Below, piece by piece: positions 1 through 64,000 of a DNA stretch of 64,000 nucleotides. Both the position numbers and the translations under genes were made by a program. Below the pieces are notes generated by a model. It searched no databases. It had not been told where the DNA came from and worked only from the letters and a program-made list of their open reading frames with translations. The stretch is from Periconia sp. R9002 (lineage: Eukaryota; Ascomycota; Dothideomycetes; Pleosporales; Periconiaceae), in NCBI GenBank assembly GCA_023627715.1, contig JAMAHW010000021.1:248001-312000 (forward strand), read 5' to 3'. The stretch's first letter is position 1. The number at the start of each line of letters is the position of its first letter.

Positions 1-2220
1 CAGGCGTGGTAACGAATAGGGTTGTAGTGTAGCTTGAGACGGGCAATGCTGTGGTAACGAAAACCGTTGAAGCCGCCAACGTTTGCACAGGGCCAGGCGT
101 AGTTATAAAGACCGTTGAAGCAGGCAACGTCTGCACAGGACCAGGCGTAGTAATGAATTGGGTCGCAGTGTACAACGATCTAGAACTTGCGGGTATCAAA
201 TCAGCGCAACTCAAGCAATAGTAATATAGTAGGTGACAAAGGTCTCAAATCGCCACGCCACGTGGTGTCTTGATAATACTTTATATATGGGAAAACGTAC
301 CCTGGTAGAGCTGTGGTAATGAAGACTGTTGAAGCTGGCAATGTTTGAACGGCACCAGGGGTAGTAATAGTAAATGTGGATACAGAGACTGAAACCGAGA
401 TCGAGACCGCCTATAGATTATTTACTTAGCTCGCAGAACATGTGAAAATAAAAGGGGGATACACACCGCGCTTAGCGTTTGGGTCAGGGTGACCACACTC
501 ACGACAGGGCTCGCAGAAACAATCGAGGTAATCTGAGATGGTTAGGCCGGGAGCAAAAAAGAATCAAAGAAGACATACCACACTAGCACTTTGCGTCTGG
601 GTCAATGTAACGAGGCTGACAATAGGACTCGCTGGAACGCTCTGTGTAATTGTAATTGCACCTTGCGTGATCGTAACTGGACTGGCACTTTGTGTCTGTG
701 TTAAGGTCACGAGGCTAATAACAGGGCTTGCTGATAGGGTTGTAGTAATCTAGGATGGTTAGAGGGTGAAATCAAACTCTTCATCAGGAACATACCAAAC
801 CCGTTTGCGTGATCGTAACTGGACTAGGATTTTGTGTGATCGTAACTGGGCTGGCCGACAGAGTTGTAGTAATCTAGGACTATTAGAAGACGAAAAAAAA
901 ATCAACGACCGGAAACATACCAAGCCAGCACTCTGCGTGATCGTAACCACAGCAGCACTCTGTGTGATTGTAACCACACCAGCCATCTGCGTGACTGTAA
1001 CAAGACCGACATTCTGCGTGATCGTAACTGGACTGGCACTCTGTGTCTGGGTCAAAGTAACAATGCTCAAGATCGGGCTTGCCGAAAGGATGGAGGTGAT
1101 CTAGAATAGTTAGACGCGAAAACAAGCAGAATTTGGCACGCAACATACCACATTCGCGCTTTGGGTGACTGTGACCACACTTCCACTGACAGCGGGACAA
1201 GAAGAGCCGGCCGTGCTGGACGGTTGTGAAGACGATACAGTGATTGTAGAAAGCGTGGTTGGAACGGAAGATGATGTCGGTGCGGAGGTTATCCCTGGAT
1301 TTCTGAGTATCAAAATATTAAAACAAAAAGGGTCGATTGGACTTACCTGAATCCGAGCCGCTTGAAGAAGTAGAAATATATATAGATGAAGAGCCGGAAG
1401 TTGAGCTGAGAAGGATTGTTGAAGGGCTAGGTGCCGCCGACGATACCGAACTGCTGATGGCCGAAGACAAAGATGTACTATCTGACAGAAACGAAATACT
1501 CACAGTACTAGAAGACGCCGACGATGTCGTACGTGTCGTCAATGTTGAAGAAAACACCGAAGAGGAGCTCGAAGAGCTTGAAGCTGACGATGACAGCGCG
1601 CTGGAACTTGGCGATATTGACGAGCTGGAGGACACTCCGCTGGAGCTCGTGCTCGACGGCAGTACAGAGCTGCTAGAGGATACCACGATCGAGCTCGAAG
1701 AAGACGATGGTAGTGCAGAGCTACTGGACGAGATTAAGCTCGAGCTAGAACTTGATGCAAGTGCAGAGCTACTAGATGAGATCACACTCGAACTTGAACT
1801 CGATGGCAGCGCAGAGCTACTAGAGGATATCGCGCTCGAACTAGAAGAAGTCGACAACACTGCAGAAGAGCTGCTCGAAGATATTACGCTCGAACTGGAA
1901 GAAGTCGATAGTATTGCAGACGAGCTGCTCGAGGGTATCGCGCTAGAGCTTGACGTAGATGACAGTGCAGAGCTGCTGGAGGATATCGTGCTCGAACTAG
2001 AAGACGTCGACAACAATGCAGAAGAGCTGCTCGAGGATACTACGCTTGAACTAGAAGAGGTAGATAGCAGTGCTGAAGAGCTGCTTGACGAAACAATCAA
2101 TTGTGATGAGCTCGATGATGATGCTGGCAATGCAGAAGTTGAACTGCCCGAATCGGAAGAAGTTGAGCTGCCTGTATCGGTTCCCAGCGAGATGCCAAGA
2201 GATGCCAGTATTGTCTGTCT
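1..2220 (-). CDS. Modular Ser-rich / VTxTQ-repeat surface protein, partial
   Basis: Unrecognised gene, probably a cell-wall or surface mucin-like protein; its 3' end lies beyond the left edge. I read exons 2220-1347, 1294-1149, 1100-921, 873-796, 749-579, 532-467, 410-301 and 179-1. The reading frame stays open through every junction. The first exon is almost pure Ser with repeats such as SSSSSALLSTSSSSS. The next exons carry VTVTQSA/VTITQSA units, several starting ITTTLSASP. The last two carry TTPGPVQTLPASTVF units. The introns start GTATGT, GTAAGT or GTGTGT and end CTAG, TCAG or ATAG. The intron at 180-300 is an introner-like element. The 5' end is unresolved: an acceptor (CTAAC..TCAG) lies just before 2220, so at least one upstream exon exists. 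A signal-peptide-like ORF starting at 2985 (MLSILLALIFAAQ) is a candidate, but I could not connect it. The Ser/Thr density fits O-glycosylation (inference). Confidence 0.7.
180..300 (-). mobile_element. Introner-like element copy A (is an intron)
   Basis: A 121-bp member of the dispersed family described in the findings. On the minus strand it starts GTACGT and ends TTCTAG. It splits the surface-protein gene in phase 2 (GG|A), and the exons on both sides carry the same TTPGPVQTL repeat in frame. It contains the family core CACCACGTGG and a degraded inverted-repeat pair near its ends. Confidence 0.8.
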
Positions 2221-3101
2221 CTGAGTTAGAAAATCACCAGTGAGCAAAAAGCCTGTGTGCTGTGCTTGAGAACAAAAGAAATTGAAATGAAATTGTCGAG
2301 TATCAGCAGTTCGTATCAATCGTGCGAAAGATGGAACTGAGAGACATAGACAGTTGTAATATAGAAGGAATGGGACGGAAGAGCGTACCCAGGCTTTGTA
2401 TTGATAATATCGAAAAATAGACGCGTTTGGCGCGCCAAATGCAACTTGCCACATTCTTAGTGAAGATTGCATTATCTTGGAGACTTGGAATGCGTCCTAT
2501 TTTGATCACAGGGATGCCAGCTGTGGGTATCTCACGGACAAATTCTGGGAATTCGCGACTTGACGAGTTTGAGGTGCTCCTTGCGTGGTTAGGATCTTTG
2601 AAGGCTACTACTTTTTAACAAGAGTAGAGAACAAAGGCGGCTGTAGAGTAGTGCTGTCGAATATAAAGCATTTGGGTGATGATACAAGAGAGGAGCTTAT
2701 TTGGATTCATACGCAATCAGGTTTGGACCACATTGATCTGAATGCAACGAGAACGCGAAGTCTCGTGTCAGATGATGCACGATAACTCAACCACCAGATC
2801 ACCTCGAAATTCAAATTCATAGTAACGCGAGCAGATAATCTTATCAAAACCACGGTGTCGCTTGGTCTGGTTCGAAATCCTTCAATAGTGAGTTTCGAAA
2901 TAATAATAGCCCCGGCATCCAAAATAACGCGCTCCCCCCTTCCATGCTGCGCGGCAAAGATTAATGCTAGGAGAATTGAAAGCATTGCAATGAAAACAAA
3001 TGACTGAAGACCACGCGAGACTCCACTCTGAAATGAATCCTTCATCCTTAAACATATCTGTAGCTTGTGTCCCTCTGCTCACTTCCCAACCTTCCCTGTG
3101 C

Positions 3102-3560
3102 TTAGTATCTGCTTTTGGTCTTTGTTGCTGTGCATTTGCTAATTGTCTTGGTTGTAGGTTTGCCCTTCGCAGTGATGGTCTTGGTCTCCTTGACTCTGGA
3201 CGTGATTGTTTTTGTGGACTTGGAAGTTTTCTCAATATAACTTGTGCTGACGGAAGTGCTGGTTGCATAAATGGTCGTGTTAATTGTTTTGTTGACCGTC
3301 TTGTTGACAGTCGTTGTGACAGTGGTGGGCGTCTCGACACTAGAAGGGCATTCGCAGTCAGTTATGTATTCGGTGTAGGAAACGCTCGAAAGGGCCGTCT
3401 GCGTAATGACGGAGGTGATGTACGCGGGTTGGAACACTGTGCTGACAGAGTATGCAACGTTGGTGGAGACTAAGGTGCTGACGGACGTTTCAGTATATTT
3501 TTGAATAGATGTCTCCGTAGATATCTGAGTAACTGTCACGGTTGTCGTCGTTGGGTTCAT
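3102..3560 (-). CDS. Thr/Ser/Lys-rich repeat protein, hypothetical
   Basis: A 152-residue ORF starting MNPTTTTVTVTQ. It is very rich in Thr and Ser, with VTVTQ, TTVNKTVNKT and TKTITSRVKETKTITAK stretches, and contains a single CEC motif in the middle. It resembles the VTxTQ modules of the gene to its left and lies on the same strand, so it may be a relative or an upstream portion of that gene. A possible acceptor (TAATTCCAACAG) lies about 40 bases before the ATG with open frame after it, so an earlier exon carrying a signal peptide may exist; I could not find its donor. No hydrophobic N-terminus is visible in the ORF as given. Function unknown. Confidence 0.4.
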   Translation of the reverse strand: MNPTTTTVTVTQISTETSIQKYTETSVSTLVSTNVAYSVSTVFQPAYITSVITQTALSSVSYTEYITDCECPSSVETPTTVTTTVNKTVNKTINTTIYATSTSVSTSYIEKTSKSTKTITSRVKETKTITAKGKPTTKTISKCTATKTKSRY

Positions 3561-6500
3561 AGAGCTGCTGGCTTCATCATCGCTGCCGTCGTCGTAGGTC
3601 TGTTGGAATTAGCGTACAATACCATAACGGAATATTTCTGTGTGCTGTGCAAGTGCAGAGAAAGATTGAAGATTCATAGAGACGATTCTTCTTCTAGCTT
3701 TAAGTCATGGCCAACTTATGAAAGCAAAGAACAGAAAAGTCCAGATGATAGACGATTAAAAACATGGTGGCATGAGTTCTACCCCGCTCATTTTCTCCCC
3801 TTAAAAGAAACAATAATCAATACACAGTATGCATTCTTCTAAGAGAACGCGATGGAATGCAACGTGCTCCCTTACGTGCGGCTAGATTTCAAAGGCGATG
3901 TTTTGATGGAACATTGAGGAATGTGCCAAGAACTCCAGCAGAGGCAGGAACCTGGAAGTCTACCAACGCGGTGTTTCTACTATGAAAAGTTCTCCCCTTA
4001 GTATTCCAGGTTTATATAGATTTGGTGAGTTTTATATCTTTCGAGGTACAGTAAGGATGTGGTAGTTGCTTCCTTTTTTGAAAATTCAATTCATATCAAT
4101 GATAGATATTCTATCCAAATTCCCTGTCTGTATAATGAGACAGTATAGATATATTGGACCATTACTGTGTTGTCTCTCTTCTATTAATACCGTGGAAAAT
4201 AGATTGTCTCGCGATGACAAACTAAACTTCCAAAGATATAGTGGCAACCAAAAGAGCTCGTGAGTCTAACGAAAAGTCCGATTTGGTCACAGAAATTCTG
4301 GTACTGATCTGACGTACGAACGAGTAACCCAACAAGAAGTGAAAAGTATAAATAAATCAATGCAGAGTATTGATGAGTAACTTCATAATACTTTTGCCTA
4401 GATCACGGGGAAAACATCTCCATTCTGAACGTTTCACTTAGATGATCGTTTCTTTACTCTGCAAACCATGGAATATCATACTCATTGACGAAAAAACGAC
4501 AGAATCAAATGCCGTGACCCCAGGCCCAACAACTGCCTTGTGCGAAAAGACATCGCGTACTACAAAAATAGGAGTGCATGATGACAGCAGTCAGTTGACC
4601 GAGTGGCCGTTGCTTGACACACCACCGCCTTTCTTTCTTTGATTCATGATAGCCAGTAACATCGAGGATGACCGTAATTGCTTGCATGCAATGCTCCCAT
4701 CTACGATCGAAACGTCTAAAATGGAGCGCATATTTCGATGGTGTGCTCAGCTGCAGGAGAAGTTGAGATTAGTTCCTGGCGCCACTCTGCCATTATCGAG
4801 TGTCACCAAGGTGGCGCTTTTCAAGGCCCAGTAGGCTGCCTTCCACTCACTGTATATGGATGGAATTTGGTGATGCAGATTGCGGATGTCATAAATCGTC
4901 TACCTTCTAAGCTGTACGACCTCCATCTACTCTATGGATAATACCAAACAGCTGAATCAGATTATTCTGAATTCTACCCGATTCAACCAGTGGCTTGGAT
5001 ATGTTGCTAGTGTAGGGAGTACACCCCAAATTTTTTGCGAAACAAGATCGGTCATGCGGGTAGACATGGAAAATTCGTTGAGGTACTCTACTTACAACTT
5101 GGTTTCCGGAGGATAAACAGGGAAAAGGAGAGGGGCAATCGTCTTCGGGTCTTGATTTAGCTGAACTTGGAGAAATTACTTGTTTATGAATGGATGGACC
5201 ACGACTTACGACTACGCTATGCCGTTATCGTTATCGGCCATGCATATCTGTTCAGCCATCTTCGCTTCATGCAACTTGAGCCTCTACGGATATCGGCTAC
5301 AGGTTCCGGCCATTCTGATACTCCGCCTCTTTGCTTCCGGCTGGTGTGGTGCTCTGCTACGTAGCGACGAACAAGAGCCACATGCAGGTTTTGAAACGAC
5401 GTTGGAGACAAAATCCTTTTCACGTGAGCTAGAGGCGTACTAGTATACGCCGCCAGCCATAAGCCATTCACATGATGCAGATTAAGATTTCTTAACGTGT
5501 ATCATGATGCCACGCATCAAACTACCAGTCCTTTGGCTTTTTGTCTCGAATTATGACTTATATTTCGCCCCACTGGGCTGATGCGCAACGCACGCTGATG
5601 AGGCATTACTCAGGAAAAACCAATCCAATCAAGATGATTGTCATTTCTCATCGCTAACCCAAACATTACAATTCAGTTTATTTGTATTCTTAACTATATG
5701 TGATATAGTTACACTGGGCGCATCTTTTGATTCCGATTTTCTTGATCTGAATCTCGAGATCGTGGTGTTGACATGTCGAGGCAGACGTCATCTGAAGGAC
5801 AGTATGATTCTGGTCTCACCTGTTGATGAGGTATTGAAGGCGGGCACCTCCCCAAGGACATCATCTGGAATCTCTCGGCCAGACTGCTCTCCAACCGAAC
5901 ATGTGTTCCTGAAGCTATCCCATTAATGGTTGGTCGATCGTTCCTGCATCGGCTAATCCGTAGATGGATCTGCAATTGGCACAACCAAAATTCAATTGAT
6001 GACAATTCCGCTCAAGTTACATCAGCAGAGCGTTATGAGCACAAAATCATTCAACTTCTATTGAAGAAGCTTACCTGTAACCTTTCATGAGACACAGTCC
6101 AACAACTCCCCATTTCTCGTCAATTTCTGTGACTTGAACAAATGTAACGGAGTTTGCAAACATGATTCTGTGGCCGACAGTCTATGATCTAGGATTAATT
6201 GACAGGAAGAACTTCGGCGACACTCGAAAAGAAATTGGAGCGAGAGATCGACTCATTAGACAGGATGTTATCTACCACAGAAAGACCGAAGGGGTTTGGA
6301 ACCAGGAGATTTTCTGCCTGGCCAATTCTTCCAGTGCGTCTGAAGCCTTTGCGAGGGGATAGAACCGGTGAAGAAATAAAAATCTCAGGCCGAAACTACC
6401 GCGCCAATGCAGGTACGCTAGCTGCAGCTCGTGGGAAGCGCTTAGGGAGCATCGGTGGTTAGAGGTTTACCAGCAAGCATCTGATTCGCTCGACAGAATC

Positions 6501-7011
6501 CGGAACCCCAATACGCAAACTAGTTCCCATAGAGTTTATGGTCATGCTTCTGCTGCAACTCACCAGTTAGTGGAAATTTCAGGCGCTGCACCATGATTTC
6601 GTCCTAAGGGGCAATGTGGCTAGAAGTACAAGATGTAAGGGAGCCGCCTCGATGAACAATGGCGACATTTCTCACAGACGAAGATGAGGGTACCTTTGCG
6701 TGTGTTTCTTGGAATCTTCTGCTGCCTTTCGATTCTTGTCGACTCGGGTTCATGTACGGCAGTGGAAAGACCGCACAATCTCACTTTGGCTGATATGCCA
6801 CCGTGCGGGGTATGTACTCCTAGTGTATCCCAATGGCTCGCAAGATCTTTCAGTATTGACTGTAAATAGATTTCTTGCATTTTGAAACACAGAAACGAGA
6901 GTTCTTGTGCAATTAGAGATGTTCGTTGCCAGTGTCACGACAGGTTATACTCGCGCGCGTTAATACCATGCATCCTTGCAGAGTGCAAGATGAATGAGAT
7001 GATTGGTTAGT
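3561..7011. other. Long stretch without a recognisable gene
   Basis: Only short ORFs occur on both strands, none with recognisable domains or consistent splice-linked frames. Around 6200-6460 a reading frame with coiled-coil-like residues (LEKKLEREIDSLDRML) could be a relic of a regulator gene, but no start, zinc cluster or continuation was seen. No introner copy was found here. Confidence 0.5.
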
Positions 7012-9218
7012 ATGTTCTATCTACTCAAGATACTTGAAAGTAACCCCAAGGCAGAACTTGCTCAAGTAAAACAGCAGTTTTGCGGGCTCAAGACAGAGTC
7101 GAAAAGCCGCGAGACGATCCTTTATTGTACTATCGGCTACACCATTGCGATCATAACTGTCACCCTGAGAATATGGGCCAAGGTCATCACACGGTGCTTC
7201 ACGCTAGACGACTTAATCATCGTTGGAGTAATATTTCTAATGGCTTTACCACTAGGCTGTGTGATCAAGAGTAAGAATCACAATACACGTCGCAACGAGG
7301 GAATTTAACATCCGAATACAGTGTCCACAATCGGGTTCGGGGAGCATATCTGGAATATCTCCGATGGAAAGACATTTTCCCACATATTACATCTATGTAA
7401 GACTTCTTCCAAAACTACAATGATGAGCTCTAATCACTAACCTGTCACGTAGTTTGGGTTTCTGGGACTACCTACATCATCGTTTTGGGAGCAATCAAAG
7501 TTTCCCTTTGCCTGCTCTACATCAAAATCTTTCCCGGCCGGCAAAGGCGCGTCGTTACGTACACGATCATGGCGTTTATCATCGTCAGCGATGTAGTGCT
7601 ATACTTTGTTTGGCTATTCATCTGCAATCCGGTGCGGGGCTACTGGCACATAGACATTGGCGCCAAATGTCTCAGCATGAACGCAATCGCATTCGCGGTC
7701 TCAAGTTTCGCTATTGTCCAAGACATACTTTTGTTCGTGTGGCCACTGATTTGCGTCTGGAATCTCGACTTGTCGCCGCAGCGAAAGTTTGCTGTAGGTA
7801 TCATGATTACCATTGGCGCTTTGTACGTTCCCTTCCCTTGTTTTTCCAAACATTGTTTCCTAACTTCTACGTGCAGCGGCTGCATCACCACCATTCTCCG
7901 TCTCCACACACTGATGTCGTTCCGCACCACGCTCGACCCTACATGGGACTTTGTCTCAGTAACAAACTGGACGACTCTAGAACTTCTCTCAGGAATCTTC
8001 TGCGTCTCTTTACCAGCGATCCGTCTTCTCTTCTCACACTTTGTCTCCAAAGGAGTTTTCAGCTCCTTCACCTCCGCATTCCACCATTCCAAGCCCTCGT
8101 CGCGCAAAGCCAGCTTCACACGACGCCCCGAAAAGAGTACCGCATCCTGGTCCTACCATCCAACCAACAAGGGAGAATCGGCAATGGCTATGAGAACCGG
8201 CAGTCCCCGCTCGTACCAACCACGCGTATGGCCTCGAACCTCTCACATCCAGTCCTTCTCACGCAGCAGCCACCTCCGCCTTACAACCACCTCCCGCCAC
8301 GGCAATGCCAAAACAAACTCCCAAGTATACGACCTGAGCGGCATCAAGACGGAAACATTGCCTGTGCCGCCCAGCCCAGTTTCCATGACGCACAGCAGTC
8401 CGATCCTTGGAACCGTGTCTCCCATGTACAGTTCCTCGCCGGGGATCGAATTACAACCACCCATCTACGGCCACGAGTCCTCATCCTCACCACACTCATC
8501 CCTACGCCACCAGTCCTCCCAGCTAAACTCACCGCACACCTCATTACCATCAAAATACCAATACCAACAACCTCCGTCATCCCTTCTCTACCACCACCAC
8601 CAACAACAACCACTCCCCTCCTCCTCACCCCTCTACCACTTTCACCCGCACGACCATCCACACCACCCACACCCCCCATCCCCGCACTTCCTCCACCCCT
8701 CCTCACCCCTAACAGCCCTCCAACAACCCCTCCAACCACCCTACCACCTCCCCCCCTCCACCCCCCTCCCAAACCCACCTCACCCTCACCCCCACCACCA
8801 ACAACCAACCTTCACCTACCCAACCTACACCCCATCCCCGCCTCACTCTACCCATACTCCCTCCCTCACATCCCCCATCTCCCCGCTCCACCCACCACCC
8901 CTCCAACCCCGCCGCCCAACCACAAGCAGCATCGGCGCTCGCACGCCGCGCGTGTGTCGGAGTTGCGGGAGCGAGCAGTTGCTTGCGCTGCCGTCCATGT
9001 GTATTGAGCAGGGGGAGCATTTTTATGGCGGGTACGCGGAGGAGGGTGAGGAGGAGGAGGGTAGTGGGGTGTGTGAGCAGGTGTTTGAGCTTTCGGAACA
9101 TGGGGATGGGGCGAGGGAGGTGGAGAGGGCCCGGCGGTGGGAAGGCGGACGGGAGGAAGAGGTCGTTGTTGCGTTTTCTAGGGGTGGGGATCGGAGGTTT
9201 GGGGTTGTGATGGTTTAG
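7012..9218 (+). CDS. Pth11-like 7-TM rhodopsin-domain receptor
   Basis: Integral membrane protein of the large fungal rhodopsin-domain (Pth11-like GPCR) family, expected in the plasma membrane as a sensor of surface or nutrient cues. Exons 7012-7270, 7322-7396, 7453-7822 and 7877-9218 join in frame to 681 aa. The first helix follows ESKSRETILYCTIGY; LDDLIIVGVIF, the MSTIGFGEHIW loop, LGAIKVSLCLLYIKIFP and the CNPVRGYWHIDIGAKC extracellular loop with its paired Cys are family hallmarks. No N-terminal CFEM domain is seen. The 54-base last intron is a multiple of three without a stop and could be retained. The C-terminal half (from about residue 290) is a long cytosolic tail extremely rich in Ser, Pro and His, ending in an acidic Glu/Gly-rich segment. 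The start ATG at 7012 is tentative because an upstream exon is possible. Confidence 0.75.
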
Positions 9219-9540
9219 GGGGTGGTTGTTCTAGTGATATGGTGTTTTTGGAGTTTGATGGGTTGAATGTTCGGTTCGGACTCTTGAGGAGCGACCGAGA
9301 TTTTCTTTTGGGAAGGGTGTTGGGTGTATTGGGATGGTGGGAGGGAGGTGTTTTTTGTACTATACATATACATACATAAGTGGGCGTTCGTGTAATATCA
9401 CATATTCGTTTTATATCAATTTTCTGCTCCGAAAATAACCTTGGGTCTCGCTTTCTACGATATATATCCGACTACGCATAGTTTAAAAGTGAATACACAT
9501 AGACAGTACAAACAAGCGCGCATATATATTATCTCCAGTA
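9219..9540. other. Convergent 3' intergenic region
   Basis: A short gap between the receptor gene (+) and the monooxygenase gene (-), which converge here. It holds T- and AT-rich stretches with ATATATA runs suited to 3' end formation; nothing else was recognised. Confidence 0.5.
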
Positions 9541-11140
9541 TCAAACCTTCCCAACAGCAACTTCCACTTCCCGCAAAGCATCATACCCATAAAGCCAAGG
9601 CTGCACAACCGGACAAGTCCACCGACTCGGAAACGTCTCCCCCTCCTTCCCTCCCGCACCCTCCCTCCACGCCCTAAACACCTCATCCCTTTCCACCTGC
9701 TCCTTCCCATCCCTCAAATGAAAGTCCCTCCTCTGCTCAAACGTCATTCGCGCGACCCGTTCCCCCCTTTCCTTCCTCAATTGCTCAAAAACGGCGAGGA
9801 CGTTCTTTAAATCGGTATCCCCTTTGAAGTTTGGGTTGAGGGACGGGGAAAGAAGGGCGCCGAGGACGGCACCGTCTTCGATGGAGGAGTTTGCGCCTTG
9901 GGCGAGGTAGGGTAGCATTGGGTGGCAGGCGTCGCCGATGAGGACGAGGCGGGAGGAGGGGTGGGTCCAGGAGGGGAGGGGGGATCGGTGCATGAGTTTC
10001 CATTTTGAGACGGAGGAGACGTGGGTTAGGAGGGATGTTAGACTGGGAAGCAAACGCGGGAGGTTAGTGAATGAGAGAGCAAGGGGAATGAGCGAAGGAC
10101 AGAGAGGAACTTACACCTCATCCCAGCCATTAAATAATCCTCTCATTTCTTCAAGATCTCCTTCTACCTTGGCAACTCCTTCTTCGAGATCATCTGGTAC
10201 GAGGAGCACCAAGTTCAGCATTGTGCCTCCCCGCATACTATACGCGACCACGTGTGCATCAGGCCCGATCCAAAACCGCACGCCAGGTTGCTGAACCATA
10301 TTGCGTAGCTCAGTATTAGATTCAGGGATTTGATCGAGTTCCAGCACGATGCGGTAGGCAAGGTCCCCTGTAGGTAGGGGCGCGTCGTTGCGGTTGAGGA
10401 GGATGGAGCGGCATGTGGACCAGAGGCCGTCAGCAGCGACGATGAGGTCGGCTGTGAGGGTCTGCTTTGTTGTGAGTGTGATTTTCGGTTTTGAGAACGC
10501 CGTTGACGAGGTTCCGTTTTGTACGCCGTTCGAATTATTGGTCTTTTGGAGGCTCAAGTTGTTTTCGGGGAACTCAATCCCCACTACCCGGCTCCCCAGC
10601 ACGACATGTACACCTAGTTCCTCAGCGCGGTCCACGAGCGCTCGCTGCAAATCTACGCGGTGGCAATCGGCGAAGGGTGCATTGTCGTATTTACGGCGGC
10701 AGTTCTTGTCGAAATCGTCTTCGTGTGCGAGGACGGTGCCTTTGTAGTTGTATACTGTGCATGTGCGTGGTTCGCAGGGTCCATGGATGTTTTCGTAGAC
10801 GCCCCATTTTTGGAGGAGTCGAGTGGCGTTTGGTGTCAATTGGAGACCTGCACCGATCTGAGTGTAGAAAAGATGGTCATTAGTTCTCTCTAAGCTCTGT
10901 TGGGGTTTGCATATGAAGAATGGACGCGATGAACATGGGGTAAGAGGGGGCCAGGGGAAACGACCAACAGATGAAGACAATGCGTTAATCAACCAAGGAA
11001 AGGTTGGGAAGTATTACTTCAGCGAGTTCCTTTGCACTTTCTAGCACAGTGACGGAATGCCCTGATAGCGCGCACTGTATGGCAGCAGAAAGTCCTGATA
11101 GACCTGCACCGACGACAACTATTTCGAGTCTAGGTGCCAT
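9541..11140 (-). CDS. FAD-dependent monooxygenase (salicylate hydroxylase-like)
   Basis: Group A flavoprotein monooxygenase of the PHBH/salicylate-hydroxylase type, expected to use NAD(P)H and O2 to hydroxylate a small aromatic or polyketide-like substrate. Exons 11140-11018, 10857-10115 and 10042-9541 join in frame to 455 aa. The N-terminal Rossmann motif VVVGAGLSGLSAA lies at residues 8-20, followed by VTVLES and IGAGLQLTPNATRLL. The DG motif appears as LIVAADGLWS and the second FAD motif as LIGDACHPMLPYLAQGAN, with SIEDGAVLG after it. Length and motif order match the family. The C-terminus ends WTCPVVQPWLYGYDA, the usual region of these enzymes. I chose MAPRLEIVVV as the start; an in-frame ATG 11 codons upstream (11173) is the alternative. 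The substrate cannot be deduced, and no biosynthetic core enzyme lies nearby. Confidence 0.85.
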
Positions 11141-11925
11141 GGTAAGTATCGTAGGGAATCGTGCTACAGTCAACTCGATATTTATAGGAGTACCGGCAAT
11201 CTTGTATTAAACCGAACGATTCCGAGAGTCAAGTAAATGATTGTGGGTGAGCACAACGACATAGAAAGGATACCTCCCCACTCCACATATATTAACACTC
11301 CGGTATGTAGTACTTAGATCCAAGCGAATCGGCGAGTATTTGTATCATGGCCGGAGAAAGATTCTCGGAGAATGTCGAGTTGTACAAAGAAACAACAGCA
11401 CTCGCCATCCCACTTCGAATTCTGCGTCATCACCTTCCGAGGCATCCTCTTGAACCAGTCACGAGAGTGAGAGCTGCCGTCTTTTCTCGTCTCGGACGGA
11501 GTGTGGGGAAGCGGGGAAAAGCGCCACGGTTGCACGTTAGTATCACATGGAGCTTAGGTTGATGGCCCGAATAGGAAATCAGCTCAACCCTGCCCTGCGT
11601 CAGGTAAAGGTAAACACGACGGCATGTAAACAAACAACTGTTAGCGGGAAAACAAATGAATTCGACGTTAAAAAAACCCTAATAGGAAGCCAAGGCGAGT
11701 AAAATCAGTCCAAGCCGGGTGGCATAGATACAACGTGTATGGCAAAGCGCCCTGAACGCCATCTCTTCCAAAGTTATCCAGGCGACTCGAAAGATAGAGA
11801 ACTGAAGACAAATGATGAGGAAATCCAAACGCCGAAGAAAATTGAACCACTCCGCCCTAGAAAACCGTGCTCGATCATATATTCAGAAATATTGCATATT
11901 AGCGTTGCGTTGGTTGTGGAGAAGC
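11141..11925. other. Intergenic, promoter side of the monooxygenase
   Basis: Upstream region of the minus-strand monooxygenase and 3' flank of the SAP-like gene. Only short ORFs overlap on both strands, none convincing. No repeat or RNA gene recognised. Confidence 0.45.
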
Positions 11926-13162
11926 TTATTTCTTCAACGCCGCGTCGTAAAGGCTCACCAGCACACCGACAGCAGCACCAATCTGCATACCATAGTATTG
12001 ACCGGGAATGTTGTCACGTACAACATTCACCGTATCTTCGTGGAAAGGACCCCACGCGGAAGCAGCGGGTACTGCGAACGCGCCGTAGGCTAGAATAGCC
12101 TTGACAATGTTGAAAGTGAGCGGGTCTACCGAAGACTGGCGGCTCGAAGAGCGATGGTTGGTGTTTGATCGGAGAGTCAAATTGAAGAAGTAGGAAAAGA
12201 CCAGTGGGAGGACCCAGCTAGTTACAGACCAGAGTGTGGCCGGTGCCCACCAGTCACTCGTCAACAGCAACCAAAGATTGGGTAGGAAGATATCTTGGTT
12301 TAAGAAGTTGCTTCCGGTAGTCGTAACTTGGGACCCGTCTGTGGCGGTCTGGCTGCTTCCTGGAGCCTGGTTTCCAAGATTTAGCGCGAACGTCCCGAGT
12401 GTGTTGTACTGTAAGCCAGACGCTTCAATGATAAGAATGAGCGTCTGAATCGCGCTGACGGAGCTGGCGTTTTCGCGAATGAACTCCTTGAGGGTATCAA
12501 TCTGGGTTCTCTCCCAGAAATGAGTGGCCTTCGTCTTTGCGACTTGGAAAGACTGTTCGGCCACGTCCGCGAGTTGCGCTGGCGACGGAGGGAGAGCCAG
12601 CGCGCGATCCAAGACGCGTTGTGCTGAATTCACAATCTCGCCCTCAGTGCGAGAGACGCGTCGCGAGGCCTGTGAAACCGTTCGAGGAGTTCGTGGAACG
12701 AGAGCACTGCGCTCAGGCGTGGGCTCGTCACTGCTGTTTTCCTGTTAGATCTGGCGCGTAACCCGCACGCGTTTTGTCTTGAAAGACAGTCGAGGCGTAG
12801 ACTCACTCGGGCACTTTTGGTGTCGAGTTTCTCAACAAGGTACGCCTGCGCGTCTTGGTTGCGACAAGAGGCTCCGGAGACGTGCGCTCGCGCTTGATGG
12901 GCGATCCGGATCGGCCGTAGTATTCGAGGAAGGCTGGATCTTTCGCGTACGTGCTCTGGTTGTTGTCCAGGTGCTCTTCCAGCGCGGCTACCAGGTCGTC
13001 TTTGAGAAGCGAGTCTGCACTGTTTTTCTGTATGGTTAGACAAAAGATCCAGGGGCATAGTACAATTCACTTCACTGGGTACACGTACTCGGGAAGGCTA
13101 GCGTGTTGCGCCAGCTCCAAAAGCTCGCCTTTGCGCTTCTTTTGCAGCCAGGTGTGAGACAT
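11926..13162 (-). CDS. SAP-like domain protein with C-terminal membrane segments
   Basis: Exons 13162-13089, 13019-12807 and 12733-11926 join in frame to 364 aa. The N-terminus (MSHTWLQKKRKGELLELAQ..LLKDDLVAALEEHL) has the helix-turn-helix look of a SAP-type motif, followed by a basic Ser/Arg-rich linker (SPIKRERTSP, RTPRTVSQASRRVSRTEG). The C-terminal half has about three hydrophobic segments (AIQTLILIIEASG, LWSVTSWVLPLVFSYFFNL and the last 60 residues) and ends DAALKK, a dilysine-like tail. A nuclear-envelope or ER membrane protein is plausible. Both introns have two nearby AG acceptors; only the downstream one keeps the frame in each case. Function not known to me. Confidence 0.7.
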
Positions 13163-14220
13163 ATTTTCGGTATTTTCAGCGTCGCGTAAGCTATGCGACT
13201 AAATATACACAAACAATGAGCAAAAACAAGGCGTGGTGAGGAGGGGTATTTTTGCCTGGTGGGCGTGTTGGTGTTATGGTGGAGCTGGTGGTTGATCTGC
13301 GCGGCAGCCGTCATGTAAACAGTGCACACGTGATGGAGCTAAGCCGAATCAGTTCAGGTAGGAATATGCAGGATCTTGATGATCACTGTTTACATGTATG
13401 CCTGCAATCTATTGGGATGAAGATTTTGCCGGAATTACTACAGAGGTGACATAATTGAAGCTCAAATGATGCATTGCGAAAGGCATAAACGATCCAGTCA
13501 TCTCACATGTCCTTACGGCCGCGCTTGCTCCTCTCCAACATGAAAAATGAAGACAGTTATGCACAGATTCTCCAAAGAAGCCGTCATTATCTATCAACAC
13601 ATAGGATTTCTCGTCTGATCAATCCCTTATATTGGCGTTAATACCACGAATCTTTGCTTGGTACCTTACCTATATGTATTCAGGGATTCTTTAGTTCATT
13701 CATCCTTTAATGTCGAATACGTAGGAGATGATATCTTTTCCTTTTCAGGAACTGGATAAGCAAGCTCTGAACAGCAAGTTGTATGAGCTCGTTTATTTGC
13801 CTGTCTAAACTTATATTTTCCCGACCCTAGCAACTCATCATCAGTTATCAGTACAGATGAGAACATAGGTAGGTGGTATATGCTAGAGAAACGGCACCGC
13901 CACTGTGGCGCAGGCCTTACGGTGTGGCGAGCGTCGTCAGGGTTCGTGTTAGGGCGGGAAGGTGCGGCTCTAACGCCCCAAAATTTCAAAATGTGCAAAG
14001 ACCAGAGACCATCCATCACCCAACGTCACTCCTTCTAACTTCTTTCCTCCTACGCAATCTCGGTCCCTTCGCTCACCTGTTAGGTCAATCTGCTCTATCG
14101 CATTATCCAGGCGTCGCCGCATTTTCTTCGCTCATGGTGCTTGCCCGCGAGGCCAATCCCTTTAGCCCTGCGATATCGAACCAAATTGTCGACGATGGTC
14201 GGAGGAGTGCAGACTTTAGG
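13163..14220. other. Divergent promoter region
   Basis: The gap between the SAP-like gene (-) and the mitochondrial carrier gene (+), so it should hold both promoters. Only scattered short ORFs. Pyrimidine-rich runs lie just upstream of the carrier start (about 14020-14130), typical of fungal transcription start regions. Confidence 0.5.
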
Positions 14221-15528
14221 ATGGAAAGTCTTGGATCGGTATCAGAGTCGGATCGAGTTGCAAAGGATATAAAACGGGCTCCTGCGCCCCCGGCCGAAGA
14301 AGACGTGGACCATGAGGCGGCGCGCCCCCCGTATATTCACGTAGGACCCTCTCGTTGCCATTCTGATCCTCTTCATCGGCCCAGACGATGATGTCTCGAA
14401 TTTCACCGGTTGACTGAACTTGCAGGCTATGTTGGCGGGAGGAATTGGCGGGTTGACGGGCGACATGTTGATGCATTCGTTGGACACGGTCAAAACACGG
14501 CAGCAGGGGGACCCCCATATGCCACCCAAGTATGCATCCATGGGCAACACTTATTACACCATATGGCGGCAGGAAGGCTTGAGAAAAGGACTGTATGGAG
14601 GAGTAAAGCCTGCCGCAGTCGGCTCATTTTCCGGCACAGTGGCTTTCTTCGGCACATACGAGTGGAGCAAGCGATTGATGATCGACTACGGAGTTGCGCC
14701 GTCCATCTCCTACTTCACAGCAGGTATGTATTTCTCTGTTGGAATTGCTCGTGGTTACATGTACTAAATTGCCTAGGCCTCATTGCCGACCTCGCCGCTG
14801 CCCCCGTTTACGTTCCATCCGAAGTCCTCAAAACGCGTCTGCAACTGCAGGGCCGCTTCAACAACCCCCATTTTGATTCGGGCTACAATTACCGAGGGAC
14901 CATAAATGCTATGCGCACAATTGCAAAACAGGAGGGTTTCAGTGCTCTTTTCCATGGTTACAAGGCAACGCTTTGGCGAGACCTGCCCTTTTCCGCACTG
15001 CAGTTTGCTTTCTACGAGGAAGAGCGAGGAATGGCCAAGCGCTACGTCGGATCCAATGACATCGGCCTTCCGCTAGAAATATTGACCGCCGCAACCGCCG
15101 GAGGTATGGCAGGCGTCATCACCACGCCCCTCGACGTAGTCAAGACGCGCATCCAAACCCAACGTACCGATAATTCTTCAAGTCCGCCAATCCCGCCAAA
15201 ATCCCCTCTCTCGCCGTCTTCATCGTCAAAACATTCAACTCCCTCCACATCCTCACATACCTCTTCGTCACACAACCGTCCCATCTCCACCGCCTCTCCC
15301 TCTACCGCCGTCCGTCCCCACAGCGCTGCCACTCTCGATACTTCATCGGTTATTCAAGGGCTGAGGATCATATACAAATCTGAAGGACTTTGGGGCTGTT
15401 TTCGTGGAGTAGGGCCGCGTGGAGTGTGGACATCCGTGCAGTCGGGCACGATGTTGGTTCTATACCAGCAATTGTTGAAATTTTTCGACCAACACCCTTT
15501 GGTCGGTAACGGGGCTGAGGATTTGTAA
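14221..15528 (+). CDS. MME1: Mitochondrial carrier protein, Mme1/YMR166C type
   Basis: SLC25 family inner-membrane carrier, closest by memory to yeast Mme1 (YMR166C), proposed to export magnesium from mitochondria. Exons 14221-14340, 14426-14723 and 14777-15528 join in frame to 389 aa. The three carrier signatures are present: SLDTVKTRQQG, VPSEVLKTRLQLQG and TPLDVVKTRIQTQ, each with the Px[DE]xx[KR]x[KR]-type pattern (the first has Ser for Pro, as in the yeast protein). GYKATLWRDLPFSALQFAFYE and VGPRGVWTSVQSGTMLVLYQ are conserved blocks. Between repeat 3's two halves there is a Ser/Pro-rich insertion of about 65-70 residues (around residues 265-330), facing the matrix. The start at 14221 gives the usual short N-terminus; an in-frame ATG at 14134 would add 29 residues. 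Confidence 0.88.
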
Positions 15529-15782
15529 AGAGTACCCATGGGACTGCCTTGTAAGAGTATATAATGTACGTGTATATTAGACTAGATGGGCTGGATTACT
15601 TGGATGGAATCCGGCGATGATGCTTTTGGGCGGTTTTGCATATTTGGCGTTGACCCCGTTCGTTTTCGAATCTTGCGCAAGCTATAGAAGAGCCCTTTTT
15701 TCTCTTTTGAGAGTGCCTATGGTATGGACTGCCGTGTCAAGTCCGCATGTAGTAAGAAATATATCATATCTATACTCCATAC

Positions 15783-15905
15783 CTATATTGCAGATACAAA
15801 ATCAGTTAAATATAACCAGGGTAGCTACAGTACATCATCAGTGTCTCAATACGCCACGCTACGTGGTATCTTAATAAACGACTCTGTACCTAGAGTCTAA
15901 CATAC
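15783..15905 (-). mobile_element. Introner-like element copy B1
   Basis: A 123-bp copy of the dispersed family on the minus strand, starting GTATGT and ending AATATAG, so the splice ends are intact. The flanks show no open frame that joins across it, so it may lie in an untranslated or non-coding transcript or be a solo insertion downstream of the carrier gene. Confidence 0.7.
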
Positions 15906-16139
15906 ATGTACACTATGCATTCTCCACTATACTGATACCGTTGGCAAATACATTGCCACGCGTTTGATATACCATATCTTGACACGCCATGTACGCCTTT
16001 TTCGTTTTTCAGGTGTTTATATCTAACGACGATGCGTATCACCACCACCATCAATCAACAGTCTTTGTATATATGTGTCACAAGGGCCAGGCAGGTATTG
16101 GCGCCCTACCTAAGCACTCACGTGCGCCACCACCCTCCC

Positions 16140-17010
16140 TCCTGATGCATAAATACCTCCCCTCTTCTCCCCCATCTTCTTCTTTTTTTCTTTTTCTTTA
16201 CACTGGGTTGGGGAGGATTTCTTTTATTAAAAAATCGCCGGCATTCATGACATGTTTTTGTGTTTTGTTCGGCTGCAAAATGCCAATGCAATTTAAGCCA
16301 TGCGTTGTGTTTTTCGAAACGCATAACACCAGTACCCATGTTTTTTGGATTTTTTGGACCGGATATGCGGTGAAGATGGTGGTGACGATGACGATGATGA
16401 TGAATTCTATCGTTATCATCATTGTAATAGTATACATGTAGAGCTTTGTAGGTGATGTAATCAGGAAAGTAGTGTGTACAAGAGGTATAAATACTTCCTT
16501 TCTTTTTCCTCTGTTGCTTTCTTCTTTTCTTACACACTGTTCTGTGAGAATATTTTTTCTTTATTAAAACCCTAGGTGTAAAGTGATGATGAGCTGTGCG
16601 TGTTTGTGTTGGCTGTGTCCTTTCGAATAGTCGTTCATGTTCTACCATTGATATTTTCGAAGAAGGTTGATAGTGATGATGATGATGATGATTCCTATCA
16701 TCATCATTGATACTTCAAAAAGTCACATGTTCTGCAGTGCAGTGTAAAAACCCCGCTAACCATACGTATAAATACCCCCTTCCTCTTCACTCCTCTTCTT
16801 CTTTTCTTCTTCACGCAGGTGGAGGTGGATGCGAGCTATCCTATGATGGATTTGTCTCTGGAAAAATTTACAGCCGTTCCGGCCCATGTGTGGTGTTTTA
16901 GTCTGGTGTGTGTCTACTGATTCCGGTTAACTCCCCTGTTTTCGAAATTCCGGTATTTCATGACTAGGACAAACGATGCTAACGATGAAACTCATCATCA
17001 TTATATGTAT
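16140..17010. repeat. Three diverged promoter-like modules in tandem
   Basis: Each module has ATAAATAC followed by a 30-60 base pyrimidine tract (starting near 16148, 16486 and 16766). Each is followed 200-250 bases later by an inverted GATGAT/ATCATC tract (near 16387, 16672 and 16973). Spacing is about 280-340 bases. No ORF is conserved between units. Confidence 0.45.
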
Positions 17011-17599
17011 CCTCTCATAGTTACCTTGCATGAGCTTGGTAAGAGCACCAATATACGGAGGGGTGACACGCTGGGAGGTTATATGTCGGGTAGCTAGTGT
17101 ACTAGGCGTTATTCATAAATTAGATAACTATACCAGCTATACTACGTAGGTCGTAGAGCTTTCAATTCGTAGACCCTATTATTCCTCCCAATATGCGACT
17201 TCCGGGCGCGTTATCCCTCTGTAAACACCCTCTTGTTAACTTGAAGCGTCATAGGAACCTGGACTGCTGAAGTTACGAGTAGAGCTGAAAGAGGCCGATG
17301 AGTTTCATGCGGAGTGCACAGAAAAGATTATGTATTATTGCGTGAATCTTGAATTGATTTGTACTACAGCCAAAATATCCAAACACGACAGTCGAGTTTG
17401 TTTCAAGCGAACGTTGTTCAAGGAAACAGCAGTAAATTCTAATATAACGTACCTTCAGATTGTGGAGAAGCAAACATATTAGGTAATTGTGTTTGGGTAT
17501 AACGAAACGAACTTTTTCGGATTTATAAACTACGAGATCAGTCTCCAGTTGACTATCACCACTGTAAAAACCATTCACAACCCTACAAGTTCAAACAAA

Positions 17600-18064
17600 A
17601 TGGACTCACCCACAGCAAACTATACGATTGTGGATGTCGGAAACGTCCTCGTCGAGGCAGAGTTAGCCATCTCACTGCATAGCCAGCGTTACGCGGCCCT
17701 GACAACATGCTTTGCCCAAAACGTCGCCATAGGGCTAGAACTTTGCAAGAAAGTCGCGAACAATGAGATTCCCCGAACACAACGAGAAGTGCTGAATATG
17801 GTTATTTCCAGGGAGAACTATTTGGTTGCTGAATGGAACAAACAATCTCCACACTTCATCGCACCATTTCCACCATACGGAGACGACTACTTCTACAAAG
17901 TCATCGAGCGGGAGGAGGATTTTCCCGTGCGAGTCACCACCGTGTTTGAAGCGTTGGAGTTTGATTTTCCTAAGCTTCTTGTATACAATCCTTATTTTGG
18001 GGGAAGCCATCATGATCTTCGAAAGCGTGCTCTAATGAACCTAAGCCTGCAGGGTGGGTCTTAG
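17600..18064 (+). CDS. Orphan protein, paralog of the gene at 21.5 kb
   Basis: Single-exon gene for 154 aa, start MDSPTANYTIVDVGNVLVEAE. No signal peptide or membrane segment. The middle (NEIPRTQREVLNMVISRENY then LVAEWNKQSPHFIAPF) aligns with the second paralog (ANRTPKDVLSAAIRAENF then VVLAWNTSPHHPFVKPW), giving a shared R-T-x2-[ED]-V-L-x3-I-x-[AR]-E-N-[FY]-[VL]-V-x2-[WE]-[NW] pattern. The C-terminus has no counterpart. Function unknown; I do not recognise the family. It stands convergent with the hydrolase gene at 18453-19798. A TATAAA lies about 75 bases before the ATG. Confidence 0.65.
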   Translation: MDSPTANYTIVDVGNVLVEAELAISLHSQRYAALTTCFAQNVAIGLELCKKVANNEIPRTQREVLNMVISRENYLVAEWNKQSPHFIAPFPPYGDDYFYKVIEREEDFPVRVTTVFEALEFDFPKLLVYNPYFGGSHHDLRKRALMNLSLQGGS

Positions 18065-18452
18065 TCTCGATCTGCCTCCCCTGAAGATTCAAGGCAGTGA
18101 AAAACGCTGGAAGAAGAACGATACAGAGTAGATCAACTAGATCTGGAACCGGGAGCTTGCATGGGTATAGATAAACATTGAGCCTGGGTGAATTTCACGC
18201 TGAGCAGTTGGAAAAGAGTGAATTTCCCCATGGCAATACAGCAAGATGCGCAGCGAAATAGTGATCTGGTATTTGGTTAGGGCTACAGAAATAAAATGAT
18301 TGAATTGTTCCCGATCCGACCCAAGTACAAACGAATGATTATACCCCAGCATAAACAGAATCTCTATTCTCATCACAAGTGCACGCCTTGTGTTCCTATG
18401 CTTGAGTTCCCTTGTTTACAAAAATCATCAAAGTCTTTCTCATTCCTGGTCT

Positions 18453-19798
18453 TTACAACCCATGCTCTTCTAAGTAATCAAGCATCTTCTTGTATGTAGT
18501 CGAGGCACTTGTAGCTACGTTGAGTACGTGAGCGGTGTCAGGTGCGATATAGACCGACACATCGGACGCATTCGGAAACCAATCATTCTTGATATTGTCC
18601 CGGCTATAAGTTCCTGGGCAGTACCCTCTACAGGTGACGAAGTCAGATTCGCCAGCAATCAACTATATTAAAAAGTCAGCTTGGTAATTCCCAATAAGAT
18701 CAATGGTCATTTGAACGTGATATGAATTGGAGGTGTAGAGTAACGTACCTGCACGGGTCCCTTGAATGTACGTGTATTCTCCGCTCCAAAGACCTGGCCG
18801 CCAGATGCATACACAGATACTGGTTCTGGTTGCTTGATCTTCTCCGTGTAGTCAAGTAGCTCAGAGTCAAGTGTTGCTTTAGTGAAGTAGAGTTTCTGCA
18901 GAGTGTTCAAGGAAGTGAGGACAACGTATCCTGAGCCGTAGCGTCCGAAGCGAGCAGGGTCTTGAGTTGCCGCATAATCGTGTTCGAAAGTACCGACGGG
19001 AACATGACCAAATTCCGTACTGTTGAGGAAGCCCGTTAGTAGTGCCCCATCGGACATGGTGCCATTCTTCTTGAGCAGTCCAAATATAAGAAGTGAGCCA
19101 AAAGAGTGGCCCACATGGACGATTTTAGTCGGTTTTGGCGAGGGAATAGAAGTGGTGTTGGTGCTGGAGACGATCTTAGCTGCCTTGAGAAGGTTTCCGC
19201 TGCGCGCCAATGTGGTGATTTTGGAAAGAATCTCGACTTCAGTGTTAGGCTGCGCTTCATCGTAGCCATCTACAATAGAAGAATTTCCCGTGCCGATCCG
19301 GTCGAACGTAAGGATGGAGTATCCTTTTCTGATTGCCGCGTCGACGTATGATTGCTGCTCTGGCCTAACCTGAACATCCCAGGTCCTGCGTCCTCACCCG
19401 TATTAATAGTTGAAATAGAGCGAACCTTGTATATAATCCTGGTTTGATTAGAACACGTACCTTTTGTCCCATGCATTTCCATGTACTGCGATCTGCAAAA
19501 TGTCGGACTTGTCCGTTTTCGTGGTTGGAATGCATAGCTCCGCACTGATGTTATAGATCGCGTGGATGGGCTTAGGGCCGATGATATCGCCAAAAGTCGT
19601 GTTCCATATGCTATTGTCCAGTGCCCATTGAACTGCATCGACATTGTTGTCAACACGACGAATGTTGTAGTGTTCGTTAATGACGTCCACAGGGATGGGA
19701 AGGTCAAACTGGACACATTGTTTGGTGGCCGCCACGGCCACAGCGCTGGTAGCAAGCAGAAAGCCCATCTGGGCTTGTCGTTTCAAGGCCATATTCAT
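18453..19798 (-). CDS. Secreted alpha/beta-hydrolase
   Basis: Putative secreted lipase/esterase-like alpha/beta hydrolase. Exons 19798-19461, 19385-18749 and 18662-18453 join in frame to 394 aa. The N-terminus MNMALKRQAQMGFLLATSAV is a signal peptide with likely cleavage after AVAA, before TKQCVQFDLPIPV. The nucleophile elbow GHSFGS is near residue 207, the acid is probably the Asp of LIAGESDF and the His that of DTAHVLN, all in the expected order. The oxyanion region is IAVHGNAWDKR, and GYSILTFDRIGTGNS follows. Several N-x-S/T sites and paired Cys (TCRGYC near the C-terminus) suit an extracellular protein. The second ATG at 19792 would be equally good. The substrate is unknown. An orphan paralog stands on each side. 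Confidence 0.85.
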
Positions 19799-20470
19799 GT
19801 CTGATTCTTCGCAAAGAATTTAGAATGCAAGATAGTTCGTGAACTTGGTCACGGTCGAACGCGAACAGACTGGATATTTATGTTTGCCAGACTTACAAAT
19901 AGTATCATGTGTCGTGATAGCAAATGTTACTAGACATCAAGTTCTCTGGTATCACCTCGGACTTGCCTCGTTCTGCTGACTGAAATTCCATTGGGCTAAC
20001 TAGTTGAAAGCAGGCTGTGGAATAATATCGGATTCCTGTTGTGCTTGGTCTACGTGTACAGGTCAACCTCAGCTATACTCACTTTTTGGTAGGGTTAAAG
20101 AGCGATACAGTGGGAGCCACAGTTTGGCTTACGTATTCTTGAGACTATTACAGCTTGAAGTAGTTAGTGATAGTCCACTTTTCATCACTAAGTTCCAATT
20201 TTATTTGGTCCACTAAAACTCAGGGTGCGGTCAAAGGTCACATTGCCTCGTTTATCGCATAGGGTGTATAACCTCCAATCAATGTCTGTTGCGACACAGG
20301 GCTCGGTTCGGTCTTTACCGATGCGGATGAGCTCGGAAGCAAAGTCTAACCTTTCAAATTTGAACGACAAACGATTGAATGGCGGACACACGGCGGAAAA
20401 TTATTTGCGCATGCAAGAAATGGCAGCATTCCATCTCTCGAAACCTTGTTTCAGTATCAACTCTGACCAC

Positions 20471-20591
20471 CTAAAATTCGCGGGTACAAAGTCAGCTTAA
20501 CTCAACCAGGGGTGATACACTGAGTGATTAATGTGTCAAAACGTTACACCACGTGGTGCCTAGCTACTACTTTGTACCTGGAAAAACATAC
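20471..20591 (-). mobile_element. Introner-like element copy B2
   Basis: A 121-bp copy on the minus strand, starting GTATGT and ending ATTTTAG, with the clearest internal inverted repeat of the family (AGGTACAAAGT near the start, ACTTTGTACC near the end) and a perfect 12-bp palindrome CACCACGTGGTG in the middle. Upstream on the minus strand an ORF of about 60 codons (20772-20592) runs to its donor. Downstream the frame closes after about four codons, so a coding role is unproven. Confidence 0.75.
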
Positions 20592-21490
20592 CCATATGGT
20601 CAAATGAAGGAGGACGACAGCGATGAGAACTGCGATAGAGCATGCACAAAATTTCAGTCTCGAGTGGAGGGCTGATCGAAGCATATCGCAAAGGACAAGT
20701 TATTCCGTATAGATTGTACGGGTTGCAGCGCATCAAGACATTCAGAGGCCAACTCAGTGATTGCAAAGGCACTCAAGCGCTCTTAGCGTGACTCTTCTCA
20801 CAGCGACAATGTACCAACTTCGCCCCTAGAAACACAATAAATCAGTCTATGGGTGAGAAAAAGTTCACTACATGGTGATGCTTGTTAGGTATTGAGTGAG
20901 AATTATTATTTTGTTGAATTAGGCTTGAATTGCCCCAGCACTGCCACCACAACAGTAGGTCGCGCATGGTAATAGATTCTTACTCCACAAACACAAAGAA
21001 TGAATCAGTTTTCGTAAAGTTAAGTCGCGATTTTCGTGTGATGTTTGATAGATCAATCTCCTTTATACATTGATTGTTAGCAACCATGCAAGTGTAGGAT
21101 GGAACAAGTACCCAGCGTGTGCGTATGGAGCTTCCTCTCAAAATCCGAACACCATAAGCTTTTTCCTATTAAGCACTCTGGCCTTTTCAAGTTATGGCTG
21201 GCTTCAGTATGATTTCACCATCCCACCAACTTGTGCCTGGCACTCGGTCGGAATTTCCACGCCCCTTCAACATTGTTCATCTACAACCAAGTTGTACTAT
21301 AAATGCAGAAGTAATAAAATATTGGACTTGTCAACATTCATATACAATGTATCGCGATATATACTATTTAAGACTTCAATTCACGAATCAGTTTGGGCAG
21401 AAAGCAACCTTCGAACACTTCGAAACCAACTGCTAGAACCAAAAACCAAAAAACCAAGAAACTTTATAAATCACTAGACAAGACAGCAAA

Positions 21491-22243
21491 ATGACCCCAT
21501 CAGTTCGAAGCACCACCATGCGCGAGGTCAAGGATATCCTCCTAGCCGCAAAGGAAGCACTAACGACGCGTCACCCAACATACGCGTCCTTAGCCAATAG
21601 ACACACTTATAATATCGAAGACGCTCTAGAAGAGTGCGAACGTGTGATCTTAGGTAAGGCTAATCGGACTCCAAAGGACGTCCTGTCAGCCGCAATTCGG
21701 GCAGAGAATTTCGTCGTCCTGGCTTGGAACACCTCACCACACCATCCCTTCGTCAAGCCCTGGACCATCAGTAGCAGTGCTCTACCTAGGCCGCATACGA
21801 AGTACCCTATTCGTTTTGCAGCGACTGCGGCAGGAGCCGACTATCGCATTCCGCGAACCATCCACCAACGGGATTATATGGACCCGGAGATGTGGCGGTA
21901 CGCCAACTTTACGGGTGGTCGCTCCACCGAGGATCCTCTTATCAATTCGACAGAGGGCGGTTTGGTTGGCGAACAGCATGAAGCTGCAGTGGAGCCAGTT
22001 GTCAATGACACCATGTCAAAACTGGCTGATACCAGTTCTGACACTGACTCAGAGATAAATGTGATTGAACAATCAACCCAGCGAACTGCAGTTGCTTCCA
22101 GGGAGACAGAGTCTAGCCAAGCTGATCATAGTTTGTCTGTAGTCGCTTCCCCTGTGATTCGCCGCATTCGTCCTCGGGCTCCGCGAAAGCGGATAGGACC
22201 TTATCGTCCTGCCTGGGATGAATGGCATGCGAGGCGAAACTGA
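21491..22243 (+). CDS. Orphan protein, paralog of the gene at 17.6 kb
   Basis: Single-exon gene for 250 aa starting MTPSVRSTTMREVKDILLAAKEALTT (an ATG 33 bases further in is an alternative). The first 100 residues resemble the gene at 17600-18064 (IEDALEECERVILGKANRTP aligned with AIGLELCKKVANNEIPRTQ, then the AENFVVLAW block). The rest is unrelated: an acidic Ser/Thr-rich linker (DTSSDTDSEINVIEQS) and a basic C-terminus (RRIRPRAPRKRIGPYRP). The basic end could bind nucleic acid or serve as a nuclear signal (inference). No recognised domain. Confidence 0.65.
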   Translation: MTPSVRSTTMREVKDILLAAKEALTTRHPTYASLANRHTYNIEDALEECERVILGKANRTPKDVLSAAIRAENFVVLAWNTSPHHPFVKPWTISSSALPRPHTKYPIRFAATAAGADYRIPRTIHQRDYMDPEMWRYANFTGGRSTEDPLINSTEGGLVGEQHEAAVEPVVNDTMSKLADTSSDTDSEINVIEQSTQRTAVASRETESSQADHSLSVVASPVIRRIRPRAPRKRIGPYRPAWDEWHARRN

Positions 22244-22854
22244 GTAGAAACTGGCAATCTGTAATGCGGTTGCCATCTCGGAATGAGGTAGGAGATAGAC
22301 GTGTGGCGTCTTACAAGTAAAATTATGAACCAACGAAGATTAAAATCTTGAATCGTGACTTAAGTGCTCCGCAGCGTGATATTTATTCTAAGTATAGTGA
22401 TTTTTTCTCGTCGGTATGTGGTAACGGGGCGTGGCCGTGAAAACGCCAGCTCTCGTGACATATCGGCGTGACAATAATGGGGTCATCCCCCATTGCTTGT
22501 GTATGACGAGGTTGATATCCGCAATTTAGGTTAGATGTTCATGTGATTATAGTAATCAACATTCGTATATGTTATGCACTGGCAAGTATTCCATATCGCA
22601 AACGCAAGCATGCTTTTCAGCAAGCACGTTCTCCGTGAGACGACCAATAATCAATTATCATTCTGAAGGGGAAGGGTATATATCATCAATGAAAGAACCG
22701 GAACGCCTCATCTATTCGTGAATCAACCTTGGGGCGTAGCCGCCATTTTCCAATCATTATTCAAACCCTCCTGGCCCCCTATATCAGGCGAGGGTATATC
22801 ATGAGGCCTGCAGTTTTCAGGATGTGTCCACGCGCCGTCCACGCACCCACCTCA
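22244..22854. other. Convergent intergenic region
   Basis: Lies between the 3' ends of the orphan gene (+) and the macro-domain gene (-). AT-rich, with no convincing ORF, repeat or RNA gene. Confidence 0.45.
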
Positions 22855-23826
22855 TTATGCTTTAGTTGCCCCCTCCGCTTCCTTGGCTTCTTCTTTGTCC
22901 ACAACAACATAATCATCGTCTGAAGATTCCGTCTTTAGCTTCTTTGTATCCGGCTCGTCGGGATGTTTAGGATCGGCCGCGGGTGGATCGGGGAGTTTGG
23001 CGGCGAGGTCTTTCGCATCCGTAGATGTCTGGGTGGTGTCGGTATCCGATACGGGCGGGAAATATTTTCTGTCATCAATTAGCTAATTCCCCTAAAGAAA
23101 CCAGACTGAATCTTCTTACGGGAGATTTCTGAAGTAAGCATCTTCATCCTTCTGCAGGAAGTTGCAAAACACGACCCTTTCCAAGCCATCCGCCTTACCC
23201 TCTTCAAAGAATGTTCGCACGGTATCCAAGGCGACTTCGCTTGCTTCACCACTGGGATATCCATAGACACCAGTGCTTAAGGCTGAAAAAGCGATACTTT
23301 TGAGCCCATTCTCCACGGCCAGCTCTAGACTCTTGCGGTAGCATCCGGAAAGCAGGCTCGTGTGCTTGCCTTGCCGTTTGGTTGACCAATATATCGGCCC
23401 AACGGCATGGATGACTTTCTTTGCAGGGAGCTCATAGCCGTCGGTAATCTTTGCAGAGCCGGTTTCACAACCGTTTAAGGTCTCGCACTCGTCGTAGAGC
23501 TCGGGACCTGCAGCGCGATGGATAGCTCCGTCTACGCCGCCGCCACCCAAAAGTGTATTGTTGGCTGCGTTCACAATAGAATCGATGGCTAGAGTAGTAA
23601 TGTCTTGTTTGACCACGGAGATCTTGTCGTTGAAAGTGGCGTTGGGTGTATAAGCCGGCTGTAGGTCATCGGCCGGAGTGATGCGCTTGAGCTTGTATAG
23701 TAGGCTCAGCGTAGGAAGCTCGTTTACTGGAACTGGATCGGACATTCTGAGATGATGTTTTCGGTGTATAAATCTGAAAGCAGGTTGAGGATGCGGGAGG
23801 AGCTTGGAGGTGAGCAACCGGAACAT
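22855..23826 (-). CDS. Macro-domain ADP-ribose-binding hydrolase
   Basis: MacroD-type protein expected to bind ADP-ribose and remove it from proteins or hydrolyse O-acetyl-ADP-ribose. Exons 23826-23120 and 23068-22855 join in frame to 306 aa. Diagnostic segments in order: SIVNAANNTLLGGGGVDGAI, HRAAGPELYDEC, TGSAKITDGYELPAKKVIHA, VGPIYW and SIAFSALSTGVYGYPSGEAS, with the Asn and Asp of NAANxxLLGGGGVDGAI and the Gly-rich STGVYGYP loop intact. The second exon adds a charged low-complexity tail (KLKTESSDDDYVVVDKEEAK) after the domain. Starting at 23826 gives a basic, Arg/His-rich leader (MFRLLTSKLLPHPQPAFRFI) that could target mitochondria; starting at 23745 (MSDPVPVNEL) gives a cytosolic or nuclear form. 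Both may be used. Confidence 0.88.
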
Positions 23827-24173
23827 AAAGTGAGGCTGGTTGGTTGGATGAGGCTCGGTGATGCAGTGACGTGGGGTATTAGACAAGGTTAAGGAGCTTG
23901 GGCCATCAGTCGGCCATTCACCGCCAAGACACTGTCGTCACGTGATGCCCTGCTCGCATGTGCGCTTTAGAGTACACGACTTGTGTATCAATATCAGTCG
24001 TAGCATAGTTCGCCTGATGTATCCACAAGGAAGAAATCTTATCAACGTAAGAATGGATCTATGAAGGAGGTTACTTGCAAAATAGTGCTACGTATTTCCA
24101 ATGATTGAGAAATCCATGAGGTGACGATGCATAGAGATCAACATTAGTTTCAAGCTAATGATGCTCTCTAATA

Positions 24174-25922
24174 TCAGGCCTTGTTTTCCGCCTGAATTCC
24201 CACGGTGGTCATATCTTGATCACTTCCTTCATCACCCGCTATTCCCTCAATCTCACGGCGCTCTTGAGCCAGTGCGCGCATCTCGAAGACTCTAACAACC
24301 ACGACCCACACGCACATTCCAATGAGAAATCCAAGACTGGCTTTGAAACCCTTTCCAAACTTTGGCGCATCCGTAACGGGATACAAGAATTGCTGGATGA
24401 CAGTAGTCAATGCAGCACCGCAGCTGTTCATGACGGCTAACGTCAACGCTCGGACTTGCGCATCGCCAGTCGTCAGGATGTTTGCCCAAGCATAAAAGAT
24501 CGGAGAAAGTGGACCGTCAAGCCCCGCAAACATATACGAGACAATCCGTAAGCCAAGTGGAATTTCCCAGACCACGAGGCAAATCGTACCAAAGAGCAGG
24601 ATGGCGAGATTCAAAGCAACGGCTCTCATGCGAAAACCGGTACTGTCAATGTAAACATTGAGAAGCAGAACCATCACAATGTTGAATCCGTTGATAGAAG
24701 TGGGGATATTGTTCACCTGCGACATTAGCATGTTGTTTTCCAAGAATGCAGATGAGCACACTCACTTGATACAATGACCAATGGTGATCGGGATCGTTCT
24801 TGAGAAATAGCTGCGCTACTGTGTTTGAAACCTTGCCAACTGTGGTGTTCCAAAAACTTCTCTGGGTCAGCTCAATAGATTAATCATGCAAAAGACTTAG
24901 TCTTACCACCATAGTACAGTGAGTACATAAAGCTGCCACGTGTTGATAGTCCTTCTAAACAAATCCAGGCTGAACTTCATCTCCTCTTCTCTGCCGTCCT
25001 CAACAAGACGTTGCACACACCTCGCTTTCTCTTCTTCCGAGAGATAGAAGGCTTTAGTCTTGTAGGGTGTGTCGGGAAAGAAGAAGAATCCATATGCTGC
25101 AATGACTATCGTGATAATACCGTCGAAGATGAAAACCCATCGCCTTCATTCTGTGTTAGCACAAGTTATGCAAGTGATCATGGTATACTTGCCATGCCTC
25201 CAGTCCATTACGTCCCTGCATGCCAGCTATCATGGCAGACTGCATGTATCCTGATATCATCGTTCCAACGTATGCCGCACATGCAAAGATAGCTGTCCGT
25301 TTACCAATCTCGGTTTTCTTATACCAAGATCCCAGGACATATTGGACACCGACAAAGCAACTGCCTTCTAGAAACCCAACAAGGAACCGAATGGGATAAA
25401 GTTGATGTGTGCTTGTGACAAAAGTAGTGCCAATTGTTAATATGCCCCATACAAGCTCCAGACCAGGAAGTAGCATCCGCGGTGGAATCCAAGTCAATAG
25501 GAGGTTTGCTGGTATGGGGCCAAGTATCTGGCCTGGACGCAATGATTAGTGAGCCGACACCAGATCTTTTTATATTTTGATCCATTTACCAATTTGAAAG
25601 CAGGTCACTGCAAGGTTATATTCTGTGCCTAACATAGACAAGTCTTCACGCATACCGCTGACGTAGGCGTTGCTGAGGTTTGCCTGGTCGAGCCATTTGG
25701 TAAAGTACGCTAAACAGCCATATGTGAGAATGAAGAAATCAATTTTGTGAAGAAGTCTTATATCCCAAATTAGCATCTATCTATCACAGCAGGATTCGTG
25801 GTTACTAACTTCTTTTCACTTGGAGGAGTTCCCTTAGGATGCCAAATGAAGAACTCGGGGCGATTTTGCCCGTAAGACGACGCGAATATATTCTTAACAA
25901 AATATGAAAGTGAAAGCGCCAT
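24174..25922 (-). CDS. MFS transporter, Dal5/allantoate permease type
   Basis: Major facilitator of the anion:cation symporter group (Dal5, Tna1, Liz1 relatives), importing small organic anions such as allantoate, nicotinate or pantothenate. Exons 25922-25810, 25756-25590, 25532-25193, 25143-24907, 24856-24766 and 24716-24174 join in frame to 496 aa. Family blocks: KIDFFILTYGCLAYFTKWLD, QANLSNAYVSGM, PIRFLVGFLEGSCFVGVQYV then LGSWY, RWVFIFDGIITIVIAAYGFF, FLKNDPDHHWSLYQVNNIPT. About 12 membrane segments with a cytosolic acidic tail. The intron at 25144-25192 uses a GC donor (GCAAGT); no GT donor keeps the frame. An in-frame ATG at 25958 is an alternative start. It is divergent from the 2-oxoglutarate oxygenase gene with a shared 650-base promoter region. 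Confidence 0.85.
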
Positions 25923-26573
25923 GTTTGCAAGAGATGGCCCACTAGTGAGGTCAAACATTTGGAAAGAGGGAGCACAGCGCGGCTTTGTATGTCTCCACAC
26001 TGTGGGGCCCGATCTCTATCTCCGCCTTATCATGAACCCACGGGTTCAACCCATCAACGGTCAAAATCCAATATCTACATCTAGCGCTAGTGCTCTCCAT
26101 TTGATGTTGCGAAACTAGGCGTAGAGACTGTAGTATATATAAAAAAGAAATATACCTATGAATGCTGCATATGTTAATAGTTATTAAAGTGTCTTCTTCT
26201 TCGCAATTGATAGACCATATGGTTCAATCTCAGTAGTACTTGTATCTCGTCAAACTATGCAGTCTCATAGATTGGTAAAACCCAAGCCGGCGTTTGTTAG
26301 ATAGCTGATTCATTGATAAAAACAAAACCGCAACGCGCAAGCTCTTCTTATCTAATGCCAGCTTCGTGAATGTACCGCTGCTCTCGCCGCGCCGCTAATG
26401 ATCCAACAAGTGTGAAGTTGGTGGAGCATCCCAGGCAAGATAAGGAAGAACCAATAATAGGCCCGACCCCACTTTAGAAAACCCCATTCCAGGCCATCTC
26501 AGGAATGAAGAGTTACATGCAACTAGGAAAATCATAACCGCCTTGGCACGCTCCTCAAAGTTACTCGGCCGAC
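25923..26573. other. Shared promoter region, transporter / oxygenase
   Basis: The divergent gap between the Dal5-type permease (-) and the 2-oxoglutarate oxygenase (+). AT-rich in the middle (around 26130-26180). No recognisable regulator site pair was identified by eye. Confidence 0.5.
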
Positions 26574-27963
26574 ATGGGCAACTCTCAAGCACTTGTTTTC
26601 TTGACTCCCGTTCTCAAGCAGGCTGGCTTTATTGGGCTCACTGCCTTTCAAAATGACCGAAGTAATGAGCGCGACAACTATGGCACCCGAAACGGTACAT
26701 AACATCTACAATATCATCGGCTGATACAGAGTGGCTGATGTTTACGACCAGGAACCAGCCAAATACGTATACTTCCACTCTGGCTCTGAAGCAACGTATC
26801 GCAAAGTATCCGAGAAGCCGACAAGCTTCACATCCATCCCAACCATCGATATCAGCGGAATCGACGGTTCACTTGCAGAACGCAAGGCGATCGCAGCAGA
26901 GATACGCGAGGCGTGCGAAAATTGCGGCTTCTTCTATATCAAAAACCACAAAATTCCCCAAGAAGACTTTGACGAAGTGTTCTACCTCTTAAAGCGTTTC
27001 TTTGCCTTGGATCAGGATGTCAAGATGGATGCGCATGTACAGAAGAATCCTGCCATAAGAGGATACGAGCCCATGCTAGAGACGAGGTTAGACCCTCGAA
27101 CTCAAGGAGGTGAGTCCTAGTGCGCAGACCTTCCCTTAGTCCTCAAAAGCTTATGCAGCAAAGATGTGAAAGAGGCATTTACCATGGGTGATTGCTACTT
27201 GGAACCTGAGCAAGACTATATCGGAAAGACTGGTCAGCAGCCTCCATCGTATGTGACACAACCTCAGAACATCTGGCCCAGCCAAGCACCATGGTGGCGT
27301 GAGGGACTATACAAGTACTACAATCAAGTACTCCCACTTGCGATGAAGTTTGTTAGAATCCTGGCTTTAGCCTTTGACCTTGATGAATCCGCATTCGACA
27401 ACTCCTTTCGGTTTCCCATAACCGGGATGCGGCCGCTCCATTATCCACCGACGCCAATTAATGAGAACGCGAGCAACGTTGGGCTTGGTGCGCACGCCGA
27501 CTTTTCGTGTACGTGAAGGGCAGCTGAAACCTTAGCTGTAGACGTTTTACTAACTGATATAGGGCTAACCTTGGTCCTTCAAGACGATGTTTCAGCCCTC
27601 GAAGTTCTGAACCAGGACGGCATATGGGTTGATGCACCACCCCAGAAAGGAACTTTCGTGTGCAACGTTGGCCAGTACCTGGAGCGACAAACAAACGGGA
27701 AATTCCCCGCAACCGTTCACAGGGTAAGGAACAAAACCGCGCAAGAAAGGTACTCGGTGCCCTTCTTTCTAACCCCAGATGCGGGTGCTGAGCTTGATAT
27801 TCTGGAGTGCTGTAAGGATGAGAAGAAGAAGGACTATGAGAAAATCAACGTGGGCGATTTGTATATTCGGAGGATACTTCCAGCAAGGCGGAAACACCCC
27901 ACGAGTTTGCGATATATCGATGTGCCGCAAGAAGAGTGGAACTATAAAATGCTGCTGTCGTAG
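26574..27963 (+). CDS. 2-oxoglutarate/Fe(II)-dependent oxygenase (IPNS-like)
   Basis: Non-heme iron oxygenase of the isopenicillin-N-synthase-like fold. Exons 26574-26694, 26732-27109, 27164-27508 and 27563-27963 join in frame to 414 aa. The N-terminal DIOX_N block is IDISGIDGSLAERKAIAAEI with GFFYIKNHKIP. In the catalytic core the HxD pair is H277/D279 (HADFSW, split across an intron) and the distal His is about H334 (TVHRVRN). The 2-oxoglutarate-binding Arg and Ser are R344/S346 (RYSVPFF). All iron and cosubstrate ligands are therefore present. The first 37-base intron is unusually short and exon 1 is tentative; without it no ATG precedes the conserved N-terminus. It sits between a permease and a lipocalin-like protein, suggesting a shared small-molecule pathway (inference). 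Confidence 0.82.
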
Positions 27964-28264
27964 GCAGATTGTTTTGGTATTGGAATTCAGCCCCTCAACT
28001 GTTCGCTGTCGCACATTGGCCTCAGCAGCGAAGGGTAATCACATGTATCTCCAACTGCGCTGTCATGAATCGCTTGTGGCTGAAACGACCAAATACAAGC
28101 GCGGGAGCACACTCCTCTTGAAACTTCCACCAGAAGCCTGCATAACCTCTTCAAGAAATCTACAACGCATCTTCCTACGCTGATCACAATATCTTTTCTA
28201 TACTTGTAGAAGTAGAATCCATTTCCCAATGATTCAGCTACATTTTCTACTCTTGTTAACATCA

Positions 28265-28959
28265 TCAAACCTTCGGATTAATTTTTGTCCAATAGAGATT
28301 GGCAATGATGTCCGATCCTTGAGTATGTGTCCATAAACGCAATACCGTTCTATTCCCCTCCTTAGTCACTTCATAGTTCCTAGTCTGATTTGTGCCTTCC
28401 CAACTCGGGACGTCCGCTACCAACAAAGGCCCATGTATCAGTGTACCGTTGGTAGTTGTTGACCACTGTTCGGCTGCGTCAACTTATGTGAGGTTGGGGT
28501 AAGAAAGGCGCCATCTTTTACCAGTTCAACGCTGCAATTTCCCGCATAGGCTAATGTATTTTTCCCGACCAGCGCCCAATCGCTATCTGATTGACCTTCT
28601 TTCGCCGGGTAGGTCAGGTTGAGGGGTCTCTTTTCTTGCTCGGTCGATGCAAGATTTGCGGACATGTCTAATCTCGAGAATATAATGTTAGATGGCAAAA
28701 CGTAGAATATAATTAACTTGAGCATGGCGGGACAAAATAATACTACACAAATTGCACGGAAAATACTGACATCCATCTGCATGGTATGTAATCAGTCCTA
28801 CGTATGGTCTTGTCTCTTTTGGTACGCCGTTGAGGTCACTTCTACTGAGGACGTTAGCAATGAAACTAGCTTGTGAATATGCGGAAAAACGTACGGAGTG
28901 TTATTGAGTAAGACCCACACTCCAGTCAGCACCCCTGCAATAGCTGGTGGGAGAACCAT
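28265..28959 (-). CDS. Lipocalin-like domain protein
   Basis: Small protein with a lipocalin-like domain of the type found in fungal metabolite clusters. Exons 28959-28895, 28844-28771, 28667-28522 and 28465-28265 join in frame to 161 aa; every junction restores family features. Blocks in order: LTGVWVLLNN, ITYHADGYMSANLA (the strongly conserved GYMSA), DWALVGKNTLAYAGN, TLIHGPLLVADVPSWEGTNQ, with R-N-Y-E-V after it and NLYWTKI near the end. Such proteins are described as binding small hydrophobic ligands or acting as isomerase/cyclase-like partners; no catalytic residue can be named here. No signal peptide. It converges on the 2-oxoglutarate oxygenase gene with a 300-base gap. Confidence 0.78.
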
Positions 28960-30242
28960 TTCAAAATGAAATAATTATATCTTTGTAAACCCGGAGAAAA
29001 CGTAGAATCTGCACGCAGGATATAAATTTTTGGAGAATATAAGATGCATATAGTGCGCTTTTCTCTACCTTATATATTTACTCAATCCCTGCATCGTGTT
29101 ATAGGTCCTCTTGCTGACCTCATTTCAAATATATGCCTTGACCAAATGAGCTTTCGCGCACCCCGGTGTTGTCTTACTATTCCGTTTCTGTTAAACATAA
29201 TATGAGCCAGGGTGGTGTCGCAATCGCGAATTTTTATTGGGCTATCAAACAGCATCTGTCGAATGAGGAAATTGTTGTATGTTCTCTGAAGTGTTACCGT
29301 TGCAAGGTTGACCGGTTATTTCACTTTTCCCAAGCCATCACTTCCTTTCAACGGTGTAAGATCAGCACTGCAGTAAATGTCGCATTTTCCTAATGAGGAA
29401 TTATTGTGCCAGCTCATGCAGTCAAACTGGTGAGCATCACGCATAAGAGACGCCAGCAGATGGTATCTCGGTCTCTTGATCCTCAACTAATCTATCCTTT
29501 GTTACTTCTGCAGCAAATCGGGGCATTAAATGTGGCCTTGGCTTTAATCAACCTATACGCGAGATCAATATGTACCCAGGAACATTTGAAGGGATCAATC
29601 TTGTCTTTGACTCGCAATTCCAAACCGGAAAACTGGCATTGAAGTGATGAACCTGAATGAGAAATTTTGATTTCGCTATGAATGCTTATGAAGGTAAATA
29701 GATGTTATACCTACCTATGTACATACATATGTGCATACATGTACGATAAAGAACATGCCACGTGATCCTGGATGTCGACCCGTGGACGTCTCAGCCTGCC
29801 ATCAATCTGGGGTTGAGATTTATCATTCATGAGAGTCTAATCCGCGATATAGTAGTCCCAAGAGGGATCATATCCAAGGTATGGTTGCAATATAATTCCA
29901 ATTACCTGTGGCTCAATTGCTACCTCAGCGTCTTTGATACGTACATCAACATCAATTGTATACTTGCGTGACCTACAAAAAAAGAAGCTATACGTTTGCC
30001 TCTACCCTCGAAGCTTCTGCCATATAACTCATCCAATGAGATATTTCCCCAAACAGATCCCACTCCTCCTGGTAACGCCCCATGTATACCGGCCTGTCCG
30101 ACATCGATATTGAGTACAAATTCGATGCGCCGATTGACGTCAAGGTATGAAAAGGAAACCCACCCCAACAATGCAGCTCAAGCTCCCCAGTCAAACCCAA
30201 GACAAATGCGTATGTAAGACAAAGCGCACCCCAGACTCAAGC
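28960..30242. other. Intergenic region
   Basis: No convincing gene. Minus-strand ORFs at 29920-30200 lie just downstream of the 30243-31106 gene and could be a further spliced exon of it, since that gene's stop (AGG TAA G) doubles as a GTAAGC donor. I could not find an acceptor giving a clear frame. Confidence 0.4.
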
Positions 30243-31106
30243 TTACCTCTCAGCATTGATAACCTCGAAGCTGACCCAACTTGTGTCCCGCCGTACCTGA
30301 GTGATCGTCTCCAAGTGGTAGTCGTACTCAGTCCATGTTGTGCTCCCAAACTCACGATACTGCTCCTTTGCCCAGCGGATATTTTCGGCCCAGTCGCTGT
30401 CATCATTCAAATCCGGGTCGGTGAGGCGATACAGCTCCCGGTACGGAGCGTGCTTGCGCGGGCCGTTGAAACGCGTCGAAGAAAGGGCAGACTCCCAACG
30501 CTCCTCCTCGTTCTTGCATTCATCTGCAGAGTACAGCCAGATAGTATGCTTGTCGACGACAGGACGCAGCGGCTCGAGCACAGGCGGTTTGACACAAATG
30601 GGGACACGGGATTTATAGGCAAAGAGAGCAGCCACGACGGCCTTGCGCGAAATTGGTTGTGCAGGCTCTTTGAGGTTCCCCAGCGTAGGTTTTTGAACCG
30701 GAAGATGGTTGTTCCGGGGGCTCAACCCGTCAGTAAATGCGTGCTTGTGTAACCAGCTGTGCCACTCGGCGTTCATCTGTACCTTGGATTTGTCGAACTT
30801 TCCAGTTTCAGGGTTGAAAGTGGAGGGCGCAAAGCCATAGGCCTCGTTGTCGGACTCCCATTCGCCATCATTATTTCCATCGTAGCAGGGCTTGGACGTG
30901 CGTCGCGTGGTCGCTCGGGTCTTGCGAACCGATGGCTCCAGAGATGTAGTTGCCGAGTAGTCTGTGGACTCTTCGTCAGTACGAGATCTGTGACGTCTGT
31001 GAAGAGAGATTTCGGTGTCTGTATTGGATAGTTCTTCGTGTAATACCACGTCTCGGCTCCTCCCGTTAAGGCCGCACAGGCGAGCATGGAAGCGTTGGCG
31101 TGACAT
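30243..31106 (-). CDS. Hypothetical Arg/Trp-rich protein
   Basis: Single ORF of 287 aa starting MSRQRFHARLCGLNGRSRDV. N-terminal third basic and Ser/Arg-rich (HRRHRSRTDEESTD, SVRKTRATTRRTSKP). The remainder is globular, with conserved-looking aromatic segments such as NAEWHSWLHKHAFTDGLSPR, WENI-type helices (DDSDWAENIRWAKEQYREFG) and STTWTEYDYHLETI. No signal peptide, membrane segment or known domain. The stop overlaps a GTAAGC donor-like sequence, so the C-terminus may extend by splicing. Function unknown. Confidence 0.6.
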   Translation of the reverse strand: MSRQRFHARLCGLNGRSRDVVLHEELSNTDTEISLHRRHRSRTDEESTDYSATTSLEPSVRKTRATTRRTSKPCYDGNNDGEWESDNEAYGFAPSTFNPETGKFDKSKVQMNAEWHSWLHKHAFTDGLSPRNNHLPVQKPTLGNLKEPAQPISRKAVVAALFAYKSRVPICVKPPVLEPLRPVVDKHTIWLYSADECKNEEERWESALSSTRFNGPRKHAPYRELYRLTDPDLNDDSDWAENIRWAKEQYREFGSTTWTEYDYHLETITQVRRDTSWVSFEVINAER

Positions 31107-31631
31107 GTTCAGCAATCTGGCGTAGGTTGAATGGTTGAGGAAGAGGAGCGAGCTGAAGAGACAATGGTGCAGCTCAAATATATAACTTTGGCAGTCGTGC
31201 TCAAGCAGCTAGCAGGCGCTTGAATGTTGTGGTGAAAGACCCTTAAGTTGACGGGGCAACCAGCAAGATTTACCACCTTGTTCGAGCAAAATGGGATAGA
31301 TATATCAGTGCTCAGCAACAGATTCGTTCACTGATTGAGATTTGAAGTATAAATCTTCACGGGCACTTCTTGAACAACTTTGCAAATAGAAGAGTATTAG
31401 GTAGGTGCCGTCATTTTCGTGAGAGAAATTTTCTGTATGAGGTTGAGTCTCGCTGTAAATCAAAAGAGGCTTTGTTGAGCGTGGTTGTGCCCCACACTGA
31501 TCTCGAAGGCCTTTCCCCGGTCATCATTACTCCGGTCTTTATTGATGAATTCGCCGGGATATATAGATTGTAGGTGATGGAGGGAAATTGAAAGTGCTCT
31601 AGCCTGTGAAATCAGGTGGGTGAGGACACAG
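31107..31631. other. Intergenic region
   Basis: Promoter side of the 30243-31106 gene. A short plus-strand ORF (31370-31573, RRVLGRCRHFRERNFLYEVE) is not convincing alone but could precede introner copy C on a transcript. Confidence 0.35.
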
Positions 31632-31763
31632 ATATGTTGAACTCCAGGTACAGAGTCGTCTGTTATTGAGTCACCACGTGGGGTGGCGTATTAAGACACC
31701 GATGATGTACTGTAACTACCCTAGTTAGATTTAACTAACTTTGTAACCGCGATATAAGTATAG
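31632..31763 (+). mobile_element. Introner-like element copy C
   Basis: A plus-strand copy of about 132 bp. The body matches the family closely (CCAGGTACAGAGTCG, CACCACGTGG, GATGTACTGTAACTACCC), but the donor position reads AT instead of GT, and the 3' end runs on to TATAG at 31763. It is immediately followed by an ORF open from the acceptor to 32366. Confidence 0.75.
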
Positions 31764-32366
31764 GCCCTACTTGGGGGAGCAAACACCGGAGGACATGTGA
31801 CTGGCGTACGACCAACAGGATCTGTTATTAGCACCACTTTTGACGAATCCATCGATAACACCCACAGAGTTCAATCACTACAGGAAGTGTACGAAACTAG
31901 GGAGACTGATCATATTTTAATCGGTACGGGCGCATTCAATGTTTATCTACTGATCCCTATCTTGCTCAAGCATCATGAATACCACGCAATTTTTAGGATT
32001 CATGCCGTTGTCATCAACTCTACTTCAAACGGAAAATTTCTCGGGTCCATTCAAACTGCAATTCGTTTACTCTCCTTCGAGAACAACTCAAGTATCTCGA
32101 TCTACCTCAGTCCGTTCGGAACTAGGATAGGTCAGCCTCAAACAACTTCTAACTCCGCGAAACGTGGCAGGAGTGGAAACAACTCACGCTGGGCTACCCC
32201 TAAGTGGCACATACAACATACTATAACAAGGTTCGCTTGGGATGATCATATCCGCTTAAGCTATGTACGGGGGAAAATGTACGAAAGAGAAGACGATCAT
32301 TTTCTTAGACAACAATACCGGAAATGCGATTGCCCCACATTTCTTTACAATATTACCCAGCACTAA
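31764..32366 (+). CDS. Possible exon of an orphan gene after introner copy C
   Basis: The frame opens exactly after the TATAG acceptor of copy C and stays open for 200 codons (ALLGGANTGGHVTGVRPTGS ... ending CPTFLYNITQH). It has no ATG near its start, so it would need an upstream exon joined through copy C. Composition looks protein-like, with a hydrophobic block (FNVYLLIPILLKHHEY) and charged C-terminus (KMYEREDDHFLRQQYRKCDC). No domain recognised. The donor of copy C is damaged, so this may be a relic. Confidence 0.3.
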   Translation, partial: ALLGGANTGGHVTGVRPTGSVISTTFDESIDNTHRVQSLQEVYETRETDHILIGTGAFNVYLLIPILLKHHEYHAIFRIHAVVINSTSNGKFLGSIQTAIRLLSFENNSSISIYLSPFGTRIGQPQTTSNSAKRGRSGNNSRWATPKWHIQHTITRFAWDDHIRLSYVRGKMYEREDDHFLRQQYRKCDCPTFLYNITQH

Positions 32367-35173
32367 GACATTTGCATTACGGAGATGCTAGGCGGGAACG
32401 CAGGCTCACTGAAAGACACATGTCTGTTGAGGCGCTACAAGAGCAGCTGCACGAAACCCTTCATTAAAGTGGCTTACCTGGGCTTTGACAGGAGTGCAGA
32501 CACACGCCGTTTTCCCGGTGTTCTAGAGTTTCGCGTAATCCGGTTGGAAGCGTAAATAGTGGCCGACCAAGTGCGGTGGCTGAAGGATCAGGGGCGGACA
32601 TGTTGACAGAGGGCAAGGAGCTGGAATATCGGGTTTTCTATATTTGCCTACTGCAAAATCTCAACATCAACTATTTTAGAGGCACTTAAACAATAGAAGA
32701 TGCACGAGGCAGAAGGCGGTTAATTCTAGTGAGCAAGATACGGTGGTGGGTGAAGCTAGGCACAATTGAGCAACTGTGCATTCTGGGGCCAAGATTTTTG
32801 CATGACCAAGCGGGAGGAGGCTGCCGTCAGCAAAGCTAGATGGCTTGGAGTTGAATACGTAGTGAAGAGTTTCAGCCCCTGCGCTGCGGCATGGATATTG
32901 GTACTTGCCTTCGCTGAAACTAAAAGGTTGAAATTGATTGATATTCAACTAGTATATGCAAGGCAGATGAAATGAAAGTTTCCCCTCCAATTGTGATGAA
33001 CACCGTGATACACTGTGCCATCCCTTGTGATGTTCTACTAATGCATGCGGGCCGAGTAAGGTGAAGTTGCCATTCTCTACCATCAAAAACGCAGTAATGC
33101 ACTGTGTACATCTCATTCCACCCTAGCCTGCATGTAGTTCAATGCACCTACTGCTCGTAATTTACTTTATCAATAAAGCCAGATTCATAGCGCTCCACTG
33201 TGTTCTGACTCTGGCATGTTAGGTAATGGAATACAGTGTTGTGCGGCCTTGAGCGGGCTTGGCATCTGCTCTCCCTTCATCAAACCCATCTCGCAAAGAA
33301 CAGATGGAGTAGCAATTACCATATAGTAACAGACATTGAAGAGAACTACATTAAATTGTCGTTGTGGTTAATCATCGAGCACGATGTTGACTAGCTGAGG
33401 GGTTTGATCGGTTCCCGCAGTGGGCCTGATCTGGCGCGGAATGCTCCATGGGGCAATAACATTATCATCAGTATGTGTGCGCAAACATATAGTAGTGAAA
33501 TAGGGATATGTAGATCGTGGACACGGTCAGAGCAGAAGGGGGTCGGCCATCATGCTGTATGTGGGGTGGCAACACAAACTACTGAATTTCACGATAAAGC
33601 AAAAGCGAACTACTGTACTCCCACCGATTATTTGGTATCGTACCTTGGAAGCTGCTTAAAAAAAATGCCAGCTAAATATAACTCTCTTAATTATAAGCTT
33701 TCTTCGCTAATCCAGTGTTAACCGAGGTTTTTTTTATGGGAAAAGAAACGGACGAGAGTGAATTTTGGAAGCAAAAGATTGCTAATACGATTAGCTGACA
33801 TCGCCGTCTTGACGTGCACTGCCTTAATGCATTGACTCCACGGCCTACCGAGGGCAGCCGTCTACGTCCCTTGCCCCCGTGGGCAGCTTCCCTTTTCGCC
33901 CCTGGGGGCAACCCGACCCTACATCAGTGGTACCATTTGGAGATACACTATAGACTATTATAATTGACCGACACTTTCTACCCTCCTCTACTCATATTGT
34001 TGAAACCGAGCGTCATCACCGCCATATATCAGTTCATTTCATACAAGACATTATGCTTCCGTACAAAAATACATTGTTTCATCTAAGTAAACTCCCCCAG
34101 GGGTGTCGTTCACTTCTGGTGGTTCATAGCAGTAATGTATGTAGGTATGTTGCAAGTCGTTGGTTCTGAGTTCAAGCGTACAGTTCTCCGGATCAACGCA
34201 GTGTTGGAGATAGCGTCAACCAATATGCGTGCGCCATTTCTTGCCGCCCAACTTGTATGATATTAGAATTCCAAGTGATCAACAAAATGATGACAGCGGA
34301 GATAAAATCCGTACAATTTACAATCCACTGTAGCAAAGCATACACACGATTCTGAACCATGTGGCTGTTCCAGGAATTTGCTTGGCAACTACTGCAGATG
34401 ACACTTGAGGATCAATCGATTCTACCCCTCGAAGCGGGACCGGTAAACCTTGAGTGCTGATAACAAAATCTCTCATCGTGATATCCTGGTTTGTTGAAAC
34501 AAGTAACTACGTAAGTATAGTGTTGATATATATACGGAAATTGCTTGTCACAGTAGGCTCAGCTGCATACATAGGCAGAAAGTTAGGAGCCTGCATTAGA
34601 CATTGTGTCCATTGATCAACAATTCCAAAACGAATCAATACATACATACGGAAATTATGTGTCACAGTATAATATAGAGATGAATCACAAGCTACCTCGG
34701 CCAGAGAAAAGAATAAGGGTAGGAAGTACATAATAGCGAAAACTATTTCGGCCCCCGTCCCCTGTCAAACCCCCACTCCACAAAATAAGAAAATCTTACA
34801 CAAAACGTACTGCCCGGCGCACCTCGCCTATGGTACTACACAGGGCTAGTTGCAGCCAGCCACCTCGTGGAGCTCAGCCGCAATTGCAACACACCGACTC
34901 GAATTGAACAGAAATATCGTAACTAGTACTCAACCCATAGGGCCCAGCACCGTTGCCCTTAGTGAAGTCTGTGCTATAATCATCTACTTACTCGAAGCCT
35001 TGAACATCAATTGATACCGGAACCACATTCTACGGCGCTTCTTGATTACGAAAATAGCTTATAACTTGGAATTTACTGTATGCGGATACTGTATAAGCAG
35101 ACAAGTGCGATATTTCTGTCCATGTTGCGGGAGACTGAAGACATCATTGATGCGGGTACATACTCCCTATTAA
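32367..35173. other. Long intergenic region
   Basis: AT-rich, with only short unsupported ORFs. A short direct repeat around TACGGAAATT..GTCACAGTA occurs at about 34537 and 34650, some 115 bases apart. No gene, RNA or introner copy recognised. Confidence 0.45.
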
Positions 35174-35328
35174 CCTACGGAAATATCGTGACAACAGGGG
35201 CCGGACCACATTAATGCAGCGGAGACCAGGGTGAAAACACCTCAAAATCGTACCACAGACACTACCCTGGTTCTGCCCCAGTTTCAACCCTTGTAAGGCG
35301 GCCCCTGTTGTCACGATTTTTACGTAGG
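35174..35328. mobile_element. MITE-like element with terminal inverted repeats
   Basis: A 155-bp element whose two ends are near-perfect inverted repeats of about 27 bases: it starts CCTACGGAAATATCGTGACA and ends with the inverse of CCTACGTAAAAATCGTGACA, each continuing ACAGGGGCCG. It contains an internal TTTCAACCCTTGTAAGG block. There is no coding capacity. Related partial copies lie at 48894 and 50508. No clear target-site duplication was seen. Confidence 0.8.
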
Positions 35329-35801
35329 CCAATTATCAATAGGACAAGCGAGGTGTAAGTAGAGAGTAGGGAAATTGTCGACCCACAAGGCCAAGAGATG
35401 AATCGACACAGCCAGTTGGATGCTAACCGGGTTTGAAGTGCTTGTTTAATGACTTCAGCTTGCTCAACGGCCTCAGCTAACGCTCGTTCAACAGCCTCAG
35501 CTGCGCCTTACCGCCTCGCAGAAATCCAACACCGATTCTCTAAATCCATTTTTGTGATGTTCCACAGTATAAGAGCAGTGCATCTGCGCTGCATTCTCAA
35601 ATCCATCATCACATTCGCTTCTCTATCTTTCAGGCTCGGTTCGTTCCATTCTGCGCTTGCTTTGCTTTTTTCTAGACGTTCTTCGCATATCTCATTCCAA
35701 GCATCATTTTCTGAAGTTATCCTTGCACTCTCCATATTCCTTTGCCTCTTCATTTACAACTTTCGTTCACTACGAAAACTTGCATCAACACTAAAATCAC
35801 G

Positions 35802-37047
35802 ATGATATCCAAAACTGCCGCACTATGGCTCGCTTCCGCTTCTATCTTGGTAGACGGGTTCGTCCTTCCTCGGGAGACAGACTTTCTCAATGAAGGTGTT
35901 ATGTTGGCCAGGTGCAAGACTTACGCACAGTTCCCCCAGCCCGGGGACAAGCCTCTCAGTGTCAAAAGTGTAGCATACTACAATCAGGTTAGCAATACGT
36001 TCTTGGCGTGGATACGCTCCATTTCCATGAGATGCTAACATTTTATCACAGATAGTCAACGCTCCCAACAGCCTTTTCCTCCCGGGCGTTGCTACCGATG
36101 GCGCAGGCAAGGTTTACGACAAAGAGGAGATTGACTGGACAACTGGCAAGACCGACAAACCAATCACTGCCGACATTCAGAACACCGGGCCATTCAAAGT
36201 CTGGGATCTGACTAAAAAAGGAGATCCCGATACCAATGCAACGGGAACTGCTTCGCTCAATGGCAAAGATATGCGCTGCTATACTGCCGATGAGGATATT
36301 TCCGCCATCTGGAGAAATACGATGGACCAGAACCGCGTAGGAAGGCCCAAATTCACCGACTGCGCCGCCGATTACTTCTGCACACGCGCAAACCGCAAGG
36401 TCCGCCGCACGAAATTCGAGTTCTCAAATGACACACTTGACGTGCTCATCTCCGTCACTGAGTCCCCAGAGCTACCACAGGTAGACTTGATTCGCGACTA
36501 CCTTTCAGGCGCCTTTGGAAACCTCACATCTGTGTACAGCCCCAATTCTGTGAAAAGCAATGGTGAAATCAAGATCCAGTCAGCAGATGCCAAGTTGGCG
36601 GTGGAGATGAAAATGCAAGACACCAAAGGCGACGCGAAGTTTGATCCCTCGCGCATGAAGAACATCCAAGACCAGCTCGTCAAGAAACTAGTTAACCAAC
36701 TGTTCAACGATAAGGGCAAGCCGAACTGCAAGATCGGCTTTGGATCGCAGTTCCCCACCTGTGCCTATCCCTTCAAGTTCCCAAAACAGATCTATATCGT
36801 GAGCCAGGTGGCCGAACAGCAAGAGATGGTATGGGAGCCTAAAGACGAGATCACGATTGTCGCTGTCAGTATTGCCAGGGATGCAAAGTGCGAGCTGAAC
36901 GAAAAAATTGCAAATATCTTCGCCACAGCTTTTAGCGTAGCCGCCGCGCCCGCCGGTGGGTGGGGTGGTCCTATTGCGGGTGCTGTTGTAGGAGACTTGG
37001 GCTTGATATTTGGCAAGGCTGGGGCCAGGGCCTGCGACAAGAAATGA
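35802..37047 (+). CDS. Secreted orphan protein
   Basis: Exons 35802-35987 and 36052-37047 join in frame to 393 aa. The N-terminus MISKTAALWLASASILVDG is a signal peptide with likely cleavage before FVLPRE. The mature part has several Cys (LARCKTY, MRCYTAD, FTDCAADYFCTRA, PNCKIGFG, PTCAYPF, AKCELNE, RACDKK) consistent with disulfides. The C-terminus has an Ala/Gly-rich hydrophobic stretch (FSVAAAPAGGWGGPIAGAVV) before GDLGLIFGKAGARACDKK, which could insert in a membrane. No enzyme motif or GPI signal recognised. A pyrimidine-rich leader precedes the ATG. The family is unknown to me; an effector or wall-associated role is only a guess. Confidence 0.75.
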
Positions 37048-38691
37048 AAGCTCTCATGGCGCCATATTATGGTTTGGTCATTTCGTATTCTAAGGGACCA
37101 GTACCTTGGAATTGAACATACTTGAAAGTGAGCACTTGGCAGGGAATCGCTGCGGATGGCACTGGTGCTGATTGGGGTTCTTGGCTTTGCATGATTTTGT
37201 TTGGTATGGCTTTCACTTCTTTATCCACTTTGTTTACACTTCATAGATTTGTATATAAATTTCTACTTCCAATTCAAGTCCGAGTTTTGAGGCAATTATG
37301 AACGGCCCCAATTGAGTCAACAGTTGTGCTTTGTCTCTAAAAGCATCTCAGTCAACATACAGCAAAAGGTGCAGCACTTGAGCGGAGACATCCAGAAATC
37401 TATCCCTGGACGGAACTCTCCTGTCGTCATAGCTTATTCGAGCGTTGAGGCAGTTCTTTATTAACGTGTATGTTCCACCAACATCTCGTAATGAAGGAAA
37501 TGACTTAACTCGCTCACATTTGCGCGGGGGCCCGAATTAAAAGTTTTGTCTTCGCAAACAATTGGTACAATCACTTACAGGATCAACACTGGTAAAATGG
37601 CTCCGAAACAACAGGATACTGCATCACACCTTCATATCGATAATTGTAGGCCTATAGCGAGTGCTTGAATCCTGGGAAGGTGACATTTGTGCCCAGTCAG
37701 CAGGCGCCGAAGGCAGCATCCGAGCGTGTAAATGAATAGGGTGTCGTGGAATGAGACCAATGTGTGTGCACAGACTCCACGACCTGGACCTGCTTCGGCG
37801 AAGTTCCTAGCCTTGTTTGCTTTTTAACCGGTTGGGTCGCCGATGGTAAGTACTATTTTTATTTAGAAGGGGGTCTGTGGAGTGAGCCCAGGAGAAAATA
37901 GGAAATCACAAGAAATAACTAAGCCACAATGATCCAGATAAGCGAAAAACGTTGCAAGCGTTAGAGGAGGTATTTTTTGGCAGGGTCTTGGCGGGTGAAA
38001 CTGAACTCCGTTATTGATTTCACCCTTTTGTTTGGCCACCACAAGCGTGAATCATTGCCTGGCAGCACTTTCACATATCAGATACATAGTGCTGGAGGTC
38101 TTGTACATAATCTTATCTTACTCTTCTTGTATATAAACACCCAGCTTCAGATTTTGGAAATCGTCTGACTACTCTTTATCCTGGTGGCGTCCAAACGTTC
38201 TCGCTTGATTGAAAATTCAAGGCAATAGGCTGGCCATTTCATCTAAAGAATCTGAAGAAGCTGAAGCCTTTGACGGAGCTCTTGAGTATCCCTAGACTTG
38301 TGAACTGTTGCATCTCATGCGCCTTTCCTGTTCCAGCCAAGTGTCGGCATACTCGCCCTCTACACTTCGTGAGACACTCGTCGTACACACCCCACACTCC
38401 GATCGCCTTCTTTCTCGATCATGACATAACACTATGTTTCTGCTAGTCCATCGAGATCAGTTGGAATGCGCAACCTTCAATTCCGGTGCCTGAAATGCGT
38501 TACACTAGAAGCCAGACGCGCAAACTCAATGAATAAGAACAGTGTCCGGCCCATTGCGTCACGATCGAGGATATGCGGGCAGAATTTGAGTTTTTGGGTT
38601 TAAAAGGGCTGTTTGCTGCTTATATGCGTGGTTCCCCCTTCAGTCGCACTGAATTTTCCCGACACAACATCTCTAGTACCACCACTTCACA
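37048..38691. other. Intergenic region
   Basis: No convincing ORF on either strand and no repeat family member seen. The right end (about 38600-38690: TTTAAAAGGGC, TTCCCGACACAACATC) looks like the promoter and leader of the next gene. Confidence 0.45.
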
Positions 38692-39297
38692 ATGCACCCT
38701 GAAACTTTACACCTTCTTAATACCCTCACTCTTCTGAGCTTATCATCGGATAGACCGGAAACACATAAATCAGACAAATTTTCACCATCGCCAACAAGAT
38801 CCGAATGCCAAAAAGCTCGAAATACTCCCGATGAAGTGATACCGCCTACCTCAATCGATAGCTCTACAAATATACCTAGAGAGGAATCGAAAACCGCCAA
38901 GAAGGGCACAGGAACCACTCCCGAACGAGACTGTATCTGCAAGTATATGTCGCTGCATACAAGATCTGAACTCGGCGTCTGCTTGGATTGCTTGAATCCA
39001 CACAACGCGTCCAAGCGGTTACGAAATACTGGTCTCTTCAACACTTCCATGCTCGCAAAAAGTAAGAACAGCCCTCCCACAATAATTCGAAAAGAGACTA
39101 ATGAAGAATTACAGAGTTCGACCGCATCATCTCAAAACGCGAGCTCACTGCGGTATCACATGCCAATTCGACGTCATCGCGCGCAGAGGCCGCAGCAGTT
39201 AGAGGGAAAATCCCTGCCGAGCGGTGTTCAGCACAGAGGGACATGGAACCTCCGGCACGGCATATCGGGGAAACAGGAAGAGCTGAGAGGGCTCTAG
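38692..39297 (+). CDS. Small orphan protein with a Cys motif
   Basis: Single-exon ORF of 201 aa, starting MHPETLHLLNTLTLLSLSSD after a CACAATG context. The N-terminal half is Ser/Thr/Lys-rich and probably disordered. The middle holds CICKYMSLHTRSELGVCLDC, a CxC..CxxC arrangement that could bind a metal. The C-terminus is basic (RYHMPIRRHRAQRPQQLEGK). No signal peptide or known domain. Function unknown. Confidence 0.55.
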   Translation: MHPETLHLLNTLTLLSLSSDRPETHKSDKFSPSPTRSECQKARNTPDEVIPPTSIDSSTNIPREESKTAKKGTGTTPERDCICKYMSLHTRSELGVCLDCLNPHNASKRLRNTGLFNTSMLAKSKNSPPTIIRKETNEELQSSTASSQNASSLRYHMPIRRHRAQRPQQLEGKSLPSGVQHRGTWNLRHGISGKQEELRGL

Positions 39298-39708
39298 GCG
39301 TTATGGGAGTTAGTGTTTTAGCGGTCTCATTGGGGCAGGTTTGAACGTTTTCATCGTGACGTGACTACGAACTTCTTTGTATTTGTTTTGCCATACCTGA
39401 ACGAGCCTCGTCAATGAAATTCCTTTCTGTTCGATTTTAAATGTTACATATGGCTTTCCTGATCTCTTACACATGCATTTTGACTAAGCTTTTAGCCATT
39501 GTGTCATTCGTTGGAACGTTGGCCAGTTTGTACTTGTCCATCCAATCACACAGACACCAACATTCCACAGCTATCATACTTCTTCCATCTTAATCAACTT
39601 CCATCTTGGAATCTCAATCTTCTGAAGCTGCAGTTTTCAACGCGCACTCCAACCTGAATTTCTAAGGCAAGGTCATTCATTCAAATCATTCTTTCTAACT
39701 CTTCCCCA
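39298..39708. other. Convergent intergenic region
   Basis: Lies between the small Cys-motif gene (+) and the next gene (-), whose 3' ends face each other. No feature recognised. Confidence 0.45.
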
Positions 39709-41215
39709 TCAGCGCCTGGTCAACTCGATAATATCCTCAATAAGTCCCAGGTCCTCCACTACCCAATCCGTTCCCAATTGATCCGGCTCCAGAGAGATAC
39801 GCACAGCCTGCGCGAATAAACTGAAGTCATTGTTTCGGATATCCCCAACAAGGTCGCGCAGTAGAATATTGGGCGGGTATCCACGGCTCAGCTCGTCCCG
39901 CAGCGTACCATGCTCGTGTGGCCTTATATACACAGGGCCTAGCTGTTCGTTCCGCGGTTTAATTGGCAAGGCGAGTGACTCTGGGTGCGGAGTGGTGTTC
40001 CGAAATGCCGAATAAGAGGAACGAAGTTGGTGGATGTCTTGAACTATCTGAGATTGGAAGACTTCGTTACCCGTTTGATGTGGATGTGGAACATCTGCCT
40101 TGGGACGCGGGAGGTAAGTGAAAGTCATATTTGAATGTAAAGCATCGTTGTAAGGGTCGAGATCTTGAATCCTATATCGCGGATACGAAGTTAGTTAAAT
40201 GTAACTAGGGGGGTTACAGTACATGATGAGTGTCCCAATACGGCACTCGACGTGGTGTCTCGATAACAAACAACTTTGTACCTGGGGCTTACCGTGAAGT
40301 GCAAAGGGGTGGTTTGATGCATCGTGGCACTGGGTTGCTTACAGATTGACTAGCAGAGTTGTTCGACTGCTTGGGTTGACCATTAGCATCTATGTAATGA
40401 GGCGGGGCTATGTTAGTAACATTTGGGGTGTACTGATGTCCAAGTTGAGGCTGCCAAGTTAGAGGCTGTGTGAAGGGCGACGGCTCAGAATGCTGTGGTG
40501 AGGGTGATTGACCCGTGAGGTGCCTCCTCTTCCTGATCTGTAGCTCATACCTGCGAAAAATTGCTCCGTCCAGCTGCTCAGATCCGATGATTGTACGGCT
40601 TCCCAGTCTGTATAAGATTAGCGCCAGATGATCGGGAAACATGTATTCGATCGGTTGGGCGTCGTTTTCTAACTTAATGGCTGCCGCGAACTCAATAGCA
40701 CGGGTCAAGTCCGCAGCATCAGCGCCTTGGGGAATCTTCTTGACACCTTGAAGAAGCGCAAGGATAGGAACCGAGGCCACCCGCATTGAAGTACCATCGG
40801 GGACGAATCCGTTGATCGTGATGTCATTCTTATTCCACGTATCAGGTGTCTTGTGCTGATTGCGAGTCCACGTTGTGTCTTGGCCATTCACCCTCATTGT
40901 GTTGAGGTAATTTCTTCCGATAATTGCCATGCTCATTGGATTGGTTATATCGGGGTGACGGTGGGTGTTGTAGATCTCGAGATGCTGGCCATTGGTAAGT
41001 CTGTTGTTGATAAAGCGCCGCGCTATATATTTGTTGGAATACAACCCAGGCAAGAACGTAATGATTTCCACCGCGGTGAAATTGAGAGGTATGGGGTCAT
41101 TATACGTCCAATTGTAGTTATGAATTCGTCCGTACCGAGAGCCAACACCCTTGGCAAGTGCGGCCTCCGCAGCCGGGATCACGGAGGTTGTCGTTGGGTC
41201 GGATGTTCTGGACAT
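39709..41215 (-). CDS. Lineage-specific family protein, copy 1 (intron is an introner)
   Basis: Exons 41215-40293 and 40171-39709 join in frame to 461 aa; the 121-bp intron between them is introner copy D (phase 2, CG|G). The conserved core shared with the next gene runs NYNWTYNDPIPLNFTAVEII, TFLPGLYSNKYIARRFINNR, LTNGQHLEIYNTHR, PILALLQGVKKIPQGADAAD then LTRAIEFAA and EYMFPDHLALIL. The C-terminal exon has SLFAQAVRISLEPDQLGTDW and VVEDLGLIEDII, also matched in the paralog. A Pro/Gln/Ser-rich linker separates core and tail. No signal peptide or membrane segment. Function unknown; helical DNA- or protein-binding roles are possible but unsupported. MSRTSDPTTT is the first ATG in frame. Confidence 0.72.
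40172..40292 (-). mobile_element. Introner-like element copy D (is an intron)
   Basis: A 121-bp copy starting GTAAGC and ending CGATATAG on the minus strand. Removing it exactly joins two exons in frame (CG|G, giving Ser-Arg-Ile-Gln-Asp-Leu). It carries the inverted ends (AGGTACAAAGTTG / AACTTCGTATCC) and the shared core. The strand agrees with the host gene. Confidence 0.85.
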
Positions 41216-41998
41216 ATTTGGCAATGGTGGAATTGGCTGAGCTATTTCCTGGTCGCTGTTTGTGCTGGAGTATATAAGGAATTGAGGTCTTTGCGGCTGT
41301 GCGTTGGGTTGTGGTCCTATATGGAATTTTCAGAAAAAGTTCGACCGATTATTTGAATGGAGAGAAAGTGTGGTTGAAGTGGCAGTGCGGTGGCAGGCCA
41401 TAACAAAGCGCACGTGCCTTTGAAATTTGGTTGATATCATATACCTATTTACAGGTGAAGCGACTTTAGTATGTGCTCTAGTCCCACGTGCATTCGAATG
41501 TTGCTGTTACAGTACCTCTATAATGTAGCTCACTTCTAATCGAAGGAGTTCCATTAATACTGTGGTCACTGTGGTGGTTACTCCAATCTAACATCAGCGA
41601 CTAAAATAGGCTTTTATGTGGGAGTTTTGGGTGACCACAAACAAGTTACTGTGTATACAAAGGCCATCACCAAGATTGCTCGAACAGGTCAGACGATCAT
41701 AGAAATGAGTTGGAGTCGTAATGATTGTGCATTTGCAACACATTTATTTTTCCGCGAAACAGTGACAGTAACTTGTACTGATTTTCATCTTATCACATAG
41801 CAAGAACAAAGATGTCGCTTCGGCCTATATTCTGCAGAGGCGTTACCGCTTGGATTCAACAACAAATACGAGCGTCAAACGACATTGATAGTTAATTATG
41901 TTGAATATTTTCCACTATAACTCCATATACAAACTCAATTCAACAATATCGTTAGCCATATACCGGTGTAGCATGATCAACCCTGATCGCATGGCTAC
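41216..41998. other. Intergenic region between tandem paralogs
   Basis: Promoter region of copy 1 and 3' flank of copy 2, both on the minus strand. A plus-strand ORF at 41618-41800 is not convincing. No repeat copy. Confidence 0.45.
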
Positions 41999-43162
41999 TT
42001 ATTCCTGCTGTTGTGAATCATAGTCCTGATTCTCATCATTTCCAGGCATGGAATCACACCAAAGAATGATTGCAATGGCATCCAAGTCTTGTATCGCCCA
42101 ATCCTTTCCAATCTCGTCTTCCTGTTGAGCAAACCGTACAGCCCGCGCAAAAAAGCTTTGGTCATCCGGTGAGATCATCCCAGCATAATTTCGTAGGAGC
42201 GTTCCCTCATCTGCCGGGTTACCAATCGGAACTGAATTTTGAGCTGTATGAGATGTGATGGATGTATCCTGATTGGGAGGCTGAAAGTTGGGTGCCAGAG
42301 GGGGAGGATACGGGCTGACAGCTATAGCAGGATCTGACGCGTTACAGCCCGACCACATTATTGCCTGTTGGCCACGGGCTTCCTGCGCAGCAACTTCTGC
42401 CATCTCAGCAGCTTTCTCGGTCTCCTTTCTAAAAGTCTCTGCCATCACCCTATCCTTCCGAAGCTTCTCATATTTGGCAGAGATTGAATAGTCCATGTGA
42501 TGTCGTCCAACAGCCGTTCTACCGATCAGGTCCAAGATGAATCCAAGATCGTCGGGGAACATGTATTCCGTCACCTCTCCATTAGCATATGTCGCTTTGT
42601 TTTGTGCTGCAAATTCAATCGCCCGTGTCAGGTCTGCCGCGTCCTCGCCCTGCGGAATCTTTTTGACATCTTGCAAGAGCGCGATGATAGGTACTGAGGG
42701 AACCGGTTCAGACTTGTCCGGCCGAAACGTATTCATTTCTATGGTGTTTCGATTCCACCCCTCGATGGTACGATGATTCTTCCGGGTCCACAGTTCACGC
42801 TGCTGTTCTTTCGATAGACAACGCCAGTTCTTAGGGCGCATCGCATTAAGATATTGTTGCCCGATCGAATTCATATCAGCGACGACGCCTAAAGAATTTT
42901 TTCGGTGGGTCCGGAAGATTTCGTGGTGTTGACCGTTAGTGAGGCCGTTGTTGATGAAACGGCACGCGACCCAATAGTTCCAGTGAAGGTTCGGCAGAAA
43001 GGTGATGATCTCAACCGCTGTGAAGTTCACTGGCAGTGGATCATTGTATACCCAATTAAAGTTGGTGATTGCGGGAAATTGATCTGCGAGACCAAACTCA
43101 AGCACCACTTCGGCGCATGGGAAGTCGCCCACAGGAGCCGGGGTAGAGGCGTTGAAAGACAT
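41999..43162 (-). CDS. Lineage-specific family protein, copy 2
   Basis: Single-exon gene for 387 aa, start MSFNASTPAPVGDFPCAEVV. It is closely similar to copy 1 through NFNWVYNDPLPVNFTAVEII, TFLPNLHWNYWVACRFINNG, LTNGQHHEIFRTHR, PIIALLQDVKKIPQGEDAAD then LTRAIEFAAQ, and EYMFPDDLGFIL. The end is SFFARAVRFAQQEDEIGKDW then AIQDLDAIAIILW. A charged helical stretch (AETFRKETEKAAEMAEVAAQ) could form a coiled coil. It lies head-to-tail with copy 1 about 780 bases away, a tandem duplication. Unlike copy 1 it has no intron. Function unknown. Confidence 0.72.
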   Translation of the reverse strand: MSFNASTPAPVGDFPCAEVVLEFGLADQFPAITNFNWVYNDPLPVNFTAVEIITFLPNLHWNYWVACRFINNGLTNGQHHEIFRTHRKNSLGVVADMNSIGQQYLNAMRPKNWRCLSKEQQRELWTRKNHRTIEGWNRNTIEMNTFRPDKSEPVPSVPIIALLQDVKKIPQGEDAADLTRAIEFAAQNKATYANGEVTEYMFPDDLGFILDLIGRTAVGRHHMDYSISAKYEKLRKDRVMAETFRKETEKAAEMAEVAAQEARGQQAIMWSGCNASDPAIAVSPYPPPLAPNFQPPNQDTSITSHTAQNSVPIGNPADEGTLLRNYAGMISPDDQSFFARAVRFAQQEDEIGKDWAIQDLDAIAIILWCDSMPGNDENQDYDSQQQE

Positions 43163-44277
43163 TTCGTTTGCGGTTGAGGTACGTTTGTGCAAGTGGGTTG
43201 ACGGTAAGCTACAGTGATTGTTGATTATTGAGAAAACTAAGGAAATTTAAATGACCTTCGGGAAGAGTTGTGAGGCAGGCGGTGCACGCCAGTTGTCACT
43301 GCACAATGCCAGGCAAGACAACCGCACGAGACTTTGAAATTGAACATTCCGAAGTGTCCTCACAGCATCGTCTTGTGAAGATACAACAAAACTTCAGCTT
43401 CTGCTTTCGGTGAGCTACAAGTGAGCTAAAATCATTCAAAAAGAAAAAATAGAGTGTCGATACTGATGGACCTGGAGAGTGCTGCTTTCTTCATAATTAC
43501 GTGTGCTAGAATTCCTTCCTAAACAACAATCTACCCTCTTATATGCAACTGAGCAATACCGGGTTCCCTTCATCGTCTTTCATGTATTTTAGCTCAGATT
43601 TATCTAGCCTTCGTACACATGCTCTATTCCATAATGCGTATAGTTCTAAACTTATTTTTCTTAACTTTGCGTTTCTCCCAGACTGCCGCTCAGCTTCCAC
43701 TCCGGCTTCACTTTGCTCCATCACCTAAGAGACCTGATTAACTCCAGATAGATTCTTCGGGAACGAGCAAATTGTCATAAAACAATTATAATTAAAGTTA
43801 CTGGCGGTTTTGGTGGAGATATTGAGAGAGAGTATGTCGTTGGCCGGGACGGACACGCAGATCATTGATAGATTGAAGTGTGTTTGTCTCCGCAAACGGT
43901 GGGTCATATCATACGCAGTAGCAACCCGACGTACAAAACAGATAGATATGTAGTCGATCCAGAGTAACGTCTTGAAGATTGATATCAATGATGAGTGCAG
44001 ATCGATAACTATCATGGTAGCGCGCCAATCATGTCTTTACTGTTTTCACTACATTCGACTGGGGTTTGTTATGTGGGGGAAAACATGGGGAGTCATGGCA
44101 TAAATGTTTCTGAGCATTTAGTTGTGTGGATAATTTTGAATTGTCGTCTCGTTGCTACCTATCAGCTAAGATTCTTGGCGGCGGCTGCCTAGTGTGGCTG
44201 TGCAACCCAGTGCTATCATCGAGGGGCATAAAGCTGGCATGTTGCGCAGACCTTCCCCACTTCCCAACACACGCAAA
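43163..44277. other. Divergent intergenic region
   Basis: Promoter region between family copy 2 (-) and the 2EXR-like gene (+). Short ORFs only. No repeats recognised. Confidence 0.45.
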
Positions 44278-45054
44278 ATGCCACAATCAGCAGACGCGAC
44301 AGCTACTATTATGAATGGAGAACATCCACCATGCTACCTTCTAAGCCTGCCAACAGAAATCCAACTCCAAATCTACGAACTGGCAGTTGTTGAAGAAAGA
44401 CCGCTATTGATCAACTACCCCTGCAACTCCTCCTACCGAGGAAGATTCGATACGGAAATCGAAGACAAAAAGAAATGGAGGGCCGGAGAGATACGCTCGC
44501 CGGAACAGCCCGCCTTGACCCGTACATGCCAAGTCCTTAGAGAAATCACTCTGCCAATCTATTACGGAAAAAACGTCTTTCGAGCAGCATATTGTTATTC
44601 CCGAAAAATAGGTACCCGTCCTCCAATCGAGTGGCTTCGCAGGATCGGTCCACGGAATCGCGAAATGCTGCGTCATTTTTACTTTTACGATCTCAATGAG
44701 AATCAAGATACAGAGAGCCCGCATGCCTTCCAAACACTGAAAGAGTCGGCAGTTTTCCATGAGCTGGGGGGCGTGATAGAAACGTTGAGTAGTCGGTACT
44801 GCTGTGCTCACTTGGTGACGTTTGGGGAGCAAAAAGGGAAGGCAAAAGGAATACCTGTTGCAGCTGAGCCCGAAGTGCCTAGACTGAGAATGGAAGGAGA
44901 AGCACAAGACGGCCATCAGATATATATGGCTTTACTTGCGGCAGAACAGACGAATTCGGCAGAAGATCGGAGCATGGTGCCAGCAGAAGATGTTGGGGGA
45001 GGAGAGTTGATAACGGAAGAACCTGTAGTAGTAACCCCGAGGGAGGCAGACTAG
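44278..45054 (+). CDS. 2EXR / F-box-like domain protein
   Basis: ORF of 258 aa from MPQSADATATIMNGEH; ATGs at 44239 (upstream) and 44311 (downstream) are alternatives. The segment CYLLSLPTEIQLQIYELAVV is the F-box/2EXR-like opening common in large fungal families. QPALTRTCQVLREITLPIYY then GKNVF is the usual second conserved block. The middle (FYFYDLNENQD) and the acidic tail are less conserved. Such proteins are expanded in filamentous ascomycetes and few have known roles; coupling to SCF ubiquitin ligase is plausible only if a true F-box is present, which I cannot confirm. No membrane or secretion signal. Confidence 0.75.
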   Translation: MPQSADATATIMNGEHPPCYLLSLPTEIQLQIYELAVVEERPLLINYPCNSSYRGRFDTEIEDKKKWRAGEIRSPEQPALTRTCQVLREITLPIYYGKNVFRAAYCYSRKIGTRPPIEWLRRIGPRNREMLRHFYFYDLNENQDTESPHAFQTLKESAVFHELGGVIETLSSRYCCAHLVTFGEQKGKAKGIPVAAEPEVPRLRMEGEAQDGHQIYMALLAAEQTNSAEDRSMVPAEDVGGGELITEEPVVVTPREAD

Positions 45055-45578
45055 TCCTACATTCTTGACAGCAATCGATTAGTGGAAATAATAGCACAAG
45101 TCATCCAATGCACCTATCCTCAATGTCATAACCTCTCATAATGAAAAATTATCTACCTAGTGTGCTGCACTTAAAGGTCACAGGATGGCCTACAGAAGGC
45201 ATAGATACAGAGGCGCTGTGTTTTTGGTTGACATTCATTTTAACAACCTCGCGATCATACACGTATGTGGAATTGCGTTATCAGAACATTGGAATGCAGA
45301 ATGATATAATTACGTATGATTACAAACGGTGTAGGCGCCCACTGCATAGTTCGCCATTACGACGACAGACATTGAAGTTGTGTCTCAACGAGCACCGAAC
45401 TCGCCACTATGCCTTGAATGACTTGACGAAGATCTTTTCACCCTAAGTAACGCTCCATGAGACCTAACCCAATCCTGCCTTCCCATCTGTTCATTCAAGA
45501 AACCCACACAGCACATCAGATCCCCGTTTGATGCCAATTTCGAGTTTCCCACACACTCCTATCTCTGCATCTCTCTCT
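45055..45578. other. Convergent intergenic region
   Basis: Lies between the 2EXR-like gene (+) and the orphan gene (-). A short ORF at 45141-45446 is probably chance. Nothing else seen. Confidence 0.45.
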
Positions 45579-46505
45579 CTACTCCCCACTCATGCAATCC
45601 CAGACAACCCTCTCCAACCACTCCAACTCCTCGACCGCCAAGTCGCTCCTCTCTAAGTCCATCGCGCTTATCACCCTTAAATGCTCGCTGCAAAACCGCC
45701 AATCGATCCGCCTCTGCATCCCTATCTGCGCGAAAAAGACCTGGTCGCTGTAAAACAGCGCCTCGCTTTGCTCCGTCATATCTATGTCCCGGAGTAGAGG
45801 GACATACTTGATGTTGAACCCGGTGTTGAGGCTGTAGTTGATTCTGGAGATGATAGCGAGAGAGGTGTTTGTGAGCGTGGGATTTGTGATGTTTGTGTGG
45901 AAGGCCCGTGGTGGGATGACCGGAAAGCGTTTGGGTTCTATGAATGTTATAGTAAATATGTCGCTTGGAGGGTCCCAGTGCTGGAAGATTTTTTCATAAG
46001 GATCCGGGTCGGGTGGGAGTCTAGAACGCAGTTGGTCTAATTGAGAGGATTGAGGGAAACCGTGGGTATGGTAGGTATTCGGATTGTGGCCGGTAGTAGG
46101 GTAGGCGGGGATCGCGCGTAGCCTGTGGCGAGGGATGTCCTTGAGCTGATCTAGCGCAGCGGATTTGGGGAGGCCAGACTTATGATGTTTGATTGTAGGT
46201 GCGGTTTGCTCTGGTTCTTCTTGCGACTGGTTGCTGGACATGTATGGGAAGGAAGTGTTCAGAGGAAGCGTCAACAGCCGTAGCGGCGCGGTACCTAGGC
46301 CAAACTCGCTGGACAGGTGTTTTGTAGTCTCCACATCCCCGTCAGCAAAGTTGGAACTTAGACCTTCTGGCGCTGGCACGATGGAATGAGGAGGCTCATT
46401 CTCATCCTGACTGATCGCGCCCACGCTGTCATTGCGGTTTTCCGTCTTGTTGTTCGAGCCGTACTCCAGATTGGAAAGATTTGTACGTCTAAAACCCTCC
46501 ATCAT
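45579..46505 (-). CDS. Orphan protein
   Basis: Single ORF of 308 aa starting MMEGFRRTNLSNLEYGSNNK. The N-terminal half is low-complexity with two similar motifs, SGLPKSAALDQLKDIPRHRL and GFPQSSQLDQLRSRLPPDPD. The C-terminal half is globular (DIFTITFIEPKRFPVIPPRA, ISRINYSLNTGFNIKYVPLL) and ends MDLERSDLAVEELEWLERVV then WDCMSGE. That end faintly resembles the tails of the family copies at 39.7-43.2 kb (DWVVEDLGLIEDII), so a distant relationship is possible but weak. No signal peptide. Function unknown. Confidence 0.55.
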   Translation of the reverse strand: MMEGFRRTNLSNLEYGSNNKTENRNDSVGAISQDENEPPHSIVPAPEGLSSNFADGDVETTKHLSSEFGLGTAPLRLLTLPLNTSFPYMSSNQSQEEPEQTAPTIKHHKSGLPKSAALDQLKDIPRHRLRAIPAYPTTGHNPNTYHTHGFPQSSQLDQLRSRLPPDPDPYEKIFQHWDPPSDIFTITFIEPKRFPVIPPRAFHTNITNPTLTNTSLAIISRINYSLNTGFNIKYVPLLRDIDMTEQSEALFYSDQVFFAQIGMQRRIDWRFCSEHLRVISAMDLERSDLAVEELEWLERVVWDCMSGE

Positions 46506-46813
46506 GGACAGGCGGTGCGAACGATTGCACGTAAACGGTTTTGGGGCGATCGAGATGGTAGTTCAAAGTCAGTATCAGACCTTCTGACTGCCGGCGTGGT
46601 CGACAGGCAAGGTTGCTGGGATCGGGCGAGGTGCTCCAAGTGAGTCGGGGTGACATACGTCGCGACGGCAGAAGCCGAGTCGACGATTGGAATCGGGCAG
46701 TGCGCGGTATGGAAACGGACTGGTGCGAGCGTACAGTGAAAGCAAACGCAAATCATCAAGGCGTTATTCGTTATTCACTACGTAGCTATCTTTACTCAAA
46801 TACAAAATACCCC
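46506..46813. other. Short intergenic region
   Basis: The gap between two minus-strand genes. No feature seen. Confidence 0.4.
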
Positions 46814-48150
46814 TCAGCGCCAGTTCCTTCTATTGCCCCGCCTATCCTCTTCCTCCGAATCAGTGTCATAATCGTCGTAGCTATCACGACGGGATCGTGA
46901 ATTGCGTCGATCACGTGAAGAGCGACTGTCCCGGGGCTTGCTTTCACCATCGGCTACAGCACTACCGGTGATCTTAGCCCGGAATCGATCTACGATACTC
47001 TTGCTGCGAGCGCGTAGGCCGTATCCTGTTCTGGAGCGCGTTGGGCTCATGGAATATCCGCGAGATCTCCGATCATCGTCGTAGTCACTGTAGCCTCTAT
47101 CTGGACGAGACCGCCCGCGACGATCATAATCGTCGTCGTAGTCGTCATAGTCATCGCGGTAGTCTCCGCTGCGCCCTTCCTTGCCTCGCCCCCGGCGGTC
47201 ATGTTCATCGTCAGAACGGGAATCATAGTAATCGCTGTTGTGTCCGAGCCGTTTCTGCGAACGGGATCCAGCTTTATCGCTATGGTACAAGGCATCTTCC
47301 TCTGTGTCTTTATGTTTCTTCCTGTCCATGAATTTGTCCATGAGTGCCGGACCGCCGAACGCACCAGCTGCAGCTCCTGCAAGTGTCCCGTACTTGTCGT
47401 GACCGAGTGCTCTTCCCCCCATTCCCCCGGCGAGTGCGCCTCCAACTGCGGCTAGAAGTTTTGTTTGCCGGTAATGCTGCTGCTTTCTATCCTTTGGGGG
47501 GCCGCCGTGGTAGTGACTGCGGCTGTCCCTTGACGTATCATCTGAATAAGCTCGGTGGTGACCTGGCCTTGCCTTGTAGTCCGGCTCTCTATATCGCGAC
47601 AAATCGTTGTATGAACTACGGGGCAAATCGCGGCTGTCATATCTGGGGTCAAGAGAAGCTGCAGAGCGCGGTGCCTGGTCGTAGCGATTTGATGAAGGCA
47701 CGTACGGGGAGCCGTCATACTGCGCGGCGCCGCTGGCAGGTACATATTCGCCCGGATTGTATGGTTTTGTGTGTGTTTCTCCTCTCCCGGAAGTTGGTGG
47801 TGTGGGAGCTTGCGGGTAGTATGATTGGTTGTAAGGCTGACCAGCTGTATGTCCACCTGGCGGTGGTGGCGGTGCTGGATTTGAACCATAGGCCCAGCCT
47901 GCTTGCGAATTCCTATCGAAAAGTAAGCGACTCTCATCATTATTGGGCTGTCGTGTTTCTTCGGGTAATGATGCCGAGATGGGTCGCCTAGTGCATTTGG
48001 TACATACCTGAAATCTTGCGCAGAGCGGGGTTCTTCATGATGTTGATTGTTTAACGATGGATTCGATCCTCCTTGGTTTTCATATCCAGCTCCGTAATCT
48101 GATGTTGGTGGTGGAGGGAAATATGGCACCTGGCCGTTGTTGGAAGCCAT
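46814..48150 (-). CDS. Glycine-zipper protein with Arg/Asp/Ser-rich tail
   Basis: Exons 48150-48008 and 47912-46814 join in frame to 413 aa. The N-terminal half is Pro/Tyr/Gln-rich and disordered (MASNNGQVPYFPPPPTSDYG, YNQSYYPQAPTPPTSGRG). The middle has a glycine-zipper hairpin: LLAAVGGALAGGMGGRALGH, DKYGTLAGAAAGAFGGPALM, then DKFMDRKKHK, the pattern of Gly-zipper 2TM domains that can pack in membranes. The C-terminal third is a charged RS/RD-type region (DDYDDYDDDYDRRGRSRPDR, SSRDRRNSRSRRDS). No signal peptide. Similar proteins are common hypothetical proteins in filamentous ascomycetes; role unknown. Confidence 0.75.
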
Positions 48151-49172
48151 GCCGCGAGGTTATTGTTATCCCACGATATTGACGTCGTTCGCAATGGCTT
48201 GTCGCTTCTTCCAAGTTTCCAGTAATAGGGGATTCTCAGGTCCAGCAGGCCTTCTGGCGTCAAAATGAGTTTTCGAAATTCCAAGTTCGAAAAAAGTGAG
48301 ATCAACTTTCTGAAATGGATGCGACGAGGCCAGCTTTTATGTCGGACTCATGACATCACCTACGAAAAGCCATGGGCCCACACAGCAAAGCTTGGTATAC
48401 ACTATCTATCCCGGTGAGCAAAATACAGTCCTCCACCTGTTATACGCCTGATATCCATCCCGAACTTCCTGGCTAGCTCGTAATGTCGACACCCTAGTCT
48501 CCGCCACACCAAGAAGGCGCGTCGTGGTTTCGGTGGGGGTGGCGCACGGCTGTAATCCTGGTAGAAGTCTGATCCAGATCCAACACGATACGACCCACTT
48601 ATAATTTCTCGTAGAATTATACCGAGAGTATTAGTGAACCTGGGCCCGAAGTGCGGCAGAAATCAAAGCAGAGGACAAATTGGGTGGAAAACTCCCAGAA
48701 TTCTCTATATCTTATGAGTGACTCAAAAAAAGAATCGAAAGCAGCTATGCCATCATTGATTACACAAGTGAAGCTCTCTAGTGTGCACTGTGTTACATGA
48801 GTCCGTAGAAACCACCTTCACTTGGATCGGCCCTTTTTCCTACGCCCCCACCTCATGAGAGTTGTCGCTCTGTTCACCATACTCCAAGATAAATACCGTG
48901 AAACAGGGGCCACTTTACAAGGGTTGAAACTACCAAAAGTGTCCAATCAAATCCCGTAATTTCTTGACTGGTTTACCTCGGAGTATAGTAGTAGTACTGC
49001 CCAGGCCTGGATCATTTAGTAACTCGAGCTGAGGTCCCCTCTCTGTCTACATAAGTACCTAGTAGGACGTTGCCTCTGCTCTTCCCGATACTTCAGGCAT
49101 TTCATTACCCTTCTTAATTCGCAACGTAACCCCCTTTCAATCAGACTAGAAAGCATTCTTCTCACCCCCAAA
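48151..49172. other. Divergent intergenic region with a repeat fragment
   Basis: Promoters of the glycine-zipper gene (-) and the 49173 gene (+). It holds a fragment of the 35.2-kb inverted-repeat element at about 48894-48935 (TACCGTGAAACAGGGGCCAC and ACAAGGGTTGAAACTACC). Confidence 0.5.
48894..48940. mobile_element. Fragment of the MITE-like element family
   Basis: About 45 bases matching the inner part of one terminal repeat and adjoining internal sequence of the element at 35174-35328. The other end is not recognisable. Confidence 0.55.
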
Positions 49173-49814
49173 ATGGCCCCTTCCTGGCTCGAAAAGTTCA
49201 TCGAACGCGAGGATGCCACCCCTGATCCACGCCGCACTTCAGAGCGCCCACTCCTAGAACTACACTACACCTCCATCGCTGACCACCGCCGCATCCTAGG
49301 CGTGCAAGGCGACACAGTCCCACGCTACGAAGTCAAGCGACAAGCCAAACTAGGAGGAGCATGGGGAACCAAATGCCTCGTGACATCTCCCTCCAAAGAC
49401 AAAAAAGAAGTAGCCATGCTCGACTTCCACAGCCTGCCTCGACCCTGCATGGAGATCGAACTGCTGCAAAAGAGCCACATGATAAAGATTGCCACGTCGA
49501 AACAGGAGTATAACGGGGGTGGTGGGCTGGGGTTGCTGCGGTGGAAAGGGACCGGAATGAAGGCGTATGGGGAGGCGTCGTGGGAGTTGAGGGATGAGAA
49601 GGGGTTGGTGGTGGCAGTTACGGTGGATGAGAGGCAGGTGAATGGTATGATTAGTGTTTGGAGGGAGGGCTTGAATGATGAGATGGTGGAGGAGCTTGTG
49701 ATGGTTGCGGTTGCGAAGATCGAGGATTATAAGAACATGCTGAACAATTCGAAGCGGGCGGTGGTAGGTGTGAGTATTGGGACTGCGGCTTGGCTTGCTG
49801 GAATTTGGGCGTAA
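49173..49814 (+). CDS. Hypothetical beta-rich protein, possible Tubby/LURP-like fold
   Basis: Single-exon gene for 213 aa, start MAPSWLEKFIEREDATPDPR after CAAA. The order of short strands (VPRYEVKRQAKLGGAWGTKC, EVAMLDFHSLPRPCMEIEL, HMIKIATSK, ASWELRDEKGLVVAVTVDER) with a C-terminal helix (EMVEELVMVAVAKIEDYKNM) and hydrophobic end (RAVVGVSIGTAAWLAGIWA) recalls fungal Tubby-C-terminal-like proteins. That assignment is by general pattern only. Introner copy E begins 25 bases after the stop codon. Function unknown. Confidence 0.6.
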   Translation: MAPSWLEKFIEREDATPDPRRTSERPLLELHYTSIADHRRILGVQGDTVPRYEVKRQAKLGGAWGTKCLVTSPSKDKKEVAMLDFHSLPRPCMEIELLQKSHMIKIATSKQEYNGGGGLGLLRWKGTGMKAYGEASWELRDEKGLVVAVTVDERQVNGMISVWREGLNDEMVEELVMVAVAKIEDYKNMLNNSKRAVVGVSIGTAAWLAGIWA

Positions 49815-49838
49815 AAGACGATAGCATCAATCAATAAC

Positions 49839-49971
49839 CTATGTTGAACTCCAGGTATAGAGTCGTTTGTTATCGAGACACCATTTAGTGTGGCGTATTA
49901 AGACACTGATAATGTACTGCAACCACCCTAGTTACATTTAATTAACTTTGTACGCGCGATATATCTTATAG
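49839..49971 (+). mobile_element. Introner-like element copy E
   Basis: A plus-strand copy of about 133 bp with the family body (CCAGGTATAGAGTCG, GACACCATTTAGTGTGG, TAATGTACTGCAACCACCC). The donor position reads CT instead of GT, and the CACGTG core is changed to CATTTAGTG. It lies in the 3' flank of the 49173 gene, so it is either in the 3' untranslated region or intergenic. It is the most degraded copy. Confidence 0.72.
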
Positions 49972-50943
49972 TGTTGTGGACAAGAACCCCCCTGAACAAG
50001 GATAGTGTCATCTTAGATGCTTTGCAGCACTGTACTCTGCTTATTGATACTATTTTCGAGTTCATATGACAGATTATGCTGAGGTGATTCACCGCTCTGT
50101 GTGTCTCCGTGGTATCGGTACACTGACAGAATGAGTTGCAGTCTTGCAAAATTAACTACCAGTCACGGAAGGTGTTAGAATCGTATAAAGCGTCGTAGTT
50201 TTCCAAGCCTTGAGATTGATTCATTCCTCAATTGAATCTTGCTGACCACTCAATTCGTGGGCAGGCCCTTCTCTGAATCTGCCTTACGGGTTAACTTCAT
50301 TTCCTTCACTTCTGCACTCGAACTTCCTCTCCTTGGCGCAATTGGACTGGGATATCCTGACAATACAAACCTTGTCGTCATTTCTTTGCACCCTACACTG
50401 CCTTTGCTGTTATTACTCTGGCCTGTGCTTAATAACTTGATTATGCATTGCTTAAGATCCCTATTAACAGACATACTATCGTCGTGCTCAACTGCTACCA
50501 GTATGCATACCGTGAGAACAGGGGCCTCCTTACAATTACAAGGGTTGAAACTAGGGAAATACCGGGGCAATTTGTCCGTTGCATTAGGTAAACCCTGTAG
50601 TTACGATATCTACGTAAGTGGATTATTCGGATTATATAGGTGGGTGGCTGTGGCGCAGCTGTGAAAGAGCCCAATTCGGCAGATATTGGCCGGATATCAT
50701 GGTAGGGTTCCAAACAGTTTCTTGGCAATGGGGAAGCGGCTCATCAGTGATGATGAACACTAATCTGGCGCCAGACTTAAGTATTCGAATGTCATTAGAT
50801 ATGGTCACGTGATAGATAGTAGTGAGTTCATGTCCATTTCAGGATGTATCCACATGTGCATTCAGCGCAGAGTCTAGCTCAGATTGACGATCTATGAATA
50901 AAAATATACTTGATAGTCTTACCGCACATATTATCGTATCTTC
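49972..50943. other. Intergenic region with a MITE-like copy
   Basis: No supported gene. It contains a diverged copy of the 35.2-kb inverted-repeat element at about 50508-50618. Confidence 0.5.
50508..50618. mobile_element. Diverged copy of the MITE-like element
   Basis: About 111 bp: starts TACCGTGAGAACAGGGGCCT, contains ACAAGGGTTGAAACT and TTGCATTAG blocks of the full element, and ends AGTTACGATATCTACGTAAG, the opposite terminus. It is shorter than the 155-bp copy through internal loss. Confidence 0.65.
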
Positions 50944-51423
50944 ATGATGGTGGTAGAGAACGTTGAATGTACCATCGCAATCACAGTCAAGGCATATATA
51001 ACGTCATCGCAAAGAGAATGGGACCCCATGCATTATAAACATAAAGATGGTAGCACAAGAGGACGTTATGGGCTAAATTTCAATAGTATGATAACTTCAA
51101 TGTTAGAACTTGAGGCAAAACAGATAGCAGAAGCCGACTTCTTCACCTCCCGCGCTTACTACGCCGCGTTTCATGAATTCCATGTCTTTGACACTATTCA
51201 TGACGGTCTGTTGTATGCTGCAATTAGATCGAAGTGTTCTTTTTTCAGAGATTTGCACGAGTTATTTTACCTATGGTTAGAGGCTGATTCGCTGAAATTT
51301 TGGTGGGCGAATCATTCACTACAGATAAAAATCAAATATGTGGCTTATGACCAAACGGACAACCGTGATTGTTTACAACACACAAACGAGCAGCCCCACT
51401 TGCCGTCGCAACCTATCCTTTGA
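50944..51423 (+). CDS. Possible small orphan gene
   Basis: An ORF of 159 codons, start MMVVENVECTIAITVKAYIT. The middle (FFTSRAYYAAFHEFHVFDTI, FFRDLHELFYLWLEADSLKF) has protein-like aromatic composition, but there is no known domain and no independent support. It could be a relic. Confidence 0.3.
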   Translation: MMVVENVECTIAITVKAYITSSQREWDPMHYKHKDGSTRGRYGLNFNSMITSMLELEAKQIAEADFFTSRAYYAAFHEFHVFDTIHDGLLYAAIRSKCSFFRDLHELFYLWLEADSLKFWWANHSLQIKIKYVAYDQTDNRDCLQHTNEQPHLPSQPIL

Positions 51424-51576
51424 CCATGCAATGTCTTTGCGCTCCTCCGACCTCCTCTTTCTTCAACGCCCTCACTCTTACCTTGTCCTATTCTTCTACC
51501 AGCTCATATTCCTGTTGCAAAAGCTCCGCTACTAGGCGCAAGTAGTTTTACGCGCCTGCCAGCTACTCTGTTCAAC

Positions 51577-53514
51577 ATGCCTGGGACCAGTCAGGCAAAC
51601 ATTGTCTTGCGGCCGAAGTCAAGCAGGATTGCCCAAAACTCTATCATTTCCAAGCAGGATAACGTTTCACCCGCTGCAGCTGCAAGCAGGGTCAAAACAC
51701 CCAGGGACACAGGATCTAAATTGCTCTCTCGACCGGAAGTCGTCGCGAGACCAAGTTCCGCAAGCCATGACAAACATCCTAACTCCACACCTGACCTTGT
51801 CGCCAAGTTGAAATGCTCAGCAAAGGCCGAAGAACTGGGAAGTACTATTACCCCAGAGCTGCTTAAAGCGGGGAAACATTCTGCACATTTATCCAATACC
51901 GGAGAAGTCCATCTGATGGTGCCATATGGGAGTAGCCTTGTCGTTCGCCTGAAGTTTCCGCAGAAGCAGGACGCAATCCAAAACATCATCGCCGAAAAAT
52001 CACGTACAAGTGGGAAGGCTGCTCCAATATTACAAGGTAAGCTGAAGAAGAAGCCCCAGCCGCGGAAGGCCTTCAAAGTCACATCATCTACATTAAATAT
52101 TTTGAGCCGTTCAATCTCACTTGCCCTCTCAGCGAAAAGTATTTCCCCTCCGGCATGGACGGATAATATCACACCATTCAACACAAAAACAATCAGGTCC
52201 ACAATTCTCAGCCCTGAAGAACCGCATCCTCCTCTCCCAGGACACTACGAATGGTTCGCCTCCGCCGTCCCAGTCTCCGCAATCTTCCCCCCGGGTACCC
52301 CACTCACCGCGAGCGAGATAAATACATACTACCCACATCATATACGCTGGATCGATGTCATGCTGCGTCTTACACATAATGGGTATAAAGGATACGACAT
52401 TCTCGGGATCCAATCATTCTTCCGAGGCAATATTACGCCTCCCCTCACAAAGGCGCAGGCAAATCAACTTCAACGCGATATGCTCAAGAACAAGGTTCCG
52501 GGATTTAGTACGGTAGAAGGGGTGTGGGAAGGTGTGCCAAATACAAACCTGTCCACCGCCGAACTTGATCCGGGCCAGGTCCTCTTGAGCAGGGTACATG
52601 GACGCTTCACAGTACCAACGTTCGATGAGCTTGTGAGAGGCTTGACAGCAGTCCCAGAGGGAGATGATGCCAGGGAGTTGACGACATGTCTATTATGGTG
52701 GTTACAACAGAAGGACAAATTTACACCGAAATTGGACTTCAACGTGCTACACGTGCCTTGGCTCGTTCGTGCTTTACGAGTTCCTCTCCCACCCTATGGA
52801 TCTCGCAACCTCGATCAGGAAGCACTGTCAGAATGGAGGGCAAATCGATGTCTCCCCTCAACGAACATTGATGACGAAAAGTCTACAAACAAACAACAAC
52901 AGCAAACAACACCACCACCAACAATCCCCCGCTCCCGTCTCGAAGTAAACCTCAACACCGAAACCATCACACCAACACTAACCCTCCAACTCCGCACCAT
53001 CCTCCTCTACCCATACATGTCCATGCGCAACATGGCCACAACAGGCATCGCCACACTACTCCTCAACGAACCCGACGAAACATCACCTCTCCCCTCCCCA
53101 CAAACACCATCTTCCACTCGAACCCTATCAAAAGAACCATCTCCCGCCGAACCCCTACCAACAAGCCCACCAACCCAACCCTTCCCATCCCCCGCGACAA
53201 AAACATCACCTCCAACCGTCTCCGTCGAAGAGGCCCTCCGCGGCTATCGCATCCCTATCAAACGCCGCTACCCAATGTCCGCGACCGAATCCCCGAATTC
53301 GCAGTCGCTGCGGAAGAAGATTGCGCATGATGCTTTGCAACGGCGACGTACGCAGGAGCTTGATTCGTCGCCTCTGTCGCGCAAGAGAAAGAATGGGGAG
53401 GATGGTGAGGGGGTGAGTGTGTCGAGGAAGGGGAATGGGAAGGAGAATGTGGAAGATGAGGACGTGAGTGGGTTTGAAACGTCGCCTGTGAAGAGGGTTA
53501 ACAGGGATGAGTGA
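51577..53514 (+). CDS. Lineage-specific family protein, long divergent member
   Basis: Single-exon gene for 645 aa, start MPGTSQANIVLRPKSSRIAQ. The N-terminal 200 residues are basic/Ser-rich and unmatched. From about residue 223 it follows the same outline as the two genes at 39.7-43.2 kb: EWFASAVPVSAIFPPGTPLT, ASEINTYYPHHIRWIDVML, LTHNGYKGYDILGI, then FTVPTFDELVRGLTAVPEGD and DARELTTCLLWWLQQKD near residue 343. These match NDPLPVNFTAVEIITFLPNL and VPIIALLQDVKKIPQGEDAA. The C-terminus is long, Pro/Ser/Thr-rich (SPLPSPQTPSSTRT) with a bipartite basic stretch (KRKNGEDGEGVSVSRKGNGK) suggesting a nuclear location. Function unknown. Confidence 0.7.
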   Translation: MPGTSQANIVLRPKSSRIAQNSIISKQDNVSPAAAASRVKTPRDTGSKLLSRPEVVARPSSASHDKHPNSTPDLVAKLKCSAKAEELGSTITPELLKAGKHSAHLSNTGEVHLMVPYGSSLVVRLKFPQKQDAIQNIIAEKSRTSGKAAPILQGKLKKKPQPRKAFKVTSSTLNILSRSISLALSAKSISPPAWTDNITPFNTKTIRSTILSPEEPHPPLPGHYEWFASAVPVSAIFPPGTPLTASEINTYYPHHIRWIDVMLRLTHNGYKGYDILGIQSFFRGNITPPLTKAQANQLQRDMLKNKVPGFSTVEGVWEGVPNTNLSTAELDPGQVLLSRVHGRFTVPTFDELVRGLTAVPEGDDARELTTCLLWWLQQKDKFTPKLDFNVLHVPWLVRALRVPLPPYGSRNLDQEALSEWRANRCLPSTNIDDEKSTNKQQQQTTPPPTIPRSRLEVNLNTETITPTLTLQLRTILLYPYMSMRNMATTGIATLLLNEPDETSPLPSPQTPSSTRTLSKEPSPAEPLPTSPPTQPFPSPATKTSPPTVSVEEALRGYRIPIKRRYPMSATESPNSQSLRKKIAHDALQRRRTQELDSSPLSRKRKNGEDGEGVSVSRKGNGKENVEDEDVSGFETSPVKRVNRDE

Positions 53515-54061
53515 GGATAGGGGGATGATATGGTTCTGGGAAGGATTTGAGGAGGTTGAATAGTGCTGAGTGGATCTCGGGTGGCGATTAGAGGGTTGTG
53601 TCGGAGGGAGGTTTTGAGATGCTTTCTCCGTGTTGGGACGTACGCGTTCGGTGCTGTCGTGGTTGTCTTGGGCGTAGAGCGAAAGCGATGGGCTTCAAAA
53701 AGATGAAAGGAGGACATGATAGGCTGTGGCTCTTTTTAGAGCATGCCTGTGAGACTAAGGACAGTTTCATGCTGTGCCTTGAACCAAGCAGTGATTCTTG
53801 TCTACACGACATGGCAATAATCAATACACTGCGCCTGTACAACTAGGGAAAAACTCCGCTGTAAAACATTCAGAAACAACAAGGTCGTCTTTACTATTCT
53901 ACATGAGTTTTTTACCCGTTCTTTGCCTTTGGATATTACCTTTTTATGATTGGCTAGGGATAGCCTCTAGTGATACGATACTATACATCCATCCAATACT
54001 CACTCATAAATCTTTTATCTATAATGCAACCCACCACAATACCCCTCCCCTTGCCCTCCGC
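53515..54061. other. Convergent intergenic region
   Basis: 3' flanks of the long family gene (+) and the ABC transporter (-). No supported feature. Confidence 0.45.
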
Positions 54062-57000
54062 TCAAACCTCCCTATCCAACCTCTGCCCCTCACACATCTC
54101 GGCATACCACCCCCTCAACCCCAGCAGCTCCTTATGCGACCCCGTCTCCACCACCTTCCCCCTCGCAAACACCACAATCAAATCCGCATCCTTGATCGTG
54201 CTCAACCGGTGCGCGACCGCGATCGTCGTGCGCCCACTCTTCGCCTTCTCCAATGCAGCTTGCACAATCTTCTCAGACTCGGTGTCCAGAGCAGACGTAG
54301 CTTCGTCGAGGAGGAGGAGCCGCGGACGGCGGATCAGGGCGCGTGCTATGCTGAGACGCTGACGTTGGCCGCCGGAGAGAGAGGTCCCGCGGTTACCTGC
54401 TAGTGTTGAGAAACCCTGCAGATGGAAAGTTAGTATGAATCATCGGGGAGGAAGGTATGGGTAGGAAAGTACCTCAGGTAGCGATGAAATGAAATCGTAG
54501 ATATTTGCTTGCCGCGCTGCTTCTTCTACGTCTGCGTCGCTTACGTCTTGGTTCGCGCCCATTGCAATGTTCTCGCGGATCGTGCCCTGGTAAAGAACGG
54601 GCTCTTGTTGCACGAGCGAGATGTGGCTACGGTATTTTCGAGGGCACAGCGCGGGAAGGGATGTCCCGTCTGATCTGATCTCGCCGGAGGTGGGGTCATA
54701 GAAGCGCTCGAGGAGGGATATCATTGTGCTTTTGCCGCAGCCTATGACTTTTGGTTAGTGTCTCTTTTCTTCGTACGGAGGAAGGCAACCTGATATTGCG
54801 ATGGCGACGGGGAGTGTAACATACCTGATGCGCCTACAAAGGCCACAAACTTCCCAGGCTTAATGTCGACGTTGATGTCGTCAAGTACATTTGCATTGGG
54901 ACGCGATTCATACGCGAAAGCAACGTCTTGGACTTCGATATGCGCTGGGCCTTTCTGTTTTTCCTCCTCGTCAAAAGGTGGTTTCGAAGGGTCTTCTTGA
55001 ACAGCGGGTTTTTGACGACGGAGCCAGAAGATGTAGTTTGCTGCCGTTGCTGCCTTGGTCATGCTGGTGGTGTACGAGAAGAATGAAGCGGCAGCCTCCC
55101 CGGAAAATATCACCGCAATGTAGATGGTATAGAATTGGGACGTGGAATATTCGCCATAGCTCACAAGGCGGCCGCCGTACCAGAAACCGAGCGCCATGCC
55201 AAGGAATGATATCGACTGAGTCAATGAGTACCAGAACATAGTCCAGACAAGCGATTTCAAGGATCTTTTTTCCACACCTGTGAGCCGTTCCTGATACTTG
55301 TCGATGATGTACCTCTCCAGCGCCAGGGACGAGACTGTGCGTATGGCTGCAACGGCCTCAGTAGCGAGAGCAACACTGCTGGAAAACCGCTTTTCAGTTT
55401 GCTCGGTAAGCTTGAACTCGAGCCTTATACGTGCATAGCCAGCGAGAAGGATAAGTGGCAGGGCGCCACAAACGATAGCAAGGCCCAACTTCCACCCGAC
55501 AGCAATAGACAAGATTGAGCTGGAAACAACACTAATCACCGATATGAAGATGAGCATGACGTTATATCCGAGTAAATCCGTGAGACTCTCCGGATGAGAT
55601 GATAGCTTCGCAGCGAGCGCTCCAGACGCGTTCTCCGCCTTGTCGAAGAAGTTCATGTCTTGCTTGAGGATGAGTTGGAACATCTCTAGTCGGTACCCGC
55701 GGGCAACGTGTTGCGCGACGCCGGTGCTGAAGTAGCCAATGCCGCCGTACGCCACGAAGTTTCCGATTGCTACGATGAAAAACATGAGTGAGTAGAAGTC
55801 GCCTTGGGACGTTGCTTCGGAGCCTTTTAGTTCAAAGGCTCGTGCTACGCGAGCGAAGAGGATCGCCTGGGCAGGGTAGGTGCAACCACTCATGATTGAA
55901 ACGACGGCGAGGATCAGAAAAGTAGGCCACAATCTCCGGTACTCCCAGAAGATCTTAAATATGCAATAGATGAGGCTATAGTTGATGCCGTCTTTTGGTG
56001 GTGGGAGAATGGTTTGATCGTAAGTGGAGTGAGCGGCCTGTGTTTGCGTTCGTGTAAGGGATAATTTTTCCTCGATTTCCTCTTCATGACCATCGCGCTT
56101 TTCGGCTTGACCTAACTCTTGCGCATGAACAAGCCTGGCGTAGGCACCATTTTTTGTCAGAAGTTCCTCGTGGGTGCCTTGCTCAATCACGGCGCCTTGA
56201 GAAACAACGACAATTTTGTCCGCGTTCTTCACTGTGGATAGCTTATGCGCGATCACGATAGTAGTACGACCCTGTGAGACACGGTCAAGAGCCTTTTGAA
56301 CCATCTTCTCCGCTTTAGGATCGAGCGCACTGTCAATTTTTAGCGAGAGTAAATGCCGTATTTTTCGCATGGTATATTTACCTAGTTGCCTCGTCAAGTA
56401 GCAAGCATTTTGGATCACTGACGATGGAACGCGCGATAGCTACTCTCTGCTTCTGCCCACCGGAAAGCATCATTGCGCGCTCTCCCACCTCCGTATCATA
56501 ACCCTAATTTGATTCCTCGTTAGCTCAACGTGAAAGTTTGAGAAGGGCCATGAGTTTTCATACTTTTGGCAGACGTTCAACGAACTCGCTAGCATATGCA
56601 TCTCTACAAGCTTGCTCAACCAAAGCTCTCTGTTCAGATTCAGGGAGGTTAGCTTTCTCCGTCCCGAAAAGACCACAAGCCACATTTTCGAAGATCGTTC
56701 CGCTCAACAGAACAGGTTCCTGTTGAACCAATCGAATGTTTGTGCGTAGCCACGTCAAGTTCAGTTGTTGGACTGGAATCCCATCCAAAGTGACGCTTCC
56801 CTTGGCAGCATCATACCAGCGCTCTGTGTGATGTTTAGTTTTGTTTAAGGAAAAATACCAGCAAACGCCGATTCAGCTCACGCACCTAAAAGACCTATGC
56901 AAGTGCTCTTGCCGGATCCACTCGCTCCAACAATGGCAACTGTCTTGTTCTTTGGAACAGAAAGCGAGAAACCTTTCAGAACAGGAACATCCGGGCGTGT

Positions 57001-58432
57001 CGGGTATGCAAAGTGAACATCGTCCAACTCAATGGTCCCATCGCACTGAGCAGGCACCTTGCCCTCTTCGGTCAACGGATCAATCTCCGATTCTCGATCA
57101 ATGACCTTGAACAGATCTTCTGCGGCAGAGGATGCCTTTCCAATGGCGATTACCTGTGGAGCCATAGTGGTCAAAGCCGTAGCCGCTGCCACGACAGCGA
57201 AAATGACGGTGAAAACCTTGCCAGATTCCGTTATCTCCCCACGAGTAAACATCCGTATCCCTTGCCAAAATGCAAGCGCGAACCCGGAGTATATGCAGAA
57301 GAACTCGGTTGAGAACATGACCAAGTAGACGGATTTCCTCTTTCTCCCCACCTTCTGCACGTCCTGGAGCATGGCATCGTATTTTGCGGAAAGAAGATCG
57401 ACTAGCCAGAATGAGTGAACTGTTCGGACCGTTGAAAACACTTCCTCGGCAAGTTGTCCGGCTTTTGCTAGAATTGATAGTATGTTTGACTCGATTTCCT
57501 GGTCCATGCCGATGCATATTCCCTGAGAAATAGCGATTAGTGCAGCTCAAAGTGTGTGAAAATAAAGTACATACTATGACAACGGCCATTGTCGGCACGA
57601 TAGCGATCGTTATCAACGTGAGTTTCCATTGCACTGCGAACGCAATGATGAATGCCGCTACAAAGGTTGAAATACCCTGAACTACTCCAACGGTCAATGA
57701 CAACACCGCGTGATGCAAAGAGAAACCACATACCAGTCATTGACAGCTTTTCAGCTATGCCGTTATTGACATTGTTAGTGCTCGTGGTCGCTCGCCCGCT
57801 TACAGATCCTGCATCTGCCGAGTCAAAGTATGCAATGTTCTGCCGTAGCGTATGCTTGATGAAATCAATTCGGAAAGCTTTTGTTGTTCTGATGGCAGCG
57901 ATTGAGATGCAGACCTGATTGCGTTAGCTTGTCTTTTTTTTTATCTTTGAACAAACCAACTACTACATCACAAGGCATACTTACCGAATGTATATAAAAA
58001 GTCGCGAATCTTCCAATGAACAAGTACAAAAAGTACACTCTAATAGATGTTAGATGTGTAGGCTAATAGCCTGGGTAAATACTGACGTGTATTTGTTCAC
58101 CTCGGATCGATACTGCGCCGGGGTTATAGCTCCCACTGCGAACTGTGTAAAAGTCGTCACGAACCTCCCGAAGATCAAGTTCATCAACGGGAGAACAGCA
58201 CCACAAGCAATAGCAGCGAAGAATGCGACCACATTAAGCGTCCAGCTTACTGAATCTGCATATCTGAAGATGCGCTGAAAATTCTTTAGCAAATTCCCCT
58301 TTTACATAAACACTGATGGATTCGTATACTCACTATGTAACTGTTCATACCGCCCTGAGTGGCGGCCTGTTTTTCTTCTGCATCCCCGTGCACTACAGCC
58401 TCCGTCTTCTCGGACGATGATTGGCGGGTCAT
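54062..58432 (-). CDS. ABCB-type full multidrug transporter
   Basis: ATP-driven exporter of the MDR/P-glycoprotein type, TMD-NBD-TMD-NBD, expected in the plasma membrane. Eleven exons join in frame to 1262 aa, the family's usual length: 58432-58334, 58283-58087, 58039-57985, 57914-57734, 57684-57575, 57522-56886, 56823-56564, 56503-56382, 56329-54825, 54741-54473 and 54415-54062. NBD1 has Walker [10 protein letters not shown] (about residue 415), Q-loop [12 protein letters not shown], signature MLSGGQKQR, Walker [12 protein letters not shown] and H-loop [12 protein letters not shown]2 has GASGCGKST (about 1052), [33 protein letters not shown] and IAVAHRLST. Both ATP sites look complete. NITSG-like spacing and the [12 protein letters not shown] coupling region are typical. 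Divergent from the Zn2Cys6 gene with a 900-base shared promoter region, suggesting local regulation. Confidence 0.92.
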
Positions 58433-59334
58433 GGTTTGAGCAGTTTGAAGATTAAAACAAGAAACGGTGGCCGTCGCACGAGGACTCTATCTATACTGAT
58501 GTCGAATTCAAATCATGCTTGTGAATATTGAACAAAAGACTTTTAAAAAGGGCATTGTACGCGTGTTGTCGGCAACCTAGTCGACGTTTTATTCGGGTAT
58601 TCCTACGAGCAGGGCCCTCGAGTATCACGTGATTCTAACGGATTCCGCGTACGCCGGTAGACGAGATAGACGAAATTCCAGGTTCCCTCGCTACACGCAT
58701 CCTGACGCTGACGCCACAATGCTAATGCCACTCATCACGATGGGCTTAAGGATGAATAATTAATTTCGGACCGTCTGAAAAGAAGAACAACATTGGAACT
58801 TGGAGTGAAAGATTTTTGATTGTCGCACCAGCCGGATTCGACCACAAGCTGCTAGCTCCAAAACACTGAGCTCAAACGCTTGAGCTACATAAGTAAGACA
58901 CATAGAGTTTGGTCAATAGCCATTGTGATAGATGCTCTCGCAACAGCACGAGGAGTATATATTGGTAGCACTGAAGCTCATTTGGTACCAGACGGGAAGC
59001 CAGCCTACATGTGGCTCAATCGGTGTACCCGGTCCTCATTGGGACTAGCTTACAATACGGTCAACTCGTCATTTCCATCTCAACTTTATTGGTTGTATGT
59101 ATTCCAAAGTCATCTTCTTCCAGGTACCTTACATCAGCCCCTATTTCTAGGCAACAGGATTCGCGCCCTTTAAATTGATCTTCATGGGCTGAGATGATGG
59201 CACAGATTGAACGGGCTGTCTTGGCACTCGCGACCCGAGAATTCCGGCTCCGGTGACCTTTGCCTCAACCCAACCACCACTTGCTCGCGTTCCTGTCGAC
59301 CCGAAATGCGATGTGAATTTAACTCGGTAAATCA
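58433..59334. promoter_or_regulatory. Divergent promoter of ABC transporter and Zn2Cys6 regulator
   Basis: A 900-base gap with opposite gene starts. A CGGACCG at 58767-58773 is an everted/inverted CGG pair of the kind Zn2Cys6 proteins bind, and a CGCCGG lies near 58652; both are suggestive only. A CACGTG occurs near 58626. ORFs within it are short. Confidence 0.4.
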
Positions 59335-62322
59335 ATGATGAAAAATACAGACGACGGAGAGGGTGGAGAGAATGCGGACGGCTCTCGTGTGCAACGAGCG
59401 GTAAGTGTTTTCTTGACCCACGTCGAGCTGCAGCAATAACCAACTTCCTTGATCACTCCTACAGTGCGACGCGTGCCGCTCGCGAAAAATTCGTTGCGAC
59501 CGTGGAAGTCCATGTTCCAATTGCAGAAGCAGTCGCTTGAATTGCGTTACTACTGTGGCAGCCCAGAAGCCACAGCGGCAGCGGGTCCATATCTCGGATG
59601 CATAGTATGTACAGTGATCCCCAACTTTTGGCCCACTAATGATCGCTTATTCCCGCAGTGAGAAAAAGATTGATCGCATAGAAGACCGCCTATCTGGAAT
59701 AGAACATGTTCTGGAAAGGCTTGCAGCTAGATTGGGCAATGTGGACATATCCCGTGATCTCGCGGATTCCACCTGTCAATCAAAATCCAGGGTCAGCAGC
59801 GGCAGAAGTCATTCAGAAGCTAACTCCGGTACCCCTGCTCCCTTTGAAGGCGAAACGACTCTTAACCGCCAGAGTGTTTTCGCACGTGAGCTTCTAGAGC
59901 AGGCCGTTGGAAGCACTCCTTCCATGGAACAGAATGCGGATATCAAAGATGCGTTGTCTTCTCTGCAAGATATGGTCACCAGGCAGGGCCAGTATACTAA
60001 CGCAATGCCTGTTTCGCTCTCACAACCTTACTTCAATCGCAGTCTAGCCGAGATTGATGCGACAAAATTGGAGAAACCCCCTTGGGATGCTGCGAGTGAG
60101 GTGCTCGATAAGGCGTCGGGTAAGCATGTATAGTCAGCCACGTGTGACTCTTTCTAATCTCTTAACAGTGTATCCAACCATGTGTTTTGCTGTTGTGTTT
60201 CCTTTCTTGTCCATGAGAAATATGAAAGGTGGTCTAAAAGAGACTTACGACAACCTTCGAGAAGCGTCAGTTGGCTCTAGACTATTACTCTTTGGAGTAT
60301 TGTACAACTTGTTTCTTGAATTTGCTTCTTATCCAGTATTAGAGCCGAGGTCAGTGTATTCATCATTGTCATCAACCAGTCGTAAATTAATTACAGCCTA
60401 CAGAGTGGAAGGCTACCGCAGACATGCGCAGACATGCAGAACGCAGATGGAGATTGCCATGAGCCAGTTGGACATTTACCTCACCCCTAGTTACGAAAAC
60501 ATCCTCGCTCTACTGATTGGCTCAGCGTATGCGATAGAGATGTGCAAACCCTCGTTGTGCTGGATCTTGAACAGCAATGCAGCCGGACTTTGCCAGGTCC
60601 TGGGCTACCACCGGATCCAGACGATGATCAACGATACGGAAGACGAGCGCAACGCCAAGATTCATATTTTCTGGTTCATCTACCTCATGGACAAGACGCT
60701 ATCTCTCCGCCTTGGACGCGCCTCCGTGATTCAAGATTGGGATATGAGCCTTCCGTATCCTGTTGTGGACCATGATCACGAGAGGTTCAGTGCACTTGTC
60801 CAAATGGGTAACAAAGGTAATAGTATGCTGCTCTACTGGATCAAGGTCGCACAAATACAAGGCAAGACCTACGAACAGCTCTTCAGTCCAGCTGCCTTCT
60901 GCAAGTCTCCAGAGGAGCGAGCCCAGACCGCCACCGAGCTGGTGAACGCGATGAACCAGATCTGGGCTGAGCGCGGTGAGGCAAGTGTTTTCGATTTATT
61001 TTTCGTAGAAGGGTTTCGCTCGCCGATGCATGAAGCAATGCTCTCGTATTCGTCCAACAACCCGGGACTGCCCCCGGATCCCTCTGCAGTCAGCTTACCA
61101 TCAGGACGAGAGCAAACCAACGCGGTGTATGCAGGGTTGGTGGAGCATATTCATGGAGCCCCGCCAAGTTCTAATGGCAAAGATATCAAAGGTGTGCATT
61201 GCTTTGCTGACTTAATTTGTTTGTAGATGACAAAGTTAACATTCCCAGGCGCTTTCTCTGATGTAAGTATTCACCTCCAAACTTCCACAGGAGGAATGCG
61301 CCAGTCTCCGTGGCAATCCATCAACTCCTAAAAGTCAAGCAAGAACACTGCTGATCTCCACCAGATTGGCGATATATTCTACCTCGCCGATGTAGTCGTC
61401 CACTACTCAACCTGTTCACTCATCCAACGCGCCGTGAGCCCGGACAACGTAACCTTCAACCAAGACTGTCTCGAATCCGCCCGCGCGGCCCTCGTAGCGC
61501 ACCAGCGCTGCCACAAGCAATTCAACGTCCAGGGCAACGAAGACCTCTGGTCCGGATACGTCCATTGGTAACCTCCCCCTCCCCCATAAACTCCTCACCC
61601 ACTAACCCTCAATCCCTCCTAGGTCCATCCTCCAAGCCCCCTTCACCCCCTTCATCGTCATCTTCTGCAACGCCGTGCTGCACTGCGACCCAACGGACCT
61701 CAACTCCCTCGCCGACTTCACCCACAGCCTCGAGTCCTGCCGCACTGTCTCCGAAGGCGCCGACAAGCTCTACAAAATGTGCCACCTCTTCCTGCAAGTC
61801 GCAAAACTCTACGTCGAGGCCAAAAGCAAAGAATCCTCGACTACTACTACCACCACCACCACCTCCTCCGCGCGAAGACTCTCGTCCGCCTCCCCGCGTA
61901 CCCTCCGCACCTCCCAAACCCGCAGCGCCTCCACATCCAGCGTCGAAACCCCCTCCTTCGCAAACATCGCCCCAACCACCACCACCGACACAAACACAAT
62001 CGGCCAATTCGACCCCTTCCTCAGCGCGCTAGGTCTCATGCCCAACTCCGCATGGCCTCCCCATCCCTCCCTCAGCAACTTTCCCTCTCCTCTCCACGAA
62101 ACCTCTGCGGCGGCGGCTGGTGCGCCGTCCGCGTTTCCGCAGTCCCAGCAGGGTTTTGACGTCGGAGCGGGGACGGGAAATGGGAGTGTAGGGATGGGGA
62201 TGGGTGGTGCGGGTGGAGTTGGAGTGGGGGGTTTGAATACGCTGCAGGATTGGTATTCGGGGTCGCGGTATCTTATGAATCTCATGGAGGAGGATATTCA
62301 GATGCCGGATTTGGGGTTTTGA
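59335..62322 (+). CDS. Zn2Cys6 transcription factor with fungal-specific domain
   Basis: Nuclear regulator with a Gal4-type binuclear cluster. Exons 59335-59400, 59465-59604, 59659-60119, 60169-60349, 60404-61191, 61249-61262, 61365-61567 and 61623-62322 join in frame to 850 aa. The cluster CDACRSRKIRCDRGSPCSNC, with the last Cys in RSRSLNC, fits CX2CX6CX5CX2CX6C at residues 23-49. A dimerising coil follows (KKIDRIEDRLSGIEHVLERL). The middle homology region is recognised in VEGYRRHAQTCRTQMEIAMS, IGSAYAIEMCKPSLCWILNS, AAGLCQVLGYHR and HIFWFIYLMDKTLSLRLGRA. The tail is Thr/Ser- then Gly-rich. The frame needs a 14-base micro-exon (61249-61262), and the fourth intron has two acceptors of which only the second keeps frame. 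A stop lies in frame just before the chosen ATG. Probably controls the adjacent ABC transporter (inference). Confidence 0.88.
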
Positions 62323-63524
62323 ATTGTGAGGAGGGGAGAATAGGGGAGGGAAGAGGTGTGAATATGGGGGTTGGGTTTGGGTTTGGTTGTGGGGTATATA
62401 TGTAAGGTTTGGATGGTTATATTCTACTTTCGCCTTTCGTTCTTAAGGATTTGTTCCATGTAAAACGTTATGTATGTGTTCGCGTACAGTTTTTGCACTT
62501 CGGATTCTTTTTTTTTCTCTCTTCCTGCTTGGGAATGTATGTACGTACAAGGTTCACCCGTTCATTCATGTATCGTACATATGTACATCACCTTCATACC
62601 TTCGAACAACCTCCAAACGTCCCATTTTGTCCCTCTCTCTTCCTTCTCAAATCGAGGAATAGAAAACTTTTTTTTTTTTTTTTTTTTAAAAAAAAATAAA
62701 GTCTAACGCTACGTTCCGGCACCCATAGTTCCATTCATGCAACATAAATTTGTACTTACGTTAAGCTACTTTAAACTCTTGTACCATTCATTACTAGGTC
62801 CTTCTAGTTTTATAGGTTTGTACACCACCGATCAATTTGCGAAGAAGAAGACACTTCAATAGGTTTGTACACACATCTTACCTCATTTTCTATTTTATTT
62901 TCACTAAAGTTACCTACACACCTTCCGCATTACTACATGAACGCAATAACAGCTTCCCCTATTATATTCCGTGATACAAAACGTTACGTCCATAATGTAG
63001 CGTCAGCGTATAGCTTCCGTATCAGGTAACCACCTCTCACCGTAACTAACGTTAACTAGTGAGGGGCAAGTAAAGGCACATGACACACTAAGCATGTCAC
63101 CGTGTCGCATGCACAAACGGCTGGAGTAAGTGAAAACCTACTCGGGATAGATAAAGATAAGGATAAGGATAAGCCGCGCGCGCGCTCATGCATGCAGGGA
63201 GAGGATCCGGATCTGCTGTTTGACAACACATCACTTGCACTACAACGACGACGAGGGACAGATATAAGGGTCAGCGGGGGAAAAACGAGGTGCGCAGCCC
63301 TTTCCGCTGTACGCACGCACGCACGCACGCACCCAGCGAGTGAGTGAGTTTAAAGCATTTCTGCGAGGTTTCGGTCCGGTTGGGGTAAAGAAAGATCTCA
63401 CCTCATCTGCGACAAGGGTTGTAAGGTTTGAAAAGGGTGCAGCATATACACACGAGAAAAGTGCCGAACGCAGGGTCATCGCATATACACACACGCACGT
63501 CATTCTCAGAGATACACAGCAAAG
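62323..63524. other. Intergenic region with homopolymer tract
   Basis: Contains a T-run followed by an A-run around 62668-62697, and several CACGCACG and GATAAG-type simple runs at 63140-63330. No gene supported. GATAAGGATAAGGATAAG at about 63147-63171 is a tandem of GATA motifs upstream of the Dug3-like gene. Confidence 0.5.
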
Positions 63525-64000
63525 ATGTGTCGGTGGTTCGCATACATCAGTCCCACGGAGCCGTGTTTGCTCTCCAATGTATTAATCGACCCCGCGAACA
63601 GCATCAGTAAACAATGTTCGGGTAGGTTGACCTTTCATCCCAGAGAGAATAATGCTGACGAGCGCCATGCAGAGCACTACCTCCCGCACCTCCTCCCCCA
63701 CGACTCTGACCATGATCTCGACCATCACTCGGACCCGCTCGTGCGCATGCGCAACTCGCTGCTCAACATGGACGGCCTGGGCATCGCCTACTACACGCCC
63801 TCTCAATCATCGTACCTCAAATCCATCTCGGGACCGCGACCCGCAATGTACAAATCCCAGTCGCCCCCCTTCAACGACTTCAACTTCCGCTCCCTGTGCG
63901 AGAACACGGAGACGAAATGTGTGTTTGCGCACATACGCGCGAGCTCGGGGAGTGCGGTTACGCAAGTGAATTGCCATCCGTTTGTGTTTGGGCGGCACGT
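63525..64000 (+). CDS. DUG3: Class II glutamine amidotransferase, Dug3-type, 5' part
   Basis: N-terminal nucleophile glutamine amidotransferase expected to act with a Dug2-like peptidase in the alternative glutathione-degradation pathway. Exons 63525-63621 and 63673 onward join in frame; the gene runs off the right edge after about 141 residues. Cys2 of MCRWFAYISPTEPCLLSNVL is the catalytic N-terminal residue after Met removal. Later family marks: SISKQ..EHYLPHLLPHDS, NMDGLGIAYYTP, FRSLCENTETKCVFAHIRAS and VNCHPFVFGRH, with the FAHxRAS and NCHPF motifs typical of Dug3/YafJ proteins. A cluster of GATA motifs lies upstream; nitrogen regulation through GATA factors is plausible but untested. Confidence 0.88.
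   Translation, partial: MCRWFAYISPTEPCLLSNVLIDPANSISKQCSGRLTFHPRENNADERHAEHYLPHLLPHDSDHDLDHHSDPLVRMRNSLLNMDGLGIAYYTPSQSSYLKSISGPRPAMYKSQSPPFNDFNFRSLCENTETKCVFAHIRASSGSAVTQVNCHPFVFGRH

Follow-up and report, generated by a model that had tools for sequence, protein, structure and literature searches.

A stretch of 64,000 nucleotides from the pleosporalean ascomycete Periconia sp. R9002 (the window) contains six short, similar segments, which raises the question of what these elements are and how they have spread. Intron gain in fungi is disputed. The initial annotation had proposed a dispersed family of introner-like elements, and a direct check of the sequence finds all six segments in their proposed places. 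The copies, their target-site duplications (TSDs) and the open reading frames (ORFs) of the gene interrupted by copy D are as follows.

180..300, minus strand: copy A, subfamily II; predicted spliceable intron inside a minus-strand gene, GT..AG
15782..15901, minus strand: copy B1, subfamily I core; GT..AG ends, without a joined coding frame
15902-15904 and 15779-15781: TSD of copy B1, TAT
20471..20591, minus strand: copy B2, subfamily II; GT..AG ends, coding context uncertain
31636..31758, plus strand: copy C, subfamily I core; no GT donor, no joined coding frame
31633-31635 and 31759-31761: TSD of copy C, TAT
39712..40171, minus strand: ORF with the downstream exon of the D-interrupted gene; conserved C-terminal segment
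40172..40292, minus strand: copy D, subfamily I; predicted spliceable intron in a minus-strand gene, GTAAG..ATATAG
40293..41329, minus strand: ORF with the upstream exon of the D-interrupted gene; coding score 61.6
49843..49966, plus strand: copy E, subfamily I core; one extra base near the 3′ end, no GT donor
49840-49842 and 49967-49969: TSD of copy E, TAT

A profile built from 34 copies recovers exactly these six from the 64-kb window at E<1e-3; one further weak match at E<1, near 7914-7989, is probably due to chance. Searches of the window for Rfam families and for a tRNA origin both gave 0 matches. Genome-wide, the 21-nt motif at the 3′ end occurs at 238 sites with up to 3 mismatches and a 35-nt internal block at 115 sites under the same limit, while the subfamily II end motif is found at 36 sites, which may overlap the set of 238; the reversed-pattern control gave 0 sites in each case. 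We examined 157 copies, gathered by similarity to those in the window so that diverged copies are under-represented, and assigned each to whichever of two consensus strings it aligned with best, giving 121 copies of subfamily I, with a core of 123 bp, and 36 of subfamily II. Copies of a possible third group, which appeared in the genome, are counted under subfamily I. The mean pairwise identity between copies is 0.84, and the surroundings of the CACGTG core pointed out at the outset are kept across most of an alignment of 34 copies. The relatedness of the six segments is confirmed, but there is more than one subfamily, with A and B2 fitting II and the other four fitting I. The ends first assigned also needed adjustment: A, B1, B2 and D do start with GT and end with AG, but the segments given for C (132 bp) and E (133 bp) overrun the element, whose duplication-based ends are 31636-31758 in C and about 49843-49966 in E.

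Within the window, copies A and D resemble coding introns. Excision of copy A joins two frames that share an amino-acid repeat (..VQTLPASTVFITTALP / G / SLYTATQFITTPGPVQTLPASTVF..), and the joined frame is open in the sense direction only with 60-nt flanks and closed with 120-nt flanks, there being a stop 110 nt upstream. Copy D is flanked on both sides by coding-like frames (39712-40194, on the downstream-exon side, has a coding score of 14.2), its joined frame of 345 + 153 codons is open in sense only at 120 nt, and the upstream exon has relatives in Periconia and Massarina; no TSD is visible at this copy, whose 5′ end has diverged. Copy B2 is uncertain, being open both ways and coding-like in antisense only with 60-nt flanks and closed with 120 nt; its antisense open frame is absent among the window frames scoring over 2. 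Copies B1, C and E do not look like coding introns: a joined coding frame is absent in all three, and in C and E the GT donor is missing from its expected position. Intron status is therefore not shared by all copies. The AG of copy C is shifted one base from its usual place, and copy E lies about 25 nt past the stop of a same-strand ORF.

Across the genome the introner reading holds, in that frames across excised copies are much more frequently open in the sense than in the antisense direction and conserved protein domains are restored. Among the 113 copies with at least 120 nt of flank (44 of 157 had less), the frame across the excised copy is open in sense only in 42, in antisense only in 5, in both in 11 and in neither in 55; a preference for one orientation had been named beforehand as a point on which the idea could fall, and the sole-direction frames show it, 42 versus 5. 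Removal of the copy in a clathrin heavy chain gene gives a gap-free protein match across the junction; another predicted coding copy is in a ketoacyl synthase gene. Of 18 joined frames, picked from 66 for their long open frames, 11 (7/10 and 4/8) carry a Pfam domain above the cut-off that extends across the junction. The domains of the interrupted genes differ between loci. Coding scores depend on the training set. When trained on 56 long ORFs, which include exons of the same loci, they give 34 sense, 1 both and 0 antisense calls at 120 nt, and 28, 5 and 7 at 60 nt; training on 16 other window ORFs gives fewer sense calls, 13 sense and 1 antisense at 120 nt, still sense-biased, and 20 sense, 2 both and 10 antisense at 60 nt.

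Splice motifs follow the coding context. In subfamily I, GT..AG ends occur in 24 of 25 sense-coding copies against 16 of 41 that are not open (Fisher 2e-6); the corresponding excess in subfamily II, 10/10 in coding frames versus 14/19, is not significant (Fisher 0.13). In the overall tally of 35 sense-coding copies, which includes as sense the single copy coding in both directions, 34 have GT..AG ends; antisense or non-spliceable copies lie almost all outside coding frames. Among 121 subfamily I copies, 104 have the branch motif CTRAC within their final 45 nt, 90 of them sharing one spacing; in subfamily II it is present in 29 of 36 copies. The elements form an introner family, that is, many similar predicted introns in unrelated genes, and GT..AG ends, branch motif and frame restoration suggest that they would be removed by the spliceosome.

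The manner of spread is more closely constrained by the sequences flanking the elements. Subfamily I has a TSD of 3 bp, usually TAT. The comparison covered subfamily I copies with alignment scores of at least 120 and sufficient flank and subfamily II copies with scores of at least 100, amounting to 111 of 121 and 33 of 36 respectively. The flanking triplets are identical in 54 of the 111 subfamily I copies, against a mean of 35.2 and a maximum of 47 in 10,000 shuffles; restricting the comparison to the 86 copies with intact ends gives 47 matches (30.7 expected, maximum 42), and when 25 registers are compared the predicted one stands out with z 6.1, the next best reaching 3.6. Where neither side is TAT the triplets match in 10 of 32 copies, with 1.71 expected and a maximum of 7; examples are ACA/ACA, TAG/TAG, CAT/CAT and TGC/TGC. 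The non-spliceable subfamily I copies alone match in 13 of 38 cases against 7.1, a level reached in 8 of 10,000 shuffles. The triplets differ in the other 57 of 111 copies, which at an identity of 0.84 is compatible with decay. The boundary defined by the duplication lies 4 bp inside the GT, so that the ends of the element differ from the splice ends and the 5′ splice site of subfamily I is partly target sequence. In subfamily II, mostly seen as complete GT..AG introns at G|GT sites, no locus-specific duplication is apparent (1 of 33 copies); as both sides almost always carry GT, duplication is ambiguous there. A 3-bp GGT duplication, suggested for this subfamily by the symmetry of the repeats, would leave unexplained the copies in which a C or A 5′ flank stands with a 3′ G. 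There were no empty sites among the fetched loci.

Short inverted repeats had been noted near the ends of the element; the sequence GGTACARAGT is indeed present, but its position is subterminal, with GGTACAGAGT/GGTACAAAGT starting 11 bases in from either end of the consensus. The two ends of the element are represented by GTTGAACTCCAGGTACARAGT and ACTTTGTACCCGCGATATAGG. The repeat is short (10 bp with one mismatch), and its mean local score is 6.9 versus 5.3 for shuffled sequences. Searches of the genome found no match to the Harbinger-type transposase PF13359; Plavaka (PF18759) likewise has no match, a result of no weight as it has none in any control genome either. Pairing of 5′-end with 3′-end sites, done by eye and followed up for sites with 0-1 mismatch, found no longer element with both ends recognized among the matches listed (100 of 123 for 5′-end sites). 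Of 14 seemingly unpaired sites with 0-1 mismatch among the matches listed, 9 lie in ordinary copies and the other 5 are C35:346334, C65:153114, C112:24819, C1:722405 and C32:183456.

We consider it likely (probability roughly 0.82) that this is a short, non-autonomous, DNA-transposon-like family acting as an introner. A transposase acting in trans would bind the inverted repeats, 11 bp in from either end, and place the element at a target of 3 bp, in most cases TAT, which is duplicated. Where insertion occurs in the sense orientation within a coding exon and after a target G, the donor G|GTATGT would be assembled from that G, the TAT and a GT contributed by the element, while the branch site CTRAC and the AG about 20 nt behind it would both be carried by the element. 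Splicing would then take out one duplicate together with the element and regain the original exon, with selection presumably acting as a filter on the copies. Predicted introns are formed by subfamily II as well.

It could instead be supposed that these are fungal introner-like elements of the usual kind, spreading as RNA by reverse splicing, the model argued for such elements in passages of PMC8469720 and PMC9860276, and that the matching triplets reflect target preference. The GT..AG ends of 29 of 34 copies and the lack of an apparent locus-specific duplication in subfamily II (1 of 33) fit this view, and subfamily II is compatible with spread of that type. For subfamily I, however, target preference leaves the matching of non-TAT triplets within copies (10/32 versus 1.71) to be accounted for, along with the duplication of many non-spliceable copies (13/38 versus 7.1) and the difference between duplication-defined and splice ends. 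An RNA fold as the carrier of mobility gained no support: RNAalifold on 34 copies gives a consensus of -8.28 kcal/mol with double-sided changes in 0 of 13 pairs, which is weak evidence in copies so similar. Given the triplet tests reverse splicing is disfavored for subfamily I, and as an account of the family we regard it as improbable. A mixed history, in which subfamily I moves as DNA anywhere and subfamily II has switched to spreading via spliced RNA, is a tentative possibility of fairly low probability; if true, it would mean that the reverse-splicing introners of ascomycetes descend from DNA transposons.

Miniature inverted-repeat elements (MITEs) are non-autonomous DNA transposons, and the family might be an ordinary one of these, with incidental splice-like ends and genic copies that are tolerated rather than being true introns. 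The small size and subterminal repeats are MITE-like, and 41 of 80 long-flank subfamily I copies have no joined open sense frame. Incidental splice ends nonetheless accord poorly with the sense bias of the open frames, with GT..AG in nearly all sense-coding copies, with a branch motif at a single spacing in 90 of 121, and with a conserved clathrin heavy chain that requires removal of its copy, and we think this quite unlikely. Least credible, to the point of being very improbable, is that segmental or gene duplication spread the copies, and that triplets and orientation reflect shared locus ancestry. Copies are sometimes clustered, as with three at one 3-kb locus of contig C65, but the interrupted genes carry different domains. 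A flank comparison covering the fetched loci and the window, with flanks that were short at 60 of 157 copies, shows flank-to-flank matches outside family copies in 5 rows among the matches listed; hits above 99.4%, which are kept apart from these rows, constitute 24 locus pairs, all of which are overlapping stretches by their coordinates. Within this set the flanks do not amount to duplicated segments.

If DNA transposition is correct, there is a fungal introner family that moves as DNA, and the mechanism becomes testable. Copies outside coding frames serve as internal controls that separate insertion preference (TAT) from selection by splicing (the preceding G). With MITEs the family shares its size of about 120-130 bp, hundreds of copies, a TSD and inverted repeats; unlike them it carries a branch motif and a 3′ splice site, and its genic copies look like introns. 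Introners of the DNA-transposon type in algae and dinoflagellates were reportedly described by Huff et al. in 2016.

Multi-copy similar introns in a Dothideomycetes host recall the introner-like elements of Fulvia fulva and Dothistroma septosporum (Collemare et al. 2015, PMC4457414, in excerpt) and the introners of Alternaria (Fig. 2A legend, PMC9860276). Excerpts of PMC8469720 credit fungal introner-like elements with stable secondary structures and, citing van der Burgt et al. 2012, with a preference for AG/GY sites, a feature reminiscent of the G|GT sites seen in subfamily II. In the excerpted text of Gozashti et al. 2022 (PMC9860276), ascomycete introners are reported as strongly gene-biased and without TSDs or terminal inverted repeats (TIRs), and this absence is why the fungal elements are read as RNA-based. 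Subfamily I, with its TSDs, subterminal repeats and many copies outside coding context, differs from the families reported there and looks like an exception of the DNA-transposon type, seemingly moving by DNA transposition and not by reverse splicing, the route proposed for introners of fungi. The Hypoxylaceae sister stwintrons (PMC8469720 and PMC12403724, in excerpt) are likewise propagating pezizomycotine introns with inverted repeats; they differ in that they are twin introns, their TIRs are long, and they lack both a TSD and co-option of splice sites.

There is a close likeness to the DNA-transposon-type introners known in algae and dinoflagellates, which in the same excerpts of Gozashti et al. 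2022 (PMC9860276) have a short TSD, one splice site borne by the element and the other derived from the target, and in most families a seamless mRNA. For Symbiodinium, the legend of Fig. 2B gives a nearly identical layout, with the 3′ site in the element and the 5′ site from the TSD, though the TSD in that example is 4 bp whereas here it is 3 bp with TAT preferred. The family described here is further set apart by its ascomycete host, its subterminal inverted repeats, and a donor GT that consists of the target G and the first base of the TSD.

The initial annotation had described a dispersed introner-like family in the window with six segments (180-300, 15783-15905, 20471-20591, 31632-31763, 40172-40292 and 49839-49971), the minus-strand copies A, B1, B2 and D starting with GT and ending with AG. 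All six segments and these GT and AG ends are present, and a profile built from 34 aligned copies recovers exactly these six from the window (E<1e-3). Motif searches of the window's own assembly (42.9 Mb in 267 contigs) found 115 sites for a 35-nt internal block of subfamily I (three mismatches or fewer), 123 for a 32-nt 5′ block, 238 for a 21-nt 3′ end motif and 36 for the 25-nt 3′ end of subfamily II, with zero sites for the reversed-pattern control of each; these are separate searches whose sets possibly overlap. With a copy of a third group as the query there are at least 42 places among the matches listed, of which 40 reach E<1e-34 with an identity of 85% or more, that search scoring 40 candidates. 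The 150 fetched loci and the window yielded 157 distinct copies, of which 121 were assigned to subfamily I (third group included) and 36 to subfamily II.

Some copies lie close together. A subfamily II copy adjoins a third-group copy on the same strand (C7:729554-729803), and three family copies, one with an unrelated 5′ half, are found on one strand within about 1.6 kb (C65:149282-150731). Genome-wide, C-to-T changes in subfamily I stand at 0.146 and 0.163 before A or G and at 0.06 before C or T, a ratio above 2, an excess that is not seen in subfamily II; RIP or methylation is a possible cause of this bias, short as the element is.

The reading of the family as introners is upheld, and the family is real. 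When the GT-to-AG stretch (or the equivalent place) was removed and the flanks were joined, the frames open across the junction lay mostly in the sense orientation. A hexamer coding score added at 120 nt left 34 sense, 1 both and 0 antisense (35 and 0 in an earlier tally in which sense took precedence over both), its training ORFs including exons of the loci under test; the score was also retrained on 16 other ORFs of the window.

Frames open across the junction, and calls of the retrained score, by flank length
60 nt, 114 copies: sense only 31, antisense only 11, both 49, neither 23; retrained score 20 sense, 2 both, 10 antisense
90 nt: retrained score 17 sense, 3 antisense
120 nt, 113 of 157 copies usable: sense only 42, antisense only 5, both 11, neither 55; retrained score 13 sense, 1 antisense
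150 nt, 112 copies: sense only 35, antisense only 3, both 8, neither 66; retrained score 15 sense, 0 antisense

Positions drawn at random from these loci (single strand, 120 nt, 4000 trials) are open in 30.6% of cases and pass the first score in 16.5%. Among the 92 usable copies of the first 97 (150-nt flanks), those with GT..AG ends are sense-open in 35 of 64 and antisense-open in 8 of 64 cases, and those without in 3 and 0 of 28, respectively. GT..AG ends occur in 34 of the 35 copies called sense-coding. Within subfamily I they are present in 24 of 25 sense-coding copies as against 16 of the 41 (among 80 with long flanks) that have no joined open sense frame (Fisher 2e-6), whereas the corresponding figures for subfamily II, 10 of 10 and 14 of 19, do not differ significantly (Fisher 0.13). 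Not every family copy is a coding intron, and some GT..AG copies that lack a joined open sense frame could be introns in untranslated regions.

Removal also restores recognizable proteins, with a Pfam domain above the curated cut-off spanning the junction in 11 of 18 joined frames. These comprise seven of ten in a first set (clathrin link, ketoacyl synthase, glycosyl hydrolase 28, serine carboxypeptidase, mechanosensitive channel, P450 and MFS) and four of eight in a second (methyltransferase, polysaccharide deacetylase, ABC transporter and alpha/beta hydrolase); the other seven have no Pfam domain across the junction at that cut-off. The protein of the clathrin heavy-chain gene aligns gap-free with 1xi4_A, itself a clathrin heavy chain, across its junction, which falls after residue 343. 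Two genes hold two introners each, one being mechanosensitive-channel-like (C88:169293 and 169770) and the other (C1:982912 and 983422) having joined frames that overlap in sequence.

Within the window, removal of copy D joins a 345-codon frame to a 153-codon frame, and the closest database relative of the product is a protein of Periconia macrospinosa (P0001; 60% over 49% of the query), Periconia being an ascomycete genus of the order Pleosporales (PMC10483032); Massarina eburnea, Trematosphaeria pertusa and other fungi supply the next relatives. On this single gene the host is probably a member of the Pleosporales and may lie close to Periconia. Because the aligned segments of P0001 resume 29 residues past the junction and a second relative, P0003, is gappy around it, copy D is backed by its frame and conserved flanks, not residue by residue. 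Removal of copy A joins two frames encoding the same amino-acid repeat; it fails the 120-nt frame test because of a stop 110 nt upstream. Copies B1, C and E give no joined coding frame, C and E having no GT donor, and copy B2 has GT..AG ends with its sole coding-like frame antisense, at 60 nt. Other features also lie in the window, and the introner profile leaves the last of them unmatched:

632-1064 and 1648-2077, tandem repeats of 27-nt and 48-nt units, beside and within the gene region interrupted by copy A
1318-2496, long open frames on both strands
16149-16192, 16487-16530 and 16768-16811, near copy B1, a 44-nt unit (ATAAATAC plus a pyrimidine tract) present three times at intervals of roughly 300 nt
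35169-35333, 35265-35309, 48902-48931 and 50536-50567, another dispersed repeat, whose arms AGTTTCAACCCTTGTAA.. / CGGCCCCTGTT.. are inverted

Subfamily I reads from its 5′ side as a target base, a triplet (usually TAT) and a 123-bp core that starts GTTGAACTCCA and continues with GGTACAGAGT; at the other end ACTTTGTACC is followed by CGCGATATAGG and the second triplet. In 54 of 111 copies the triplet before the core (GTTGAAC...) is identical to the one that follows (...GATATAGG), while 10,000 rounds of shuffled pairs gave a mean of 35.2 and a maximum of 47. The signal is confined to exactly three positions (observed/expected 1.12, 1.25 and 1.21; 0.92-1.06 at seven others tested), and in the 86 copies with intact ends the predicted register scores z 6.1 among 25 combinations, the next 3.6. 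TAT makes up the majority of flanking triplets, but where neither side is TAT 10 of 32 pairs still match against 1.71 expected (shuffled maximum 7). Copies unable to form a GT donor match in 13 of 38 cases against 7.1 expected, a value reached by 8 of 10,000 shuffles. The inverted-repeat arms of the consensus begin 11 bases inside each duplication-defined end, which supports these ends independently. One non-TAT duplication, at C87:132485, is TAG/TAG. Intact-ended copies match in 47 of 86 cases (55%; 30.7 expected), and since a mean pairwise identity of 0.84, or roughly 8% change per site per copy, would, as a rough expectation from age, leave all six bases unchanged in about 59%, a duplication may have accompanied the origin of every subfamily I copy.

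With G as the target base, the donor would read G|GTATGT, and splicing would take out one triplet with the element, restoring the exon. The 38 copies that lack a preceding G share the TAT preference, in an A-rich or A+T-rich neighborhood, and TAT is therefore an insertion preference; the G before it, often preceded by another G (0.48) in the 73 copies that have it, appears to be a filter that splicing imposes. Of the 121 subfamily I copies, 104 have a CTRAC branch motif in their final 45 nt, 90 of the 121 at a single spacing about 20 nt before the acceptor; in subfamily II the count is 29 of 36.

Subfamily II has the subterminal repeats and CACGTG center in common with subfamily I, carries GT..AG in 29 of 34 copies, and was called sense-coding in 10 of 33 with long flanks. 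Its flanks reveal no locus-specific duplication (1 of 33 matching; 1.8 shuffled); as GT is nearly fixed both before and after the element, a GT duplication is here indistinguishable from seamless insertion at G|GT.

The family behaves as an introner, with splicing predicted from the sequence. Subfamily I has the duplication of DNA-transposon-type introners and, its repeats being subterminal, their inverted repeats in part only. For fungal introner-like elements reverse splicing was argued, according to the Hypoxylaceae stwintron papers (PMC8469720, PMC12403724), and the abstract and passages of Collemare et al. 2015 (PMC4457414) do not use the term 'target site'. Among the titles and abstract openings listed for the introner and intron-gain literature, preprints and most subscription papers aside, none describes a duplication in an introner family of fungi. 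Hypoxylaceae stwintrons have inverted repeats, but passages of the stwintron papers report no duplication and no co-option. The survey of Gozashti et al. 2022 (PMC9860276) describes the introners of ascomycetes as lacking both TSDs and TIRs, and may already count this very family in its supplementary tables; the new part is the signature of DNA transposition in an ascomycete, by a putative transposase.
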